NCBI GenBank assembly: GCA_014871385.1 | Contig: CM026426.1 | Span: forward strand, 85,332,947-85,396,946 | DNA from: Ceratodon purpureus | Lineage: Eukaryota; Streptophyta; Bryopsida; Pseudoditrichales; Ditrichaceae | Direction of reading: 5' to 3' | DNA: 64,000 bases | Part shown: piece by piece, positions 1 to 64,000 of the stretch | Layout of the letters: the number at the start of each line of letters is the position of its first letter | Numbering within the stretch: the stretch's first letter is position 1 | Program-made: the position numbers and the translations under genes | Notes under the pieces: generated by a model | Databases searched by the model: none | What the model saw: the letters and a program-made list of their open reading frames with translations, nothing else | Told to the model about the DNA's origin: nothing

Positions 1-1560
1 ACGTCATGGCCGTCGTCTATTTATTTTAATAATTATAATTTCGTTAGTTTCCCTCTCTACCTCTACTTTTTTCTTATAATATTTCGATGGTTCACTCATT
101 TGTTTACTTATGAATATACTTCTACTTCACATTCTTCCCCAAGTGTAGCGAAATAGTATTTTTTAATATTACACCCGTCATCGTTATAGTTCTAATATTC
201 ATATCCATCCTCAACCTTCTTATTCTTTGTCTTGTTGATTAATTTAATTACTTACTTTTTTGAAACAATACCACCCCACCAAACATTCTTCATCAATATT
301 CTTAGTATCCTAATAATATATTTATTTCTAAAATTATGTCCCATCAATATACGTTCTCGTGTAATAATTTTATTTCCATACCTGTAGTTCCAAGTATTTC
401 ACGCCGTGCCTTTTTAATTTTTCTTGGTACACTATATGTCTCTATGAATTATTGTGTTTGTTTAATTTTCTCATTGTGTCATTAGTAAGTGATACTTTTT
501 GTACGTATATACTATACAAGTTGGAATCCAATTTTGTATTTCTATTTACGTTAAAGTGTATGTATAAACATATATTCCAATAGTATATACTGTAAATGTC
601 TTTTTTAATTTATTTATTTAATTTCATATAAGTTACAACTCAATTCTGGGCGTGAGAAACTACAATTGTTTATAAAAACAATGATTTCAATTTTATTCGT
701 TCACAAATTTCTATTATTCAATGACAATTGAATGTTTTTTATTTCATTTTATTTTTTTATTATTATCCCTCTTTCATCTCATAATGTGAGCTGATATTTC
801 TGTTTTTTTAATATTATCAAAATACTAGGATATGGGAGTTTGTAAAATAAAAGACATAAAAGTGCAAGAAGAGTTTTTATATTTCATAAATCTCTAAACT
901 GGGCGTGAGAAATTAGAATTGGTTATAAAAACAATGATTTGAGTTTTATTTCTCTCCTAATTTCCATTATTCCAAGACAATTGAATGGTTTTTTTTTAAT
1001 TTATTAATATCTCCACTTTATCTCATAATCTAAACTACTATTTATGTTTATTTTTTATTTTATCAAAATACTAAAGCACGAGAGTATGTAAAATTAAAGA
1101 AATAAAAGTGGGAGAAAACATTCCATAAAAAATTAGATTTAAAGAATCTATATAAAATTTTTCATTGTGTACCACTAATCGAGAAGAAACTGGATCTATA
1201 TTTCTAAGAGATTTATGAAACGGTAAACCGGTAAAATATAAATGCAAATCTCTTAACTATGTAAACATACTTTGCACCGCATGAAAAACCAAGTGTGTAC
1301 ATGAATTTATGCTGTAAATTACATATAATGCATTTTGACCGCAATGTTCCTTTTATCATCTCGTTGTTGACATTTACTATTCCGATTAGTTATTATAGAA
1401 TGTTAATTTATTACCATATGCTAAAACATGAGTAACTTGGTTTCTTTAAATGAAAATCGGTACAAAATGCTTTAGTATACCCACAATGTTTACGGTTCTT
1501 TCCATTCAATAGAATATATATTTTTCTTCATAAACGTGTTCACATTATTTGTAGATCCTA
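1..1560. other. AT-rich non-coding DNA
   Basis: No reading frame of coding character is visible. The stretch is strongly A+T-rich with many homopolymer T and A runs. Apart from the tandem duplication listed separately I see no gene, RNA or regulatory structure. Confidence 0.7.
646..1150. repeat. Two-copy tandem duplication, about 253 bp per unit
   Basis: CTGGGCGTGAGAAA begins at 646 and again at 899. Both are followed by related text: TATAAAAACAATGATTT, then a run of T, TCTCATAAT, TATCAAAATACTA and a GTAAAAT..AAAGA..TAAAAGTG segment. The units have diverged by substitutions and small indels, so the duplication is not recent. Confidence 0.8.
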
Positions 1561-1744
1561 GGGGGTTATCGACCCCCAAAGAACCAAAATATCACATAGT
1601 TCATTGGATCCCAATTTTAAAAGTCGACCCCACGTCCCCGATCACAGGATCTTCAGGACATTCCCCACAATATCCGGGATATGTTTGAATTTTCCATTTT
1701 GGGGCAGATACGGTGTCCAAACAATCCCAAGTGGGATTGTTTGG
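1561..1744. repeat. Two small inverted repeats at the left edge of island A
   Basis: GGGGGT and ACCCCC form 6-nt arms around a 5-nt loop at 1561-1577. CCAAACAATCCC (1717-1728) and GGGATTGTTTGG (1733-1744) form perfect 12-nt arms around the loop AAGT. They lie where the AT-rich flank changes to GC-rich island A and could mark an element edge. No matching structure was found at the right edge. Confidence 0.6.
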
Positions 1745-2230
1745 GACGGGAGGAGGGGGGAGAATAGGGGAGGAGAGGGGGGGAGGAGAGGGGGGGAGGA
1801 GAGGAGAGAAAACACAAGGGGAGGTGAGTTCCTTGGACCCTCCCCCCCCCCCCCCCCCTCCCACGGCCGACCGCGGTCGGAGGGGCCGTCCGCGTGGACG
1901 GCCGTGGCCGACCACGCGGCCGTAGCCTCCGACCGCGGGGTGGGCCACGGCCGTCACTGCAGGTTGGGCCGCGGCCGACCACGCTGACGGCCATCCGCGT
2001 GGTCGGCCATCCGGACCGCGCTGATGGCCGTCCGCGTGGTCGGCCGTCCCGACCGCGGGGCGGCGGTCCAGCGACGCACCCTTTCGGGAGCGGTCGGGGC
2101 CGCACGAGTGGTCGCGACCGTGTTCTTGAACGGCAGCGACCGGTCCCGCGACGGACCACTTACGGCCGTTGGATTCTCCATTCCCCGAGATCCAACGGCC
2201 GTATGGGAGCCGCCGTTTGACCTAACTGGC
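1742..2230. repeat. Purine tract, C17 tract and GC-rich motif array (left array of island A)
   Basis: A G-rich purine tract (1742-1835) and 17 consecutive C (1842-1858) are followed by about 370 bp of very GC-rich DNA. That segment is built from variants of CGCGTGG-T/A-CGGCCGTCC and GACCGCGGTC, in both orientations. The core ACGGCCGT is self-complementary. Related text recurs at 6690-7045, so two arrays bracket the convergent genes of island A. Reading frames through this segment are low-complexity Gly/Pro/Arg/Ala translations and are not called as genes. Confidence 0.7.
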
Positions 2231-2243
2231 CGTCTAGGGGTTC

Positions 2244-2266
2244 GGGCCAGCATAAAAGGCTGGCCC
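2244..2266 (+). promoter_or_regulatory. TATA-like box inside an inverted repeat
   Basis: CATAAAAGG (2251-2259) sits exactly between GGGCCAG (2244-2250) and CTGGCCC (2260-2266). It lies immediately 3' of the GC-rich array and about 340 bp upstream of the first plausible Met codon (2602) of the + strand gene. A TATA box is a reasonable inference; no transcript start can be seen. Confidence 0.5.
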
Positions 2267-2601
2267 TGCATCCTTTTTCTCCACTTGGGTGCTCGTGCTA
2301 CATGTGCTGGATCTACTTCAGCTCAGTTGCGTTCCTCCAAGCTTTTTCTACTTCCCCACGGGTTATCGTGGGATTGTGTTTAGGGTTATCAGCACCGTTT
2401 GTTGGTTATTATGAAACCAACAAACTAGTGCTTCATACCTACGGTTTTTTGGCAGGAGTTCGGGGTTTTGTTTTGGTCCTTATGCACTAGATATATACGA
2501 GATTAAATCAACTTTTATGCAGTGGGGAGAAGTTACAGCCATTGTTACAAGGTTGGTTCAATACACGGTATTCACTGGTACTCGCTTACCGGACTTTCGC
2601 C

Positions 2602-3968
2602 ATGCCTCGTAACGACCGGGGAGGATCCTCGAGTCCAAAAAAGAAACACCCCTTGGATCCATACGCTACGAATGATCTTGATTGCCTAGTAGAGTTTGGA
2701 TGGGAGGAGGAACCATCACCATGGAGGATGGTTGCTTGCAAGGAATATGTGAAGATGAAGCACCTCATGAAGTTGATCCTAGTACATCTACGTACCGAGG
2801 CTGCGGAGAAACAGGCAACACGGGGAGAGATCAGGGTCAACAATTGTGAAAGTAATCATTTCAAAATTAGATATAATGAGATATTTCAAGCAGCACAAAT
2901 CCAGAACTCCCAACCTCATATCATGTTGTATTTGAATATGGCAATGGTGTGGGCGGAGATAGTCTTACACAAGAGGGTTGACTGGACCACAATCTCGGGG
3001 CTGAGGACAGATAGAATGAACAGAGAAAGCATGGATCTTGACACAGCCTGGGTTGGAAATAGCGATTGTCCTCCACTGCATATTTCAAACCGTCGGAGTC
3101 CACCGGCACAAGATGCAGGAATACAAACTCTAGCCATTGAATATAATGATGAAGAATAGGAGAGACGTCATTAAGCTATGATGATGATGACAACTATCGA
3201 GGACGTCGCTCAAACGAAAATCCCAGGAATCCTAGAGGGCATCGTGGCAGAGAGTCATCGCGTACCAACCATGAGGAGTATGGACAATGCTCTGCCTACG
3301 AGGGACACCGTTCGCGAGATCGTCAAGACGTGGGACCCCACGAACGAGGCTATGGCTACGGGGAACCGGAAGGAGCTGATTTACCCTATGACTTTGCGGA
3401 TGATGCGTATGGACCGTATGGGGGACGACCTTGGCTGGATTATGCAACGGGATCAAGATACTTTAGTAACTATGACGACGGCTGGTCGGAAATACCGAGT
3501 CCTCCAAGGAGTGCTAGTCCGCGCCATCGAACACCTGCGAGAGATCATTACGGAACTCCCCGTCCATACGCAATATTTCCTCCACCTCTAGGTTATCAAA
3601 ACGACGGTACGGATCACAATAGCGGGGAAAACCGCAACGTACTTTATCCCGATGATAGAGTACCACCTCCTCCTTTTGGATACCCTCCCGGTCGAGTTGT
3701 AAGAGATACATATTTTGAGGAAGAATCAGAGTTGGAGCGGACAAGGCAAAATTACGTACTACAGATGGAGAATCATGCGTTTCACCTTAGACGGGATAAT
3801 CGAAGATTGATGGAGGAGAGAGAGAGACTTTTGAGAGCCTCGATAGATTCTGCAGGGCACGGGCCACAAGAAACGTACGATCGGGGAGGTCCAAGCGAAC
3901 TCCCCAATGATGGGAACTATTATCATCCATATGACTACAATGGATTAGGGTGGAGGGGAGACTATTAG
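2602..3968 (+). pseudogene. Unknown TE-associated protein, frameshifted
   Basis: I do not recognise the family. The first frame runs from Met at 2602 (MPRNDRGGSSSPKKK) to a TAG at 3157 and encodes about 185 residues of mixed globular character (W-E-E-E-P-S-P-W, then a helical Lys/Glu-rich stretch). The text continues in a different frame from about 3190 to 3968 after a frame change at the ATGATGATGATG run (3179-3189). The second part begins with a DDDDDNYRGRR-like acidic/basic stretch. It becomes Tyr/Gly/Pro/Asp-rich, then shows a probable coiled coil (E-S-E-L-E-R-T-R-Q..RRDNRRLMEERERLL) around 3720-3835. An upstream intron ending at TTTTATGCAG (about 2521) is possible. Taken together it looks like one decayed open reading frame of island A, convergent with the kinase-like gene. 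Confidence 0.5.
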
Positions 3969-4933
3969 AATGGGGTGCATGGTAGTACTTTCTACAGCAT
4001 CGGAGCGTACTGAGTCTTTAACGTGGACATTGCATGTTACAAATTTACAACGGAAAGTAAAAGATGCAAGCATAGTATGTACGTAGTTTGCAGTTTTGTA
4101 GATGGAGGTTTAAAATGTACGGACTCAAGAATATTGGCACGTGCCACATTTTGCAAATAGTATAGATAGAATTAGTGGAATAGAGTGTAGTTGTGTTGTC
4201 TTCTATATTGTAGTTGTCTTCACATTTGAAAGGAATTTACCTTTTTAATATTCTTCTAGCGGTATTCTAAGTGCACATTAATATCAATATCCCTTTTCTT
4301 AAAATGACAACTTACTATTGACATTGGTTACGACTTACGAGCACTAGAATATTATGAATCTCAAGACAAGTATGCAAAATAATTTTCAAATATTTTTTTT
4401 GCTAAATTAATAAGAATATCGTGAATGATCCTTTTCGAGGGATGCATATTTATATTTAAGCTATTTGTTTGTACCGGGGATTGTGAGCAATCATGTTATG
4501 CGGCCCTTACGCTTTCGTCTTCACAAAAAGAAGTCTAGTATACGTTTGCCAATATTTCTAAGACTAAAGCGTACAAAGCATATTGGTTACAATTCACATA
4601 TCACATCATTTTCATAATTACAATTGAGACTATTGAGTTTTAGCTGGATGTGTGGAGCAAATCCTTTTTCCGGAGAGTACGAGGGACGGAAATAGACCAA
4701 TCTCAATACACAAGACCAGATTTGAACCAAATGCAAATAAACTTTATAAACAAAATATTGACCGATGTACAGAACTTGAGATTCCAACATCTCATCATAA
4801 TATAGAATCTAAATATAACTATTCACTACTGAGAGCTATGCCCGCCGTCCGGCAAGAAAAAAAACATTATGAAATTATAGGAATTCGGAAAGGTAGATAT
4901 GCCTCTCCATATCAATACCCACGCGGATTGTAT
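3969..4933. other. Non-coding region between convergent genes
   Basis: This stretch is AT-rich, without a credible open frame on either strand. It presumably holds the 3' untranslated regions and spacer of the two converging genes of island A. No repeat or RNA structure was noticed. Confidence 0.5.
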
Positions 4934-6387
4934 CTAGTTAGGAGTGGGCCAGTTGTGTGTATCTCTAAAACGGTTAGTAAGATGTCCGAGTCCACCCACC
5001 GTTCCTCTGTTGTTTTGGCAAACTCTATCAAGATAACTTTCAAAAACTGTAGCGAGGTCTCCGATCCTCCCAAAATGGCGTGTTTCTACTGGCTCCGCTT
5101 CGTGGTATGCCGTGCACATGTTGCCGCCGTTGATCTTTGCCGCAATCTTCGCGGTTGCGAAATCCTCCGATGCAGCCGTCAAATCTGGAACGATTCTAAT
5201 ATCTTGGCTTTCTTTGTGTACGTATACCACGCAAGGATCCATCCAGTATCGCCTCCTCATAGTCTCCTCCATCTAATGGACACTCTCAAAAACCTAAGGC
5301 GACCTTCTGTTCTCCTCTATCTTCGTCATCAAGCCCTAGTCACAAACCTCGATGTAGATCTTGGACTCATCTTCTGGAAAGTGAAGTAGGATGTTGTCCG
5401 CTGACAAGTCATTATGGAGGTAACCGTATTTGTGCACAGCATCTATGATGTTACACAATGCCCAAGCAAGCTCTGTACGCTTACTTCGGAAAAGTCGGAG
5501 ACGCTTTCCTAGAATCGGATTGTCCTCTAGATTCCTATTGAAGATGTAGTGGATAGGGAGGTCACCCAGGGCCTCATTGTCCCTCTGTAGCATGGCTCGA
5601 AGGGTCCCTCCGTTCACTTAATACAAGAATCCGACATGTTCCTTCTGATGAGTGGCCAAGAAGCGGATGACACCACGATGGGGAATCCTTATTGCAAGAG
5701 ATTCGTTGTTGTGGTCCACACGTGCCAAATCCGGCCTCATAGACCAATTGAGCGGCCGTTTCTCAGCAAACTCCCAGAATGGTGGGATTTCCGGGTTTCC
5801 CTTGATACGACCCCTACGTATGGTACCATAACCACCTCTCTGAACTTCCTTGTCCAAGTAATAGAAAATTGCGTAGTCTGCAAAGATAGTCAAATGCCAT
5901 CTACGTAAGTCGGCGCCGTCTCCATCCCAATCGCAGAATTCCACCATTTAACAGACATCCGTCGATGCTTTCTTGAGCTCAGGGGCGCCATTAGTCTCTG
6001 GAAGCAATCTGCCTTTGAAATATCATCCTTGAAGGCCTTGACTCCCGCGCTTTGCTCCCTTGCATACTTAGACACAACGTCACGAGCATTCTATAACGCA
6101 TCGTGTGCACGCTGTGACACGAAATGAAGGTTACCGGGCTTCTGTCTCTCCGAATGCCAGTGCGGATCCATCAAACAATCCATAATCCTTTGCTCCATCT
6201 CTGACTTGAATTTCTTGGGCCCATCTTCCTCATAGCGAACGTAACAACTGTTCAATGAAACAAGGGTGTTCTCCTGGTAAAATTCCACAATAAATGCCGT
6301 AATATAATCCTTCCAACGTAAGCTTGGTTTGTCATCGTATTTGTCCGCCCATTCCCCCACATTCTTCAGCTTCTTGTTCTTGGGCAT
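4934..6387 (-). pseudogene. Protein-kinase-like pseudogene
   Basis: Read on the minus strand from Met at 6387, the product begins MPKNKKLKNVGEWADK and carries a helical N-terminal region of about 150 residues. A kinase-like domain follows: a Gly-rich loop (RGGYGTIRRG), an AIRI segment where the usual VAIK Lys appears to be Arg, a catalytic loop YLHNDLSADNILLH, and VCD-stop-GL at the DFG position. Asp of the HRD-like motif and Asn of the loop are retained. The frame is interrupted by TAG at 6091-6093, TAA at 5618-5620, and TAG at 5336-5338, 5294-5296 and 5273-5275. A frame change falls near 5950-6000. The distal part (YWMDPCVVYVHKES onward, to 4934) has no recognised motif. The ATP-binding Lys is doubtful, so activity is unlikely even before decay. 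Confidence 0.65.
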
Positions 6388-6518
6388 TGTAAAAAGCCTT
6401 CAGGGCTTCAAGCAATCGAATATCCAACTCCAAATAAACCCTCGATTCCCACAAAGATTAATCGGAGCAAAACAAATCCAAAGGGTTTTGAATAAAACCG
6501 TTTAAAAATTCGAAAAGT

Positions 6519-6544
6519 CCCCCCCCCCCCCCCCCCCCCCCCCC
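6519..6544. repeat. C26 homopolymer
   Basis: Twenty-six consecutive C residues lie between the kinase-like gene and the right GC-rich array. This mirrors the C17 tract beside the left array. Confidence 0.95.
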
Positions 6545-6671
6545 TCCAAATAAAAGACCCCTTTCCTCCCCATGAGAACGACCAACGGGGAAGGAGCAAC
6601 TCCCACACCAGTAGCAATCGGCCTCACTCCATATGGGAGAAAAAAGGTAAAAAAATGAAGAGGCGGCTTCC

Positions 6672-6683
6672 CCTTATATAGGG
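6672..6683 (-). promoter_or_regulatory. TATA-like box of the minus-strand gene
   Basis: The minus strand reads CCCTATATAAGGG here, about 290 bp upstream of the Met at 6387 and directly adjacent to the GC-rich array. The order array, TATA-like box, gene matches the left side of the island. Confidence 0.5.
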
Positions 6684-6689
6684 AAAGCA

Positions 6690-7045
6690 GACCTCGCGGC
6701 CGTCCCCACGGCCGTCCCCGCGGCCGTCGGATCTACGGCCCTCGCGGCCGTCCGATCCGGCGCAACTTTGCCTGAAGGCGCCGGCTGTCTGATCGGACGG
6801 CTGCGTCGGGCGACGGCGCCGCGTGGCCGTCGCTTGACGCCGCCGTCTCCGCGGACGGCCGCGTCTCCCCGCGGTCGCCCACGCGGACGGCCGCGTCTCC
6901 CCGCGGTCGCCCACGCGGACGGCCGTTGGATCCCGTGGCTGTCCCGGGGGCCGACTCCCCGATCGGACGGCCCTCCCAGGCCGACCATGGCGGCCGCGAG
7001 TCGTCTGATCGAGCCGACCATGGCGGCCGCGAGTCGTCTTCGCTA
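6690..7045. repeat. GC-rich motif array (right array of island A)
   Basis: Variants of CGCGGCCGTCC and GCGGACGGCCGCG recur throughout. Two exact tandem blocks are visible. A 32-bp unit starting GCGGACGGCCGCGTCTCC sits at 6851 and 6883, with a partial third at 6915. A unit of about 33 bp containing CCGACCATGGCGGCCGCG sits at 6981 and 7014. The segment shares its core ACGGCCG/CGGCCGT with the left array at 1860-2230. Confidence 0.75.
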
Positions 7046-8060
7046 AGTACTGATTTTTTCTCCCACTGTTTCATCCAAGGGTCACATAGGTCCCTTTCCC
7101 ACAACCTTTTCTGAAAGCGCCCCAAAGTCCTATGTTTTTGTTTCAGTGGTCTTCTTTTATTTTTATTTTTTTTAGGATGCATTTTTTTTTTTTTTTAAAC
7201 TTCAGTACCCTCTTCCTCACATGCATTGCCTATACTCTCTTATCCCTTCACCTGTCTCTATTATATTCAGAGCATTTAATTCTTTTAAATTTAGAACATT
7301 TAGTTTCTCAACATTTTAAATTTCTCCAAAAATACTACTTCATGACCCCTTTTGATCACTACTTTGTATCCCCTGGTCTGCACATGTTGTTTATTTTTTC
7401 TTTTCTTTGATGTTTACTCACTTTTTTATTCCGTTCTTGACTTCTTCTTGATTTTTTCTAAATCTATATATTTAATTTCTGAATTCTTTGCATATATTTT
7501 CTAGACTTTACTTTCGTCCTAAATTTTCCCTGCCCTTATTCTGGGTACTTATTTTTATATTTGTCTTTCAATTCATTTTCATCTCCATCTTTTTCTCATT
7601 TTCATTTTCTCCCTTTTTTTTTCCATTTTTGGTTTTCCATTCCTCTCCATTTTTCATTCCTTTCATCGGTGTCCTCATCTTCATTTTCATCATTTTTTTT
7701 TGGTTTTTGGTTTTCCATTCTTCCCCATTCCCCATTTCCTTTTCATCAGTATCCTCATTTTCATGTTCATCATTTTTTTATTTTTTTTGGTTTTCTATTC
7801 TTCCCCATTTTCATTTTCACCCCTTTTTTTTTAATTTTAGTTTTCCATTCTTCCCCATTCCCCGTTCCTATTCATCAGTATCCTCTTTTCCATTGTCACC
7901 TTCTTCTCTTTAATTTCTAGTGTCCCAGTCTTCCCCATTCCCCAGCCCGCTTTCATCGTTTTACTCTTATTTTCAACCCCTTATTCTCCATTTCAAATTT
8001 TCAAACCCCCTTTATTTTGGATTCACTTTTTACCGAATTTCAAGGAAATCCTCACCAGAA
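7046..8060. repeat. T/C-rich low-complexity region
   Basis: Roughly 7130-8020 is a polypyrimidine-rich stretch. Between 7600 and 7930 a degenerate unit of about 80-100 bp recurs (TTTTCCATTCTTCCCCATT, then CATCAGTATCCTCATTTTC). Open frames across it translate to Phe/Ser/Pro-rich text in several frames at once, so I do not call a protein. Confidence 0.7.
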
Positions 8061-8066
8061 CTGTAT

Positions 8067-8542
8067 TTAGGACAGACATCTGTGGTCGTCCTTCTTTTTT
8101 TTGCCCTTCTATGCTTACTGTGCGTTCTCTCCTGTCCTAAATTTGCTCCTCTTTAACTATTGATTTAATTTAAATGTAGTCGCACGTAAAGCCCCGCCAG
8201 TCCCGTAATTAGGACAGAGGAATGGCGCTGTCTTAACATGGTAAAACCTTGATCTCCAGGGCTGCCGACCTCCGGCTCTGTCCTAACAGCGCAATGTTGA
8301 ATTCGAGTTGTTATTTTTTTTCCCCACGGAGTTTCTGTACTTGCAATCAGTCTTCTACGTGCTTCCGCTTAAGTATCTCCCCACGTCTAAATGTTAATAC
8401 ATTCACATGAAGGGGCGAGATATGACTTTTGAAAGTGTATTTAAATTTCAGTATTCACATACCAATGGTCTCTGCCCTAAATTACTCCCAAACCCGACCT
8501 CGCCAGCTGCCCAGCGTCCCCCCTATACAGGCTCCGTCCTAA
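8067..8542. repeat. TTAGGACAG motif cluster, 3' side of island B gene
   Basis: TTAGGACAG or its complement CTGTCCTAA occurs at 8067, 8132, 8209 and 8278, with one-mismatch versions at 8228, 8472 and 8534. Both orientations occur and the spacing is irregular. The same 9-mer returns on the other side of the gene (11632-12870). Confidence 0.7.
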
Positions 8543-8706
8543 ACTGAACCAAATAAGAGCTAACAAAAACTGGACAGGAATGACTAATAGAGAAGGAGCA
8601 CCTTGCGCCTCCTGCCTAAAAGAACTAAGGGGCAGCCAAGGAAACAACTGCTTTGCATGAAAAGATCTTAGGCTCCACGTCTTCCACCTGCTCGCATGAA
8701 GGGATT

Positions 8707-11700
8707 TTAGGCGCCACGCCTCCCGAAGCCTCGCACGAAGGGTTTTTCAGTCTGTTTGCCTTCCACCTGCCCAGCATCTGGTGCGAGGTACTCCATTCCT
8801 GCATTTCGCTCCCCAGACTGACTTCTCTCCATCCGGCTGAAAGCGATGTCGCCCTCCACACACGGCGAGATCAGCGGCATGTCAAATGTACACATCACCT
8901 GCGAGGGCAAGGGTAAGTAATCCAAGTCATCCAAGTCCACTGAGATGTTCCACTCGGCCAACTTCGCGTGCATGTGGTACATGTTGTTTGAGAGCATCTC
9001 ATTCGCGTCATCAAACAGTGACTCCCCCGCACCCGGCCACTGCCCCGTAGCCTCCAAAGACCCCCATCCGTACTCGAGGTCGATGTTCTCGCGAACGAGT
9101 AGGACTGTCCTAAAAGCCCCCACGACCTTCTCCTGATCCACTCCTGCCTTGGTTACCCACATGTCCCGCAATATGTCCTCCTTCCCCTGATCCACGACGT
9201 CCATGCATGCACGAATAAAAGTGGCGTGCCTCCACTGCTGGTAGCTCTCCACCTGCCCACCCTTGTCGTCTCCGACATCCAGCACCTCTCTGAAGACTTC
9301 CCAACTTTCTCCATGAATATCCATTGTGGGGAAATAAATTTTGCCCACTCGTATGAGTTCTTCCATAGCGAGCATGACCTGCCTCGATCTCTTCATGAGA
9401 CTCTCCTCCGTGAGCCCAAGCACCGGACACAGCATGGACACGCGAGCCCCTGTCTTGCTCCGACTGAAGAGTTTCAGTGCCCTCGCAATATGGGGCGGCT
9501 CGTTCTTCTCCGCGGCCTAGCGGTTCTCCCGCTCCATCCATTTGATGAGACCATGGAACTCCTCCTCGGAGTGCTCACAGGGACTGCAGAGGCAGGGTGG
9601 CAAAGGCAAGTGGGTCATGTGACTGAACAGGGGCGACCACCCCCATTCCCGAGCCTCCGCCGCAATACTCAGGTCCCGGTCAAATCTGGCCATCTCCTCA
9701 GCCACAAACGTAGCCCGGTTCTTCACCAACTGTTTCCTCGCCTCCACGGACTCCTCGTGCTCCTTCACTCGCGCCTCGTAGCTCAGTACGTCATCGTGAT
9801 ACAGGTAGAAGTCTTGGATTTCCTTCTCGATGGATGCCTTGCATTTGGACGTAAACGCCTCTTTGCACCTGTCCAGGAGCTTCAGGGACTGGATCAGCAG
9901 CGCATCCTGCAATGAACAACCGGGAGGCAGCCATGGTTAATCTTAGCCGAAAATGACCGCTTAAGAATGCATGGCAAGGTTACATTGAATTCACCAATGG
10001 CGAGGGAAAATTACCGTCAAGTCTGGATTGAATTGCAGCACCCCCCATGCATGGGCTACCATCCTAGGTAGTTGGCCCACCTCCTGCAGCTTCCGTAGCA
10101 TCTCCACCGGGCTGTGAAGGTCCTTCATGCAGTCCGGTGCGAGAATTGTACCTACAGCGTCTGCAAGTAGCTAAAGCCCGGTGGATGCCCGGGCTTCCTA
10201 GGGGCTGCCTTCACCTGATTATCCGGGTAGAGCATTCGCGCCTTCTCTCTTGCTTCCTCTTGTATCTGCAATTGTGGACTCTGTCGTCCCCCCTTGGCTT
10301 GCACCTGCTCCTTCCCCTTTGGCTGGCCTGCCTCCTTCCCCTTCGAAGCCTCTGCCCCCTTCCCCTTCGCACCATCGTGGTCCTTCCCCTCCAAATTTTC
10401 TGTGTCCATCCTCCACGCCTCCGCTCCCTCGCTCCCTCCTAGCTTCCCATCCGCCTTCGACCCCTATGCCGGCTCGCGCTCCGCTGGTGGACCCGCATTT
10501 CCCACATTCCGCCTACCTCCCTTCACCGACGGGACCCACTCTTCCGAAGTGGTCTTATGCTCCGAACTTGGGGAACCCGGCCGCGGTCGCCTCTCGGTCT
10601 CCTTTGCTGGAGTCGTTCTAGCTTGTGCCGTCGCGGCCAGCGTCCTTCCCCCGACCCCCGGCGCAGGCGTCCCTTGCTTCTTTGGCGTCCCTGCAGGGCT
10701 TCTCTCCCCGACCCCCGTGCTCCCTCCGCGGTCACCGTTACTCCCTCTCTTCCCGGCCACACTGGATGGCCCTGCTCCGCCCTTCGGCCCACCCTACTCA
10801 GCACGGCGGCCCCCTCCCTCCTTACTCCCTTGTGCTCGACTGGGCCGCTACCTCTTAGGCGACCCGGCTTTGATTCAGTCGTTGCGCTTCTCACGCAGCA
10901 GCTCCGCGACAGATGGTGGGTCTTCCTCCCTTGCCCGCTTCCATTGCGTCGGCGTTTGCTGGCTCCCCCCCCTCCTCGTATCTCCCCTCGTATCTCCCCT
11001 CGTCTTTCCCTCTGGACTGGAGATTTCGACCACCTCCACACCTATGCGTACACCCTGCCCCTCCTCCGAACTTGTACCATCTTCTCCCGAATCGGTGCTT
11101 TCCCCATGTGCCTCCAACTTGTCACCATCCGTGTCTGGTGGCAAGTGTTTCTTTCCGAGCATCTGCCACGGAAGCTTGATGTTGTACTTCCGAAAGACCG
11201 CCCGGGACTCCTTATTTCCATTCACCCCCATCGCAGGATAAATCTTCAGAGGGCCCCAGTCATTGTACTTGTAACCCTCGCACAATCCCATTTGTCGATG
11301 CCATCCGAGGTTTGCTTTGTCCACCATGTCTTCGTCGTAGTACTTGTAGTAGAATGGGATCTTTGTCCTGGCCTTCTCGACTGCCTCCGGTGCCGGCTTC
11401 ATCCTTTGCCACAACAGGTTAACCTCCACCATCAGCTAGTCATATTCTGACATTGTGAAGGCGTCCCTATTCGGAGTGTATCCCACCCTTGTGCTGCAGC
11501 ACATTATGACCCGCTCTGGGCCGAATTTCCCTTCCACCTCGAGCTGCAAAACCAGAGCCCCGATGAGTGAGAACTCCAACTAGAATAGAAAAAGGTATTC
11601 AAACAGAATGACAATAAAACAAAATTCATGTTTAGGACAACCTGCAGATATCAGGGGAGAATTTGTAGTCGCTTACCCCCGGGACAACTCCTAGATCCAT

Positions 11701-11931
11701 CTTGGCGATTTTGGACTGCCATTACTCCGACAACGTCTGGACGTCCAGCTCTGTTGCCCTGAGCCTCAGCACATCGCAGGCGTCTTGGCGGGTGAGTCGA
11801 GACAGGTCCGGGGTGTTGGGATCATGGATCTGGGCAGCGAAGGACACCATCGTCAGGGCCCGAAGCAACGACATTGCGAGGGCAAACACAGGTTCAACGA
11901 AAGAGGGGAAAGGTGGGGAGACAAGAGCCAA
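8707..11931 (-). pseudogene. Unknown multi-exon TE-associated protein
   Basis: The family is not recognised. On the minus strand a plausible first exon runs from Met at 11931 to a GGGG|GTAAGC donor at 11677. A second exon starts after TTTTGCAG at 11543 and stays in one frame to about 10152. A third starts after CATTGCAG at 9909 and runs in one frame to 8707. The second exon has a globular N-terminal part (RVIMCCSTRVGYTPNRD; GWHRQMGLCEGYKYNDWGP), then a long Ser/Thr/Gly/Lys-rich linker. The third begins with a probable coiled coil (CKASIEKEIQDFY to VEARKQLVKNRATF) and continues as alpha-helical text. In-frame stops are TAA 11722, TAG 11436, TGA 10875, TAG 10464 and TAG 9517, with more TAG in the linker. 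A degenerate tandem unit of about 52 bp (CTTCATGCGAGCAGGTGG-like) covers the 3' end (8640-8760). Confidence 0.55.
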
Positions 11932-12870
11932 GCTGAACCTAGGTGGGGAGAGAAAGCCAAGGTGAACAGGAACTCGACAAAGAAAAACATGAACAACATA
12001 AGGGAAGAGGCGGAGCCGAGAAGCGATGGGACTGAAGAGGAGCTACTGTTGAAGGTTTCCCATGCCCAATTGGAGAACCAAAGGTGCGACGGATCCTAAA
12101 CACAAGGTCCCCGGAAGATGGAAAGAAGAGAAGGAGGAGACCAACCTCGAATACAACCCTAAAGCCTAATACAATGTTAGGACAGAGCGATACGAGGACA
12201 GCAAATCGAGAAGAACATGAAGACAGTAAGACATTAGGACAGCAAAACTTCGTGACTACAAGACAACATAAACCTTCAAAACAAAGGGCAAAGCTCAAAC
12301 GAGAAGAGAGGTACGATGCTCAGTAGTGACCAGCGCGTGTAGAGGTCCCATGGCAGTAGCCTCACTTGATTTCACGCTTCCGACACCTCCTGCCTACATC
12401 GCGTGTCCACACACACGAAGACGCCCTCAATTGCCGAAGCTTGCTGCCCACCTGCAATCCAAGATGCAATCGCCTTCCTCACCGTCACAATAGCACCGCT
12501 CTCCAAGGACACAGAATGCGTCCCCGCCTCCTGGCTAGCACCATCCCGAAGTCTAAAACCTAGGCGGAAACATGGGCCCCGGGATCGCCCACCTGGCCTC
12601 CAGAACTCCAGTCCGTCAACAACCTCCGAGGGGTTTCCGAGTCTTGAATTGCAGCCTGAAACTCCTACTTTACCAACCTTGGACGCTCTAAGACAGCATG
12701 CCCCTCTTTCCCGGAGAAGGAATGCTCATGGCCAGCGGCACAAAACCTTGACCACGATATCACACAATGCAGAGACATCCCAAACCCCTAACCTCTGCTA
12801 ATGCACACCCTAAACGCCATAGCCATTGTGAGTATTCCCTACCTCAGAATTCAAAACCTGCCTGTCCTAA
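11632..12870. repeat. TTAGGACAG motif cluster, 5' side of island B gene
   Basis: TTAGGACAA lies in the first intron at 11632. TTAGGACAG occurs at 12177 and 12234, and CTGTCCTAA at 12862. The remaining 11950-12880 sequence upstream of the gene shows no convincing reading frame. Confidence 0.6.
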
Positions 12871-12889
12871 ACTCAGGGGCAAAACGTCG

Positions 12890-13130
12890 AATCATGCTGA
12901 ATGCAGAACGGGAGAGACGTCGCGGGGCGCGGGGGTGGACGCTCGACGAGGGCAACAGGACCGGGATGAAGAATGGGTGACGGATAGACAGGGCGGGGAA
13001 CTCCAGCCCGGGCGCGGGGGCTCACCACGGGCGCGCGGGGCTTTGCCCAGGGTCGGGGACGGCCTGGTTCGGGGAAGGGGAGGGTTGGGGGGCGTTGCGC
13101 TACCCCTGCCCGCGTGAGGGGCGGCTGCAA
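12890..13130. other. GC-rich segment at the edge of island B
   Basis: The segment is very G-rich (GGCGCGGGGGTGG and similar), with Gly/Arg/Pro translations in all frames. It separates island B from AT-rich repeats to the right. No gene is supported. Confidence 0.5.
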
Positions 13131-13345
13131 CGCTCAATGGGGCAAAATAGAGAGACCCTGAATATGAATGGAAACATGTCTGCTGTATGTTGATATCCAA
13201 GGACCAAACTGAGAAAGGTAGAAAATGTCTTGAAATTGTGGGACTTTCTCAATGCTTGCAATCTTTTAGAAAATGTATGATGGGAAAATGTACAATAGAA
13301 ATGTTGCCATATGACACCTACCTCTTCCCAGCCACACTACTTCTG

Positions 13346-13938
13346 GTAGGCCCACAACTTAATTTGTGGAATGAAGGAGTGGTTGGGGTGATAAGAGGAG
13401 AAAACTCTACATACTCTTAGGGTTGTCATAAGAGACGGACATGGGCAAAAATTTCTGGACACGGACGGACGGACGGACCGGTCGGTCCGGGGTGAAAATT
13501 GAACATATTCTATGAACATTCTATGAATACTCCTAATTCTTTTTCAAATATGCTCGAATATGCTTGAATATTCTCTTATGGACTGGACATGACCCCTAAC
13601 AGACGGACAAGCGGACCGGACGGTCTTTCCGGCGAGGAGGTCCTATGAACAACCATGCATACTCTGGCAAATTCTTACTCTCTTTTTATTTTATTACAGA
13701 ATGACAACCCCCCACAAGATTTACCCAAAGTCCAAAATTCATCCAAAGTGTAACTTGTCTCACAATTGTTCTAATCTCCATTCATACCAAGATGCAACTA
13801 GTCTTGTAAATTCTCAATACTTGGAAAATATTCTCCACTTCTTTCTAACCACAAAACCTCGGGTAGGCCCACAACTGAATTTGTGGAATGAGATCTTGGT
13901 TAAGGTGAAAAGAAACATCATCTATACAAAACTTGGAA
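13346..13938 (+). repeat. Direct repeat pair about 518 bp apart
   Basis: GTAGGCCCACAACT-T/G-AATTTGTGGAATGA occurs at about 13346 and again at about 13864. Each is followed by related text (GGTTGGGGTGA and GGTTAAGGTGA). They may belong to the 5' region of the LINE that follows. Confidence 0.7.
13436..13640. repeat. GGAC simple repeat with palindromic centre
   Basis: A run of (GGAC)n ends in GGACCGGTCGGTCCGG at about 13465-13490. A second, related stretch (CAGACGGACAAGCGGACCGG) lies at about 13600-13625. No gene is implied. Confidence 0.6.
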
Positions 13939-14180
13939 AACTCAAAATTCATCCAAAATTTGGAATTCATCCAAAGTTCAATGTTCATCCAAAATTTAGA
14001 ATTCATCCAAAATTAAGATTTCATCCAAAATCCAAAATTCATCCAAAATCCAAAATTCCTCCATACTTCATACTTCATCCAAAATTCATATTACATCCAG
14101 AATCTACATTTCATTCAAAATGTAGAATACATGTCAATTATAAACTCCACAAAAAATATAGATTTTACTTGAAATACAAA
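13735..14180 (+). repeat. ATTCATCCAAAA tandem repeat
   Basis: From about 13920 to 14110 a unit of about 18 bp (ATTCATCCAAAATTTAGA-like) repeats some ten times. In one frame it reads as degenerate (I/F)-HPK-(F/S) hexapeptides. An isolated related copy lies at 13735. The array is immediately upstream of LINE copy 1 and may be its 5' untranslated region. Confidence 0.75.
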
Positions 14181-14561
14181 AATCATCTCAAATAGAAAAT
14201 CTACTCTCTTCCTAAATCTTACATAACACTAGATACTATACAAAGTCTTTTAAACAAACACTCTACAACTATGATCTACCAACACCAAGAGACAATAGAA
14301 TACTCCTTTCAACATCACGAGAAAATAGAATACGAAAAGAATACAAATCAACACATATACAATTAGTTTGCTAACTCAATTACAAACCAATCACCCGAAT
14401 TCACTACAACCTCACATTACCTACCTTCACGTCTAGAACAAATGATACCTGCATTATCTAATCTATTCAACACAACAAAATTCATAACAACAAACTATTA
14501 TAAATTAAATTATAAAAACCCTAAAACTAGTATTTACCAAGGATACTACTTTATAAACAAA

Positions 14562-14612
14562 TTAACCCTACTTCAATGCAGGGACATTGAATCAAACCCA
14601 AGGCCAATGCCC
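14562..14612 (+). other. 2A-like translational recoding motif, degenerate
   Basis: The frame reads LTLLQCRDIESNPRPMP. It matches the 2A signature G-D-V/I-E-x-N-P-G-P except that both Gly are Arg. Copy 2 (39549-39602) reads LALLQCGDIETNFGPMP, with both Gly intact but Pro replaced by Phe, so the ancestral element very probably had a canonical 2A. In other LINEs, 2A peptides separate a short upstream product from the polyprotein co-translationally. Confidence 0.75.
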
Positions 14613-15010
14613 AACATACTTAGAACTCATCCAGCCAAACATAAGAAAAGAACTAAAAGATACTTTATCCCTAGCACAACTAAATTGCGCCCGGAATACC
14701 AACATATTGCAATATCATTTGCTCCAATTTTAATAACTAACCACCATCTACACATCAAGCAATTATTGAATTTCCACACCTACATCGAAATATACAAACA
14801 CAAATACAATCTCCATTACCTCACAAACTATATGCATTAATTGTTACCATACACCCACTCATAAATACATGTAATGATATTTGAGCTCAGCCCCGCATTT
14901 ACCACTTCAATGATATTTGGACTAATAGAGTAATAATTAGACTAGCTAACCTAAATAACCCTCTAGAAAGACACGTCCTCACTCAACAGCCTTATACCAA
15001 AATCATTGAG

Positions 15011-16010
15011 ATGAACCAAGACCTAATATCCCCAAAAAATTCAAGTCATGATGAACTATACAAATTTATCAATAATCAAGATGCACCACCAACACCTATC
15101 ATACTCCAAAGAAAATTTCCTTTTTTACCAAACAAACTAATCACAGAAGCTTTACGCTGTTTCGAGAGTCTAAATGAATACTCACATCCACCACCTCTTC
15201 CAAACATCCCAACACCTCCTCTGAGAATAAACATCAACACTAATGACGAAACAAAAATAATAACTTGGAATGCATCTTCGCTTAATACGGCTCTACCAAA
15301 CCTACAAAATCTTGTAAACAACTTTTTAAGGAATACGACAATTATAAACATCCAAGAAACAAAACTCACAGCAACCAAATCCACTAAATGGATACAAAAT
15401 CTATTTCCTAAATACAAACTCATTTTTAATAACACACATGCCCTCACAAGATGCATGCAACAAAGAATGCCCTACACCCCCGGAAGAGGAGGCCTACTCA
15501 CACTTATACACAATAAATATGCTTTCCCTGGAAATATTACCAAATTCCCTACACCAGCAAACATTTCCCCATATCTACAAATAATAAAAATAAACAACCA
15601 TCCGTTACTACCATGGTTAATCATACACTTATATATGCCCACACACCAAGAAGACATCCGCCTCGTCCCCCACATCCAAACTACAATCACAAACCAAATA
15701 ATTGCACACCCTGATCATACATACATCTTGTGTGGAGCTTCAATCGAGATATAGCACTAAACGGAAGACAAAACCACAACACCAACACTCCACCACAAGA
15801 AGAAGATATTCAATGGAAAAACTTTATCAACTCACTAAATCTAGAATACATCCCAACAAACACAACATTCTCTAGACAAGGTGGCTACAACTACACATCA
15901 ACTAGCCTTATAGATGGTTTCTACATAAAATCCCTAGACAATACTAGATTCACCTCCACGACAAACACAAATTTGAATCTAAACTCAGATCATTAGCCAG
16001 TCACCTTACA
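15011..16010 (+). pseudogene. LINE copy 1 APE-type endonuclease domain
   Basis: Landmarks of an apurinic-like endonuclease are visible: NIQETKLT (metal-binding Glu), GRGGLLTLI, ILCG-(D)-FN, TSTSLIDGFYI and NSDH-PV near the end. Between LCG and the next residue a single base is missing compared with copy 2 (GDFN encoded at 40726-40737). The frame therefore changes near 15736 and the catalytic GDFN is lost. A TAG replaces the codon after the final SDH (15994-15996). Confidence 0.8.
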
Positions 16011-16843
16011 CATTCCACAAAACCTATTGATAGCCGGGCTCCCATTACTACCCCAACAATTAGAATCTTAAACCCAATACTTCTAGAAAACTTAGAAAAG
16101 TTTAATATTGAATTTTTGAAAAAAATTCTATACAAATAAATGAACTAACCAGAGTATTAGAAAACAATGACCATCTTACCCCTGCTTTATGGCGAGAAGC
16201 TTGCGCATCCTTAGACAAAATTGTAGAAAAAATCTTGGAAACCATTGAAAAAACATGTAACGCAACCCCACTACCACAACTCACAAATAGAACAAGGCAA
16301 CAAGGCGGCTTTTTACCTCGAAAACTAGCCAAAGAATGGAAAAAACATCTTGCCACATATCATCTTATCAGAAGAACTATATACATCGCAAAAAATAACC
16401 CTCGATGGTAAACACACCCCATATTGAACAAAATACGTAGCCACCAATAAGTACAAATCCCACATCCAGCAGCAACGGACTCTATACCGAACGAATGGAT
16501 CAATGACATAGCTAATATCGCAAAAACTGCTAACTAGGAAGCCAGGAAAATAACCGCAAAATACACTAAAGATTGCATCCACAAAGCTGTATCAAAATAT
16601 CGACAACTGTATGAAAAAAGCCCCAAAAAAGTAAATAGAAAAGTCTTCAAAAACTCTGAAACTTCACCTTTTGACTCTATAATGGACAGACAAAATAACA
16701 TCTGAACTCGTCCGGAAGATATTGCTCAAGAAATATACATCCATAAGTCTATTAGTAACTGGCCAACAGTCCCCACATGTCACTATCAAACTACACACCC
16801 TCCACAATGCACATGTAGCGTTAGACAATACCCATGGCATGAC

Positions 16844-18650
16844 TTGGGTGGATTCACAATTGATCAACGCAGAGAACCACAAATCCCCCTACACACATAT
16901 TTTGACCAAGAAACTTACGATTTATGCCTCAAAAATCTAGGAAATAACAAAGCCCTAGGCCCAGACAAACTACCTAACTCTATTCTGAAAAATATGCCTC
17001 CACGATTCCACAAACTACTATTTCTATTTTTTAAACACTGCTACAAACAAAAACAAATACCTGCAACATGGAAAACTAGTCTAACTATCTTATTTTATAA
17101 AAAAGGTGATCCATCACAACTTGCTGATGATTTAGCAGTTATTGCCAACAAATTAGCATCATTACAAATACAACTAAATAAATTAGACAAATTCTGTGAA
17201 TGGGCTGGAATGGATCTTGGTATACCTAAATGTGCAGTGACCGGATGCCCAAATAAATCAAAAATGAACCCCATAGCATTCAAAGCATAGATCCAAGCCA
17301 CCAATATAAACTACAGAAACCAACCAATACCAGTTTTGGACCAACATGATCCTTATACATACCTTGGAATAAACCTTGCACCATCACTTAAATGGAAAAC
17401 ACAAATAAACACCACCACGGCTAAAGTCATCAAACAATGTCAAGCCTTAGTGGCTTGCCCAGCCACTATGAAACAAAATATCAATATGGCCGATACAGTC
17501 ATACGCGCCGGTATTGCATACAGCTTCTACGCAGTACCATACTCTATGCCAGCCATTAGAAAACTTGACAAAAAGATCATAGCACTCCACAAAACAATAT
17601 GTGGACTACCAAAAAGTACATCTAATATTGCTACACAACTCCCACATGATCGGAGTGGAAGCCTTTTCATTAAAAAAATGCCTATCTACGATGTATTGGA
17701 GAACAATTACAAAATGCCTTGAATGACAAAGGCAGACTCAGTAAAATATACTTTGGCTTGATACAGTTCATACTTGCAAAATTTGGAGGCTCCAAAGAAA
17801 TAGACCGCATCAAATATCAAGATTGTGTGAGATCCCCTATCACTAGAATATTATTTTTACTTAAACATGAAGCTAGAGTCCACCTTAAAAGCACAATAGA
17901 AAATTTTCTATCAAACCCATCCCCACTCAAAACCGCATGGATGCAAGAAGCACAATACCTACATGGCCTAAACCCCAAAACCTCTCTCAAACTACTACAA
18001 AAACTACTATTACATAATATAACAAAATTAGAACAAATAACCATGCCTAACGGTACCACCCTAATGAATCCAGACGACTTTAAAATATACCACTCTAATC
18101 CCACAAAACTCATAAAAAGTGCGCTAAATATTGCTAGTCAACTATCCTGCCAACCCACTTGCCATCAAAGACGCCAAATACCATGCCGATTCCAATTCCA
18201 CTTCCTCCCAAGAACTCTAAAAATTGATTACACATTATTAAACCACAACATCCTACCACAACAACTGATCCCCCTAGTACACCCTCCCAACCCTCCTATC
18301 CCCGAACTTCCTCCTCCTTCCAACAATATGCTTAAATATCCAAGACAATTCCCCATACACACAATACTAAACCACAAGCAAAGTAAAATCAAAGATCCAA
18401 ATGGGATAAACTATAAAGATACAACATATTTATGCCAATGGACCACGCCAAATAATAATACATACAACAAATGGCGTCGTGAAAGCGAACTTTTCCCTTG
18501 GAGTGACACTAACACTTGTCTCCACAATACTGAATTACTTACCCAATACTACACTAAACAACAACATAAACACTTTTTAAACATCATCAAAAAACACTTC
18601 TCCATAGACAAAGAAAATGGCCGGCACCTCATCACCATCCCGTGAACTAG
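16844..18650 (+). pseudogene. LINE copy 1 reverse transcriptase remnant with internal deletion
   Basis: The frame contains NKALGPDKLPNSILKNM (RT motif 0/1 region) and FYKKGDPSQL, then jumps directly to ADDLAVIANKL, the YADD-containing motif C. Copy 2 has about 425 bp between the same points (42110-42533), including motif A. The palm domain is thus missing here. A TAG at 17288 and an extra A in an A run near 17672-17679 further disrupt it. After that, thumb and linker text (IKYQDCVRSPITRILFLLKHE and following) runs openly to TGA at 18643. The identical deletion is present in copy 3. Confidence 0.8.
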
Positions 18651-18651
18651 A

Positions 18652-20446
18652 CTACTATGGCTATGGAAACAATATCAACATGCAAAAAATACCCCACATG
18701 GCCTTGAGCCATCCACCCAATCATTTGAAACTGAAATTGTGTGGCTATATCAAAGATATAAATATCGTATTCCAAAAAATGATCCACTTAAATGTGCTCA
18801 ATATACAATACCAACTGAAATATTAGACTTACTAATTGCAACATTCAACATCCACCAATCTTACTTTTCATCACCAGTTACATGCCCTACACAATTTACC
18901 CAATTTTACTCACCATTTCCACGAGATATAATATTTGGCTCCCTAGGGAAAGCATTTGATCATAAATGGAAAGGAATTGGCTACGCTCACCCCCACAATG
19001 AAACCGACTTACAACAAGCCATTCACTGGGCCCGCCTTGCGACAAAAAATGACCCAAACACTATCACCATACTCATCTCTCCCGATACTAATTGGTACCA
19101 AAACTTTGATCCATACACTGGCCCATTCCCGGACACACACATTATTGCCCATTTTGCTGCAGACACCATTATATATGAAGAACCAACAATTCCCCCCAAA
19201 CTTAAACTTGAAAGAAAAGAACTTTTTACGCTCAGAATACTCTGTATCTACCACCAAAACAACAACATAGGTACTCACGAACAAATGAATCAACTCGTTC
19301 ATGCAATCAACAATCTCCAAATATTACAAATTCACACACAAATTGCATCTCCGACTGCCTTAAACATCCATGTCAATCCCAGTAAAAAATGGTCCAAATT
19401 AAACTATCCAAACACCCCCGCAAATAACTCAACATCTAACCCCCAACTACCAAATTACCAAACAAATCTACCACTAAAATTCCACCCCCATTTTGGTTAC
19501 TACACAGATGGATCATTTAAACCCCCAAAAGAAATTGGCGACGGTAAATGGTTGAGAGAAAGAGCTGGATACGGTATTTACAGCCCCAAAGGCCTCAATA
19601 TCCCCAAAAGACTCTACGGACATCAAAATATACTACGTGCAGAAATGATGGCAATACATAAAACACTCAGAATTATCCACACACAATTTCCCAACAAACC
19701 AGCATATATATTTACCGACTGTCTAAATGTACTATATTTACTTAATACACAAATAAAACATCCCACACTACATAATAGTCACCCCAATCAAACCACACTT
19801 GCCTCCATAGTAGAACTACTCCAACAAAGAACACAACCAATTTCACTATACAAAGTTAGAGCACACATCAACATTGACGGCAACAAAGAAGCAGATTACT
19901 TAGCAAAACAAGGCCTAAAGCTAGCACATAGAAAAGCCCTACACTCATACGAACATGCCTATGCTACTCCGTTCTACTTCCAAAAAGATAACTGGCCTTC
20001 GAGAATAGATGTTCTAGATAAAGGACCAGTTAGAACTCTAGAAAAACAAATAAAGAAATATGACAAAGAAAACAATCTAGAAATCATGGCCATACAAATT
20101 CCCATTATTTGCAAATGGACGGGAAACGCAGACATAGACAATGAACTTTCTAACGAATTTTGGGAAAATCCAGCCATCACAGACAAACAAAAATCATGCC
20201 TCATAAAATTCCGTACGGGAACTTACATGGGGCATGCTAGAAAACAAATGTTTTTTGAAAGAGAAAGATTTCCATCTATCACATGTCCCATTTGCAGTTC
20301 ACGTGAACCGGATACATGGCTACATGTATTACTCACATGCCAACAACAACATATACACTCCCTCTGAGTCAAAAGACACAACAAAGCAGTATGGGAAATT
20401 AGAAAACTACTAGTCTCATCCAAAAAAATCTCGTTGTTTAATTCTA
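18652..20446 (+). pseudogene. LINE copy 1 RNase H domain and CCHC zinc knuckle
   Basis: A long open frame encodes a type I RNase H domain: YYTDGSFKPP (first Asp), ILRAEMMAIHKTL (Glu), YIFTDCLNVLYLL (Asp) and RAHINIDGNKEADYLAKQG (final His/Asp region). All catalytic carboxylates are present. A C-x2-C-x8-H-x4-C knuckle follows (CPICSSREPDTWLHVLLTC). The frame ends at TGA 20365-20367. Coding text continues in the same frame (VKRHNKAVWEIRKLL) before shifting by one base near 20450 into the REL domain. Confidence 0.85.
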
Positions 20447-20959
20447 ATGAATGCGGGCACCTTCAATGATAAACCCTCAGAAAATACCGTTCCCAATTGC
20501 TTACTTACATGTACATGTGGCACACAGAGATGTCATTGTAACTCTAGATTTAGACTAGACATTCTCTACGTTAAAGGTTTACCATACCAAAGCGATCCCC
20601 CTACAGAAATAGACCCCAATCTTACCATACAATTGATTGAGTTCACATATTGCAATGACAGATTCTCACCAGAAACACTTGAAGCTAAAACCAACAAATA
20701 CAATCCATTAATTGCCAGTATTACCGCTAGAGGATGGAAAGTCGATTCCTTTATTGTCATCACAGCAGGCACGAGAGCTACCACACACATTCCATCAATG
20801 AAATTACTTGTAGACAATTTCAAAATACCTTTGCCTACCATCAAAAACACCTTCAAAAACATAAACACTATCGCCATACAATACGCCATGTCTATTCTTC
20901 TTCATAAAAGAAGAATAGAAAACCACCAACCATTACCCAAAACATTAGATCTCCCATAG
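20447..20959 (+). CDS. LINE copy 1 C-terminal REL-type (PD-(D/E)XK-like) endonuclease domain
   Basis: This is an intact 170-codon frame, certainly the C-terminal part of the LINE polyprotein and not a separate gene. Conserved elements are RFRLDILYVKGLP (the D of the nuclease motif), LIEFTYCNDRF (the E strand), a K-x2-KYNPLI helix, GWKVDSFIVITAGTR and a final KRRIENHQPLP. The pattern RxD, IEFTxC, KYxxL, GWxV, GxR is the same as in the C-terminal nuclease-like domain of many RLE-bearing LINEs. The domain is followed by TAG at 20957. The fold assignment rests on motif recognition only. Confidence 0.65.
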   Translation: MNAGTFNDKPSENTVPNCLLTCTCGTQRCHCNSRFRLDILYVKGLPYQSDPPTEIDPNLTIQLIEFTYCNDRFSPETLEAKTNKYNPLIASITARGWKVDSFIVITAGTRATTHIPSMKLLVDNFKIPLPTIKNTFKNINTIAIQYAMSILLHKRRIENHQPLPKTLDLP

Positions 20960-21465
20960 TCAAAACCCAAAGTTATAATAAAAAGACAAATAAATTTTTT
21001 AGTAGCTAGAGCTACTTTATTTTAAATTGTTAGCATACGGGTGTCAAGTCTCTTGCCAACTTCTTGCAAAGGGGGCTGTTGGTTGGCACAACTCATCTAC
21101 TGCATGCGATCGCTCACTCAGCAGTACCAAGCCACTTCATCCCTCACATCCACTCAAACGAGTCCATCAGGGTTCGAACCCGGACCAGATAAATAAGACA
21201 AATGCTCACCTCCAACCAACAATGAGCTCGTGGCTTGGTGTCCAAAATCACAATGAAATGAATCTTGAGAAGATAGTCACTACTATTACTTGTTACTTGT
21301 TACTGGTTACTAGTTACTGGTTACTTTGTGACTAAAGTGTCTACTCTCGAAAGGGGGGAGTAGATCTTTACTTCCATACCTTTGTCCTGTGGGCATTGGA
21401 TTGGGGGTGGATCGAACAGACACTTAATTCACTTTGGTCTCCTCCGGAGACCGTAGTTTCTCTCT
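20960..21465 (+). other. LINE copy 1 3' tail
   Basis: This is the non-coding tail. It holds (GTTACT)n-like repeats (21281-21325), an antisense tRNA-like segment (21165-21236) and a terminal hairpin with arms GGTCTCC and GGAGACC (21436-21452). The same tail occurs inverted at 44160-44665. Confidence 0.7.
21165..21236 (-). other. tRNA-derived-like segment, antisense in the LINE tail
   Basis: Read on the minus strand, a D-arm-like GAGCTCATTGTTGGTTGG ... GTGAGC is followed after about 25 nt by CCGGGTTCGAACCCTGATGG, a good T-arm/B-box (GGTTCGAACCC). No complementary acceptor stem or convincing anticodon arm is seen, so it is not called a tRNA gene. It could be a SINE-like or Pol III promoter remnant. 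A second copy lies on the plus strand at 44389-44460. Confidence 0.45.
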
Positions 21466-22260
21466 CTCTTTGGTGGAGCCAACAGTGGACAAGCATCAGA
21501 TTCTGTCAACGATGAGGACCCCCACGAAGGTGGAAGCAATGTGGATCCTGAGGAAGGTTGCAACTCCAAAGACGATGAGGACGCTGGCAACAACGTGGGC
21601 AGCAATGACGCTAGCAACGACCGAGTGAATTGAGTGCAATGCATTGCAAACTCACTGTATGGACATATAGAATGTGGCTACCAACAATGTTTTCATTTAG
21701 TTGGGGTGGACCATGCTTAATCCCTAAACATGTTTTATAAGTTTTTACTACAATAACAATCTACAAATAGAATGACCAAATTTTTGTGACTTTTTTGGAT
21801 GTCAACAATATTTTAATATATATAGGCTAGACCATGGTTCACTCCTAAATATGTTATTTGGTTATTTCACTAGAATGGCCAATCCAAGAGATTATTACTC
21901 TCCATAATGATGAATTCAATGAATGTGTCTTAGTAATCATATATGGTACTCACCTTTAAATTTTAATTTTAATTTCTATGCTGGTTTTTCTTGATTCCAC
22001 AACAAATGGGGAAGTGAGGTCTAAGGCCGTGGCAATGATTGGCAATTAAGGTCAATGTGAGGTTCCATCCAACTCCTTACGATATCCTTAATAAATGTTG
22101 TCTAAGAGTCTTCAACCCCCCTTAAAGCGTGCTTCGCCACGTGGCAGGCAATTGACTCCAACAAGGGCTGTCCGGAACTGTCTTCGACCTTACTTGTTCT
22201 CCTACTGGATATGTCGTTGACTCCAGCCCGAACTCCGCCTCTCTTCTTCGGTCCTTCTCT
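21466..22260. other. Non-coding flank between LINE copy 1 and island C
   Basis: After the LINE end the sequence is of mixed composition, becoming AT-rich (21640-22000). Near 22120-22250 there is text resembling a gene leader. No supported reading frame or RNA. Confidence 0.5.
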
Positions 22261-23050
22261 TGCTTCCAGCAAGCGTCCTAGTAGTTACACTGACAAGGGA
22301 GTGCCGTGGGTGCCGTGGAGATCGTTACGAGGGAGTGACGGAGCATCGTGCCGTTGAGGAACACCGTAGGCGCAGAGATCATGGCGGAGCTGCAGTAGTC
22401 GTGGCCGTGGGGATTTCTGGGTGCGAGCAGCAGCAGCGTGAAGAGCGGGCCGTGGAGGAGGTGAGGGGGCTGTGGTGACTCCGCGGCATCATCGCGCTGT
22501 AGCGGAAGGCACTGGTGAGGAAGTGCGGCACGACGAGCGGGTGGAGCTGCTGCGCTCAAAGAGAGCTGGAGCAGCTATGAAACCAGCAAGGACGCCCACA
22601 ACAAAGGCTGGCTGCAAGGGGGGGGGGGGGGGGCGCGAAGCTGTAGCTCGCTTTGAGGCGAAGAAGGGAGTTGCGGCCCATGGAGGGAGCTGCGACGCAA
22701 GGAGGGAGTCGCGGCCCAAGGAAGGAGCTACGGCGTAAGGGAGTCGCGGCCCAAGGAGCTGGGGCACAAGAGAGCTGCAGGCCCAGAGAGCTGTGGCGCA
22801 AGGGGCAGCGAGCTACACGTCTTCACGCGCCAATAGTGAAGAGCTCCAAGGTAGGAGAGGAATCCATTGCTTGTTTTCCTTCTCCTCTTCTTTTTCTTGT
22901 TCAGTAGGAGCAAATTGGCGATGGCAAAGTTGAGAGGGGTCGTTACTCATGGCCGCGAAGGTCCTTCAAGCTGTGAGGATTTTTGGGTAAGAACTAAACT
23001 ACACTAATCAGCAAGAATCATCCCCATTGCTTGTGGTCTTTCCTTTTTCA
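22261..23050 (+). other. GA-rich leader region of the island C gene
   Basis: The stretch is G/A-rich and repetitive (GTGGAGGAGGTGAGG; GAAGGGAGTTGCGGCC-like units at 22660-22760) with a G run near 22619-22633. It ends in a pyrimidine tract and CTTTTTCAG acceptor at 23050. It is probably 5' untranslated exon plus intron; the translations are low complexity. Confidence 0.45.
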
Positions 23051-24717
23051 GCTGCCATGCGCAATCCCCCTATCGTAAAAAGTGTTGTTTTTGCACTACC
23101 AGCGCCAGGGATGTCGAGCCGCAGGAAAGGAAAGGCCGCAGCCTCCAGGGAGGCGGATCATGCCGAGAAGGGAGTGAAGAAGGACGACCACGAGATTGCT
23201 GACAGCAAGGAGGAGGAAGGAGTTGAGACGCCGTGGGACGATGCGTTTGATTTGGAGGCCTTACCCCCTGCACTCGTAGGTCAGCTCCACCACCTCGCCC
23301 CATTTCTACTGGGTAGGCAGACAGCCGAGTACAATGAAGACTTCTTCCACCTCACCTTGGGGCTCTCCAACGTGGGGTACAAGTTCTCTGACCTCAACAA
23401 CAACAAGCACTGCAAGAAGTCCTCCTTCATCGAGGCATGGCCGGACTTACTTGCAAGTCTACCGCAAGACTTATGGAGGTAACCCCGACAATGGCGCATT
23501 TGGGACTTTTTTCCTTCGAGCGTGCCACCTCTTCTTTGAGGAGGGCAAAGATATCAACTTCGCACAGAAGGCAAAGGTCGGGCAGAAGGCGTGTGAGAAG
23601 CAAGCCCTGCGAAATCCCCAGAAGCTGACACCCCCGGCCTTGAGGGAGCGGATCAAAGACATCATCAACTTCCTTGCTTGCCACATCCCCAGCAATGCTG
23701 GCAGCAAGGGCAAGGGCAAAGCGCCCATAGAACCGCAAGGAGGCCAGACAGTTGGAGCTTCGATCAGGTGACCCGCTTAGGCCAAGACAAGCTGTCTATT
23801 GCAAGGAGGGCAGCTGAGGAGGCCCAGGGTCACATTAACAGAATCTACAAGAAATTGGAGGAGATGGAAGCCGATGAGGAGAAACGGCATGGTGAAATTG
23901 CCGCGATGACAGCGGAGATCTCGGCCTTGGAATTGGCATCAGTATTCTTGCGACCGAAGAAAGTATTGGCTCGGTACCCATGGGAGTTTTAGGTGTTGCC
24001 AATAGCTATGAATGACCCATGCCCCTTCTACGAGCGTTACTTCGTTCACAGCTGCTGCGTACCTCTAACTTGCAACTGCTTGGCACATTCCCATTGTATG
24101 TTTGAGGCGGTTTCCTCCCAAGACGCCCGATGTCGTCGATGCGAGCGGGGTATGACTGGAGGGTGGCTTGGACAGTGGGGCTTCAACCTTGACTCTAAGG
24201 CCGCGGAGGAGTTACGCCTCACCGAGGAGATTCAACTTGCCGAGCCCGCTTCACCCTGTGCTGGAAGCAAGCGGCCCGCTGCCCCCTCTGTGGCAGCGCT
24301 TCAGTGGAAGAAGGCCAAGCATGTCACTGAAGACACTCCTGGTCCATCGACAGATCTCAACAAACGCCCCGCTCCTGCCAAGGGCGACCAAGGTTTGTTG
24401 CCCCTAAACCTACCTACCCATTGCTTGTTGGATGCCTCGTTGCTACATTCAAATGTAACTTCATTTCTAATTCTTGTCTGTTGGCAGCAAGTGCAGAGGA
24501 TGCTCACCCCGACTCAGACTCTCTAACATTCGATACCGTGGAGCCTATGCAAGTCTCTCCTCATGAGACCCAGGTAGATGATGCCGGAGATGGGAACCGT
24601 GACTCCTCCGCCACCACGCAAGGACCTGATGGAGGTGAGAAGAACGAGGACGACGCCAACATAGAGGGACTGTCCTGCCTTTTTGAGGCAATTGCCACAA
24701 ATGCAAACGTGGAGTAG
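23051..24717 (+). pseudogene. RING-like zinc-finger TE-associated protein
   Basis: After the acceptor at 23050 the frame opens at Met 23057 (MRNPPIVKSVVFALPAPG). It runs through a charged segment and a globular part (WDDAFDLEALPPALVGQ; HHLAPFLLG) to about 23440. A frame change then leads to QVYRKTYGGNPDNGAFG, a coiled coil (RRAAEEAQGHINRIYKKLEE) and, after TAG at 23990, a Cys/His cluster. The cluster comprises DPCPFY, SCC, LTCNCLAHSHCM and ARCRRC. Its C...CC...C-x-C-x2-H-x2-C...C-x2-C spacing resembles a RING or treble-clef zinc finger. A donor lies near 24392 (GACCAAG|GT). The acceptor TTGGCAG near 24487 leads to an acidic terminal exon (AEDAHPDSDSLTF) ending at TAG 24715. Function unknown; a DNA- or protein-binding role is an inference from the finger. 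Confidence 0.55.
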
Positions 24718-24756
24718 ATTCCCACTCGCACAATTTTCTAGGCCGGGTTAGGAGTT

Positions 24757-26262
24757 TGCTGGCAGCGACTTTAGGTCCGGACTTTTATCGGCCACCTTTC
24801 TCAAACTTTTCCGAAGTTGAAAACAACTTGCCTCTAAAGTGCCATGACTCTTTGAAAGAAATGGCATTCTTGTAATTCCTTGTTTTTTATTTTATCTTTT
24901 ATTCGCAACCACGGTGCAGTTTTTATTTGCAACCGCTTTTCTTCTTTATTGGAGACTGCCAACAGCAAGGGCTGCATCTTAGCCGCCAAGGAGTTTCGAG
25001 CACTTTATCTCTTGAAACCTGCGCTATTTGAGCGACATGGCCATCTTCAGAGTTCTTGCCTTTTTATTTCTTTTCTTATATGCAACAATGGTTCATTTTT
25101 TATTTGCAAGCTCTTTTTTTTTCTTTTTTTTCTTATTTCAGTTTTTGCAACCATAGTTCATTTTATATTTGCAACTGTTATAATTTTCCATATGCGACCT
25201 ACTTCATTTCTTATGTACAATTTTTTTCATTTTTATCTTATTCTATTATAATCAGTCATGGTTCATATTTTCTTTGCAACTTTTTTTATTTTTTTATTTG
25301 CATTGGCAGCAAGGGCTGCATTGTACCAGCCACTATGAGTTCAGAGCACCAAGTTCACGAAGCAGCTAGGCTCTACGAAAGAAATGACAGACTTTACATT
25401 CCTTCTTCTTAATTTTATATTTCATCAAGTGCAATACACCATTTTTTATTTGCAATCGCTTTGGTTTCTTATTTGCAACTGTTTTTATTTCTTATTTTGC
25501 GTTGGCAGCAGGATCCACCATCAATGGCGCCACCGCGACTTCAAAACAATTTTTCTCCTCAAACCCGGGCTCTTTGAAAGAAATGCCATTCCTTAGACTT
25601 CTTGTTTTTTATTTTATTTTCTATTTGCACCCCACGATTCATTTCTTAATTGCAACTGTTTTTTATTTCTGTTTCCGCTGGCAGCACAAAAATCGACAGT
25701 CCTTCAAATTTGCCGTATACAACATGTTCATAGAGGAAGTCCCACACAAAGTCCTGAATGGTAAGCGAAACCACTACCTGAACTTACTTACAACTTGGCC
25801 AAAAACCTAATGACATTCCACACACTGTAACTACTCATCCCGAAATCACTTATCCTACAGCTCCACAATCTTGATCCTTTGGGAACCGTGACCTCCGCAG
25901 CTGTGAGGTGTCATCTCTCATGACGCTGGCTGATCTGCACCCAAAAAATCCTGTCATTCTCGTTTGCTGGCAGCAAGGAGCTCTGATCAGCCAATTTCCA
26001 ACTCATCTAAACAACACGATGAATTTGCTACGACTCGTACCTTTTTCTCACTAACACCGTTGGCCTCTATCACAACCAGGTTGTAGTGCCCAGGTACGTC
26101 ATCTCCAAGTGCCATTGCAATTTCGTGCCGTAGGTGGGATACTGGAAAGCCCTCGCCAACTTCAAATGTTGGCAGCAGGTTCCCCCTAAACATACAAGAC
26201 ACTTCCACCATCACCTCCTCTGGTAGGTGATCCATCGCTTCCCACTTACTGTTGGCAGCCCC
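24757..26262. repeat. GGCAGCAAG motif and diverged tandem exon/intron-like units
   Basis: GCTGGCAGCAAGG or a close variant occurs near 24758, 24957, 25303, 25501, 25678, 25966, 26168 and 26251, with earlier copies at 23697 and 24481. Between 24838 and 25690 whole units recur: GGCAGCAAGGGCTGCA, about 80 bp of coding-like text, TTTGAAAGAAATGGCATTC, T-rich DNA with TTTATTTGCAACTG repeated, then the next GGCAG. Each GGCAG follows a pyrimidine tract and would serve as a splice acceptor. The units differ in length (about 350, 200 and 175 bp). Confidence 0.7.
25684..25760 (+). CDS. Exon-like fragment after a GGCAG acceptor
   Basis: After CGCTGGCAG the frame reads KNRQSFKFAVYNMFIEEV and ends at a GAATG|GTAAGC donor. 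It is short but well bounded by splice-like signals. Whether it belongs to the zinc-finger gene or is a duplicated exon fragment is undecided. Confidence 0.35.
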
Positions 26263-26398
26263 CCTATACCTTGTATACATGAACCTAGTGTATAATGTCT
26301 GTCTTCCCACATGATAGCGGAAGACAATGCTGGTCCTATTGGCAACGCACTTGATAACATCTTGGCCAATGTGGAACAGTGTAGGTGTGCGCCTACTC
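25987..26398 (-). CDS. Minus-strand exon of island C, unknown protein
   Basis: On the minus strand one frame reads LFHIGQDVIKCVANRTSIVF, then VGRQTLYTRFMYTRYRG, then VMVEVSCMFRGNLLPTFEVG and LRHEIAMALGDDVPGHYNL to about 26040. A GAAAAAG|GTACGA donor there suggests the coding exon stops before the terminal TAG region. The segment from VEVSCMFRG to the donor has the strand-strand-helix-strand look of a ubiquitin-like beta-grasp domain, but I could not confirm this. Two GGCAGC motifs lie inside or beside it (26168, 26251), so this exon shares the island C motif. Confidence 0.4.
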
Positions 26399-26440
26399 TC
26401 TTATTAGAAAGTGATAAATTTGTACGAATATTGGTCAAGG

Positions 26441-26900
26441 TAGAACGTTATTGAATTGATTAAGATTTATTTAATTTACATGCCAATCATACAAGGCATA
26501 CAATGTTTTAAATATTTGCTTCTCTTGAATAAATATAAAAATTTCAATCCTCTAAAAAATGTTAATAATTTGCCTACTTAGATTGTATGCTTGCACAAGT
26601 GTCTAGACCATTACAGAATGTCATATATTATTAATACAACAATGATGAACATTGATGTAAGAGGATTCATTTGAATCCATAAAATGAGGATTAAATTTTT
26701 GGAATTATATAAATGAGTATGAAAATTAATTTCCATTTAAGAAATTGAAAAATTCGTAAACATATTGGTTATGGTAGAACGTTATTAAATTGATTAAGAT
26801 TTAGTTAATTTCATGCCAATCATACAAGGCATACAATGTGAAAAATATTGTCTTCTGTTGAATAAAAATAAACATTTTTATCCTTTAAAAATTGTTTATA
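26441..26900 (+). repeat. Direct repeat pair, 334 bp apart
   Basis: TAGAACGTTATT-G/A-AATTGATTAAGATTTA begins at 26441 and at 26775. In both it continues into ATGCCAATCATACAAGGCAT and an AATAAA-rich stretch. The surrounding 26400-27060 is AT-rich and without genes. Confidence 0.8.
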
Positions 26901-27060
26901 ATTTGCCAACTTTGAAGTTTAAAATTGTGTATTTTTTCAAAACATTCAAAATTGCGTGCAATTTCTTTGGGATAGAATTTTATTTCATAGCAATCAATAC
27001 ACATATATTTATTTTTCTTTCACTAAAGAACAATTATTTTTGTAGTTCAAATTCATAGAA

Positions 27061-27688
27061 TTTAAATTCTAAAAAATTAAAACACTTAACCTGCGGGGAC
27101 GGGCTTTGAACCCCGCGGTGACTAGGTTGTACTAGAAGGCGGCGCGGTCTTTGGTCCCCGCGAGGGCGATGCCAAGCACCCCACCCCCGAGCTCGTCCTC
27201 AGAATCTCCACTGTTCCTCTTTCTCCTCTTTCTCTGTGTCTATGTGGCGCAAGTGAGTTTTGTGGCACGAATTAGTTTTCTCGTAGTTTGTGCTTGCTTA
27301 AGATTGCTTCCCGCGAGTTCAAGATGATTTAGGTGTTAGAATTTTTATGTCCACAGGGTTTAAGTTGGTTTAGTGTGATGTGTTTCTTTGGATGGGTTTG
27401 CGGTGTTTAGGGTTTTGGTTTTTTGTTTCGGTTTTGAGGTGCTTGTGCGCGGAAGAATTGTTTGAGGTGTTTTGTGTATAGTTTGTTGAAGGGTTGTACT
27501 TTGAGGGTTCCGCTTCCGATTGTTTGAAGTATTACAGAACGATTAGGGTTTGAGTTGTTTGGTTCGGACAAACTTCCGGTAATTTCCGTAGACTTAGAAG
27601 TTCGGAGTTCTGACTGCTTCCACAATCACGGAGTGAAGTGGACATCGCGGAGGTGTACCGAGCATTGGTTTCTTGACACGATTTCAAG
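27061..27688 (+). other. Probable leader exon of the island D gene
   Basis: GC content rises at 27090. The stretch ends with ATTTCAAG|GTAAGT, a strong donor at 27688/27689. No long frame is visible, so this is most likely 5' untranslated sequence of the ParB-like gene. The following 27689-28414 would be its intron, AT-rich and otherwise featureless. Confidence 0.45.
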
Positions 27689-28530
27689 GTAAGTCATCAT
27701 CTTATACCTCTTTTATCAATTCGCGTGCGTTTGTTTTTTTTCCCGAGCAGTTCAATCAATTTCCGAAGTTCAGTATTGTTTTTCCAAACTTGGTTTGAAA
27801 TAGGATTTTTTGATGTCACTTCTTATCATATATAGATTTGTGTCGTCGAGGATGATTTTTGGTCTTTGAAATGAATATGCATAGAATTTCTATAGGAGTT
27901 AAGTTTGCGGAATTGAATTGAACCTTTCAATGTTCTCTAATTCACAGTAATTGTTAGGATAGTACGAGTTTGGTTTTTCTTTTTTTATTCGGATTCTAGG
28001 TCGAATAGGTAGCATTCCAAGAAATTCTGAATATGTGTTACGACTATTTCAATTGGTATCAGTGTTGTATGTAGGAATTGATTCTGAATCTGTGTTACGA
28101 TTGTTTCCGCGTAAGTGTCATTGGTGTGTGAAGTAATTGATAGGTTTTATGGATGAGGTGACTACACTCAGATTTAGTTGGTGTTCTGGTTGAAGTTATG
28201 TATAATCACATATGCATTGGGTACAATTTGGCGCCAATGCTCACGTTCAGATGTTACAGTGTATGCTTATTAGATCCAATTAGCTTATAATAGGAACTAT
28301 ACATATGGAATCCAAGTACACATGTACTATTCACCCAAATTTTTCGGTACAACTCTTCAACATTTCTAAAATAGATTGCATGTTCTGATCCTCAACAACC
28401 ATTACTTTTTGCAGGAAGAACACAGTTGACAAGACATTTGATCCAGAAATTGAGAAAATCCGTCTAGAAATGGCAGAGAGGTATCAAACCGAATGCCAAT
28501 TTTATATAAATCTCCGTACACAACGTCATC

Positions 28531-28995
28531 AGTTTAGCTCGAGTCGAGCTAAACTGCAGCATTCAATTGAAAACTGTACAAAAACTGAATAAAAATATCA
28601 ATTTCTACCCATTTAAATTGGATGAATTTTGTTATACCACCCCACAGTTTAGCTGGACTCGAGCTGAACTACAAAGCTCCTTACAGTTTAGCTCGACTCG
28701 AGCTAAACTGGAGGTGCAACTCCCCTTCAATCCCAGGGAGAGTAACCTACAGTTTAGCTCGACTCAAGCTAAACTGTGAGTGTTTCCTTTAGGACGCCTC
28801 AACAGTTTAGCTTGACTCGAGCTAAACTGCTATAGGCTCCTCGTGCAAGCTGTGCAATTTAGCTCGACTCGAGCTAAACTGCACGTCTCGCACCAGTGGC
28901 CCATAGCAGTTTAGCTCGAGTCAAGCTAAACTACTCGGACGTTGAGTTTCAGATTTCATGAATGAACCACCATTTACCTCGACTCGAACTAAATA
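28531..28995. repeat. Palindrome array, type A (first of island D)
   Basis: Eight 25-bp palindromes lie in one intron. Their arms are AGTTTAGCTCGA and its complement around a single central C or G, with centres near 28543, 28658, 28697, 28763, 28816, 28868, 28920 and 28983. Most are perfect or carry one or two changes; the last is more diverged. Centre spacing is 39-66 bp apart from one 115-bp gap. Each palindrome contains AGCT on both sides and TCGA elements at the centre. Confidence 0.95.
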
Positions 28996-30503
28996 GCTTC
29001 GAATTTGTCTAATTTGAAACGTTTGCTCCTTGCAGTGAGGAGAAAACTCGGATACTTGCAACGCTACAGCATTTCTTCAGGCCTGTTCCAAATTCAGATT
29101 CGGATGATGATGACGGGATGACTCAAGGACGTTTGAGGCGTGGACATTCAAAGACCCCTCGAAGGTGAAACTTTAGATTTTGCGATGGGTTGCACACACC
29201 CCATATCTGACCTTTGCTACCATTTACAAGGGTGAAGTCGAAGAATCCCAGGTCATCAACATGGAAACGAAGATCATTGAGTTTGACAATAAGGGGAAGG
29301 AGCTCATAAACATCTTGTGCTCATCTATGGGGAATAATCCATACCTCTTCACCAAAGTAGTGGACGTAGCAGAGAACCTCTTCGACCCGATTTCTTTAAT
29401 GGAAAGTCTATCGCCTTCTTGCTTCGATGAGATAGAGAAGACATTGAGGCAAGAGGTACTAGACAAGAAGTGGGCAGAAAAAGATGGACGTACTCTCCAG
29501 GCAAAGCCGCTAGCTTGGAAACTAAGAGATGTCGTCCGCAGCCTTACGCTTGCCGCAACAGAGGCAAAGGCTAGGCTAACCCAGGGCAAATCTCCAATGG
29601 ACGTGTCTAGAGTGACAGCAACCGGGAGCCAAATGGGAAGCCAACAGACCGGACGCAGTAGGGGCAGAGCATTGGTTACTTCGCAAAGCGGGGCCGCTTC
29701 TGCAACTCCCACACCCCTCTCACCAGCGAAGAGGAAAGGCCTTGAAAAGGAGACTGGCAAGCCAAAGCCCAAAAAGGACATGCTCTTATCTGTAGAGGAC
29801 CTAACAACTAATCTGACCTCAGTTCTCGTGGCACTTCCAAAGGAGAACAAGGTTGGAGAGGTCGTGGACTTCGATAGTGCCAATCAAATTTACCAGAGTT
29901 TCTTCGCTGATTGCCAGGAGGAGTTTGTCTTCAAAAAGGATGGGCAACCAAAGAAGATTAGTGTGGACGTGACGCGGTGCAAGCCCGCACCGGCCCATTG
30001 GACTATTCGTGCATATGAGAAGCGGGGCATGGAGGAGATGAAGAATTACTTGATCAACATGCCGGATAGGACATAGAAGCAAACCTTGTGTGTGATGCCA
30101 GACACGGAGCTCAGACCCCGAGAAGAAGGTGATCTAAGGGGCTGTATATTCTGGATCATCAACGGACAACACAGCGTTGCGGCGTCCAAATCACTCATCG
30201 AGGATAACGCCAGTGAGGAATTGGTGAGGGACTTCAGGAAGTGGGACACGTATATCGTTTGGACCCATGATTATGATAAGCTGCAAAAGATTTCAGCATT
30301 TTATAATCGAGTGAATCATCTGGCACCCTTTAAGCCAACTTGGGCGAGCAATATCATTGCCGCCAGGACAGTGTGGGTGAAGTATGGTAAGCCGCAACCA
30401 AAACATGCCGCCGCAGGTGCAACCGAGTCTAGGACTACAACGGCGAGAAGAAATCCAGCCTCGAAGACTTATGACGTAAGTTCTATGACTCATTAGCATG
30501 TGC

Positions 30504-30657
30504 AGTTTAGCTCAACTCGAGCTAAACTGCAATAGGTTTATCTCGACTCGAGCTAAACTGCTTGAAGTTTAGCTCAAGTCGAGCCAAATGTATATAATCT
30601 TGTTGTTTACAATGATCTGGTATATCTAATGCCCTTTAGCTCGAGTCGAGCTAAAGT
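30504..30657. repeat. Four type A palindromes in intron 30476-30684
   Basis: Centres are near 30516, 30547, 30578 and 30645. The first three are spaced exactly 31 bp apart. Individual arms carry one to three substitutions. Confidence 0.9.
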
Positions 30658-32090
30658 GTAATTTGCGTGAAAACATCATCTAAGGTATATCCTGTGTATA
30701 TGCAAAACTTTGTGGAAGCGATCAGGGAGCTCTTTGCAATGATCAATGTGGCCAAGCATCAAGCCCTGGTGTCGAAGAAGGGAGCGAGGAAAAATATCTC
30801 CTTTACAAACGAGCTGAAGATCATCGCATCCAGCGATAAAACCTAGGACTTGTGGAAGGAGGTGATCGCGTCTGCGGCATGTGGTGGACTCATAGACCTT
30901 GACATTGAACAAACTCACAAGAAATTTCATCAAAGTGCCAGGTTTGTTCCCGACAAGGATGGAACGCTTCCGAGGGAGTTCTTTAAATGGCTGGGGAACT
31001 TGTGAGAGGCGGATCACCAGAGGCTCTGTAAGCACATCCTGCATAAGTCTGGGCCAAGTCGGAAGTACACGTATCCGAAGGTTGTCATTAAGCAGAATAC
31101 GAATGTACTGGAGGACTACTACACGGTGAAGGAGTAGGTAGAGCGGAGAAAACGTAAGGCTGTAGCTCAGGCGGAACTGAACAAGATTTAGCCGACCCTA
31201 CAACTAATCAAGAGAGGCGTCCTTGATATTCAGGCGTGGAAGCAGTTCAAGAGGAATTACCATGTCTCCAAGGAGTCCAAGCACGTTTTGCTTGATTGGG
31301 GTATTCCGGACTCATTCTGGACTAGCTCCAGAGCTACACAGTATCGCAACACGTCCGCCAAAGATCTCTTTCTATATGCGGTTGAGTTCTTTAGAACCTT
31401 CCTTGAGCTGCGAGATGGGTTTCAGAGTCCATCAGCTCAGATGTGGTTTCTCCCATTCATTAGGGAGCCTCGACTTACCTTCGGATCTTGGCCCTCCAAT
31501 ATATGGAGGTTGTGGGGCAACGCCCTCTCCTTAGGAATCATCAACTTCCGATTCCTTCCAATCTACAAGACGAGGCAACACTTTGGAAAGCCCCTTCATC
31601 TCGCAGTTCTTCAATATATGGTTGAAGACTTTGGACAGCCCCACTTCAACGATGTTCGGCACTAGCTTCTGATTTGCGGGGACGATGAGGACTTTGCCCA
31701 CGTACTAACGTGGGTAGAGCGTAGCACCTTGAGTGGTCGCAAAAAAGTCAATTCTCAGTATTCCCCCGCCCCTAAGGAGCGACTCGGTGGACACCCCCCA
31801 AAGAGCAGAATCGCGATGGAACCTGCTCGACTCCTGTTTCTCATCGATACAGAATTACGTGAGAACGAAGTGTCGCCGCCAGAACCGAAGAGCGAGTACA
31901 GCACGCCGGGTCACCCACTGTACAAGGACAACAGGAAGTTCAAAGAAAGGAAGTACTCGACCTATCCATCGGAGTTGAGGATGGAGTTCTATATCTAGGT
32001 CCACGACACTTTCTGCAATCACGGAGAGGCGGTGTATCAGCTCTATGCTGGAACAAAGCCCCTACTGGCTGCCATGGTAAGTGTTTCCAC

Positions 32091-32186
32091 ACTTTAGCTC
32101 GAGTCGAGTTAAACCGTTCCTCAATTTTGATGCGTTGGACTGTGTATGTATACACTTCTACACTTTAGCTCGAGTTGACCTAAACC
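32091..32186. repeat. Two palindromes in intron 32077-32213, one hybrid
   Basis: The first (centre 32103) is type A. The second (centre 32174) has a type A left arm (CTTTAGCTCGA) and a right arm TTGACCTAAAC that matches the type B palindromes found after 35.6 kb. Confidence 0.8.
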
Positions 32187-33183
32187 TTGTTTGCCTTGCT
32201 ATCGGTTTCTCAGATGCTCTCAATCTCGGCTTTCGTCGTCGCGGATGATAGTGACTGAGGTAATATGAGCGATGCTCAGTCCCTTGGTTTGACTCTGGAC
32301 CCAATCGATTTTCATGTCGACGCATATTATGTCGATAAGGAACGTTTTCCGGAACTTGGTAAAGCCGTGCAAAACGGGAAAGGCAGAGCTCAGGAGCATG
32401 TTGACGATGTAGAAGTGGAGGAGGATGCCCCTACCAAAGAACAAACCCCCTCCTCGTGTACTGCAAACATCAGCTCTGAGGGCGATGATCCACCTTCATA
32501 TCCGCTGAGTTAGACAGCATCTCAAGCCGGAGTGGGAAGAAGACTCGATTTTCCTGAGGTGGACATTACGCGTACAGATGAAGGGAGACCGGGTTCATCA
32601 CTGGAGCTGGGATCAAGAAGTGGGAGAAAGTCTGGTGGTGGGCGAGGTACTGGGAAACAGGCACTCAAGAGAAGGAGGGTCGACCCACCAGCACGGCAAG
32701 CCTCTCCATTGGGGAGAGCCACTCCCGTTTCGGATATTCAAGTTCTTCTTGCAGAACTGTAGGCGTCCAAGGAAAGAGAGAAGTCCTTAATAGATAAGAT
32801 TGAGAAGCAGAACTTGGATATGAACAAGACCGTGCACGCGGCACTAGAGGGTGCTCTGAAAGGCATCGGGCATGGGGCATGTCGTTGTTTTCTCGAATGC
32901 GGGTTCAGTTCTACACAATGTCCAGCCAATAGATAGTGCCCTGCCTACTTTGCGAGTAATAGAGATTTTGGGCTCCCCAAGCGGTGGTGCGAATTTGCTA
33001 GAGTCGGATCTGAGTCTTGCATTAGTGCCGGAGCCAAGCCATCATTGCACCGACCAGGTCATGCGTGACCCTAGTCCGAGCCCACCCCTTCTCCCTTCAC
33101 AATCAAACTCAGGGAGATGCTCCGGAGACATCTTCAGATCCCTCCCAAACTTAGATTTTTTGAACTCGGAATTCTGTAGATGA

Positions 33184-34127
33184 GGTGTTAACACTAGAGT
33201 AGTTCACCGAAATGTGCATTTTTGTACCAAAGCGACTATAATTAATACAAATGGGCTATTTAACTCAACTCGAGCTAAACTATTCAACTTTTTTACAAAT
33301 CCTTTCTATGTCAGCTTCCTTGATGATTCTCTGATGATTCTATAGTTTACTTGCAATGCCCAGGTCAAAAATTACATGAGGAAGTGGACAATCTTCCGGT
33401 CATGGATGATGTTGTCATGGCCCAAATTGCGGATGTGCCTGTATGCACAAATATGGATTTAGATGTCACGGACAAATATGCTCTTACCTTATCACCGTGC
33501 GTAGAGCTCGGGGAGGGCACTACATGTGTACATTAGGTACCACATGCGTTCACGGGGTATTTTATAGGGTGGTATTTAGCTTAAAAAAAAGACTAAGTGA
33601 AATGCATTTTTGAGACCTTATCTTACTTGTAAAATGGCTAAATGGCTTATATTCTACCATTATTTTTTTCTAAACCCTAAACTTCCAATTAATTCATGTA
33701 ATCTTACATTTAAAAAAATTATAAATTTTACCTCAAAAGAATTAAAACCCCCATATCTTTGAACTCAGCTAGTTTCTAAGTTGATGCACAGTGCCCCCCC
33801 CCCCCCCCCCCCGAGGCGTAGAGGTCATTCCTGACAATCAACCCTAGGATTCGTTAAGGTCGATGGGTCCTGTGGACGATCGAGATGTCGTAGAAGAACA
33901 AGCCGAGGATGTACACGTATTTCATCCATCATTATATCTGGTTGCACTGTTTTCTTGGGTACTGACTTGCCCTGCGACTGTCCTCTTTGTATCATTCGTA
34001 TAACTCCGTCCTAGTATAATATAGTAATGTCCATTTGTCATCGGTATTTCCTCTCTAGGTGCGCGAAGCATCTGGATGTGACGTAAGTTCTAGTGAAGAA
34101 TTAAGTCCTGTTTCGACGCGACCTCAG
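33184..34127. other. Gene-poor interval with one palindrome, a short exon candidate and a C19 tract
   Basis: A degenerate type A palindrome is centred at 33269. An open stretch 33351-33536 (KLHEEVDNLPVMDDVVMAQ) follows a TTGCAATGCCCAG acceptor and could be an exon. Nineteen consecutive C lie at 33794-33812. The rest is AT-rich. Confidence 0.5.
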
Positions 34128-35930
34128 AGTGGTTTGTTGAACGTTGTCCTCGACCTCAATGGAATACTCTGCTCCAGTACTCCTAAGTGGCCTGGACAAT
34201 CATTTGTTAGCCATGACCTTAACATCCACTGAGCGTCCAAGCCAGCGGTCGTCGGCTCCAAGTTTGTTTGTGTCAGGCTCGATTGTGCTGAATTCCTTCG
34301 TCGGTTGTCAACGTTCGCAACCATAACTGTCTGGAGTTCGATGAAGACTTTAACGACAAAAATGATCTGCGACTATCTGTTCGGTCCGATTCTTCCTGTC
34401 TATCTGCTCAGAATTCTAGGTCAAGAGGACTATCAGAGAGTTCCTATGGGCGTAGATTTGCGAGGTCGTCCGGTATATATGAAGGAACCCGGGACTCAAA
34501 AGGACATCTTCCTTAAGCCGATGTGTCATGGTCTCTTTCGTAAATTTGATGGCCTATATTATGATGCCAACACCATTTTTATTGATGACAGTCCAATCAA
34601 GCACTGTCAGAATACTTCTCACAATGTCCTTTTAGTCTCGACTTGGAACAACCAAAACCCTAATGCCGCAGATGATTGTTTTTTGTTGTCGAAACTTTTG
34701 CCATATCTTGTAGACCTCCACAACTTCGTAGGGACACTCGTAAGATTCAGCGCCGAGCATCCGATCGAAAAAAAAATGTATTATGATGACCGTCTACCTG
34801 TGAACAATACGCTAAGATTAACGAGGCAATTAGCCGTAGAGCTTAATTAGGCACGTCTTTGGTTCTCTAGTTTGGTAATGGATATATCTGAACTGGCGCG
34901 AAGTTATCAGTATACTGTACATCTTAACTAACTGGATAATCATTGTATCAAGACTACTCCTTTTGTAATACAAAGTATATTTTTCTTTTTTAATCTATTA
35001 TGTCCCTTGCGTCGAACCCTAAACCCTTAACCATTGCTGAATTATTGGGATGTATGTTTCGATTTGCTTTATGTATTGCAGGATAATGCATGTCGAGCCT
35101 CAGTGGATTCTTTAAATAATGCTTATGGCTGCGGGCCTTCTCTGCGTAGCAGAGATCTTTTGTTGCAATCAGTTGCAACAGGGCAGTTCACGATGGACTA
35201 TTCAACTATGGCTGTCGATGAAGGAGTTGTGGACAGCTTGGTTAACCTGTCCATTCCCAAGACCCTGAAATCCCCTTCTCTTATGTGGCCACGGACCGTA
35301 TTGCCAAATGACAGAGTTCTACCCCTGCAAAGCGTGCTCTTTATTACAATGTGGAGGACATGCCGTCACCTCCACCGGCAAAGGTTATTTTTGATCCCTT
35401 GACTATTAGCTTTAAATTCCTTTCTAATGTTTCGTTCATGTAAGTGAGTTAAGTGATGGTAATTGCTCGCATCTGTTCTTGCCTTCTATATGTCCTTAGT
35501 TTAGCTCGAGGCCACCTAAAATGATTGATCTTTTTCTACTTTCATATAGGTTTGTGCTAACTTATGTAGGCTTCTTCGTTCAGGGTCCGTTCGATTTAAA
35601 CAGTTGCACTCAGCAGTTTAGGTCGAATCGACCTAAACCGAAATCTCTTCCTAATGCTAATTTATCCCCCTTGTACTTGCCTTGGAGATGCCGAGGCTAC
35701 AATCAACAACTACAGGATCCATGGCAAAGAAGTCCGGCGACTCCCATCCTAAACCATCCAGTTCCCGTCGCCACTCTTCGCCTGAGTCAAGCATTGGTGA
35801 CAGACGTAGACAAAAGTTGCAACGTCTTCTTGATATTCCAATGATGCAGGTCGAGGGAATGTTGTGGACACGTCAGCGTCAACGGGAATTTGTCAAGTCA
35901 AGAATTCAGGCTTACGGGGGGACTCCATAA
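34128..35930 (+). pseudogene. FCP1/NIF-type HAD phosphatase-like protein
   Basis: After a CCTCAG acceptor one frame runs 34128-34850 with a single internal TGA (34230-34232). It shows the plan of an FCP1/SCP (NIF) phosphatase domain: VVLDLNGILC at the HAD motif I position, RLDCAEFLRRLSTFATITVW (motif II region, W-S-S for W-T-S), a mid-domain PVYMKEPGTQKDIFLKP, and IFIDDSPIKHC followed by VSTWNNQ and LLPYLVDL. Motif I is normally DxDxT; here it reads D-L-N-G-I, so the second Asp is Asn and catalysis is doubtful. A further exon (35082-35383, DNACRASVDSLNNAYGCGP) follows an ATTGCAG acceptor and shows a frame change near 35325. A last exon (about 35690-35930) is Ser/Arg-rich. It may be a separate gene or the 3' part of the ParB-like gene upstream. 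Confidence 0.6.
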
Positions 35931-36425
35931 CCATATAGTGGATAGTATGTACTGTATAGCAATGGCACAGACAATGAAGAGACGATTATAAGAATCGTCT
36001 ATGTTATTTCAAAGTAATTATGTTTCGAATAAAACGATTGATTTGTTTGTCAAATTTTCTCGTCTACCATTTATGCCTCATTGTCATGCACTCTTTTCGT
36101 GTTCTTCAAAATTCCAACTGTATTTTATGTGATTGGACATTGCGTTTTTCCTAAAGCTAGGTTTAGAATGGTAACGAATAGTTACTGCTATAAATACAAA
36201 AACGTGGTTTACTCTTCTTTCTTGTTTTTTATTGCGTTTAGGTGTGGTCGACCTAAATGACATAATCATCATCCTTCTTAAACATGTTCTTAACGAATCA
36301 TTGAACATTATTAAGTTCTCTCCTGTATGTTTGTGCATTTAGGTCCACTCGACCTAAATGACATAGGCCTCATTCTTCTTTTAACGTGTTTTTAATGATT
36401 CAATATTGATTTACGCGAGGTCGAA
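35496..36425. repeat. Type B and hybrid palindromes at the 3' end of island D
   Basis: A half-and-half site at about 35499-35520 joins AGTTTAGCTCGAG to a CACCTAAAA right side. True type B palindromes (TTTAGGTCGA-N-TCGACCTAAA) are centred at 35627, with degenerate ones at 36247 and 36348 and near 36417. They differ from type A only in the inner bases (GGTC for GCTC). The intervening DNA after 35930 is non-coding. Confidence 0.85.
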
Positions 36426-36429
36426 GTAA

Positions 36430-37349
36430 ATGGGAAGGCATGAATGTGGCCATTTCTCTACACGCTGATTTCCCAAATTCAAGAATATCTCCCAAAATAA
36501 CGAATATGGTGTTATTCATGAAAAAATCACGCACATATCTCATTAATTTCATGTGATTAGGAAGCTTGACGACTCATAGGAAGTCAAAAGTTATCATATG
36601 CAACGTGCATTGCTACTTCTCTGCAAACTATAATTAGGTCTATGCAGCAGGCATTACATAAAAAGTGATGTAACACTTCCCAGTAGGTGAATATAGTAAA
36701 ATTCCAACCAAAAACTCTAAAAATTGTAGCACTGAATACGCACACATTGTTTATGAGTTTTTACTCGACATCGTAGCTTAGGATTCAATGACCTCCAAAA
36801 CATAAACCCATATTACAGGTATGTCAGTATGCAAACGTCTTTTAAAAGTCTAAGAGTTTAAGCAACCAATTGATGTTCTAGGAAATGGTAGTAGATACAC
36901 TTATGGAGGAATGATACAAGCTTCACTATGCAAAATTGAATTGCATTCCAGAACCTAATCAAACAAACAGGCTAATACAACGTTCTGTATGGAAGCAATT
37001 ACTACAGGAATAGGGGAAAACGATCTAAGGTCACTCACACAAAGGTTAAGTGCAGTATTTGTTGGCGTGTGCATAATTGCAACTAAGAGCATGGAGTAAT
37101 GCAAAAGTTTCCAATATAACAACCAGTTCACTGTGGCTTACACATGATGGAACGACGTTTGCTCTCATTTCCACATGGACTATAGTGATGCATACATACC
37201 TACCAAGCAGGAATCGTGCGGAAATACAAAATTCCTTTAATTATCTTCTCATAGGCCCCAATCCTTGATTGAACACATGTGAGTCGGTTGCGCAATTACT
37301 CCACAATATAACGTGTACTTAAAGCACGCACTACAAGAATTAGGCAAGA
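36430..37349. other. Non-coding interval
   Basis: This is AT-rich sequence without a credible frame, palindrome or RNA. It lies between the palindromes of island D and the next gene. Confidence 0.5.
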
Positions 37350-39161
37350 AACATGTCCTGATAGATCTGTAGTAGACTGCGACAAAGATGAGTATGTGAT
37401 GACGGAAGGAGAAGACGAAGAGGATGAGCCAAACGAGTACAAATTGTTAAGGGAGGCGACCATTGCGAGGAACAACGCAAACATGTAGGCTGTGCTCGAG
37501 ACTTGCAATGCTCTGTAAGTTTTCCAATTTCCAATTAACCCTAAGTATTTTATGTTGGACTATTGGATGGTAGCCACGTATCATATCGAACGTCTGAGAT
37601 GTTGAAGAGTGACTTCCTCTTCTTATTCATTTTTTACAAGGCTACACTACCTAAAATGCATTTAGAATGAGCATGCACGTTAGTACTGTGGTTGAGTCCT
37701 TTTGCTTGCAGCAACGATGCCCTGGGTGAGAGAAAGAAGAGCGCAAAGAAGAGAAGAACATCGGAAGTTGAGGGACCAAGAAATCAGAGTTTTTGGCAGG
37801 AGTCGTTGGGTATTCTCAACAAACCAAACACATCTGCATCGAACAGCGACAATGCAAGACTCGACGGGAAGCAAACGCATAGGTAAGAGTTCGGAGTTTG
37901 CCGTCAATAACTATGCAGTTGAATGACACAGTAACTTATGCTGGAGGTTTTTCTCTTTGTTTTCAGTTTCCATTCGGTAGATAGGGTTTGATGCGGTTTT
38001 ATGTTCATTAAATCTCGGCATGTGTGTACTGCACTAAAGATTCCTCATATGATTTAATCACATGTAATTGTTTGATGAAAATGTAATAGGGATGTTCTCT
38101 TAAACCCTAGAACCCTTTCCCGCATGATCTGCAAGGGTAGTAAACAATGTTTCATATAGGTGTCATGTGTTTACAGTCATGACAATGATTTCGATTCTCC
38201 TTCTGATGAATCAAAGGACACCAAGATATACGCCAGAGGCAGCAAATGTAGATACAAGAAGGGCATATCGCACGAGGATAATATGTTTGCTGAGGTTTCG
38301 CATCCGCAGGTAAGCCTGGGATTGCCCTCACCGTTTTCTTTTTGGAGTAGAGATCCTCCACTTGCTGCACAACATGCTGTTCTGGCCTTCCCATCCTCTT
38401 CTTTGACGCCATTGCAGCCACCGACCGAGTGGGCGTGGATACCAGTGGCTCACAACATCAACGGTACGGGTATACATGATGCTGTTGGTGGGCTGTCTCC
38501 TGCGAATTTTCCCCTGAACTGGCACTTGCTAAACGCACATGCTAGGCTAGACTTTGCAATTAGACATGGATTTAGTACCGTAGGGAATGACAAGGGCTCT
38601 CCCTGTATGTCTTCATGTATCAAAGAGGACTCCATAAAGAGACAAGTACAGAGAACCAACAAGCAAGTGGCGGAGGAAGACGCTCGAAGGAGGGAGAGTT
38701 CAGGTCTGAAACCATTTACCTTACAGGTAAAGTCCTTTGGAATCATCAGTAGTGGCTGTGCAGGTCATTTAAAGTGGCAAGAATATGTGAGGGACCTGAC
38801 TTCCCAGATGTTAGATATGAGCATGATGAAATTCAAAGACCAGAATGACAACTCCAAAGCAAAATTATGTGAGACCTTACGATCTAAATTTGAATTCTTG
38901 GAACATGATGTGACGGATTTGTCGTTGAATAAGATGATTAAGAACTGGCTAAGAAAAGACCGAGAGCTTATGAAGAGGCTTCATGGTGGAAAATTTAAGG
39001 CTCTCTCCATATATTCTGAGAAAGAATGGGACGCTTTGAAGCGATACTGGGAATCTCTTGGTTCAAGACTACGCTTGGAAAAAATGTTGGAAACGAGGAA
39101 GAAAGTCGTGTGCAAGCCACGCATTGGTTGCCAAGGATATGCGGGAAAAGCATCTAAATTG
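37350..39161 (+). pseudogene. Plant-type (Transposase_24-like) transposon protein, three exons, truncated by a LINE
   Basis: Three exons join in phase: about 37350-37514 (CDKDEYVMTEGEDEEDEPNE, acidic), 37712-37882 (NDALGERKKSAKKRR, a basic NLS-like stretch) and 38177-39161. Junction bases are GCTCT|GTAAGT...TTGCAG|C and CATAG|GTAAGA...TTACAG|T. Exon 1 has a TAG at 37496. The third exon is open for 328 codons with a Pro-rich middle. It ends in a segment whose plan recalls the En/Spm-type Transposase_24 family: NKMIKNWLRKDRELMKRLH, SEKEWDALKRYWESLGS, ETRKKVVCKPRIGCQGYAGK. A GTGAGG donor at 39162 shows that more exons once followed. LINE copy 2 lies just beyond, so the 3' part is missing or displaced. 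Function as a transposase accessory is inference. Confidence 0.5.
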
Positions 39162-39548
39162 GTGAGGGATTCTACTTATCTTTTCAGATTTTCTTATCCA
39201 ACTTACATTAGTTTTGATTAAAATGGAAAACAAAAATCTATATGTAGTATTTACAACTCAAAATCTCAAAAATCAAAACGCACAACATATTTATCTAAAT
39301 TACATAAAATACAATTCAAACATTATTCAAAAATACTCTAAAAACCATATAAAAAACCTTCAAATTATCTCTATCAATCATAAAGAAAAAACCCTCTCTT
39401 ATCTTCTAAGCTAAGTATACTATGTTATAAAACAAATCACAAAGACAAACAAAATGGCCTCGGCCTACTGGCCTCGCCACAATATAAAACAGAACAAATA
39501 ATAAAAAATCCAAAACACTTCAATACTGTGGTTATTAATTTTTCTACA

Positions 39549-39602
39549 AATTAGCACTACTTCAATGCGGAGACATAGAAACCAACTTCGGACCAATGCC
39601 CA
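39549..39602 (+). other. 2A-like motif of LINE copy 2
   Basis: The frame reads KLALLQCGDIETNFGPMP. The G-D-I-E-x-N core is intact and only the Pro of NPGP is changed to Phe. Confidence 0.75.
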
Positions 39603-40029
39603 AAGTACTATGCACACACCTTGCTGACCACAAAAAACGTGCTAGAATATACTTCATCTCCAATACAATAAAACTACAACTAGAATATCAACATATAGCA
39701 AAAACATTTGCCCCTATTTTAAAAATAAACCATCCATTACATAACCAAACAACTATTTCATTCCCATTCCTCCACCAATACATACAAACTCAATACAACT
39801 CACCACTCCCTCACATTCCCTACGCACGAATCGTCACAATAAATCCCTCAATTAAAAAATGTAATGATATATTAGCACATCCTCGTATATATCACTTTAA
39901 TGACATCTGGACTAATACAATACTCATTAGACTCTCTAATCTCAATAACCCCCAGAACGTCACATCCTAACAAAACATCCATATACCTAATTCATAGAAA
40001 ATAACCAAGATTTAATACACCTTAAAAAT

Positions 40030-41229
40030 TTGATACACTCGGAACTATATAAATTCATCCACAGTCAAGAATTTCCACCTACATCAATTATTCTTCAAAG
40101 AAAATTTCCGTTCCTCCCAAACAAACGAATAACAGAATCACTCCATTGTTTAGAAAACATAAATGAATACTTCCACCCACCTCCACTCCCAAACATTCCT
40201 ACACCACCACCAAGAATAAATAATACTCCTAATTACAAAACCAATATAATTACTTGGAATGCCTCATCACTTAACACAGCCTTACCAAATCTACAAAATC
40301 TAATAAATATCTCCCAGAGAAATACAGCAAATATAAACATTCAAGAAACTAAACTTACAACAACAAAATCTACAAACTACATACTAAACTTATGTCCCAA
40401 ATACAAGCTCATCTTTAACAACACACACGCTCTAACAAGATGTATGCAACAAAGAATGCCCTACATCTCCGGTAGAGGAGGCCTACTCACACTTATCCAC
40501 AATAAATATGCATTTCGCGGAAACGTCAATAAAATTCCGACACCAGCAAATATTTCTCCATATCTACAAATAATAAAAATAAATAATCACCCACTACTTC
40601 CATGGCAAATTAAACACATGTATATGCCTACAAACTTAGAAGATATACGTCTCATCCCCCACCTCAAAACCACAATCACCAATCAAATTGCCGCACATCC
40701 AAACCATACATACATCCTATGTGGAGATTTCAATCATTACATCGCACTTATTGGAAGACAAAATAACAACACTAACACACCACCACGAAAAGAAGACATT
40801 CAGTGGAAAAACTTCATTGAGTCCTTGAACTTCAAATATATTCCAATAAACACCAATTTCTCCAGACAAGGTGGCTATAACTATACATCAACGAGCCTTA
40901 TAGATGGCTTCTATATCAACTCACTCGACAACACCAGATTCACTTCCATCACAAACATAAACACGAATCTTAACTTAGACCACTACCCAGTCACCTTACA
41001 CATCCCACAGAATACATTAATAGCTAGACCTCCACCGCTAGCAACTACCACTTTAACTAGAATACTTAATCCGATTCCATCAGAAAACTTAGAAAAATTT
41101 AATATAGAATTCTTCAAAGGAAACTCTACAAAAATAAATGAATTGATACAATTATTAGAAAACCACAACCACCTCACACTTGATCAATGGAAAACAGCTT
41201 GTTCATCTCTCGACAAAATTGTGGAATAA
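40030..41229 (+). CDS. LINE copy 2 APE endonuclease domain, open
   Basis: This 400-codon open segment of the polyprotein carries every endonuclease landmark: NIQETKLT, GRGGLLTLIH, YILCGDFNHY, TSTSLIDGFYI and LDHYPVTLHI. It is the best-preserved endonuclease copy in the window. It ends at TAA (41227-41229) where copy 1 has an AAA codon, and the same frame continues afterwards to about 41935 with the RT-proximal linker. Confidence 0.85.
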   Translation: MIHSELYKFIHSQEFPPTSIILQRKFPFLPNKRITESLHCLENINEYFHPPPLPNIPTPPPRINNTPNYKTNIITWNASSLNTALPNLQNLINISQRNTANINIQETKLTTTKSTNYILNLCPKYKLIFNNTHALTRCMQQRMPYISGRGGLLTLIHNKYAFRGNVNKIPTPANISPYLQIIKINNHPLLPWQIKHMYMPTNLEDIRLIPHLKTTITNQIAAHPNHTYILCGDFNHYIALIGRQNNNTNTPPRKEDIQWKNFIESLNFKYIPINTNFSRQGGYNYTSTSLIDGFYINSLDNTRFTSITNINTNLNLDHYPVTLHIPQNTLIARPPPLATTTLTRILNPIPSENLEKFNIEFFKGNSTKINELIQLLENHNHLTLDQWKTACSSLDKIVE

Positions 41230-42216
41230 ATCTCAGATACCATCGAAAAAACTTGTAAAGCACCTCCACTACCAAATCTCACAAATGGAACCGCACAACA
41301 AGGTGGTTTTCTACCCCAAAAACTAGCTAAAGAATGGAAAAAACATCTTGCCACATACCACCTCATTAGAAAAACTATATACATTGCAAAAAACGACCCA
41401 CAATGGCGAACACATCTTATTCTTAATGAAATACGCAATCATCAAGATATACAAATCCCCCACCTTCCAATAATAGACACCATACCAAATGAATGGATTG
41501 ACGTCATAGCTGCTATTGTAAAAACCGCCAATAAAGAAGCCAGAAAAATTACAACAAAATACTCTAAAGATTGTAACCTAAAAGCAATCTCTAAATACCG
41601 CCAAATGCATGAAAATAGTCCCAAGAGAATAAATAGGAAAGTCTTCATAAATTCTGAGACTTCGCCTCTTGATTCTATCATTGACAGAAACAATAACATT
41701 CTGACCAGCCCTAAAGATATTGCACAAGAAATACACATTCAACAATCCATCGGTAATAGACGGAGAGTTCCCACATGCCACGATCAAAACATTCACCAAC
41801 CACACTGCACATGCAGCGTTAGACAATATCTATGGCACGATTTAGAAGGATTTACAATTGACCAACGTGGCAAACCTCAAATACCTCTACACACATACTT
41901 TGACCAAGAAACATATGATTCTGCCTCAAAAACCTAGGAAATAACAAAGCCCCTAACTCAATCCCTAATTCAATCTTGAAAAATATGCCATCACAATTCC
42001 ACAAACTACTATTTCTATTTTTCAAACACTGTTTCAAACAAAAACAAATCCCCGCATCATAGAAAACCAGCCTAACAGTTTTACTATACAAAAAAGGCGA
42101 CCCAGCACAACTAACTAACCACGCACAGACCTATTGCACTGGCTAATACCATATATAAACTTTATACAAGTACATTAACCTAGATACTTTCTGCTTATGG
42201 TGAAAAACACCAAATC

Positions 42217-42549
42217 TTGCACGATAGCCAAGAAGGATTTAGAGCAGAAAGAGGGACTTCCAGACAACTTCAACTAATTATAGTAGCGCTTGAAGATGCA
42301 AGATTCACAAACCAAGACATATACATCGTATACATAGATTTCAAAAACGCCTTTGGCTCCATTGATCACGCAAGACTCCTAGCTATAATGAAAGACTTTG
42401 GATACCCAGCCGACGCTATAAATCTAATTGGAAACATCTACTCACAGTCTTCCACTACATTCTTTAGAGAACATTTTGGTAAAACTCTGGATATACCTTT
42501 GGCACTTCCAAAGTTAAAATCTCATCCGCAGTATACGCCGATGATCTAG
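42217..42549 (+). pseudogene. LINE copy 2 RT palm fragment
   Basis: The frame contains DSQEGFRAERGTSRQLQLII and IYIVYIDFKNAFGSIDHARL, which is RT motif A with its Asp. About 50 codons later it breaks. The region between DIPL and the YADD motif, normally holding the QGD-type motif B, is missing. YADDLA follows in another frame at about 42530. Confidence 0.75.
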
Positions 42550-44665
42550 CACCCATTGCAACAAATTAACATCTTCACAAACTGAACTAAATAAACTAGA
42601 CAAATTCTGCGACTGAGCAGGAACGGACCTTGGAATATCCAAATGTGCAGTAACCGGATGCCCTAACAAATTCAAAATGAACCCCATTGCATTCAAAGCC
42701 CAAATCCAAGCTACTAATATAAATTTTAGAAACCAACCATTACCGGTTTTAGACCAACACGAACCATATACTTATCTTGGAATAAATCTTGCGCCATTTC
42801 TAAAATGGAAAACACAAATAAATACCACTACAGCCAAAGTCATCAAACAATGCCAAACTCTAAAATCATGCCCTGCCACCATGAAACAAAAAAATCAATA
42901 TGGCAGATACAGTAATACGCGCAGGAATAGCATACAGCTTCTACGTAGTGCCATACTCTATATCGGCTTTCAAAAAATTGACAAAAAAATCATAGCACTA
43001 CATAAAACAATATGTGGCTTACCAAAATGCACCTCCAACATTGCTACACAACTCCCACATGATCTATTTGGAATCGAAGCCTTTTCATTAAAAAATGCCT
43101 ATCTACGCTGTATTGGAGAACAATTACAAAATGCCCTCAATGATAAAGGTAGAATTGGCAAAATATATTATGGCTTGATACAGTTTATACTTGCAAGATT
43201 TGGAGGCTCCGAAGAAATAGCGTGCATTAAATACCAACATTGCGTGAAATTACCTATTACTAGAACACTAATTCTACTCAAACATGAAGCCGATGTCCAT
43301 CTTAAAAGTACAATAGATTGTTTTCTATTAAATCCATCCCAACTAGAAATGGCATGGATGAGGGAAGCACAAAATCTACATGGCCTAAACCCCAACACCT
43401 CTTTTAAATTACTACAAAAACTACTATCACATAACATAATAAAACTAGAACAAATAACCATGCCTAATGGTATCTCATTAATGAATCCAGGCGATTTCAA
43501 ACTATACCACTCCAACCCCACAAAACTCATCAAAAGTGCCTTAAAAATTGCTAATCAACTATTTTGTCACCCCTTTTGTCACCACACATGCCACCTACCC
43601 TGCCGATTCCACCATCCTCCACACACTCTAAAAAATGTCTACACTACACTAAACCACAACATTATACCACAACAACCAATCCCTCCAATAGAGCCTCCAA
43701 ATCCCCCTATTCTTAGACTCCCCCCCTCCTCCCAAAAATATGCTTAAATACCCTCGACAATTCCCAATACACACAATACTAGACCACGAACAACGAAAAA
43801 TCAAAGACCCAAACTTGATAATTAAAACAGACACAAAATTACTATGCCAATGGACCACGCTAGATAATAATACATACAACAAATGGCGCACTCAAAGAGA
43901 ACTATCCCCTTGATGTGATGCCAACCTTTGTCAACACAATACCAAACTACTCACCAAACACTATTTAAAAAAAACAACACAAACATTGTTCAAACATCAT
44001 CAAAACACATTTCTCTATAGAACAACAAAGAGACACAAAATACGTCATTCCGGCCACAATTATCCCAATAGCACATATCTCCATTAATGAATGCAATCCT
44101 GAAAATGACATCGAAACAAATTCAAACACTATCCAAACACAATTTGACGTGGCACAGGGAGAGAGAAACTGCGGTCTCCGGAGGAGACCGAAGTGAATTA
44201 AGTGTCTGTTCGATCCACCCCCAATCCAATGCCCACAAGGCAAAGGTATGGAAGTAAAGATCTACTCCCCCCTTTCGAGAGTAGACACTTTAGTCACAAA
44301 GTAACCAGTAACTAGTAACCAGTAACAAGTAACAAGTAATAGTAGTGACTATCTTCTCAAGATTCATTTCATTGTGATTTTGGACACCAAGCCACGAGCT
44401 CATTGTTGGTTGGAGGTGAGCATTTGTCTTATTTATCTGGTCCGGGTTCGAACCCTGATGGACTCGTTTGAGTGGATGTGGGGGATGAAGTGGCTTGGTA
44501 CTGCTGAGTGAGCGATCGCATGCAGTAGATGAGTTGTGCCAACCAACAGCCCCCTTTGCAAGAAGTTGGCAAGAGACTTGACACCCGTATGCTAACAATT
44601 TAAAATAAAGTAGCTCTAGCTACTAAAAAATTTATTTGTCTTTTTATTATAACTTTGGGTTTTGA

Positions 44666-45178
44666 CTATGGGAGATCTAATGTTTTGGGTAATGGTTGGT
44701 GGTTTTCTATTCTTCTTTTATGAAGAAGAATAGACATGGCGTATTGTATGGCGATAGTGTTTATGTTTTTGAAGGTGTTTTTGATGGTAGGCAAAGGTAT
44801 TTTGAAATTGTCTACAAGTAATTTCATTGATGGAATGTGTGTGGTAGCTCTCGTGCCTGCTGTGATGACAATAAAGGAATCGACTTTCCATCCTCTAGCG
44901 GTAATACTGGCAATTAATGGATTGTATTTGTTGGTTTTAGCTTCAAGTGTTTCTGGTGAGAATCTGTCATTGCAATATGTGAACTCAATCAATTGTATGG
45001 TAAGATTGGGGTCTATTTCTGTAGGGGGATCGCTTTGGTATGGTAAACCTTTAACGTAGAGAATGTCTAGTCTAAATCTAGAGTTACAATGACATCTCTG
45101 TGTGCCACATGTACATGTAAGTAAGCAATTGGGAACGGTATTTTCTGAGGGTTTATCATTGAAGGTGCCCGCATTCAT
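44666..45178 (-). CDS. LINE copy 3 C-terminal REL-type endonuclease domain
   Basis: As read, the translation is the same as the 20447-20959 domain (RFRLDILY, LIEFTYCNDRF, KYNPLI). It is the terminal portion of the polyprotein, separated from RNase H by the same stop and frame change. Confidence 0.65.
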   Translation of the reverse strand: MNAGTFNDKPSENTVPNCLLTCTCGTQRCHCNSRFRLDILYVKGLPYQSDPPTEIDPNLTIQLIEFTYCNDRFSPETLEAKTNKYNPLIASITARGWKVDSFIVITAGTRATTHIPSMKLLVDNFKIPLPTIKNTFKNINTIAIQYAMSILLHKRRIENHQPLPKTLDLP

Positions 45179-45257
45179 TAGAATTAAACAACGAGATTTT
45201 TTTGGATGAGACTAGTAGTTTTCTAATTTCCCATACTGCTTTGTTGTGTCTTTTGAC

Positions 45258-46973
45258 TCAGAGGGAGTGTATATGTTGTTGTTGGCATGTGAGTAATACA
45301 TGTAGCCATGTATCCGGTTCACGTGAACTGCAAATGGGACATGTGATAGATGGAAATCTTTCTCTTTCAAAAAACATTTGTTTTCTAGCATGCCCCATGT
45401 AAGTTCCCGTACGGAATTTTATGAGGCATGATTTTTGTTTGTCTGTGATGGCTGGATTTTCCCAAAATTCGTTAGAAAGTTCATTGTCTATGTCTGCGTT
45501 TCCCGTCCATTTGCAAATAATGGGAATTTGTATGGCCATGATTTCTAGATTGTTTTCTTTGTCATATTTCTTTATTTGTTTTTCTAGAGTTCTAACTGGT
45601 CCTTTATCTAGAACATCTATTCTCGAAGGCCAGTTATCTTTTTGGAAGTAGAACGGAGTAGCATAGGCATGTTCGTATGAGTGTAGGGCTTTTCTATGTG
45701 CTAGCTTTAGGCCTTGTTTTGCTAAGTAATCTGCTTCTTTGTTGCCGTCAATGTTGATGTGTGCTCTAACTTTGTATAGTGAAATTGGTTGTGTTCTTTG
45801 TTGGAGTAGTTCTACTATGGAGGCAAGTGTGGTTTGATCGGGGTGACTATTATGTAGTGTGGGATGTTTTATTTGTGTATTAAGTAAATATAGTACATTT
45901 AGACAGTCGGTAAATATATATGCTGGTTTGTTGGGAAATTGTGTGTGGATAATTCTGAGTGTTTTATGTATTGCCATCATTTCTGCACGTAGTATATTTT
46001 GATGTCCGTAGAGTCTTTTGGGGATATTGAGGCCTTTGGGGCTGTAAATACCGTATCCAGCTCTTTCTCTCAACCATTTACCGTCGCCAATTTCTTTTGG
46101 GGGTTTAAATGATCCATCTGTGTAGTAACCAAAATGGGGGTGGAATTTTAGTGGTAGATTTGTTTGGTAATTTGGTAGTTGGGGGTTAGATGTTGAGTTA
46201 TTTGCGGGGGTGTTTGGATAGTTTAATTTGGACCATTTTTTACTGGGATTGACATGGATGTTTAAGGCAGTCGGAGATGCAATTTGTGTGTGAATTTGTA
46301 ATATTTGGAGATTGTTGATTGCATGAACGAGTTGATTCATTTGTTCGTGAGTACCTATGTTGTTGTTTTGGTGGTAGATACAGAGTATTCTGAGCGTAAA
46401 AAGTTCTTTTCTTTCAAGTTTAAGTTTGGGGGGAATTGTTGGTTCTTCATATATAATGGTGTCTGCAGCAAAATGGGCAATAATGTGTGTGTCCGGGAAT
46501 GGGCCAGTGTATGGATCAAAGTTTTGGTACCAATTAGTATCGGGAGAGATGAGTATGGTGATAGTGTTTGGGTCATTTTTTGTCGCAAGGCGGGCCCAGT
46601 GAATGGCTTGTTGTAAGTCGGTTTCATTGTGGGGGTGAGCGTAGCCAATTCCTTTCCATTTATGATCAAATGCTTTCCCTAGGGAGCCAAATATTATATC
46701 TCGTGGAAATGGTGAGTAAAATTGGGTAAATTGTGTAGGGCATGTAACTGGTGATGAAAAGTAAGATTGGTGGATGTTGAATGTTGCAATTAGTAAGTCT
46801 AATATTTCAGTTGGTATTGTATATTGAGCACATTTAAGTGGATCATTTTTTGGAATACGATATTTATATCTTTGATATAGCCACACAATTTCAGTTTCAA
46901 ATGATTGGGTGGATGGCTCAAGGCCATGTGGGGTATTTTTTGCATGTTGATATTGTTTCCATAGCCATAGTAG
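45258..46973 (-). pseudogene. LINE copy 3 RNase H and CCHC domain
   Basis: Same product as in copy 1: TDGS, RAEMMAI, TDCLNV and GNKEAD motifs, then the CPIC...H...C knuckle. It is interrupted by TGA at the same codon as in copy 1. Confidence 0.8.
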
Positions 46974-48993
46974 TCTAGTTCACGGGATGGTGATGAGGTG
47001 CCGGCCATTTTCTTTGTCTATGGAGAAGTGTTTTTTGATGATGTTTAAAAAGTGTTTATGTTGTTGTTTAGTGTAGTATTGGGTAAGTAATTCAGTATTG
47101 TGGAGACAAGTGTTAGTGTCACTCCAAGGGAAAAGTTCGCTTTCACGACGCCATTTGTTGTATGTATTATTATTTGGCGTGGTCCATTGGCATAAATATG
47201 TTGTATCTTTATAGTTTATCCCATTTGGATCTTTGATTTTACTTTGCTTGTGGTTTAGTATTGTGTGTATGGGGAATTGTCTTGGATATTTAAGCATATT
47301 GTTGGAAGGAGGAGGAAGTTCGGGGATAGGAGGGTTGGGAGGGTGTACTAGGGGGATCAGTTGTTGTGGTAGGATGTTGTGGTTTAATAATGTGTAATCA
47401 ATTTTTAGAGTTCTTGGGAGGAAGTGGAATTGGAATCGGCATGGTATTTGGCGTCTTTGATGGCAAGTGGGTTGGCAGGATAGTTGACTAGCAATATTTA
47501 GCGCACTTTTTATGAGTTTTGTGGGATTAGAGTGGTATATTTTAAAGTCGTCTGGATTCATTAGGGTGGTACCGTTAGGCATGGTTATTTGTTCTAATTT
47601 TGTTATATTATGTAATAGTAGTTTTTGTAGTAGTTTGAGAGAGGTTTTGGGGTTTAGGCCATGTAGGTATTGTGCTTCTTGCATCCATGCGGTTTTGAGT
47701 GGGGATGGGTTTGATAGAAAATTTTCTATTGTGCTTTTAAGGTGGACTCTAGCTTCATGTTTAAGTAAAAATAATATTCTAGTGATAGGGGATCTCACAC
47801 AATCTTGATATTTGATGCGGTCTATTTCTTTGGAGCCTCCAAATTTTGCAAGTATGAACTGTATCAAGCCAAAGTATATTTTACTGAGTCTGCCTTTGTC
47901 ATTCAAGGCATTTTGTAATTGTTCTCCAATACATCGTAGATAGGCATTTTTTTAATGAAAAGGCTTCCACTCCGATCATGTGGGAGTTGTGTAGCAATAT
48001 TAGATGTACTTTTTGGTAGTCCACATATTGTTTTGTGGAGTGCTATGATCTTTTTGTCAAGTTTTCTAATGGCTGGCATAGAGTATGGTACTGCGTAGAA
48101 GCTGTATGCAATACCGGCGCGTATGACTGTATCGGCCATATTGATATTTTGTTTCATAGTGGCTGGGCAAGCCACTAAGGCTTGACATTGTTTGATGACT
48201 TTAGCCGTGGTGGTGTTTATTTGTGTTTTCCATTTAAGTGATGGTGCAAGGTTTATTCCAAGGTATGTATAAGGATCATGTTGGTCCAAAACTGGTATTG
48301 GTTGGTTTCTGTAGTTTATATTGGTGGCTTGGATCTATGCTTTGAATGCTATGGGGTTCATTTTTGATTTATTTGGGCATCCGGTCACTGCACATTTAGG
48401 TATACCAAGATCCATTCCAGCCCATTCACAGAATTTGTCTAATTTATTTAGTTGTATTTGTAATGATGCTAATTTGTTGGCAATAACTGCTAAATCATCA
48501 GCAAGTTGTGATGGATCACCTTTTTTATAAAATAAGATAGTTAGACTAGTTTTCCATGTTGCAGGTATTTGTTTTTGTTTGTAGCAGTGTTTAAAAAATA
48601 GAAATAGTAGTTTGTGGAATCGTGGAGGCATATTTTTCAGAATAGAGTTAGGTAGTTTGTCTGGGCCTAGGGCTTTGTTATTTCCTAGATTTTTGAGGCA
48701 TAAATCGTAAGTTTCTTGGTCAAAATATGTGTGTAGGGGGATTTGTGGTTCTCTGCGTTGATCAATTGTGAATCCACCCAAGTCATGCCATGGGTATTGT
48801 CTAACGCTACATGTGCATTGTGGAGGGTGTGTAGTTTGATAGTGACATGTGGGGACTGTTGGCCAGTTACTAATAGACTTATGGATGTATATTTCTTGAG
48901 CAATATCTTCCGGACGAGTTCAGATGTTATTTTGTCTGTCCATTATAGAGTCAAAAGGTGAAGTTTCAGAGTTTTTGAAGACTTTTCTATTTA

Positions 48994-49837
48994 TGCCATA
49001 TTTAAGTAAATCGGGACTTTCAATAGTCCAGATTGGTCAAAGTCCAACTGAAATATGATGTGTAGGGTGAATTGTAGGATCATATGATCCAGCAAAGACT
49101 TAATCGTTTTATGAAATTGAGAGAGACGATAAAGGTTAGAAATGCAAAATACAGCAAAGATTGCTGGGAATTATGTGCGAAACTTATCAAGCATGTGGAT
49201 ATGTAAGATTGGCAACTTGTAAAACACCGTAAGATCCTACTATCCATGGTAAGTAGTTATATATAGACACTTCACGTTACAACATTACATAATCAATAAA
49301 GAAGATTCCAAGAATATTCATACGAAAGTTATCAAACATGTGGGTATTGTAATATTGGCAAGTAGTAAGGAGGACCGTAAGATCCTACAATGTTTGGCAA
49401 CCATAGATGTAAAAACACATCACATTATTTGGATTCTGTGAACTGTAAAGAAAAAATCTTATTTGAGTACAACTAGAGTGTTCCGCCCTTTACATGTTAC
49501 TTTGTATTGTGTACACATTCTGAGATGCCACTACTCCTGAAGCCTCAATAACAACTAGTAACCATGTATTCTAAAACTATCTGATTGTGAGAAGCAGCTC
49601 TATCGAAAACAAGCTGGACAATGTCAACACACACTAATTACTCTGTAGACATTGCACATGGAGAAAAGCTTCATATGGTCACTAACGGCCATGCATTGTG
49701 CGGACCTTTGCACTGGACTTGGCTCGGACAGCACTACACCCAGTATCGACGGATGGATGCACGGATCCAAACAACGAATACGACGACTATGGGCGGGCGT
49801 TTCCTTTGCACCACTGATCTTGGCCAGAGCACCGACT
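48994..49837. other. Left edge of island E with degenerate palindromes
   Basis: Three decayed relatives of the island E palindrome are visible: TTGTAGGATCATATGATCC (about 49067), CGTAAGATCCTAC (about 49226) and CGTAAGATCCTACAATG (about 49375). The rest is AT-rich and without a supported frame. Text from 49624 to 49837 may be a 3' continuation of the exon listed next, in a shifted frame. Confidence 0.6.
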
Positions 49838-50230
49838 TCAAGCACCCTCCCAGATGTTGTATGCTTCGTCAATGATGCGGAGCCACCCTGCAGTTGACAT
49901 AGTGTGCGTTGACACTTCCCTTGTGTGGCTGACGTGAATGCTGCCAACACTCTCGGACTCCTCGGACTCCACCGACTCCTCGGACTCCTCGGACGTCAGT
50001 GGAAAGGCGATGCCGGAAGCATTAGAGATCTCGAGCAACTCTATGGTGTGAGAAATACTCCAATACCACTCCGCACCTGGCTGTAGAAGGCGTGTGATGT
50101 ATTTGAAAGCAGGAATAGCTGTGTTGCGAGAACGGGCGACCACCGCCCTAAACCATGGCCGGAGCTCCTCGACGTCAGCCGGTGTCTCCTGATACTGCGG
50201 ATACCACATATTGCTACCCCACCTCCCCAT
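49838..50230 (-). CDS. Probable 3' exon of the DUF7869-type gene or a neighbour
   Basis: A clean 130-codon minus-strand frame: QYQETPADVEELRPWFRAVV, YWSISHTIELLEISNASGI, a Glu/Ser repeat (EESEESVESEESES), then STAGWLRIIDEAYNIWEG and TGA. It has globular text and is flanked by palindromes (50595, 50687). I do not recognise the family. Its splice relation to the upstream gene is unresolved. Confidence 0.4.
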   Translation of the reverse strand: MGRWGSNMWYPQYQETPADVEELRPWFRAVVARSRNTAIPAFKYITRLLQPGAEWYWSISHTIELLEISNASGIAFPLTSEESEESVESEESESVGSIHVSHTREVSTHTMSTAGWLRIIDEAYNIWEGA

Positions 50231-50585
50231 AACGACAAAATATTCGACAATATGTGACTAACTTCTACAGTATGCGACCTTCTTCTACAGTATCCGGCTG
50301 GAGTTTGTCTACTAAACTGGTAAAAGTTCTAGTAATCCACTTTTCTAGAGTATCTCAACATCTACTAGCCAACGTTCACCTAGCCTAGTAGCGCCTAATC
50401 TCCTACTTGGCGATAAGAAAACATTATTAGGACTAGGACTAGCTTAACTTGCTGACAACTGAAGGAAAGAAGCACATCTAAAACTGAATAAACTCACAGC
50501 AACCAGGCAGAGGCAAAAGCAGCATAAAAGAGTGCAGTTTGATTAAAAATAGTAAAACCCGAACACAAGTAGCGAATGTTCAACA

Positions 50586-50697
50586 GGATGTAGGATCCTA
50601 CGATCAGTTTGCGGGTACTACTAGGCAAAACGAAGCACTTCTAAAACTAAATAATCTCAAAGCAACCAGGTAGAGGAGATCGTAGGATCCCACGATC
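50586..50697. repeat. Two island E palindromes
   Basis: Copies of the GGATCC-centred palindrome have centres at 50595.5 and 50687.5. The second carries one substitution (CCCACGATC). They lie between the end of the DUF7869-type frame and the downstream exon, consistent with an intron. Confidence 0.9.
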
Positions 50698-50743
50698 TAG
50701 CGACTAAGCTTTGGGTGGATATGGGGGATAAATTATGCGACGG

Positions 50744-53700
50744 CTACGGATCCATAAGGTTAGCACCATCAAGGTTATTCAATGCTTTTACTCGATCTTG
50801 CTTTGGGATCTTCCGTGTCTTGGGGTTTTCTTTTGTTGTGGTTTTTGCAAAGAGCACTGAAATAACATGAACTTGTTCTGGTCGTGGATCTTCTCGTACC
50901 CAAGTAGCGTCCCAGCAATTCTCATACTTCGTCTTCGGGTCGGTGTGGCGATTTCTCGGCTCCCAGAATTTGATAGTGAAGTGCCCATAGTCCGCATTTC
51001 GTTCATCACGATTGAATGCTGAACATGCTCTCCCTAACCAGACGGGATAAATATCTGGGTCGCTGGGACGAAGTAGGACCCAAGCCCGTGGTAGGACATC
51101 TTGCCATGGGTTTAAGGCGGGCTTCTATTGACCGGACTTGGGGCCACAATAGGGCTCGGGTTCTTCATCCTCAGGTGTGACATCCGTCTCGGGGAGGAGG
51201 CATAAAGGTGCACTCTCCATACCTGACCAGTCATGACTAGGCCAGAAACCCTCTACCAAGGTCGTCACGGTTGGAGGAAGAGGTTTCTCCAATTCTGCAA
51301 GAATGCCCTTCCAGTAATCAATATACGGAGGAAAATCCTTGCGAAATCCGGAACATTCAAGCATCCCGCCTTCCCAAAATTCGATGTAACCTTGAATTCC
51401 ACCCTTGAGGAATGACTTCTTAACGAGATTTTTGGAAACATGTTCTCTTGCCCTGTCTTGGTTGCCAGTGGACGCAACAGTCTCATCACCCCACAAATTC
51501 TTGAAAGGGACTGGATTAGGGATGCCAGATGGTATCTTTGGATTTTCATGAGCATCCGCCTTGAATAGACGGATAGCCGGCTTGTCCCTAGGTAGCCAGT
51601 GTTGGTCAACTACAAACTCCTTGAATCGCATGACACGCCACCCGCTTTCGTCTACATAGAATTTGAAGAGGTGCATATTTCCCAAACCCACGAGAACATC
51701 CGCTCCGTCAATGAGATAGTCTTCCACGAACGTTTTGAAATCCGCAACCTCCTGAACAAACTCGGGCATGAAACTCAATTCCTGGGATTTCTTGAAAGCC
51801 AACATCAAGTCCGCAACAATGTAAGTATTCTGATTCTTTAAGGTCTTAGACAGATGGCTAAAGTAGGCATCAATATCCTCGTGTGTATGCCCCACCAATA
51901 AGAAACCAGCCTGGATCACTTTGAATACACGCCGATAAGTAAGCATCGACAAGAACCCCATCAGGAATTGATTCTTGTTGTCCTTTGCGGAGTTATCCAA
52001 CTGCAAATAAAGTTTCACTAGAACCGGAACGCGTTGACTGGAGTTATTCGTTACTAGAGTAGTACGTCAAAACATCTGGACTTTCCCCTGAGGGTGGCTC
52101 GAAAGAGGGAGTTAGCGGGCTCATGAGGGAAAAGTTTGCCAGATTGACGAATGGGTGGTTCCTCAAGACGCCAAAGCAGTCTCGCAATCGAGGAGATAGT
52201 GCAGTTAGAGTCGCCTGGCCAGAAGTCTATCGAGTAGTGAGCGTAGGCACCGTTGCCGTGCCCATGCGTGACCATGCCCGTGACATTCATAGGGAACTGT
52301 CCCAACGGTGAAGTATGTTTTGTGGAAACGCGCATTCGAGGAATAGCCGTCTTTGCGGTATCCATTTTGTCGTGGATAATACAAAGTATTTTGCCCTTCT
52401 GCCTCTTTGACTCCTCCCTCCAAGTGTGGTACAGACGCCTACAAGACGACTGAAGATTGCAATGGTCCTGTTTCTGTTTCACAAAGTGATGGTACTCTGG
52501 CAAGCCCTTCACTGATTGGTCAATGTCTTGGAGAAGAGTGTCGCACTCTGTGCACTTTGCGAAGGAACTTTCAAAGGGTTTGATTGCGACCTTCCTGAAG
52601 TGCTGCTTCTTCAGCCTACTTATGGCTGATTGACACACCGCTAGTAACCCAAATTCTAAGTTGGTCTGCATATCAATCCAAACAATCTGCTAGTTAGAAA
52701 TATATCCTACTTGTACTCTTCATAAGCATTAGCAATGTGGAAATCAAGGAGGAATGCAATATTAAAGTTGCTAAATCTTGAGAGATCGTAGGATCCTACA
52801 ATCCTAGAGTAGATGGCAATTTTGCGTAAACATTTCCTCCCAACGTAGAGATCGTAGGATCCTACAATCACGTAGAAGAGTAACTGGTAGCCGGTCACTA
52901 TGGATCGCTAATAATAAAAGGTCACTACAGTAATTGGTAAACCTCGTTATAGATTGAGTGAACCGATGTTCCAAGTCGTCGGATTGTAGGATCCTACGAC
53001 GTCAGGAATTTCAAGCAGATGTCCCACAAAAGATACATTGAATTGACAAGAGGGCGTGTTGAGCGTAGTTAGTACCTGGGTGGCGTCTTGTTGGATCATT
53101 TCCCAACTGGAACCAGAGGGTAAAGACTTCAGTATGTCCATCCTACCAGGTGCTATCATTCTCATCTGATTAGGCATAAGATCAGTTGTCTCATTGATGA
53201 TGGCTCTGACTGTCCCAAGTGCTTGCACTGTTCCAAGGCGGGGCCGTTTGACATCCTTGTTCCCATGCGTCAAAGACACAACACCTCTCTTGTACTGGTC
53301 CATGTATTCGTAAAACGTCGATTTTGGTATACCATGGATCTTGTACCATGCCCTAGCGCATACATCCATTCCATTCATCGTGACGTACTTCTGCTTCCTA
53401 TTACTCCCTACATAGCGGAACTGGCCACCCACGGACCGTGCATAATCCCAGCGTCCGTCGAAGTCCTTCAACGAGTACTTTTGTCGAACGACAAGTGTAT
53501 CTTGGGGCCTGAACAAGCGGACGCATTCGCTGGAACAACACCGCTAAGAGCACAGAGCTTGAATATCTACGGGACGAGTCTTCTTGGCATAGAGATTGAG
53601 TTTCTTGTCAATCCGCTTTTTGCGCCGAATAAATCGATAGGGGGCTTTTGGGCGGCCTCCGAGATGCGTCTGGGTGTCCACACCGTCAGGATGAAGAGTG

Positions 53701-54352
53701 TAATAGTCAACTGAATCGCTAAGCCTATGCCCACCCTCAAATACACATTCCGCTATCGGTCACCTACGATGGCTCATAATCTCCCCTGGATCCCCGAGGA
53801 AGACGTCCAACATTGTAACTCCAATGTATCCCACTCCCAAGGTGTGGTCCTCGAAAGGATCCTCTGGACGGACGCAGTTGATTCGTCCAAAGGCCAGGAT
53901 ATCACCATTGTCGTTTAACCGCTTCACGACCTTCGCAACCCACTCAGCCTGAGGGACATATGGCAGAGAACTTGTGAAGTCCGAGCTTTCTCCATCGCGC
54001 GTATTTCGGATCACATTTCTTGTCTCCCAAAGTACCGTTCTACCAAGCGCATTGGCCAAGACGGAGATGTCCGTCTATGAAGGTTGCATAGGCAGGTAGA
54101 GCGCCATTGGAGTTATCTCAATGGGACGAAGGATGGTCATCTCGGGGTGGTGTTCTCAATATCGACCCCAAGCCAAGACCTAATCGGGTTCACTTCAATG
54201 ACAACGGCATGACCAACAATGCCATGGCCAGGATAGCAGATGAATACATTCAACCCTGGTATGAATGGATCTTGCTGCTCTTCCGTGTCAGAGTCGTAGT
54301 TATTACAGGTGGGATCCATGAAGTCATCGTCTTCTCCAACACTTGTTGACAT
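50744..54352 (-). pseudogene. DUF7869-type transposon protein
   Basis: On the minus strand, exon 1 runs from Met 54352 (MSTSVGEDDDFMDPT, acidic) to a CCCAG|GTACT donor at 53076. After a frame change near 54135 it holds a Cys cluster (C-stop-RCCSSEC), FDGRWDYARSVGGQFRY and GTVRAIINETTDLMPNQ. Exon 2 starts at 52686 after TAGCAG and encodes FAKCTECDTLLQDIDQS, ILCIIHDKMDTAK, LYLQLDNSAKDNKNQFLMGF and GFLLVGHTHEDIDAYFSHLS. These are signatures of the family databases call DUF7869, common in large eukaryotic transposons. The D-N and H-E-D-x-D clusters suggest an RNase H-like nuclease fold, an inference. The C-terminus (IYPVWLGRACSAF, KYENCWDATW) resembles a small chromatin-reader-like barrel. Disruptions: TAG 54075, TGA 53760, TAG 53544, a frameshift near 52040, TAG 51125. 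Confidence 0.65.
52783..53002. repeat. Three palindromes in the DUF7869-type intron
   Basis: Centres are at 52793.5, 52859.5 and 52991.5, that is, spacings of 66 and 132 bp. All fall between donor 53076 and acceptor 52687. Confidence 0.9.
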
Positions 54353-54441
54353 ATTTGATCACCTGCAAGTATGAAAGAAGTCAATTCTGTTAGAATAAAT
54401 GATGCAGTAAATGGAATTGTTTGAGCGAAGAAGTGGCGATG

Positions 54442-54815
54442 GGATCGTAGGATCCTACGATCTTCCACAGACAGAAAAAACGTTGGATATCACGGTTATC
54501 ACCGTGGACCCTCTTTAAGACAACAGAGAAAGGTAAGGTTGACACCCTCAAGTTTTGTTGGCGGATGCCCTCAATGGATTGTAGGATCCTACGACCTCTT
54601 TCCAGGTACCATGGAAGACACTATAGTGCAGAGATCGTGGGATCCTACAATTTGGTAAAGCCCTTGGTCGATGGCAAAACCACCAATGGTATTGTAGGAT
54701 CCTACGATCTTCTCATGTTGATAACGAAAGCCAAAAACATTCATTGGATCGTAGGATCCTACGATTCCATCGGTGGCCTCTCAAAAATTAGAATGATCGT
54801 AGGATCCTACAATCC
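54442..54815. repeat. Palindrome array upstream of the DUF7869-type gene
   Basis: There are six copies of GATCGTAGGATCCTACGATC with 0-3 changes. Centres are at 54452.5, 54586.5, 54642.5, 54699.5, 54756.5 and 54804.5. Three successive spacings are 56, 57 and 57 bp. Spacers are unique but share traces with spacers elsewhere, for example ATTAGAATGAT before the copies at 54804 and 59483. Confidence 0.95.
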
Positions 54816-54905
54816 TACAAGTGATCCGAAATCATTTTGATGAATATTAGTCCGTACAATGAGTAATTAGTAGACTCTAGAATTTCATGTGATACTACAT
54901 TAACT

Positions 54906-55737
54906 GGCATGTTTGTTTAACGGCAGCTGATAGCGTCAACCGCAAGAACCACAAAAAAATATGCATTAGAAATTGCTATTGAAATGATTCTGAAACACTT
55001 GACATGCGATACAGTATGTTATCTAGAGTCGCAAATACAACAATGTCTGTCCTAGGCAAGACGCAAGGGGTTTGAGCGTGCTAATTTTTGCTGGAAGTCA
55101 TTACTTGTGCAAGAACCTATGTTTGTAAGAAAAATAGGCAATAACCTGGACTGCAAGCAAAAAAGTCTGTCCCAGCAAGATTTGTCAAAGTCGCAATTCT
55201 TACAGCTTATCAATGTAATTAAGCAAAGAATATAGTGGAGAGGGAAACTATGTGTAATACCTGTGAATGACGTCAATTTGGGTCCGTATTTTCCGGTGTG
55301 GACGCCGCGGAGTCGATGATGCAACATGGCGGAAGCTGAACGTGTTAAGTTTTAACTGCAGGAACCGCTTCTAAATTATATTAGAAAATGCCATTGGAAT
55401 GACTGTGATGCACTTAACATTTCAACGCATGTTATCTACATTCGCAAAATTAATACAAGAATGCCTATCCAGACGCCGGGAACATTGAAGCGCATCAATA
55501 ATTGCTGGAACACATTAATTGTGCAAGAACCTATCCATGTCTATAGGAAATCAGTCAGGAATCGAGGGAGCAAGTAAGACTACTCTTCTGTCCATGTAAG
55601 ATTTGTCATTTAGCAGTTCTTACAAATTATCAAGTTGATCAAGCAAGCAATTTAAGGGAGAGGAAAGTAACCGGACCTGTGTTGGAGATTGTCCTTGGTC
55701 CGTGTTGCCCGCTATTGACGCCGCGGAATCAATGATC
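54906..55737. repeat. Diverged tandem duplication, 416 bp per unit
   Basis: GACGCCGCGGA-G/A-TC occurs at 55301 and 55717. Upstream of each lie matching blocks in the same order: TGCAAGAACCTATG/C, CAAGATTTGTCA or TAAGATTTGTCA, AGAGGGAAA or AGAGGAAAG, and GGTCCGT. The pair sits between the two divergent genes of island E, where promoters would be expected. Confidence 0.75.
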
Positions 55738-57093
55738 TCCTTTGCTGGAGCTTAAGAACAGTGTGTAGTTGCTGAATGTCCAGAGAACATGACGCCGATA
55801 GATGAAAACAAATAACGATATGTCTAAAATGGAGGCGACCTAAGTTTAATGCAAGTCTTGGCAACTTAGTGCCTTTACTGAAGAGCAAAGCTACGCCCTG
55901 AGTATGAATGTGCACTAATTCTAATAAACTGGCAGAAGAAACGAAGTCTAGGAAACGAAGTCGAATCAAAGAGGAGAAACACCACAGATAATACTTCTTC
56001 ATGCATATGAGGTCGGGATCAAGATCAAGAACTGGTATGCATACTGGGCTTGAGTAGGGACGAAATCATTCTCAAGGTGCTGAGGAAATGAACAACTCTC
56101 TCTGATTGAACAAGTAAGCTTTTGAAGGAGCGTAGTAGCAATAGATTAGTTGGAATTGTTACTAAGCCATGAGACCATTCAATGAACACGATGAACACAG
56201 GGTAATTCAGTACCAATTAAGAAGTTGCAGCAAATTGTCCGTCTTGTAAAGTATCATGATAATTAGGTGTGCTCGGAAGGGTATCTAATTGAGTAGACAC
56301 AGGACCTTCACTGAAACAATGACTGGCATCCATGAACCCTGAACCCTGGAAACCCTAAACCCTGAAACCTTAAACCCTTAAGTACATGGTATATTTTAAA
56401 TTTGAAATTTAAGAAAAAATAAAATATCAAAATGAAGAGTCCTCTCTAACAATAGAAATAAAATGGTTAGCAATTAAATATTCGTCAAAAATTAAAAGTT
56501 CCAATCATTGTACATAAAAATCCCTTCTTATCTAAATAATAAATAGGATCATGCCTCCATGGCCACAATTTTGTATCATATTTCTCCGCTCTTGTTCCCT
56601 ACCCTTTTTTATTCATTTTTTGAATCTTTGTAGTATATTCCTTTCTGATTTTTAGTTACTAGCCATATATTTATTTTATCTAAATAATTATGTCTTGTAC
56701 TTTTTTGAAGTTGTAGTATATTAAGTGTGCATATACAAAAACAAAGTAAACTACATTGTATAAATAAAAGTTTCAAACATTGAACACAAATCTCCTTTAG
56801 TATGCATTTACAAAACAGTAAACCACATAATTTGTATAACTAATAGTTCCAAACATTCAACACAAATTCCTCGTCGCATGCTTGTGCACCCATGTCTACG
56901 ACCAAATTGTTTAGAGATGAGTTTTTGATGTTTTGTGATTTTTGAATCGTTAATTTATTAATATCTTTCTAATATATATGAAGTCTTGTTTTTATTTACC
57001 AACCATATGTTTACTTTATGTAAATGATTATGTCCACAACTTTCTCGAAGTTGTAGTATATTTATTGTGCACAATGTAAGGAAAAAAAATTAA

Positions 57094-57135
<42 letters not shown>

Positions 57136-58180
57136 GCATTGTCTTATTAATTAAATATATTAAAATATTAGTTACTGATATTTATTTATTTGATTCATAA
57201 TTCTCCTTCCAGAAGATGCGATGTTTTTTTTCAAATTATGCGTCTTTAAGGAGATGCAGTGTTATTTATTTATTTTTCTTGATTTCTGTATTTTTATGTC
57301 TAATGCTTCTTTTTGAAGATGCGTTGAAGAAGATTTATTCATCTTGATTTTATTCTTCATACGTTATGTTTCATCCTGAAGATGCTCCATTATTTATTTA
57401 ACCCTCTTAATAAATATATAAGTGATTGTTCCATTTTTCAATGCGCTATTATGATATGGCTGGTCATTTTCCTCAAGTTTCTCTAATGCTATAATTTCAC
57501 AAATTCACAAATAAAAGAGAGATATATAGTTTTTTCATCTTTTATTTTTTTGGGGTTTTTTTTTTTTTAAAACCCTTCTTCTTCCCCGTTTTCCTTCATC
57601 TTTCTTTTATTCTTTTATTAAAAACCTACCCATGATACTAAAAATAGGCAGTAATACCGTTGTTAGATTCTCAGTTTTCGATAGAATCATGCACCCTTTA
57701 GTAAAATGCATAATTTTACTGAAAATAGTAAACCACATTGTATAATTAATAATTTCAAACATTCAACACAAATCCCTTTTTCATGCATTTAATAAAAATG
57801 CATTGAACGGACCCATGTATGCGAGCAAATTGTTTAGAAACGTACCAAGTTCAATGTTTTGAGATTTTTTCATCGTTTATTAATTAAATTATCTTTCTAT
57901 ATAAAAGGTATTTTTTTTGAATTTATTAGCTATAAATTAATATCTTCCTTAATTTCTTAATTATGTATATTCATATTAACCTTTGTAGATATTTAGGTCC
58001 TTCAATTTTTGGAAGCTGGCTTTTGTAGTATTTACCTTCATTAATTTTTGGAATCTTAATATCAAAACTACTAGACATCTCTCAAGCTACTATACAACTC
58101 TCATACTACTAGACAGCTCTCAAACTACTAGACAGCTCTCAATGAATAGCCGCCTAAGTAAGAATTCTAATTATTTCAGA
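55738..58180. other. AT-rich spacer between the divergent island E genes
   Basis: No supported gene. It contains a telomere-like degenerate segment (about 56328-56382: CCCTGAA, CCCTAAA, CCTTAAA variants), an A run (57099-57133) and three copies of a unit of about 70 bp at about 56742, 56815 and 57723 (CAAACATT-C/G-AACACAAAT core). There are also GAAGATGC motifs (57200-57390) and a 19-bp tandem (ACTACTAGACAGCTCTCAA) at 58086-58145. Confidence 0.6.
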
Positions 58181-58199
58181 GCTTCTGACATTTCAAACG

Positions 58200-58941
58200 T
58201 GTTCATCTTCCCAAACCTGGTTTCTTGATTTCTCGCGACTCCTCGGAGACTTGCGCTCAGGTTTCCTTCGTGTTCTGTATGAAGTCACTGTTTCAACCCT
58301 AACGTTTGTGTTTTGCTGCTGAATTTTCGCGATCGTCCCGTGCGTTGTCGCTTTTCATTTCCCGCTTCTTAAACCTTTACTTTCGCCGTCTCCTGCGCCT
58401 TCGTTGTCGAGATTTCTGCCCTTTCTACATTGGCACGCAGGTAAGCGATGCTCTTCCGATGAATTTGTTCCTTATCCGCTCAATGTTTTGAGGTCTCAAG
58501 ATCGTTCTTGTCATTGTCTTAGTCTTTAATTCAGTGAATTCCTTTCAATGTATATTTCTGCATCCAGCTTACATTTTGTTCCTCAACATGCTTGTACAGA
58601 GTTACTTGGTCTTTGAATCCGCTGTGGTGCGAGTATGACGGGTGTGGTTTAACGTCAGTGGATGGTGTTGCGTTGCTACATAGGTGCATCTCTTGGGAAG
58701 AGTGCGACGCTTAGACTTCAGGTAAACTACTTGATACGACACTATCTCGCAAAAGTTGCCCTTTTGTTCAATTTCATCCTTTCTGCGTAGCTTAGCGTCC
58801 GCTGAAGGTTTCTTTATGGTAGAGAATGCCGTGCAAATGGACCGACGTGACACCTTTTTTGTGCAGCACTATTGCAAAATTGACTTCGGGTTATCACAGT
58901 GGATCGATTAAAAATCATGCTTTCTACTCTCATGTTTACAG
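58200..58941 (+). other. Probable leader exon(s) of the second ParB-like gene
   Basis: GC content rises at about 58200, and the stretch to 58440 ends with GGCACGCAG|GTAAGC, a strong donor. The situation parallels the leader exon at 27061-27688 of the first ParB-like gene. No coding frame is claimed. Confidence 0.4.
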
Positions 58942-59241
58942 AATTGGAAATTGAGCAACGTCAGAATGTCTTCGCCAGTAAAAGCAACGCATAAGGCTCT
59001 TGAAACGTAATTTTTCACTGAATTTTCCAACTCTATGCATTAAAGGTTCGTGATCTTTGTTAGAATCCAATAAACCAGTGATACGATTCATTCAGAATTG
59101 GACACATTTTATTTTTATTGATGTCAAATGTTTCAACAATCGCTCAATTTTGGAATTCCTTATATGTACGGCAGTAATGATTACATCATACAGAGAAAAA
59201 CGATCCTTATTAGATGCCCCAAAAAGTATTCAAGCAGAGAG

Positions 59242-59549
59242 AGATCTAGGATCCTACGATCTCTTCTCCAGCTCCCCCTTCAATTTGGAATCCTTTGAGA
59301 GATCGTAGGATCCTACGATCCTTGGAATGAGCAAGGTTAAACGCAAGTGATGTTGGAGATCGTAGGATCCTACGATCTCTCAACGATTACGGACAAATGA
59401 CTGTGGCTCATCGAAAGATCGTAGGATCCTACGATCTCTAAGGGAAGTGGTTTTCCGAGTGGCGCATTAGAATGATTGTAGGATCCTACAATCTAAGACA
59501 AACATGTTGTAATTTCAAACGATACTTAGGATTGTAGGATCCTACGATC
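59242..59549. repeat. Six-copy palindrome array in an early intron
   Basis: GGATCC centres are at 59251.5, 59310.5, 59367.5, 59426.5, 59483.5 and 59539.5: spacings 59, 57, 59, 57 and 56 bp. The 20-bp palindrome is perfect in three copies. Spacers of 35-39 bp differ from each other. The array occupies the intron between donor 59006 and the main ParB-like exon. Confidence 0.97.
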
Positions 59550-61020
59550 TCAAATGAGGATGGAACAAGATCTAATAAATTGGTTTTGTTTGGACATGTC
59601 GACTTACAAGAAGTCGACATGATTAACAGTGACTGGCAACCAATGGCTTTGGCAGATGTTGTTTCTGTAGCGTTGCTCCAATCTCCCATGTCTATCAACG
59701 TCGACCCTGAACCAACCGCGTGGTTTGTCCCTGATAAAATTATCGTGTAAAGCCTTTATTGGCATGTCAAACCTGAGACGGAGCGAGTTCTGATTGCGCC
59801 AGTGACGGCAATCACGGATGACAGCGCACCTAGGAGACCCTCTTTTAAGCTACCCACAAAATACTTGGAGGTACTGGAAAATTTGGCCAAACTCGACGAT
59901 AGTAAAATTGTATTAGTAATTTTGGAGTATGTTGCGAGCGTAAACCTTAGTCGCACATACGCCCTGGTTGTTGCGAAGGACGCTCTGATACCGAAGCTTA
60001 CTGAATTTGTGAAAGACCATGGCTTTGTGTTCTTGAAGATTCATTTACTAGTCCAGAGAATTCTGCAATGCTAGATAGAGCTGAAGGCATATCATGATAA
60101 ATACAATATGGAGCGTAAGAAGAAAGTTCCGCCCTCGTCCATGAAAAAGAAGAGGGGTTCTTCTCTTAGAGTAGTAGATGAGCCTCCAGGGAAGAAACCA
60201 TCTGAGCGCAAGAAGTCTGACCCCAAGGTAGAAGAGATGACCCTTGTGAAGGTGGTCAACATGACAAGCAAGACAGTGGCGGGGAAATCAGCAAAGGAGC
60301 TAGAGCAAGTGACGGCTCTTTACGAGAAGGAGTTCACCAAACTTCACATCTTTGGGAAGCGGCCCATCAAAAAAGCTGAACAAAGTCAGGACGACTTGCT
60401 AGTCGACATTGACAAGCTCCACCGAGCTCCAGCGGGTAGCATTGTGTATCGCAATTTGGAGCATAAACGAGTGAATCAGCTGATGGACCAAACACAGGCA
60501 ATGCTGTTTTAGCCTTCACTCCAGCACCTCTATGTGATTCCAGTCAAGGGCGAACCGCCAATTTGCAAGGAGGACTTCAAATTCGTGCCTACCAAGACTT
60601 ACAAGTATTTTGATTGCAAACCAACCTGGAATAATATTAATGAGAGAACGCACTTCATCATTATTGGCGGGCAACACTCTGTTGCCGCACACAGAGCCTT
60701 CATCGCTGAGGGTGGACTAAGTGAGGAGGATAGAAGAGATGCACGAAGTTTTATCGTCACTGTGGTATGGGCCAAAAAAGAGGAGTGGAATCTACTCATT
60801 TATTATTCCCGGGTCCTGAATCAAGACCTTGCCGGTGTGCAATCAGGGGGGAACTACCTTACTCTTCTGGGAATTGCCCGCAGAAGTTGGAGAGAGGCTG
60901 GATCGCCACCACCATCATTAACGGTTTTTGCGCACTCACACACATTCAAGGTATTCCAACATTGCATTACAGTTTTGTTAATGATTCCGAGATGTTAAAT
61001 GTATCCTTCACGTTCGTCCG

Positions 61021-61041
61021 GATCGTAGGATCCTACGAATT
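61021..61041. repeat. Single palindrome in intron 60951-61089
   Basis: GGATCGTAGGATCCTACGA, centre about 61031, lies in the short intron between the ParB-like exon and the basic exon. Confidence 0.9.
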
Positions 61042-61749
61042 CCTAGTTCAATGCCGCTTTATTCCATGCAAGATATTGACATCTTAAAGGTTACGGAGCT
61101 GGTGTTACAAAAGAAGGTGTATGTGAAGTCCACAAAGTCCACCAAGAAACAACCCATTCTTCCGGGCCTCAATGAGGCGTGTCATTTGGAGAAGAAGCGC
61201 GGGCTCATCAAGAACAAATTCATGCACTACTTCGAGAAAAAGGAACTACGGTGTAAGACAATGCGAGCAGACTCGTACACCGATGCAGAGTATGATACCG
61301 CTGCGCTGAAGTACAAAGTAACCGAGGCAACCATAGACACTTACTACGAGAAGCTAAGCAAGGATCCTAATGGAGAGCGTTTTTTTAGGCTGCGGTCTGC
61401 GGCATTGAATCCATCCAACAAAGAATCAGATTTTTCGACTCTTGTCGGGATGTTATTTGAGCACCAGAGAAAGGACAAAGGCGACTGGATTCAGGACGTG
61501 CCAGCAACGTCAGGACCGTCTGTGGCATCGATGTACAATATCCGGAAGAAAAGATACGTGAATTTGACGTATCTCCAAGTTAACTAGAGTATGGACAGTG
61601 AACTTCAAGTGAGCACTACACTTTCACTTTGTGAGCAATTGCCTTCGGGTTTTCACCTATTTTTAGAACTAGAAGTAAGGTTGTGAAAAGTAAATGATTT
61701 TTGTCTAATTATAGAAAAAATCTATGTAAAGAAATTGTTCTCCATTACC

Positions 61750-63045
61750 CTATCTAAAGGGTGTCCACGCCTTTTTCATGCATTAACTATTATTAGGCCT
61801 CATTATGATATAATAATGTTTTGGGCCAGTGTTTAAAAAAAAGATATGTATGTGATATTGAATTGTGATTGCATTGTAAGTTGTAGGGTTAACTTTTGAG
61901 ATGATTGTGGGTGTTAGCGTGACTTTGTTTAGAGTGTGGTATATTATTCTTATTGAAATAAGTTTGTTTGGTGTTGTGGATAGGTTGAGTGGCATAATCT
62001 TTTGAGAAAGATGAAGACTAGAGCATTGACAAATGCTGAGAAAGGACAAGTGGTTGGAATGCACAAAGCTGGAAGCAAAGGTGTGGAGATAGCAAGAGAA
62101 TTAGGTATGCCCTCATCCGTTGTTTATGGTGTTATAAAGAGTTTCAAAAAACGAGGAACTGTGAAGTCACCAAAGCCAACAAGTAGGCCTTGAAAGTTTA
62201 CGGAGCGGAATATGAGACAGTTAGAACGTTTTCTTAATCAAGGTCGTCGTAAACCACTCATAGAAATTACAAATGAGATGGCATGTGTTGCAAAGGTTAG
62301 TACTCGTACTGTAAAGAAGGCTTTGCATACCCTTGGTTATAGAAGCTGTGTTGCACTAAAAAACCTTTTCTCAGTAAAAAGCACATGGTAGACATGTTTG
62401 CATTCGCTAAAGAGTATAAAAACTGGACCAAGAAGGATTGGAAGAAGGTTATTTGGACTGATGAATTATCTTTTGAAATAGGAAGGACTTATAGACAAAT
62501 TAGAGTGTGGCGAAAGGCTTATGAAAGATATTTAGATAAATGTCTAGGACCATTTTTCAAGTCCAAGCGTACGTTGGTGATGGTTTGGGGTGCTTTTGGT
62601 GGCTTTGAAAAGGCTCCTTTAGTAATTATACCTCCGTATAAGCAAAGTGCAGGTGATTTTGTGGATCTTATTTACGATGGCGCTTTAACTCCATTTTATT
62701 TTATCCATCAACCTCACAAAGAAATGTTACTTATGGAGGATGGCGCTTTAGTCCATTGCAGCAATTTGCCAAACAAGTAGAGAGAAAAAATGGGTATAAA
62801 GAAGTTGAAGTGGCCTGGCAACTCTCCAGATCTCAATCCAATTGAGAACCTATGGAAGATTATTAAAGATGAAGTTCAGAGTACATCCCGGCCACGCAAA
62901 TGCACAAGAATTCGTGGAACCACTTCATAGAGTATGGGAAGAGATACCTCTTGACCTCTAAGAAACCCTTATTGATACCATGCCTACACGTATGAAGAAA
63001 GTAATTAGTGCAATAGGTGGTAGTACTAGATTTTGAGTACTATAT
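61750..63045 (+). mobile_element. Tc1/mariner element, degenerate
   Basis: A transposase reading frame begins at Met 62011: MKTRALTNAEKGQVVGMHKA, a helix-turn-helix (GVEIARELGMPSSVVYGVIK) and a basic linker. After TGA at 62191 and a frame change near 62380, the catalytic part shows VIWTDELSFEIG (first D), LLMEDGALVH (second D) and [20 protein letters not shown] (third acidic residue). A TAG at 62778 and lost bases follow. The DD(~34)E-type layout and [11 protein letters not shown] motif are typical of Tc1-like elements. No convincing terminal inverted repeats were found, so the borders are approximate. It lies within an intron of the ParB-like gene (donor 61674). Confidence 0.8.
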
Positions 63046-63676
63046 AAGAGAAAGAAAATTTTGTATTGATTTTGTTTTTTTTTGCAATGTAAACAAGTAC
63101 TATTATTGAAATAGAATCTAAAGGCTTTCAAATGCAATTTTTTGCATTGAATTCCATGAATTTTAAACCTCGCATGAGCTCACCAAACTAGCTGTATAGT
63201 ACATTTTTCTAGCACAAAACAGAGAATCACATATCTTTTCTTCCGGGTATTGTTCAAGTGCCTCAAAATGAGCCGGAAAAATGGGGATCTTGCTACAGAT
63301 TGTTTCCTGGATGAAGGCGGATGCACGGGTGACCATAGTCTTCTGCTTCTTGAACCGACTCGACAAAGGGAAGCCCGACTTCTCGAACATGGATTAGGTA
63401 TTGCATACTCTTCCGGCGATGGAGTTCCACGATCATGCGCAGTTCTGGAGGGCAGTGTATTTGGGGGTCTTCATCACAGATCGGGCAGGAATGGTTGAGG
63501 TTGCCAATGCTATAGAGGAGAGAGGCTCCCGGGTCGAACAAGTCTGGCCGTGGCTCCATACCCCCACTCTGTATATTACACAAGGAAAGGAAGGATTCGT
63601 CACTCCGACGACCCATGAACCTCCACTGCCCTTGTACTTTTATTTATTATAGATACATCATTGCCTATCTAGTTGG

Positions 63677-63885
63677 GATCGTAGGATCCCACGACGATAA
63701 CTACTTTCAGTGATCAAAGCAAATTACAAATTGAAGTTAGCGTTTGAATTATTGTAGGATCCTACGATCTCTAAATGTGTTCCGGCCTTCAATCTTCATG
63801 CTTTGGGAGATCGTAGGATCCTACGATCTCCAAGTTCAGTGGCGCTTCACATTGAGCAGTATGAGGATCGTAGGATCCTACGATC
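63677..63885. repeat. Four-copy palindrome array at the right end
   Basis: Centres are at 63686.5, 63759.5, 63818.5 and 63875.5 (spacings 73, 59 and 57 bp). Spacer text partly matches spacers of the 59.2-59.5 kb array (CCTTCAAT...CTTTG-G/A-GAGATCG). The remaining sequence to 64000 is AT-rich; island E probably continues beyond the window. Confidence 0.95.
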
Positions 63886-64000
63886 TCGTTCCCTAAATCC
63901 TTTCTGCTTTCAATGTTTTATTCCATTTATTGTCGTAATATTATCACCTACTCGTTTATCGTGTTCACTCTTCTACCTTTCTTTCTGTTGTTAGAGACAA

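Follow-up and report, generated by a model that had tools for sequence, protein, structure and literature searches.

Large DNA transposons of Ceratodon purpureus with family-private palindrome arrays in introns and leaders, possible binding sites of an element-encoded protein

The analysed stretch, hereafter the window, comprises 64,000 nt of Ceratodon purpureus (GCA_014871385.1, CM026426.1, positions 85,332,947-85,396,946, forward strand). The features of its two palindrome-bearing islands, D and E, are collected in Table 1; coding intervals were throughout inferred from open reading frames and homology. Copies compared with the window are named by the labels of the sequences that carry them, with E copies on C5, C7 and C3, a copy of a third family, F2, on C8, and a D copy on C2.

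Table 1. Features of elements D and E, in window positions
Feature	Position	Strand	Basis or remark
Element D, part alignable to C2 copy	28174-36513	+	scattered matches from 26395
8-copy D array, inferred first intron 28482-29035	28525-28996		motif scans
ParB-position exon of D, one TAG	29177-30477	+	homology/ORF
4 D palindromes, intron after ParB-position exon	30498-30658		motif scans
Next coding exon of D, at the place of ORF2	30690-32077	+	ORF and C2 comparison
2 D palindromes, following intron	32085-32187		motif scans
D palindrome outside coding stretches	33251-33282		motif scans
NIF/FCP1-like phosphatase region of D	34100-34850	+	PF03031 2.9e-8 for 34233-34850
4 diverged D-type palindromes, 3' side	35492-36360		three are TTTAGGT..ACCTAAA variants; loose scan
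4-bp TSD ATTT	48989-48992		repeated after right TIR at window-numbered 68247-68250; by eye
Element E, left 15 kb	48993-64000		blastn to C5, C7, C3 copies; ends and TIR
Left TIR, ATGCCACATTTAAGTAAATCYGGACTT type	48993-49019	+	TIR comparison
2 degenerate E palindromes near left TIR	49223-49394		loose scan
DUF7869 gene, small C-terminal exon	50230-49640	-	same gene of element E
2 E palindromes, between DUF7869 exon and small last exon	50581-50699		motif scans
DUF7869 gene of E	50745-54350	-	exons ~54350-53040, 52690-50745; Pfam PF25273 1.5e-33
3 E palindromes, DUF7869 gene intron	52779-53003		motif scans
6-copy E array, 5' intron/leader of DUF7869 gene	54438-54815		motif scans
6-copy E array, spacing 56-59 bp, just upstream of ParB-position exon	59237-59550		first intron in C5 copy
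ParB-position exon of E	59600-60950	+	GGQHSVAA motif; 468-aa ORF in open copies
E palindrome, intron after ParB-position exon	61016-61041		4 copies there in C5 copy
ORF2 exon part 1	61050-61536	+	match to P0002
Tc1/mariner-type insertion in ORF2 exon	61537-63252	+	boundaries approximate; TIR pair; no palindromes
ORF2 exon part 2	63253-63645	+	sequence match across insertion
4-copy E array after ORF2 exon	63672-63886		motif scans

Element E is a DNA transposon with terminal inverted repeats (TIRs), which starts with ATGCCAC and measures about 19.3 kb including a Tc1 insertion. It spans from window position 48993 to a contig position that would be numbered 68246, and island E is thus the left 15 kb of the element, the right end lying beyond the end of the window. 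The C5 copy is 18,687 bp long and has both TIRs and a 4-bp target site duplication (TSD). The TIRs of 27 bp are identical at 26 of 27 positions in this copy; the same ends were found in the window copy, and the right end also in C3. TSDs were read by eye as TATG/TATG in C5 and ATTT/ATTT in the window, i.e., in both copies with both ends available, at a length of 4 bp at which a chance coincidence is possible for any single copy. E-like copies or pieces occur at 44 places in the genome, and two copies are more than 99.7% identical. Element D is likewise present in many copies; its ends were not found. The first-pass annotation had taken the islands to be large elements; that they are mobile is borne out by the TIRs, TSDs and near-identical copies for E and by the copy number for D. 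F2 was found elsewhere in the genome, and both F2 and D are related to E in part of their genes.

The genes of element E encode a DUF7869 protein, a long fast-evolving protein to which the ParB-position exon and ORF2 both contribute, and two NIF/FCP1-like phosphatase regions. The DUF7869 frames are broken in the window copy, while the C5 copy matches PF25273 at 1.3e-43, and acidic positions were picked by eye in the alignment of this domain. Judged from its sequence, the DUF7869 protein is the probable transposase. A viral origin of its gene received no match in one scan of viral contigs. The ParB-position exon of the window copy is interrupted by two TAG and one TAA in frame. Such stops look like decay, because many copies keep open frames, and for the same reason an alternative genetic code was rejected as the explanation of the many in-frame TAG. 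The Tc1/mariner gene was also discarded as a part of the island E system, since both P0002 and the C5 copy continue straight across its junction, which makes it a later insertion; its identity was named by eye, and the Pfam match to a Tc3 HTH reached just 0.058.

The name ParB-position refers to a claim that found no support, namely that the islands encode ParB-like proteins. Searches of Pfam, NCBIfam, PHROGs and PDB sequences gave no match, and hhalign returned a probability of 0.1 against 22 P1-type ParBs, representing one ParB subfamily. Every profile test run was negative and only the local stretch GQHxVAA recalls ParB, so that homology is not supported. The profile scans revealed no recognised DNA-binding domain in the ParB-position/ORF2 protein either. 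By eye, ILVNIGGGPSITWIGL in the C-terminal part of ORF2 of E and VVDTFCSTGVAVYQLYAGTK in the D exon resemble motif I of DNA methyltransferases; no profile matched ORF2 of E and F2 or the window D exon, and no DPPY was seen. Between ORF2 of E and the exon that takes its place in D, similarity was not detectable. Pfam scans of the long ORFs showed DUF7869 and NIF, and no Mutator-type domain or VANC-type protein.

Each of E, F2 and D has its own palindrome of 20-25 bp. In the window, the D palindrome, AGTTTAGCTCGASTCGAGCTAAACT, was found in 17 copies at 28525-35640, and the E palindrome, GATCGTAGGATCCTACGATC, centred on GGATCC, in 21 copies at 50581-63886. A loose consensus scan permitting 8 mismatches raised these numbers to 19 (reaching 36360) and 25, respectively; the most degenerate of these sites are near chance, since the same threshold yielded 2-3 D and 0-5 E matches in three shuffled windows. 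Overall, the window has 35 near-palindromes (arm 10, at least 9 matching), whereas five shuffles had 2-5. With up to 4 mismatches allowed, all E sites are to the right of 48900 and all D sites within 28400-36500. The first-pass observation of about 18 palindromes in island D, about 23 in island E and none of the other type in either is confirmed, and the phenomenon is wider than described there. It had also assigned private motifs to three further islands, A, B and C. Here the part that stands is a non-palindromic 11-mer, TCTGTCCTAAA, in the 8-13 kb island, which occurs there 9 times with up to 1 mismatch and is absent at that setting from the rest of the window (shuffled mean 0.05), albeit a motif chosen after its cluster had been seen; at 2 mismatches there were 11 sites inside this island and 14 elsewhere in the window. 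A palindrome family did not turn up in 1-28400 among the matches listed, the near-palindrome scan giving five single matches there.

There were two main observations on the distribution of the palindromes. The first was that they avoid coding sequence, in line with the first-pass annotation, which had placed nearly all copies of D and E in introns or flanks and none in the conserved coding domains. None of 43 window sites (all 19 D and 24 of 25 E, an E site with 8 mismatches at 49068 being left out) falls inside the coding stretches, which make up 61% and 70% of islands D and E. The 43 sites group into 13 clusters, and with the clusters taken as independent the chance of this outcome is about 1e-6. 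In one well-preserved copy of each family, 85 of 86 sites in total lie outside the inferred coding intervals: 38 in the C5 copy of E (at up to 3 mismatches; 23 are perfect and all are non-coding), 26 in the C8 copy of F2 (one within a coding ORF; one exactly equal to the symmetric consensus) and 22 in the C2 copy of D (up to 4 mismatches, none in coding). The arrays occupy corresponding places in the families, on either side of the ParB-position exon and behind the exon that follows.

The second observation was that the motifs are private to their families, which holds in all three, E, F2 and D. All 30 E-family loci examined, the window's own copy among them, carry E sites, and none has an F2 or D site within 4 mismatches. 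Representative copies of the three families contained no foreign site at up to 3 mismatches; at 4 mismatches there was one F2-like match in the E copy, itself a variant E site. A scatter over the genome independent of these genes, which the first-pass annotation had named as a refutation, is contradicted for the loci covered, among them the 30 E loci. For D, 24 of 37 D-like sites lay more than 10 kb from any scored D ParB-position gene, in a sample drawn from the first 50 of 181 imperfect-pattern matches and with 97 of 618 gene candidates scored. This count of 24 in 37 speaks against private motifs, but the two loci with such distant sites that were looked into, L003 and L051 (3 of the 24 sites), both proved to be D-family pieces.

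We consider it about an even chance (probability roughly 0.5) that the palindromes are bound by a dimeric protein encoded in the element, which would control or un-silence its own family in the manner of VANC in VANDAL elements. Each island would be a member of a family of giant DNA transposons, E being about 19 kb, and each family would keep its own 20-25 bp palindrome arrays in introns and leaders of its genes. The reader would be a two-fold symmetric protein that the element itself encodes, with the long and fast-evolving ParB-position/ORF2 protein as the likeliest candidate. Bound at many sites in the first and later introns, it may keep its own chromatin open or switch the genes on, leaving other families untouched. 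We infer the identity of the binding protein, its dimer state, and a part in anti-silencing or activation rather than in transposition. A more specific version is doubtful: the dimeric protein, possibly with a ParB- or methyltransferase-like fold beyond the reach of sequence tests, would load at dozens of palindromes in the introns of its own family and mark the whole 19-kb element as self by spreading along or modifying it, as a private self-recognition code of a eukaryotic transposon superfamily. New families would then come about when protein and half-site change together. E and F2 have 7 of 10 half-site positions in common and differ at 3; a half-site common to E and D palindromes was not visible.

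Comparison of E and F2 also bears on a different reader, the probable transposase DUF7869, which could recognise the palindromes for synapsis or excision, as happens in transposons whose subterminal motifs are repeated. Protein identity between the two families is 62% in the DUF7869 exon, 46% in its N-terminal exon, 28% in the ParB-position exon and 27% in ORF2. The variable motif is thus tracked by the variable protein, ParB-position/ORF2, whereas DUF7869 is the most conserved of the proteins compared while the motif changes, its N-terminal exon being less so than the domain exon, which favours this reader. Close to each of its TIRs the C5 copy does carry degenerate E-type sites, at element positions 78-381 and 18454, but these end copies are among the worst matches, and all 23 perfect sites are internal, at positions 2061-16280. 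We regard recognition by the transposase as unlikely.

A host regulator or chromatin factor, exploited by the elements or serving to target them, that reads the arrays as enhancer, insulator or site of silencer nucleation is quite unlikely, since such a factor should recognise a single motif, and the three families differ in theirs. In its favour, the first-intron arrays lie near the presumed transcription start, as is typical of enhancers, and CpG transitions account for 12 of 28 deviations from the perfect palindrome in 21 E sites and for 7 of 19 in 16 D sites of the window, as expected of methylated, silenced copies.

We give a small chance to the palindromes having no function, as a short unit multiplied neutrally through tandem duplication or self-insertion into introns. 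Arrays do grow by tandem duplication, as judged from a 92-bp array with a spacer identity still at 0.95, and independent insertion would likewise give unrelated spacers. The 7-site array of the C5 copy points the other way, with a regular spacing of 56-60 bp and a spacer identity of 0.52 against 0.53 in shuffled sequence. With 6 of its 7 palindromes perfect between spacers no more alike than expected by chance, the sites look to be under selection. Such spacer decay was seen in this one E array but not in D, where two arrays keep a slight residual similarity (0.63 vs 0.53 and 0.55 vs 0.50 shuffled). Recurrence of the sites at matching places in three families with different sequences also argues against neutrality. 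An action in RNA, as hairpins affecting splicing or export of long element transcripts, would suit sites in introns, one of them directly after a splice donor, but is very improbable given the sites in intergenic flanks, the family-wide sequence identity, and the lack of a loop in the palindrome, which would fold poorly as an RNA hairpin but suits a dimer on DNA; a central base that varies freely, as in the D motif, fits such a DNA site.

Reading of the palindromes by a protein of the same element is the explanation compared here with known systems. In Arabidopsis, the VANDALs, which are Mutator-like, encode VANC proteins that bind family-specific short motifs in non-coding parts of the same element and relieve silencing. 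E, F2 and D resemble them as multi-gene DNA transposons with family-private motif arrays in non-coding parts. According to the available portions of two papers (PMC5735166, PMC10398659), VANC targets form arrays in introns and upstream regions, arise by tandem repeats and combine a variable protein with a variable motif; they differ from the 20-25 bp palindromes in being 8-9 bp long and, for VANC21 (YAGTATTAY, AGTTGTCC/AGTTGTAC), in one orientation. The elements described here further differ in the probable transposase DUF7869, the 4-bp TSDs and the NIF-like phosphatases, and binding and demethylation would carry over to them by analogy. ParB/parS is similar in the local GQHxVAA stretch and in having sites, palindromic or repeated, close to the gene of their possible reader; it differs in that we found no profile similarity and noticed no ParA, and in that ours is a chromosomal transposon in a genome with introns. 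Sola2 has short TIRs and 4-bp AT-rich TSDs including ATTT, and palindrome arrays and phosphatases are not described for it in the portion of the source available (PMC3627910). The ATTT of element E fits this pattern, and TATG, not purely AT, fits in part. Another transposon, Lanisha, comes from a moss. It is cited as a recently named cut-and-paste lineage, EnSpm-like, in which C(2)C and H(3-4)H lie between the second D and last E and most ends in its clade are CA..TG (Repbase Reports 2020, via PMC12730594); by these quoted descriptions membership of E is improbable, as its ATGCCAC start and 4-bp TSD fit poorly. Among the titles and abstract openings listed from PMC, outside which most subscription papers and preprints lie, none dealt with transposons bearing palindromes of this kind. 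Should a protein of the element prove to read the palindromes, this would be a second case of sequence-specific transposon self-recognition next to VANC, apparently built from other genes, and might account for the persistence of many active copies that leave host genes undisturbed. With sites this long and palindromic, the protein-DNA code would be simple to decipher and to apply, and three families with differing sites would make co-evolution of protein and motif testable.

The first-pass annotation had given each of two element islands a palindrome of its own, and both families were recovered: 17 copies of the D type in island D (28525-35640) and 21 copies of the E type in island E (50581-63886), or 19 and 25, respectively, in a looser consensus scan of the window. 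Near-palindromes numbered 35 in the window, against 2-5 per shuffled window in five shuffles. Beyond the unit of 20-25 bp the information fell to near zero within a few bases, with weak leftovers. Nearly all D and E copies had also been placed in introns or intergenic flanks, and indeed none of 43 window sites (the weakest of 44, of E type, being omitted) fell in coding stretches, which were inferred from ORFs and homology and make up 61-70% of the islands.

That the islands are large mobile elements held for E, which is bounded by a 27-bp TIR on either side, shows 4-bp target duplications and has near-identical copies. The extent of E was established from the window together with copies on contigs C5, C7 and C3. 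The C5 copy is 18,687 bp long; it is 99.75% identical to the C7 copy, truncated on its right side, over a 14.9-kb piece, and 99.3% identical to the C3 copy over 6.6 kb. Of the diverged copy in the window (82-94% identity depending on segment), the leftmost 15 kb are present; its right end lies 4,246 bp past the window. The searched genome comprised 362 Mb, with 110.5 Mb in the contig bearing the window. Searching it with P0001, the E-type protein from the gene where a ParB-like protein had been seen (the ParB position), gave at least 101 matches, 97 of 532 candidates having been scored; at least 60 were E-like, at no fewer than 44 separate places, and at least 41, with 30-32% identity, formed a second set, F2, of which one copy, on C8, was opened.

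Genes of element E and the insertion in its window copy
Feature	Strand	Window position	Detail
DUF7869 gene, element E	minus		domain match 1.3e-43 in C5 copy
ParB-position ORF, element E	plus		468 aa
ORF2 (next exon), element E	plus		515 aa
Two NIF/FCP1-like phosphatase regions, element E	plus		3.4e-13 and 2.9e-9
Tc1/mariner-type element, own TIR near CAATATCCGGAAGAAAAGATACGTGA		61537-63252	inside ORF2 exon of element E

The plus strand of E carries additional ORFs, and GT-AG ends were read by eye for the inspected introns of the C5 copy. The Tc1/mariner-type element has TA at one flank and TT at the other; its gene was rejected as part of the island, being an insertion that interrupts ORF2, which is continuous in the comparison protein P0002 and in the C5 copy. 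The F2 copy has the ParB-position ORF, ORF2 and a DUF7869 gene 62% identical to that of E, and no long ORF was seen on its right side by ORF inspection. In the D copy on C2, the ParB-position ORF is 27% identical to that of E over 171 residues and a NIF-like region is present. No similarity to E ORF2 was detected in the long exon at its place, and the one trace of DUF7869 noticed was a fragment similar to the last exon; relative to the ParB-position gene, it lies on the opposite strand from that expected from E.

The palindromes stayed private to their families in these copies. Own-type sites numbered 38 in E on C5 (23 perfect), 26 of the CATCGGGGGATCYCCCGATG type in F2 on C8 (mostly slightly asymmetric, one being perfect to the symmetric word) and 22 in D on C2 (12 perfect), with 0, 1 and 0, respectively, inside coding sequence, and none of the three contained sites of another family at up to 3 mismatches. 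Allowing 4 mismatches gave a single F2-like match in E, namely the E site variant GATCGTGGGATCCCACGATC. This variant (L038:5980 in the C5 copy, element position 2337) is a perfect palindrome intermediate between the E and F2 words, and may mark a stage in the change of motif. All 30 fetched E-family loci, including that of the window, had E sites (4-12 each in about 4.3 kb), and none had F2 or D sites at up to 4 mismatches. The arrays occupy corresponding places in E, F2 and D: they precede the ParB-position exon, follow it, and follow the exon after that. A scattering of palindromes independent of the genes is contradicted in part for D: 13 of 37 listed D-like sites lay within 10 kb of a scored D ParB-position gene, vs 1% of random places and 0 of 13 other listed pattern matches (sites being the first 50 listed of 181 imperfect-pattern matches, genes 97 scored of 618 candidates). 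Two further D-like-site loci inspected, L003 and L051, were both D-family DNA.

A 92-bp E array, with spacers 95% alike, is a tandem duplication of recent origin. The 7-site E array on C5 had a spacer identity of 0.52 vs 0.53 when shuffled, yet six of its seven palindromes were perfect, a sign of selection on the sites. Independent palindrome insertion would also leave unrelated spacers, but the regular 56-60 bp spacing is not obviously expected from it. The contrast between palindrome and spacer is weaker in D, since the spacers of two D arrays keep slight similarity (0.63 and 0.55 vs 0.53 and 0.50 shuffled). At its centre the D palindrome has a variable base, which is what a dimer site would be expected to show. 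Identity between E and F2 is 62% in the DUF7869 exon and 46% in its N-terminal exon, 28% in the ParB-position protein and 27% in the ORF2 protein; of 10 half-site bases the two families have 7 in common (chance 0.0035). The most likely reader of each palindrome would be the element's fast-evolving ParB-position/ORF2 protein, which is predicted to bind the palindrome of its own family in dimeric form and, once bound, to activate or un-silence that family. The ParB-like label itself was not upheld; all profile tests were negative, with one ParB subfamily compared in the profile-profile alignment, and the label goes back to one local motif. The C-terminal end of ORF2 has, by eye, a methyltransferase motif I look-alike, for which profiles gave no support.

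In the genome-wide E- and D-type tables, many older copies on the 110-Mb contig are interrupted by a single stop or a few stops. The stops are often TAG, a pattern that would be consistent with methylated CHG sites decaying from CAG to TAG. Those D copies that share 76-77% identity with the window's copy mostly keep open frames of 492 aa and are spread over many contigs (C1-C8, C10-C12) among scored genes, so that this subfamily looks recently active. Three stretches of the window (14.4-21, 39.5-43.7 and 44.7-48.9 kb) were named LINE-like by eye from ORFs; translations from 16.7-21 and 44.7-48.9 kb are almost identical, in opposite orientations.

No description of such elements was found in the PMC literature, at partial coverage; new to us were palindromic sites of 20-25 bp, an element of DUF7869 type, the presence of phosphatase regions and the divergence of motifs across three families. 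In VANDAL21 (PMC5735166), motif arrays formed by tandem repeats lie in the VANC21 and VANB21 introns and upstream of VANA21, a layout which that of E, F2 and D resembles. A non-palindromic 11-mer, TCTGTCCTAAA, is clustered in both orientations at 8066-12861: counting sites with no more than 1 mismatch, 9 lie there and 0 in the rest of the window (shuffled mean 0.05); the sites surround minus-strand ORFs at 8707-11435, which had no Pfam match. This 11-mer looks even more like the VANC motif than the palindromes do, and the principle of the palindromic system resembles that of VANC.
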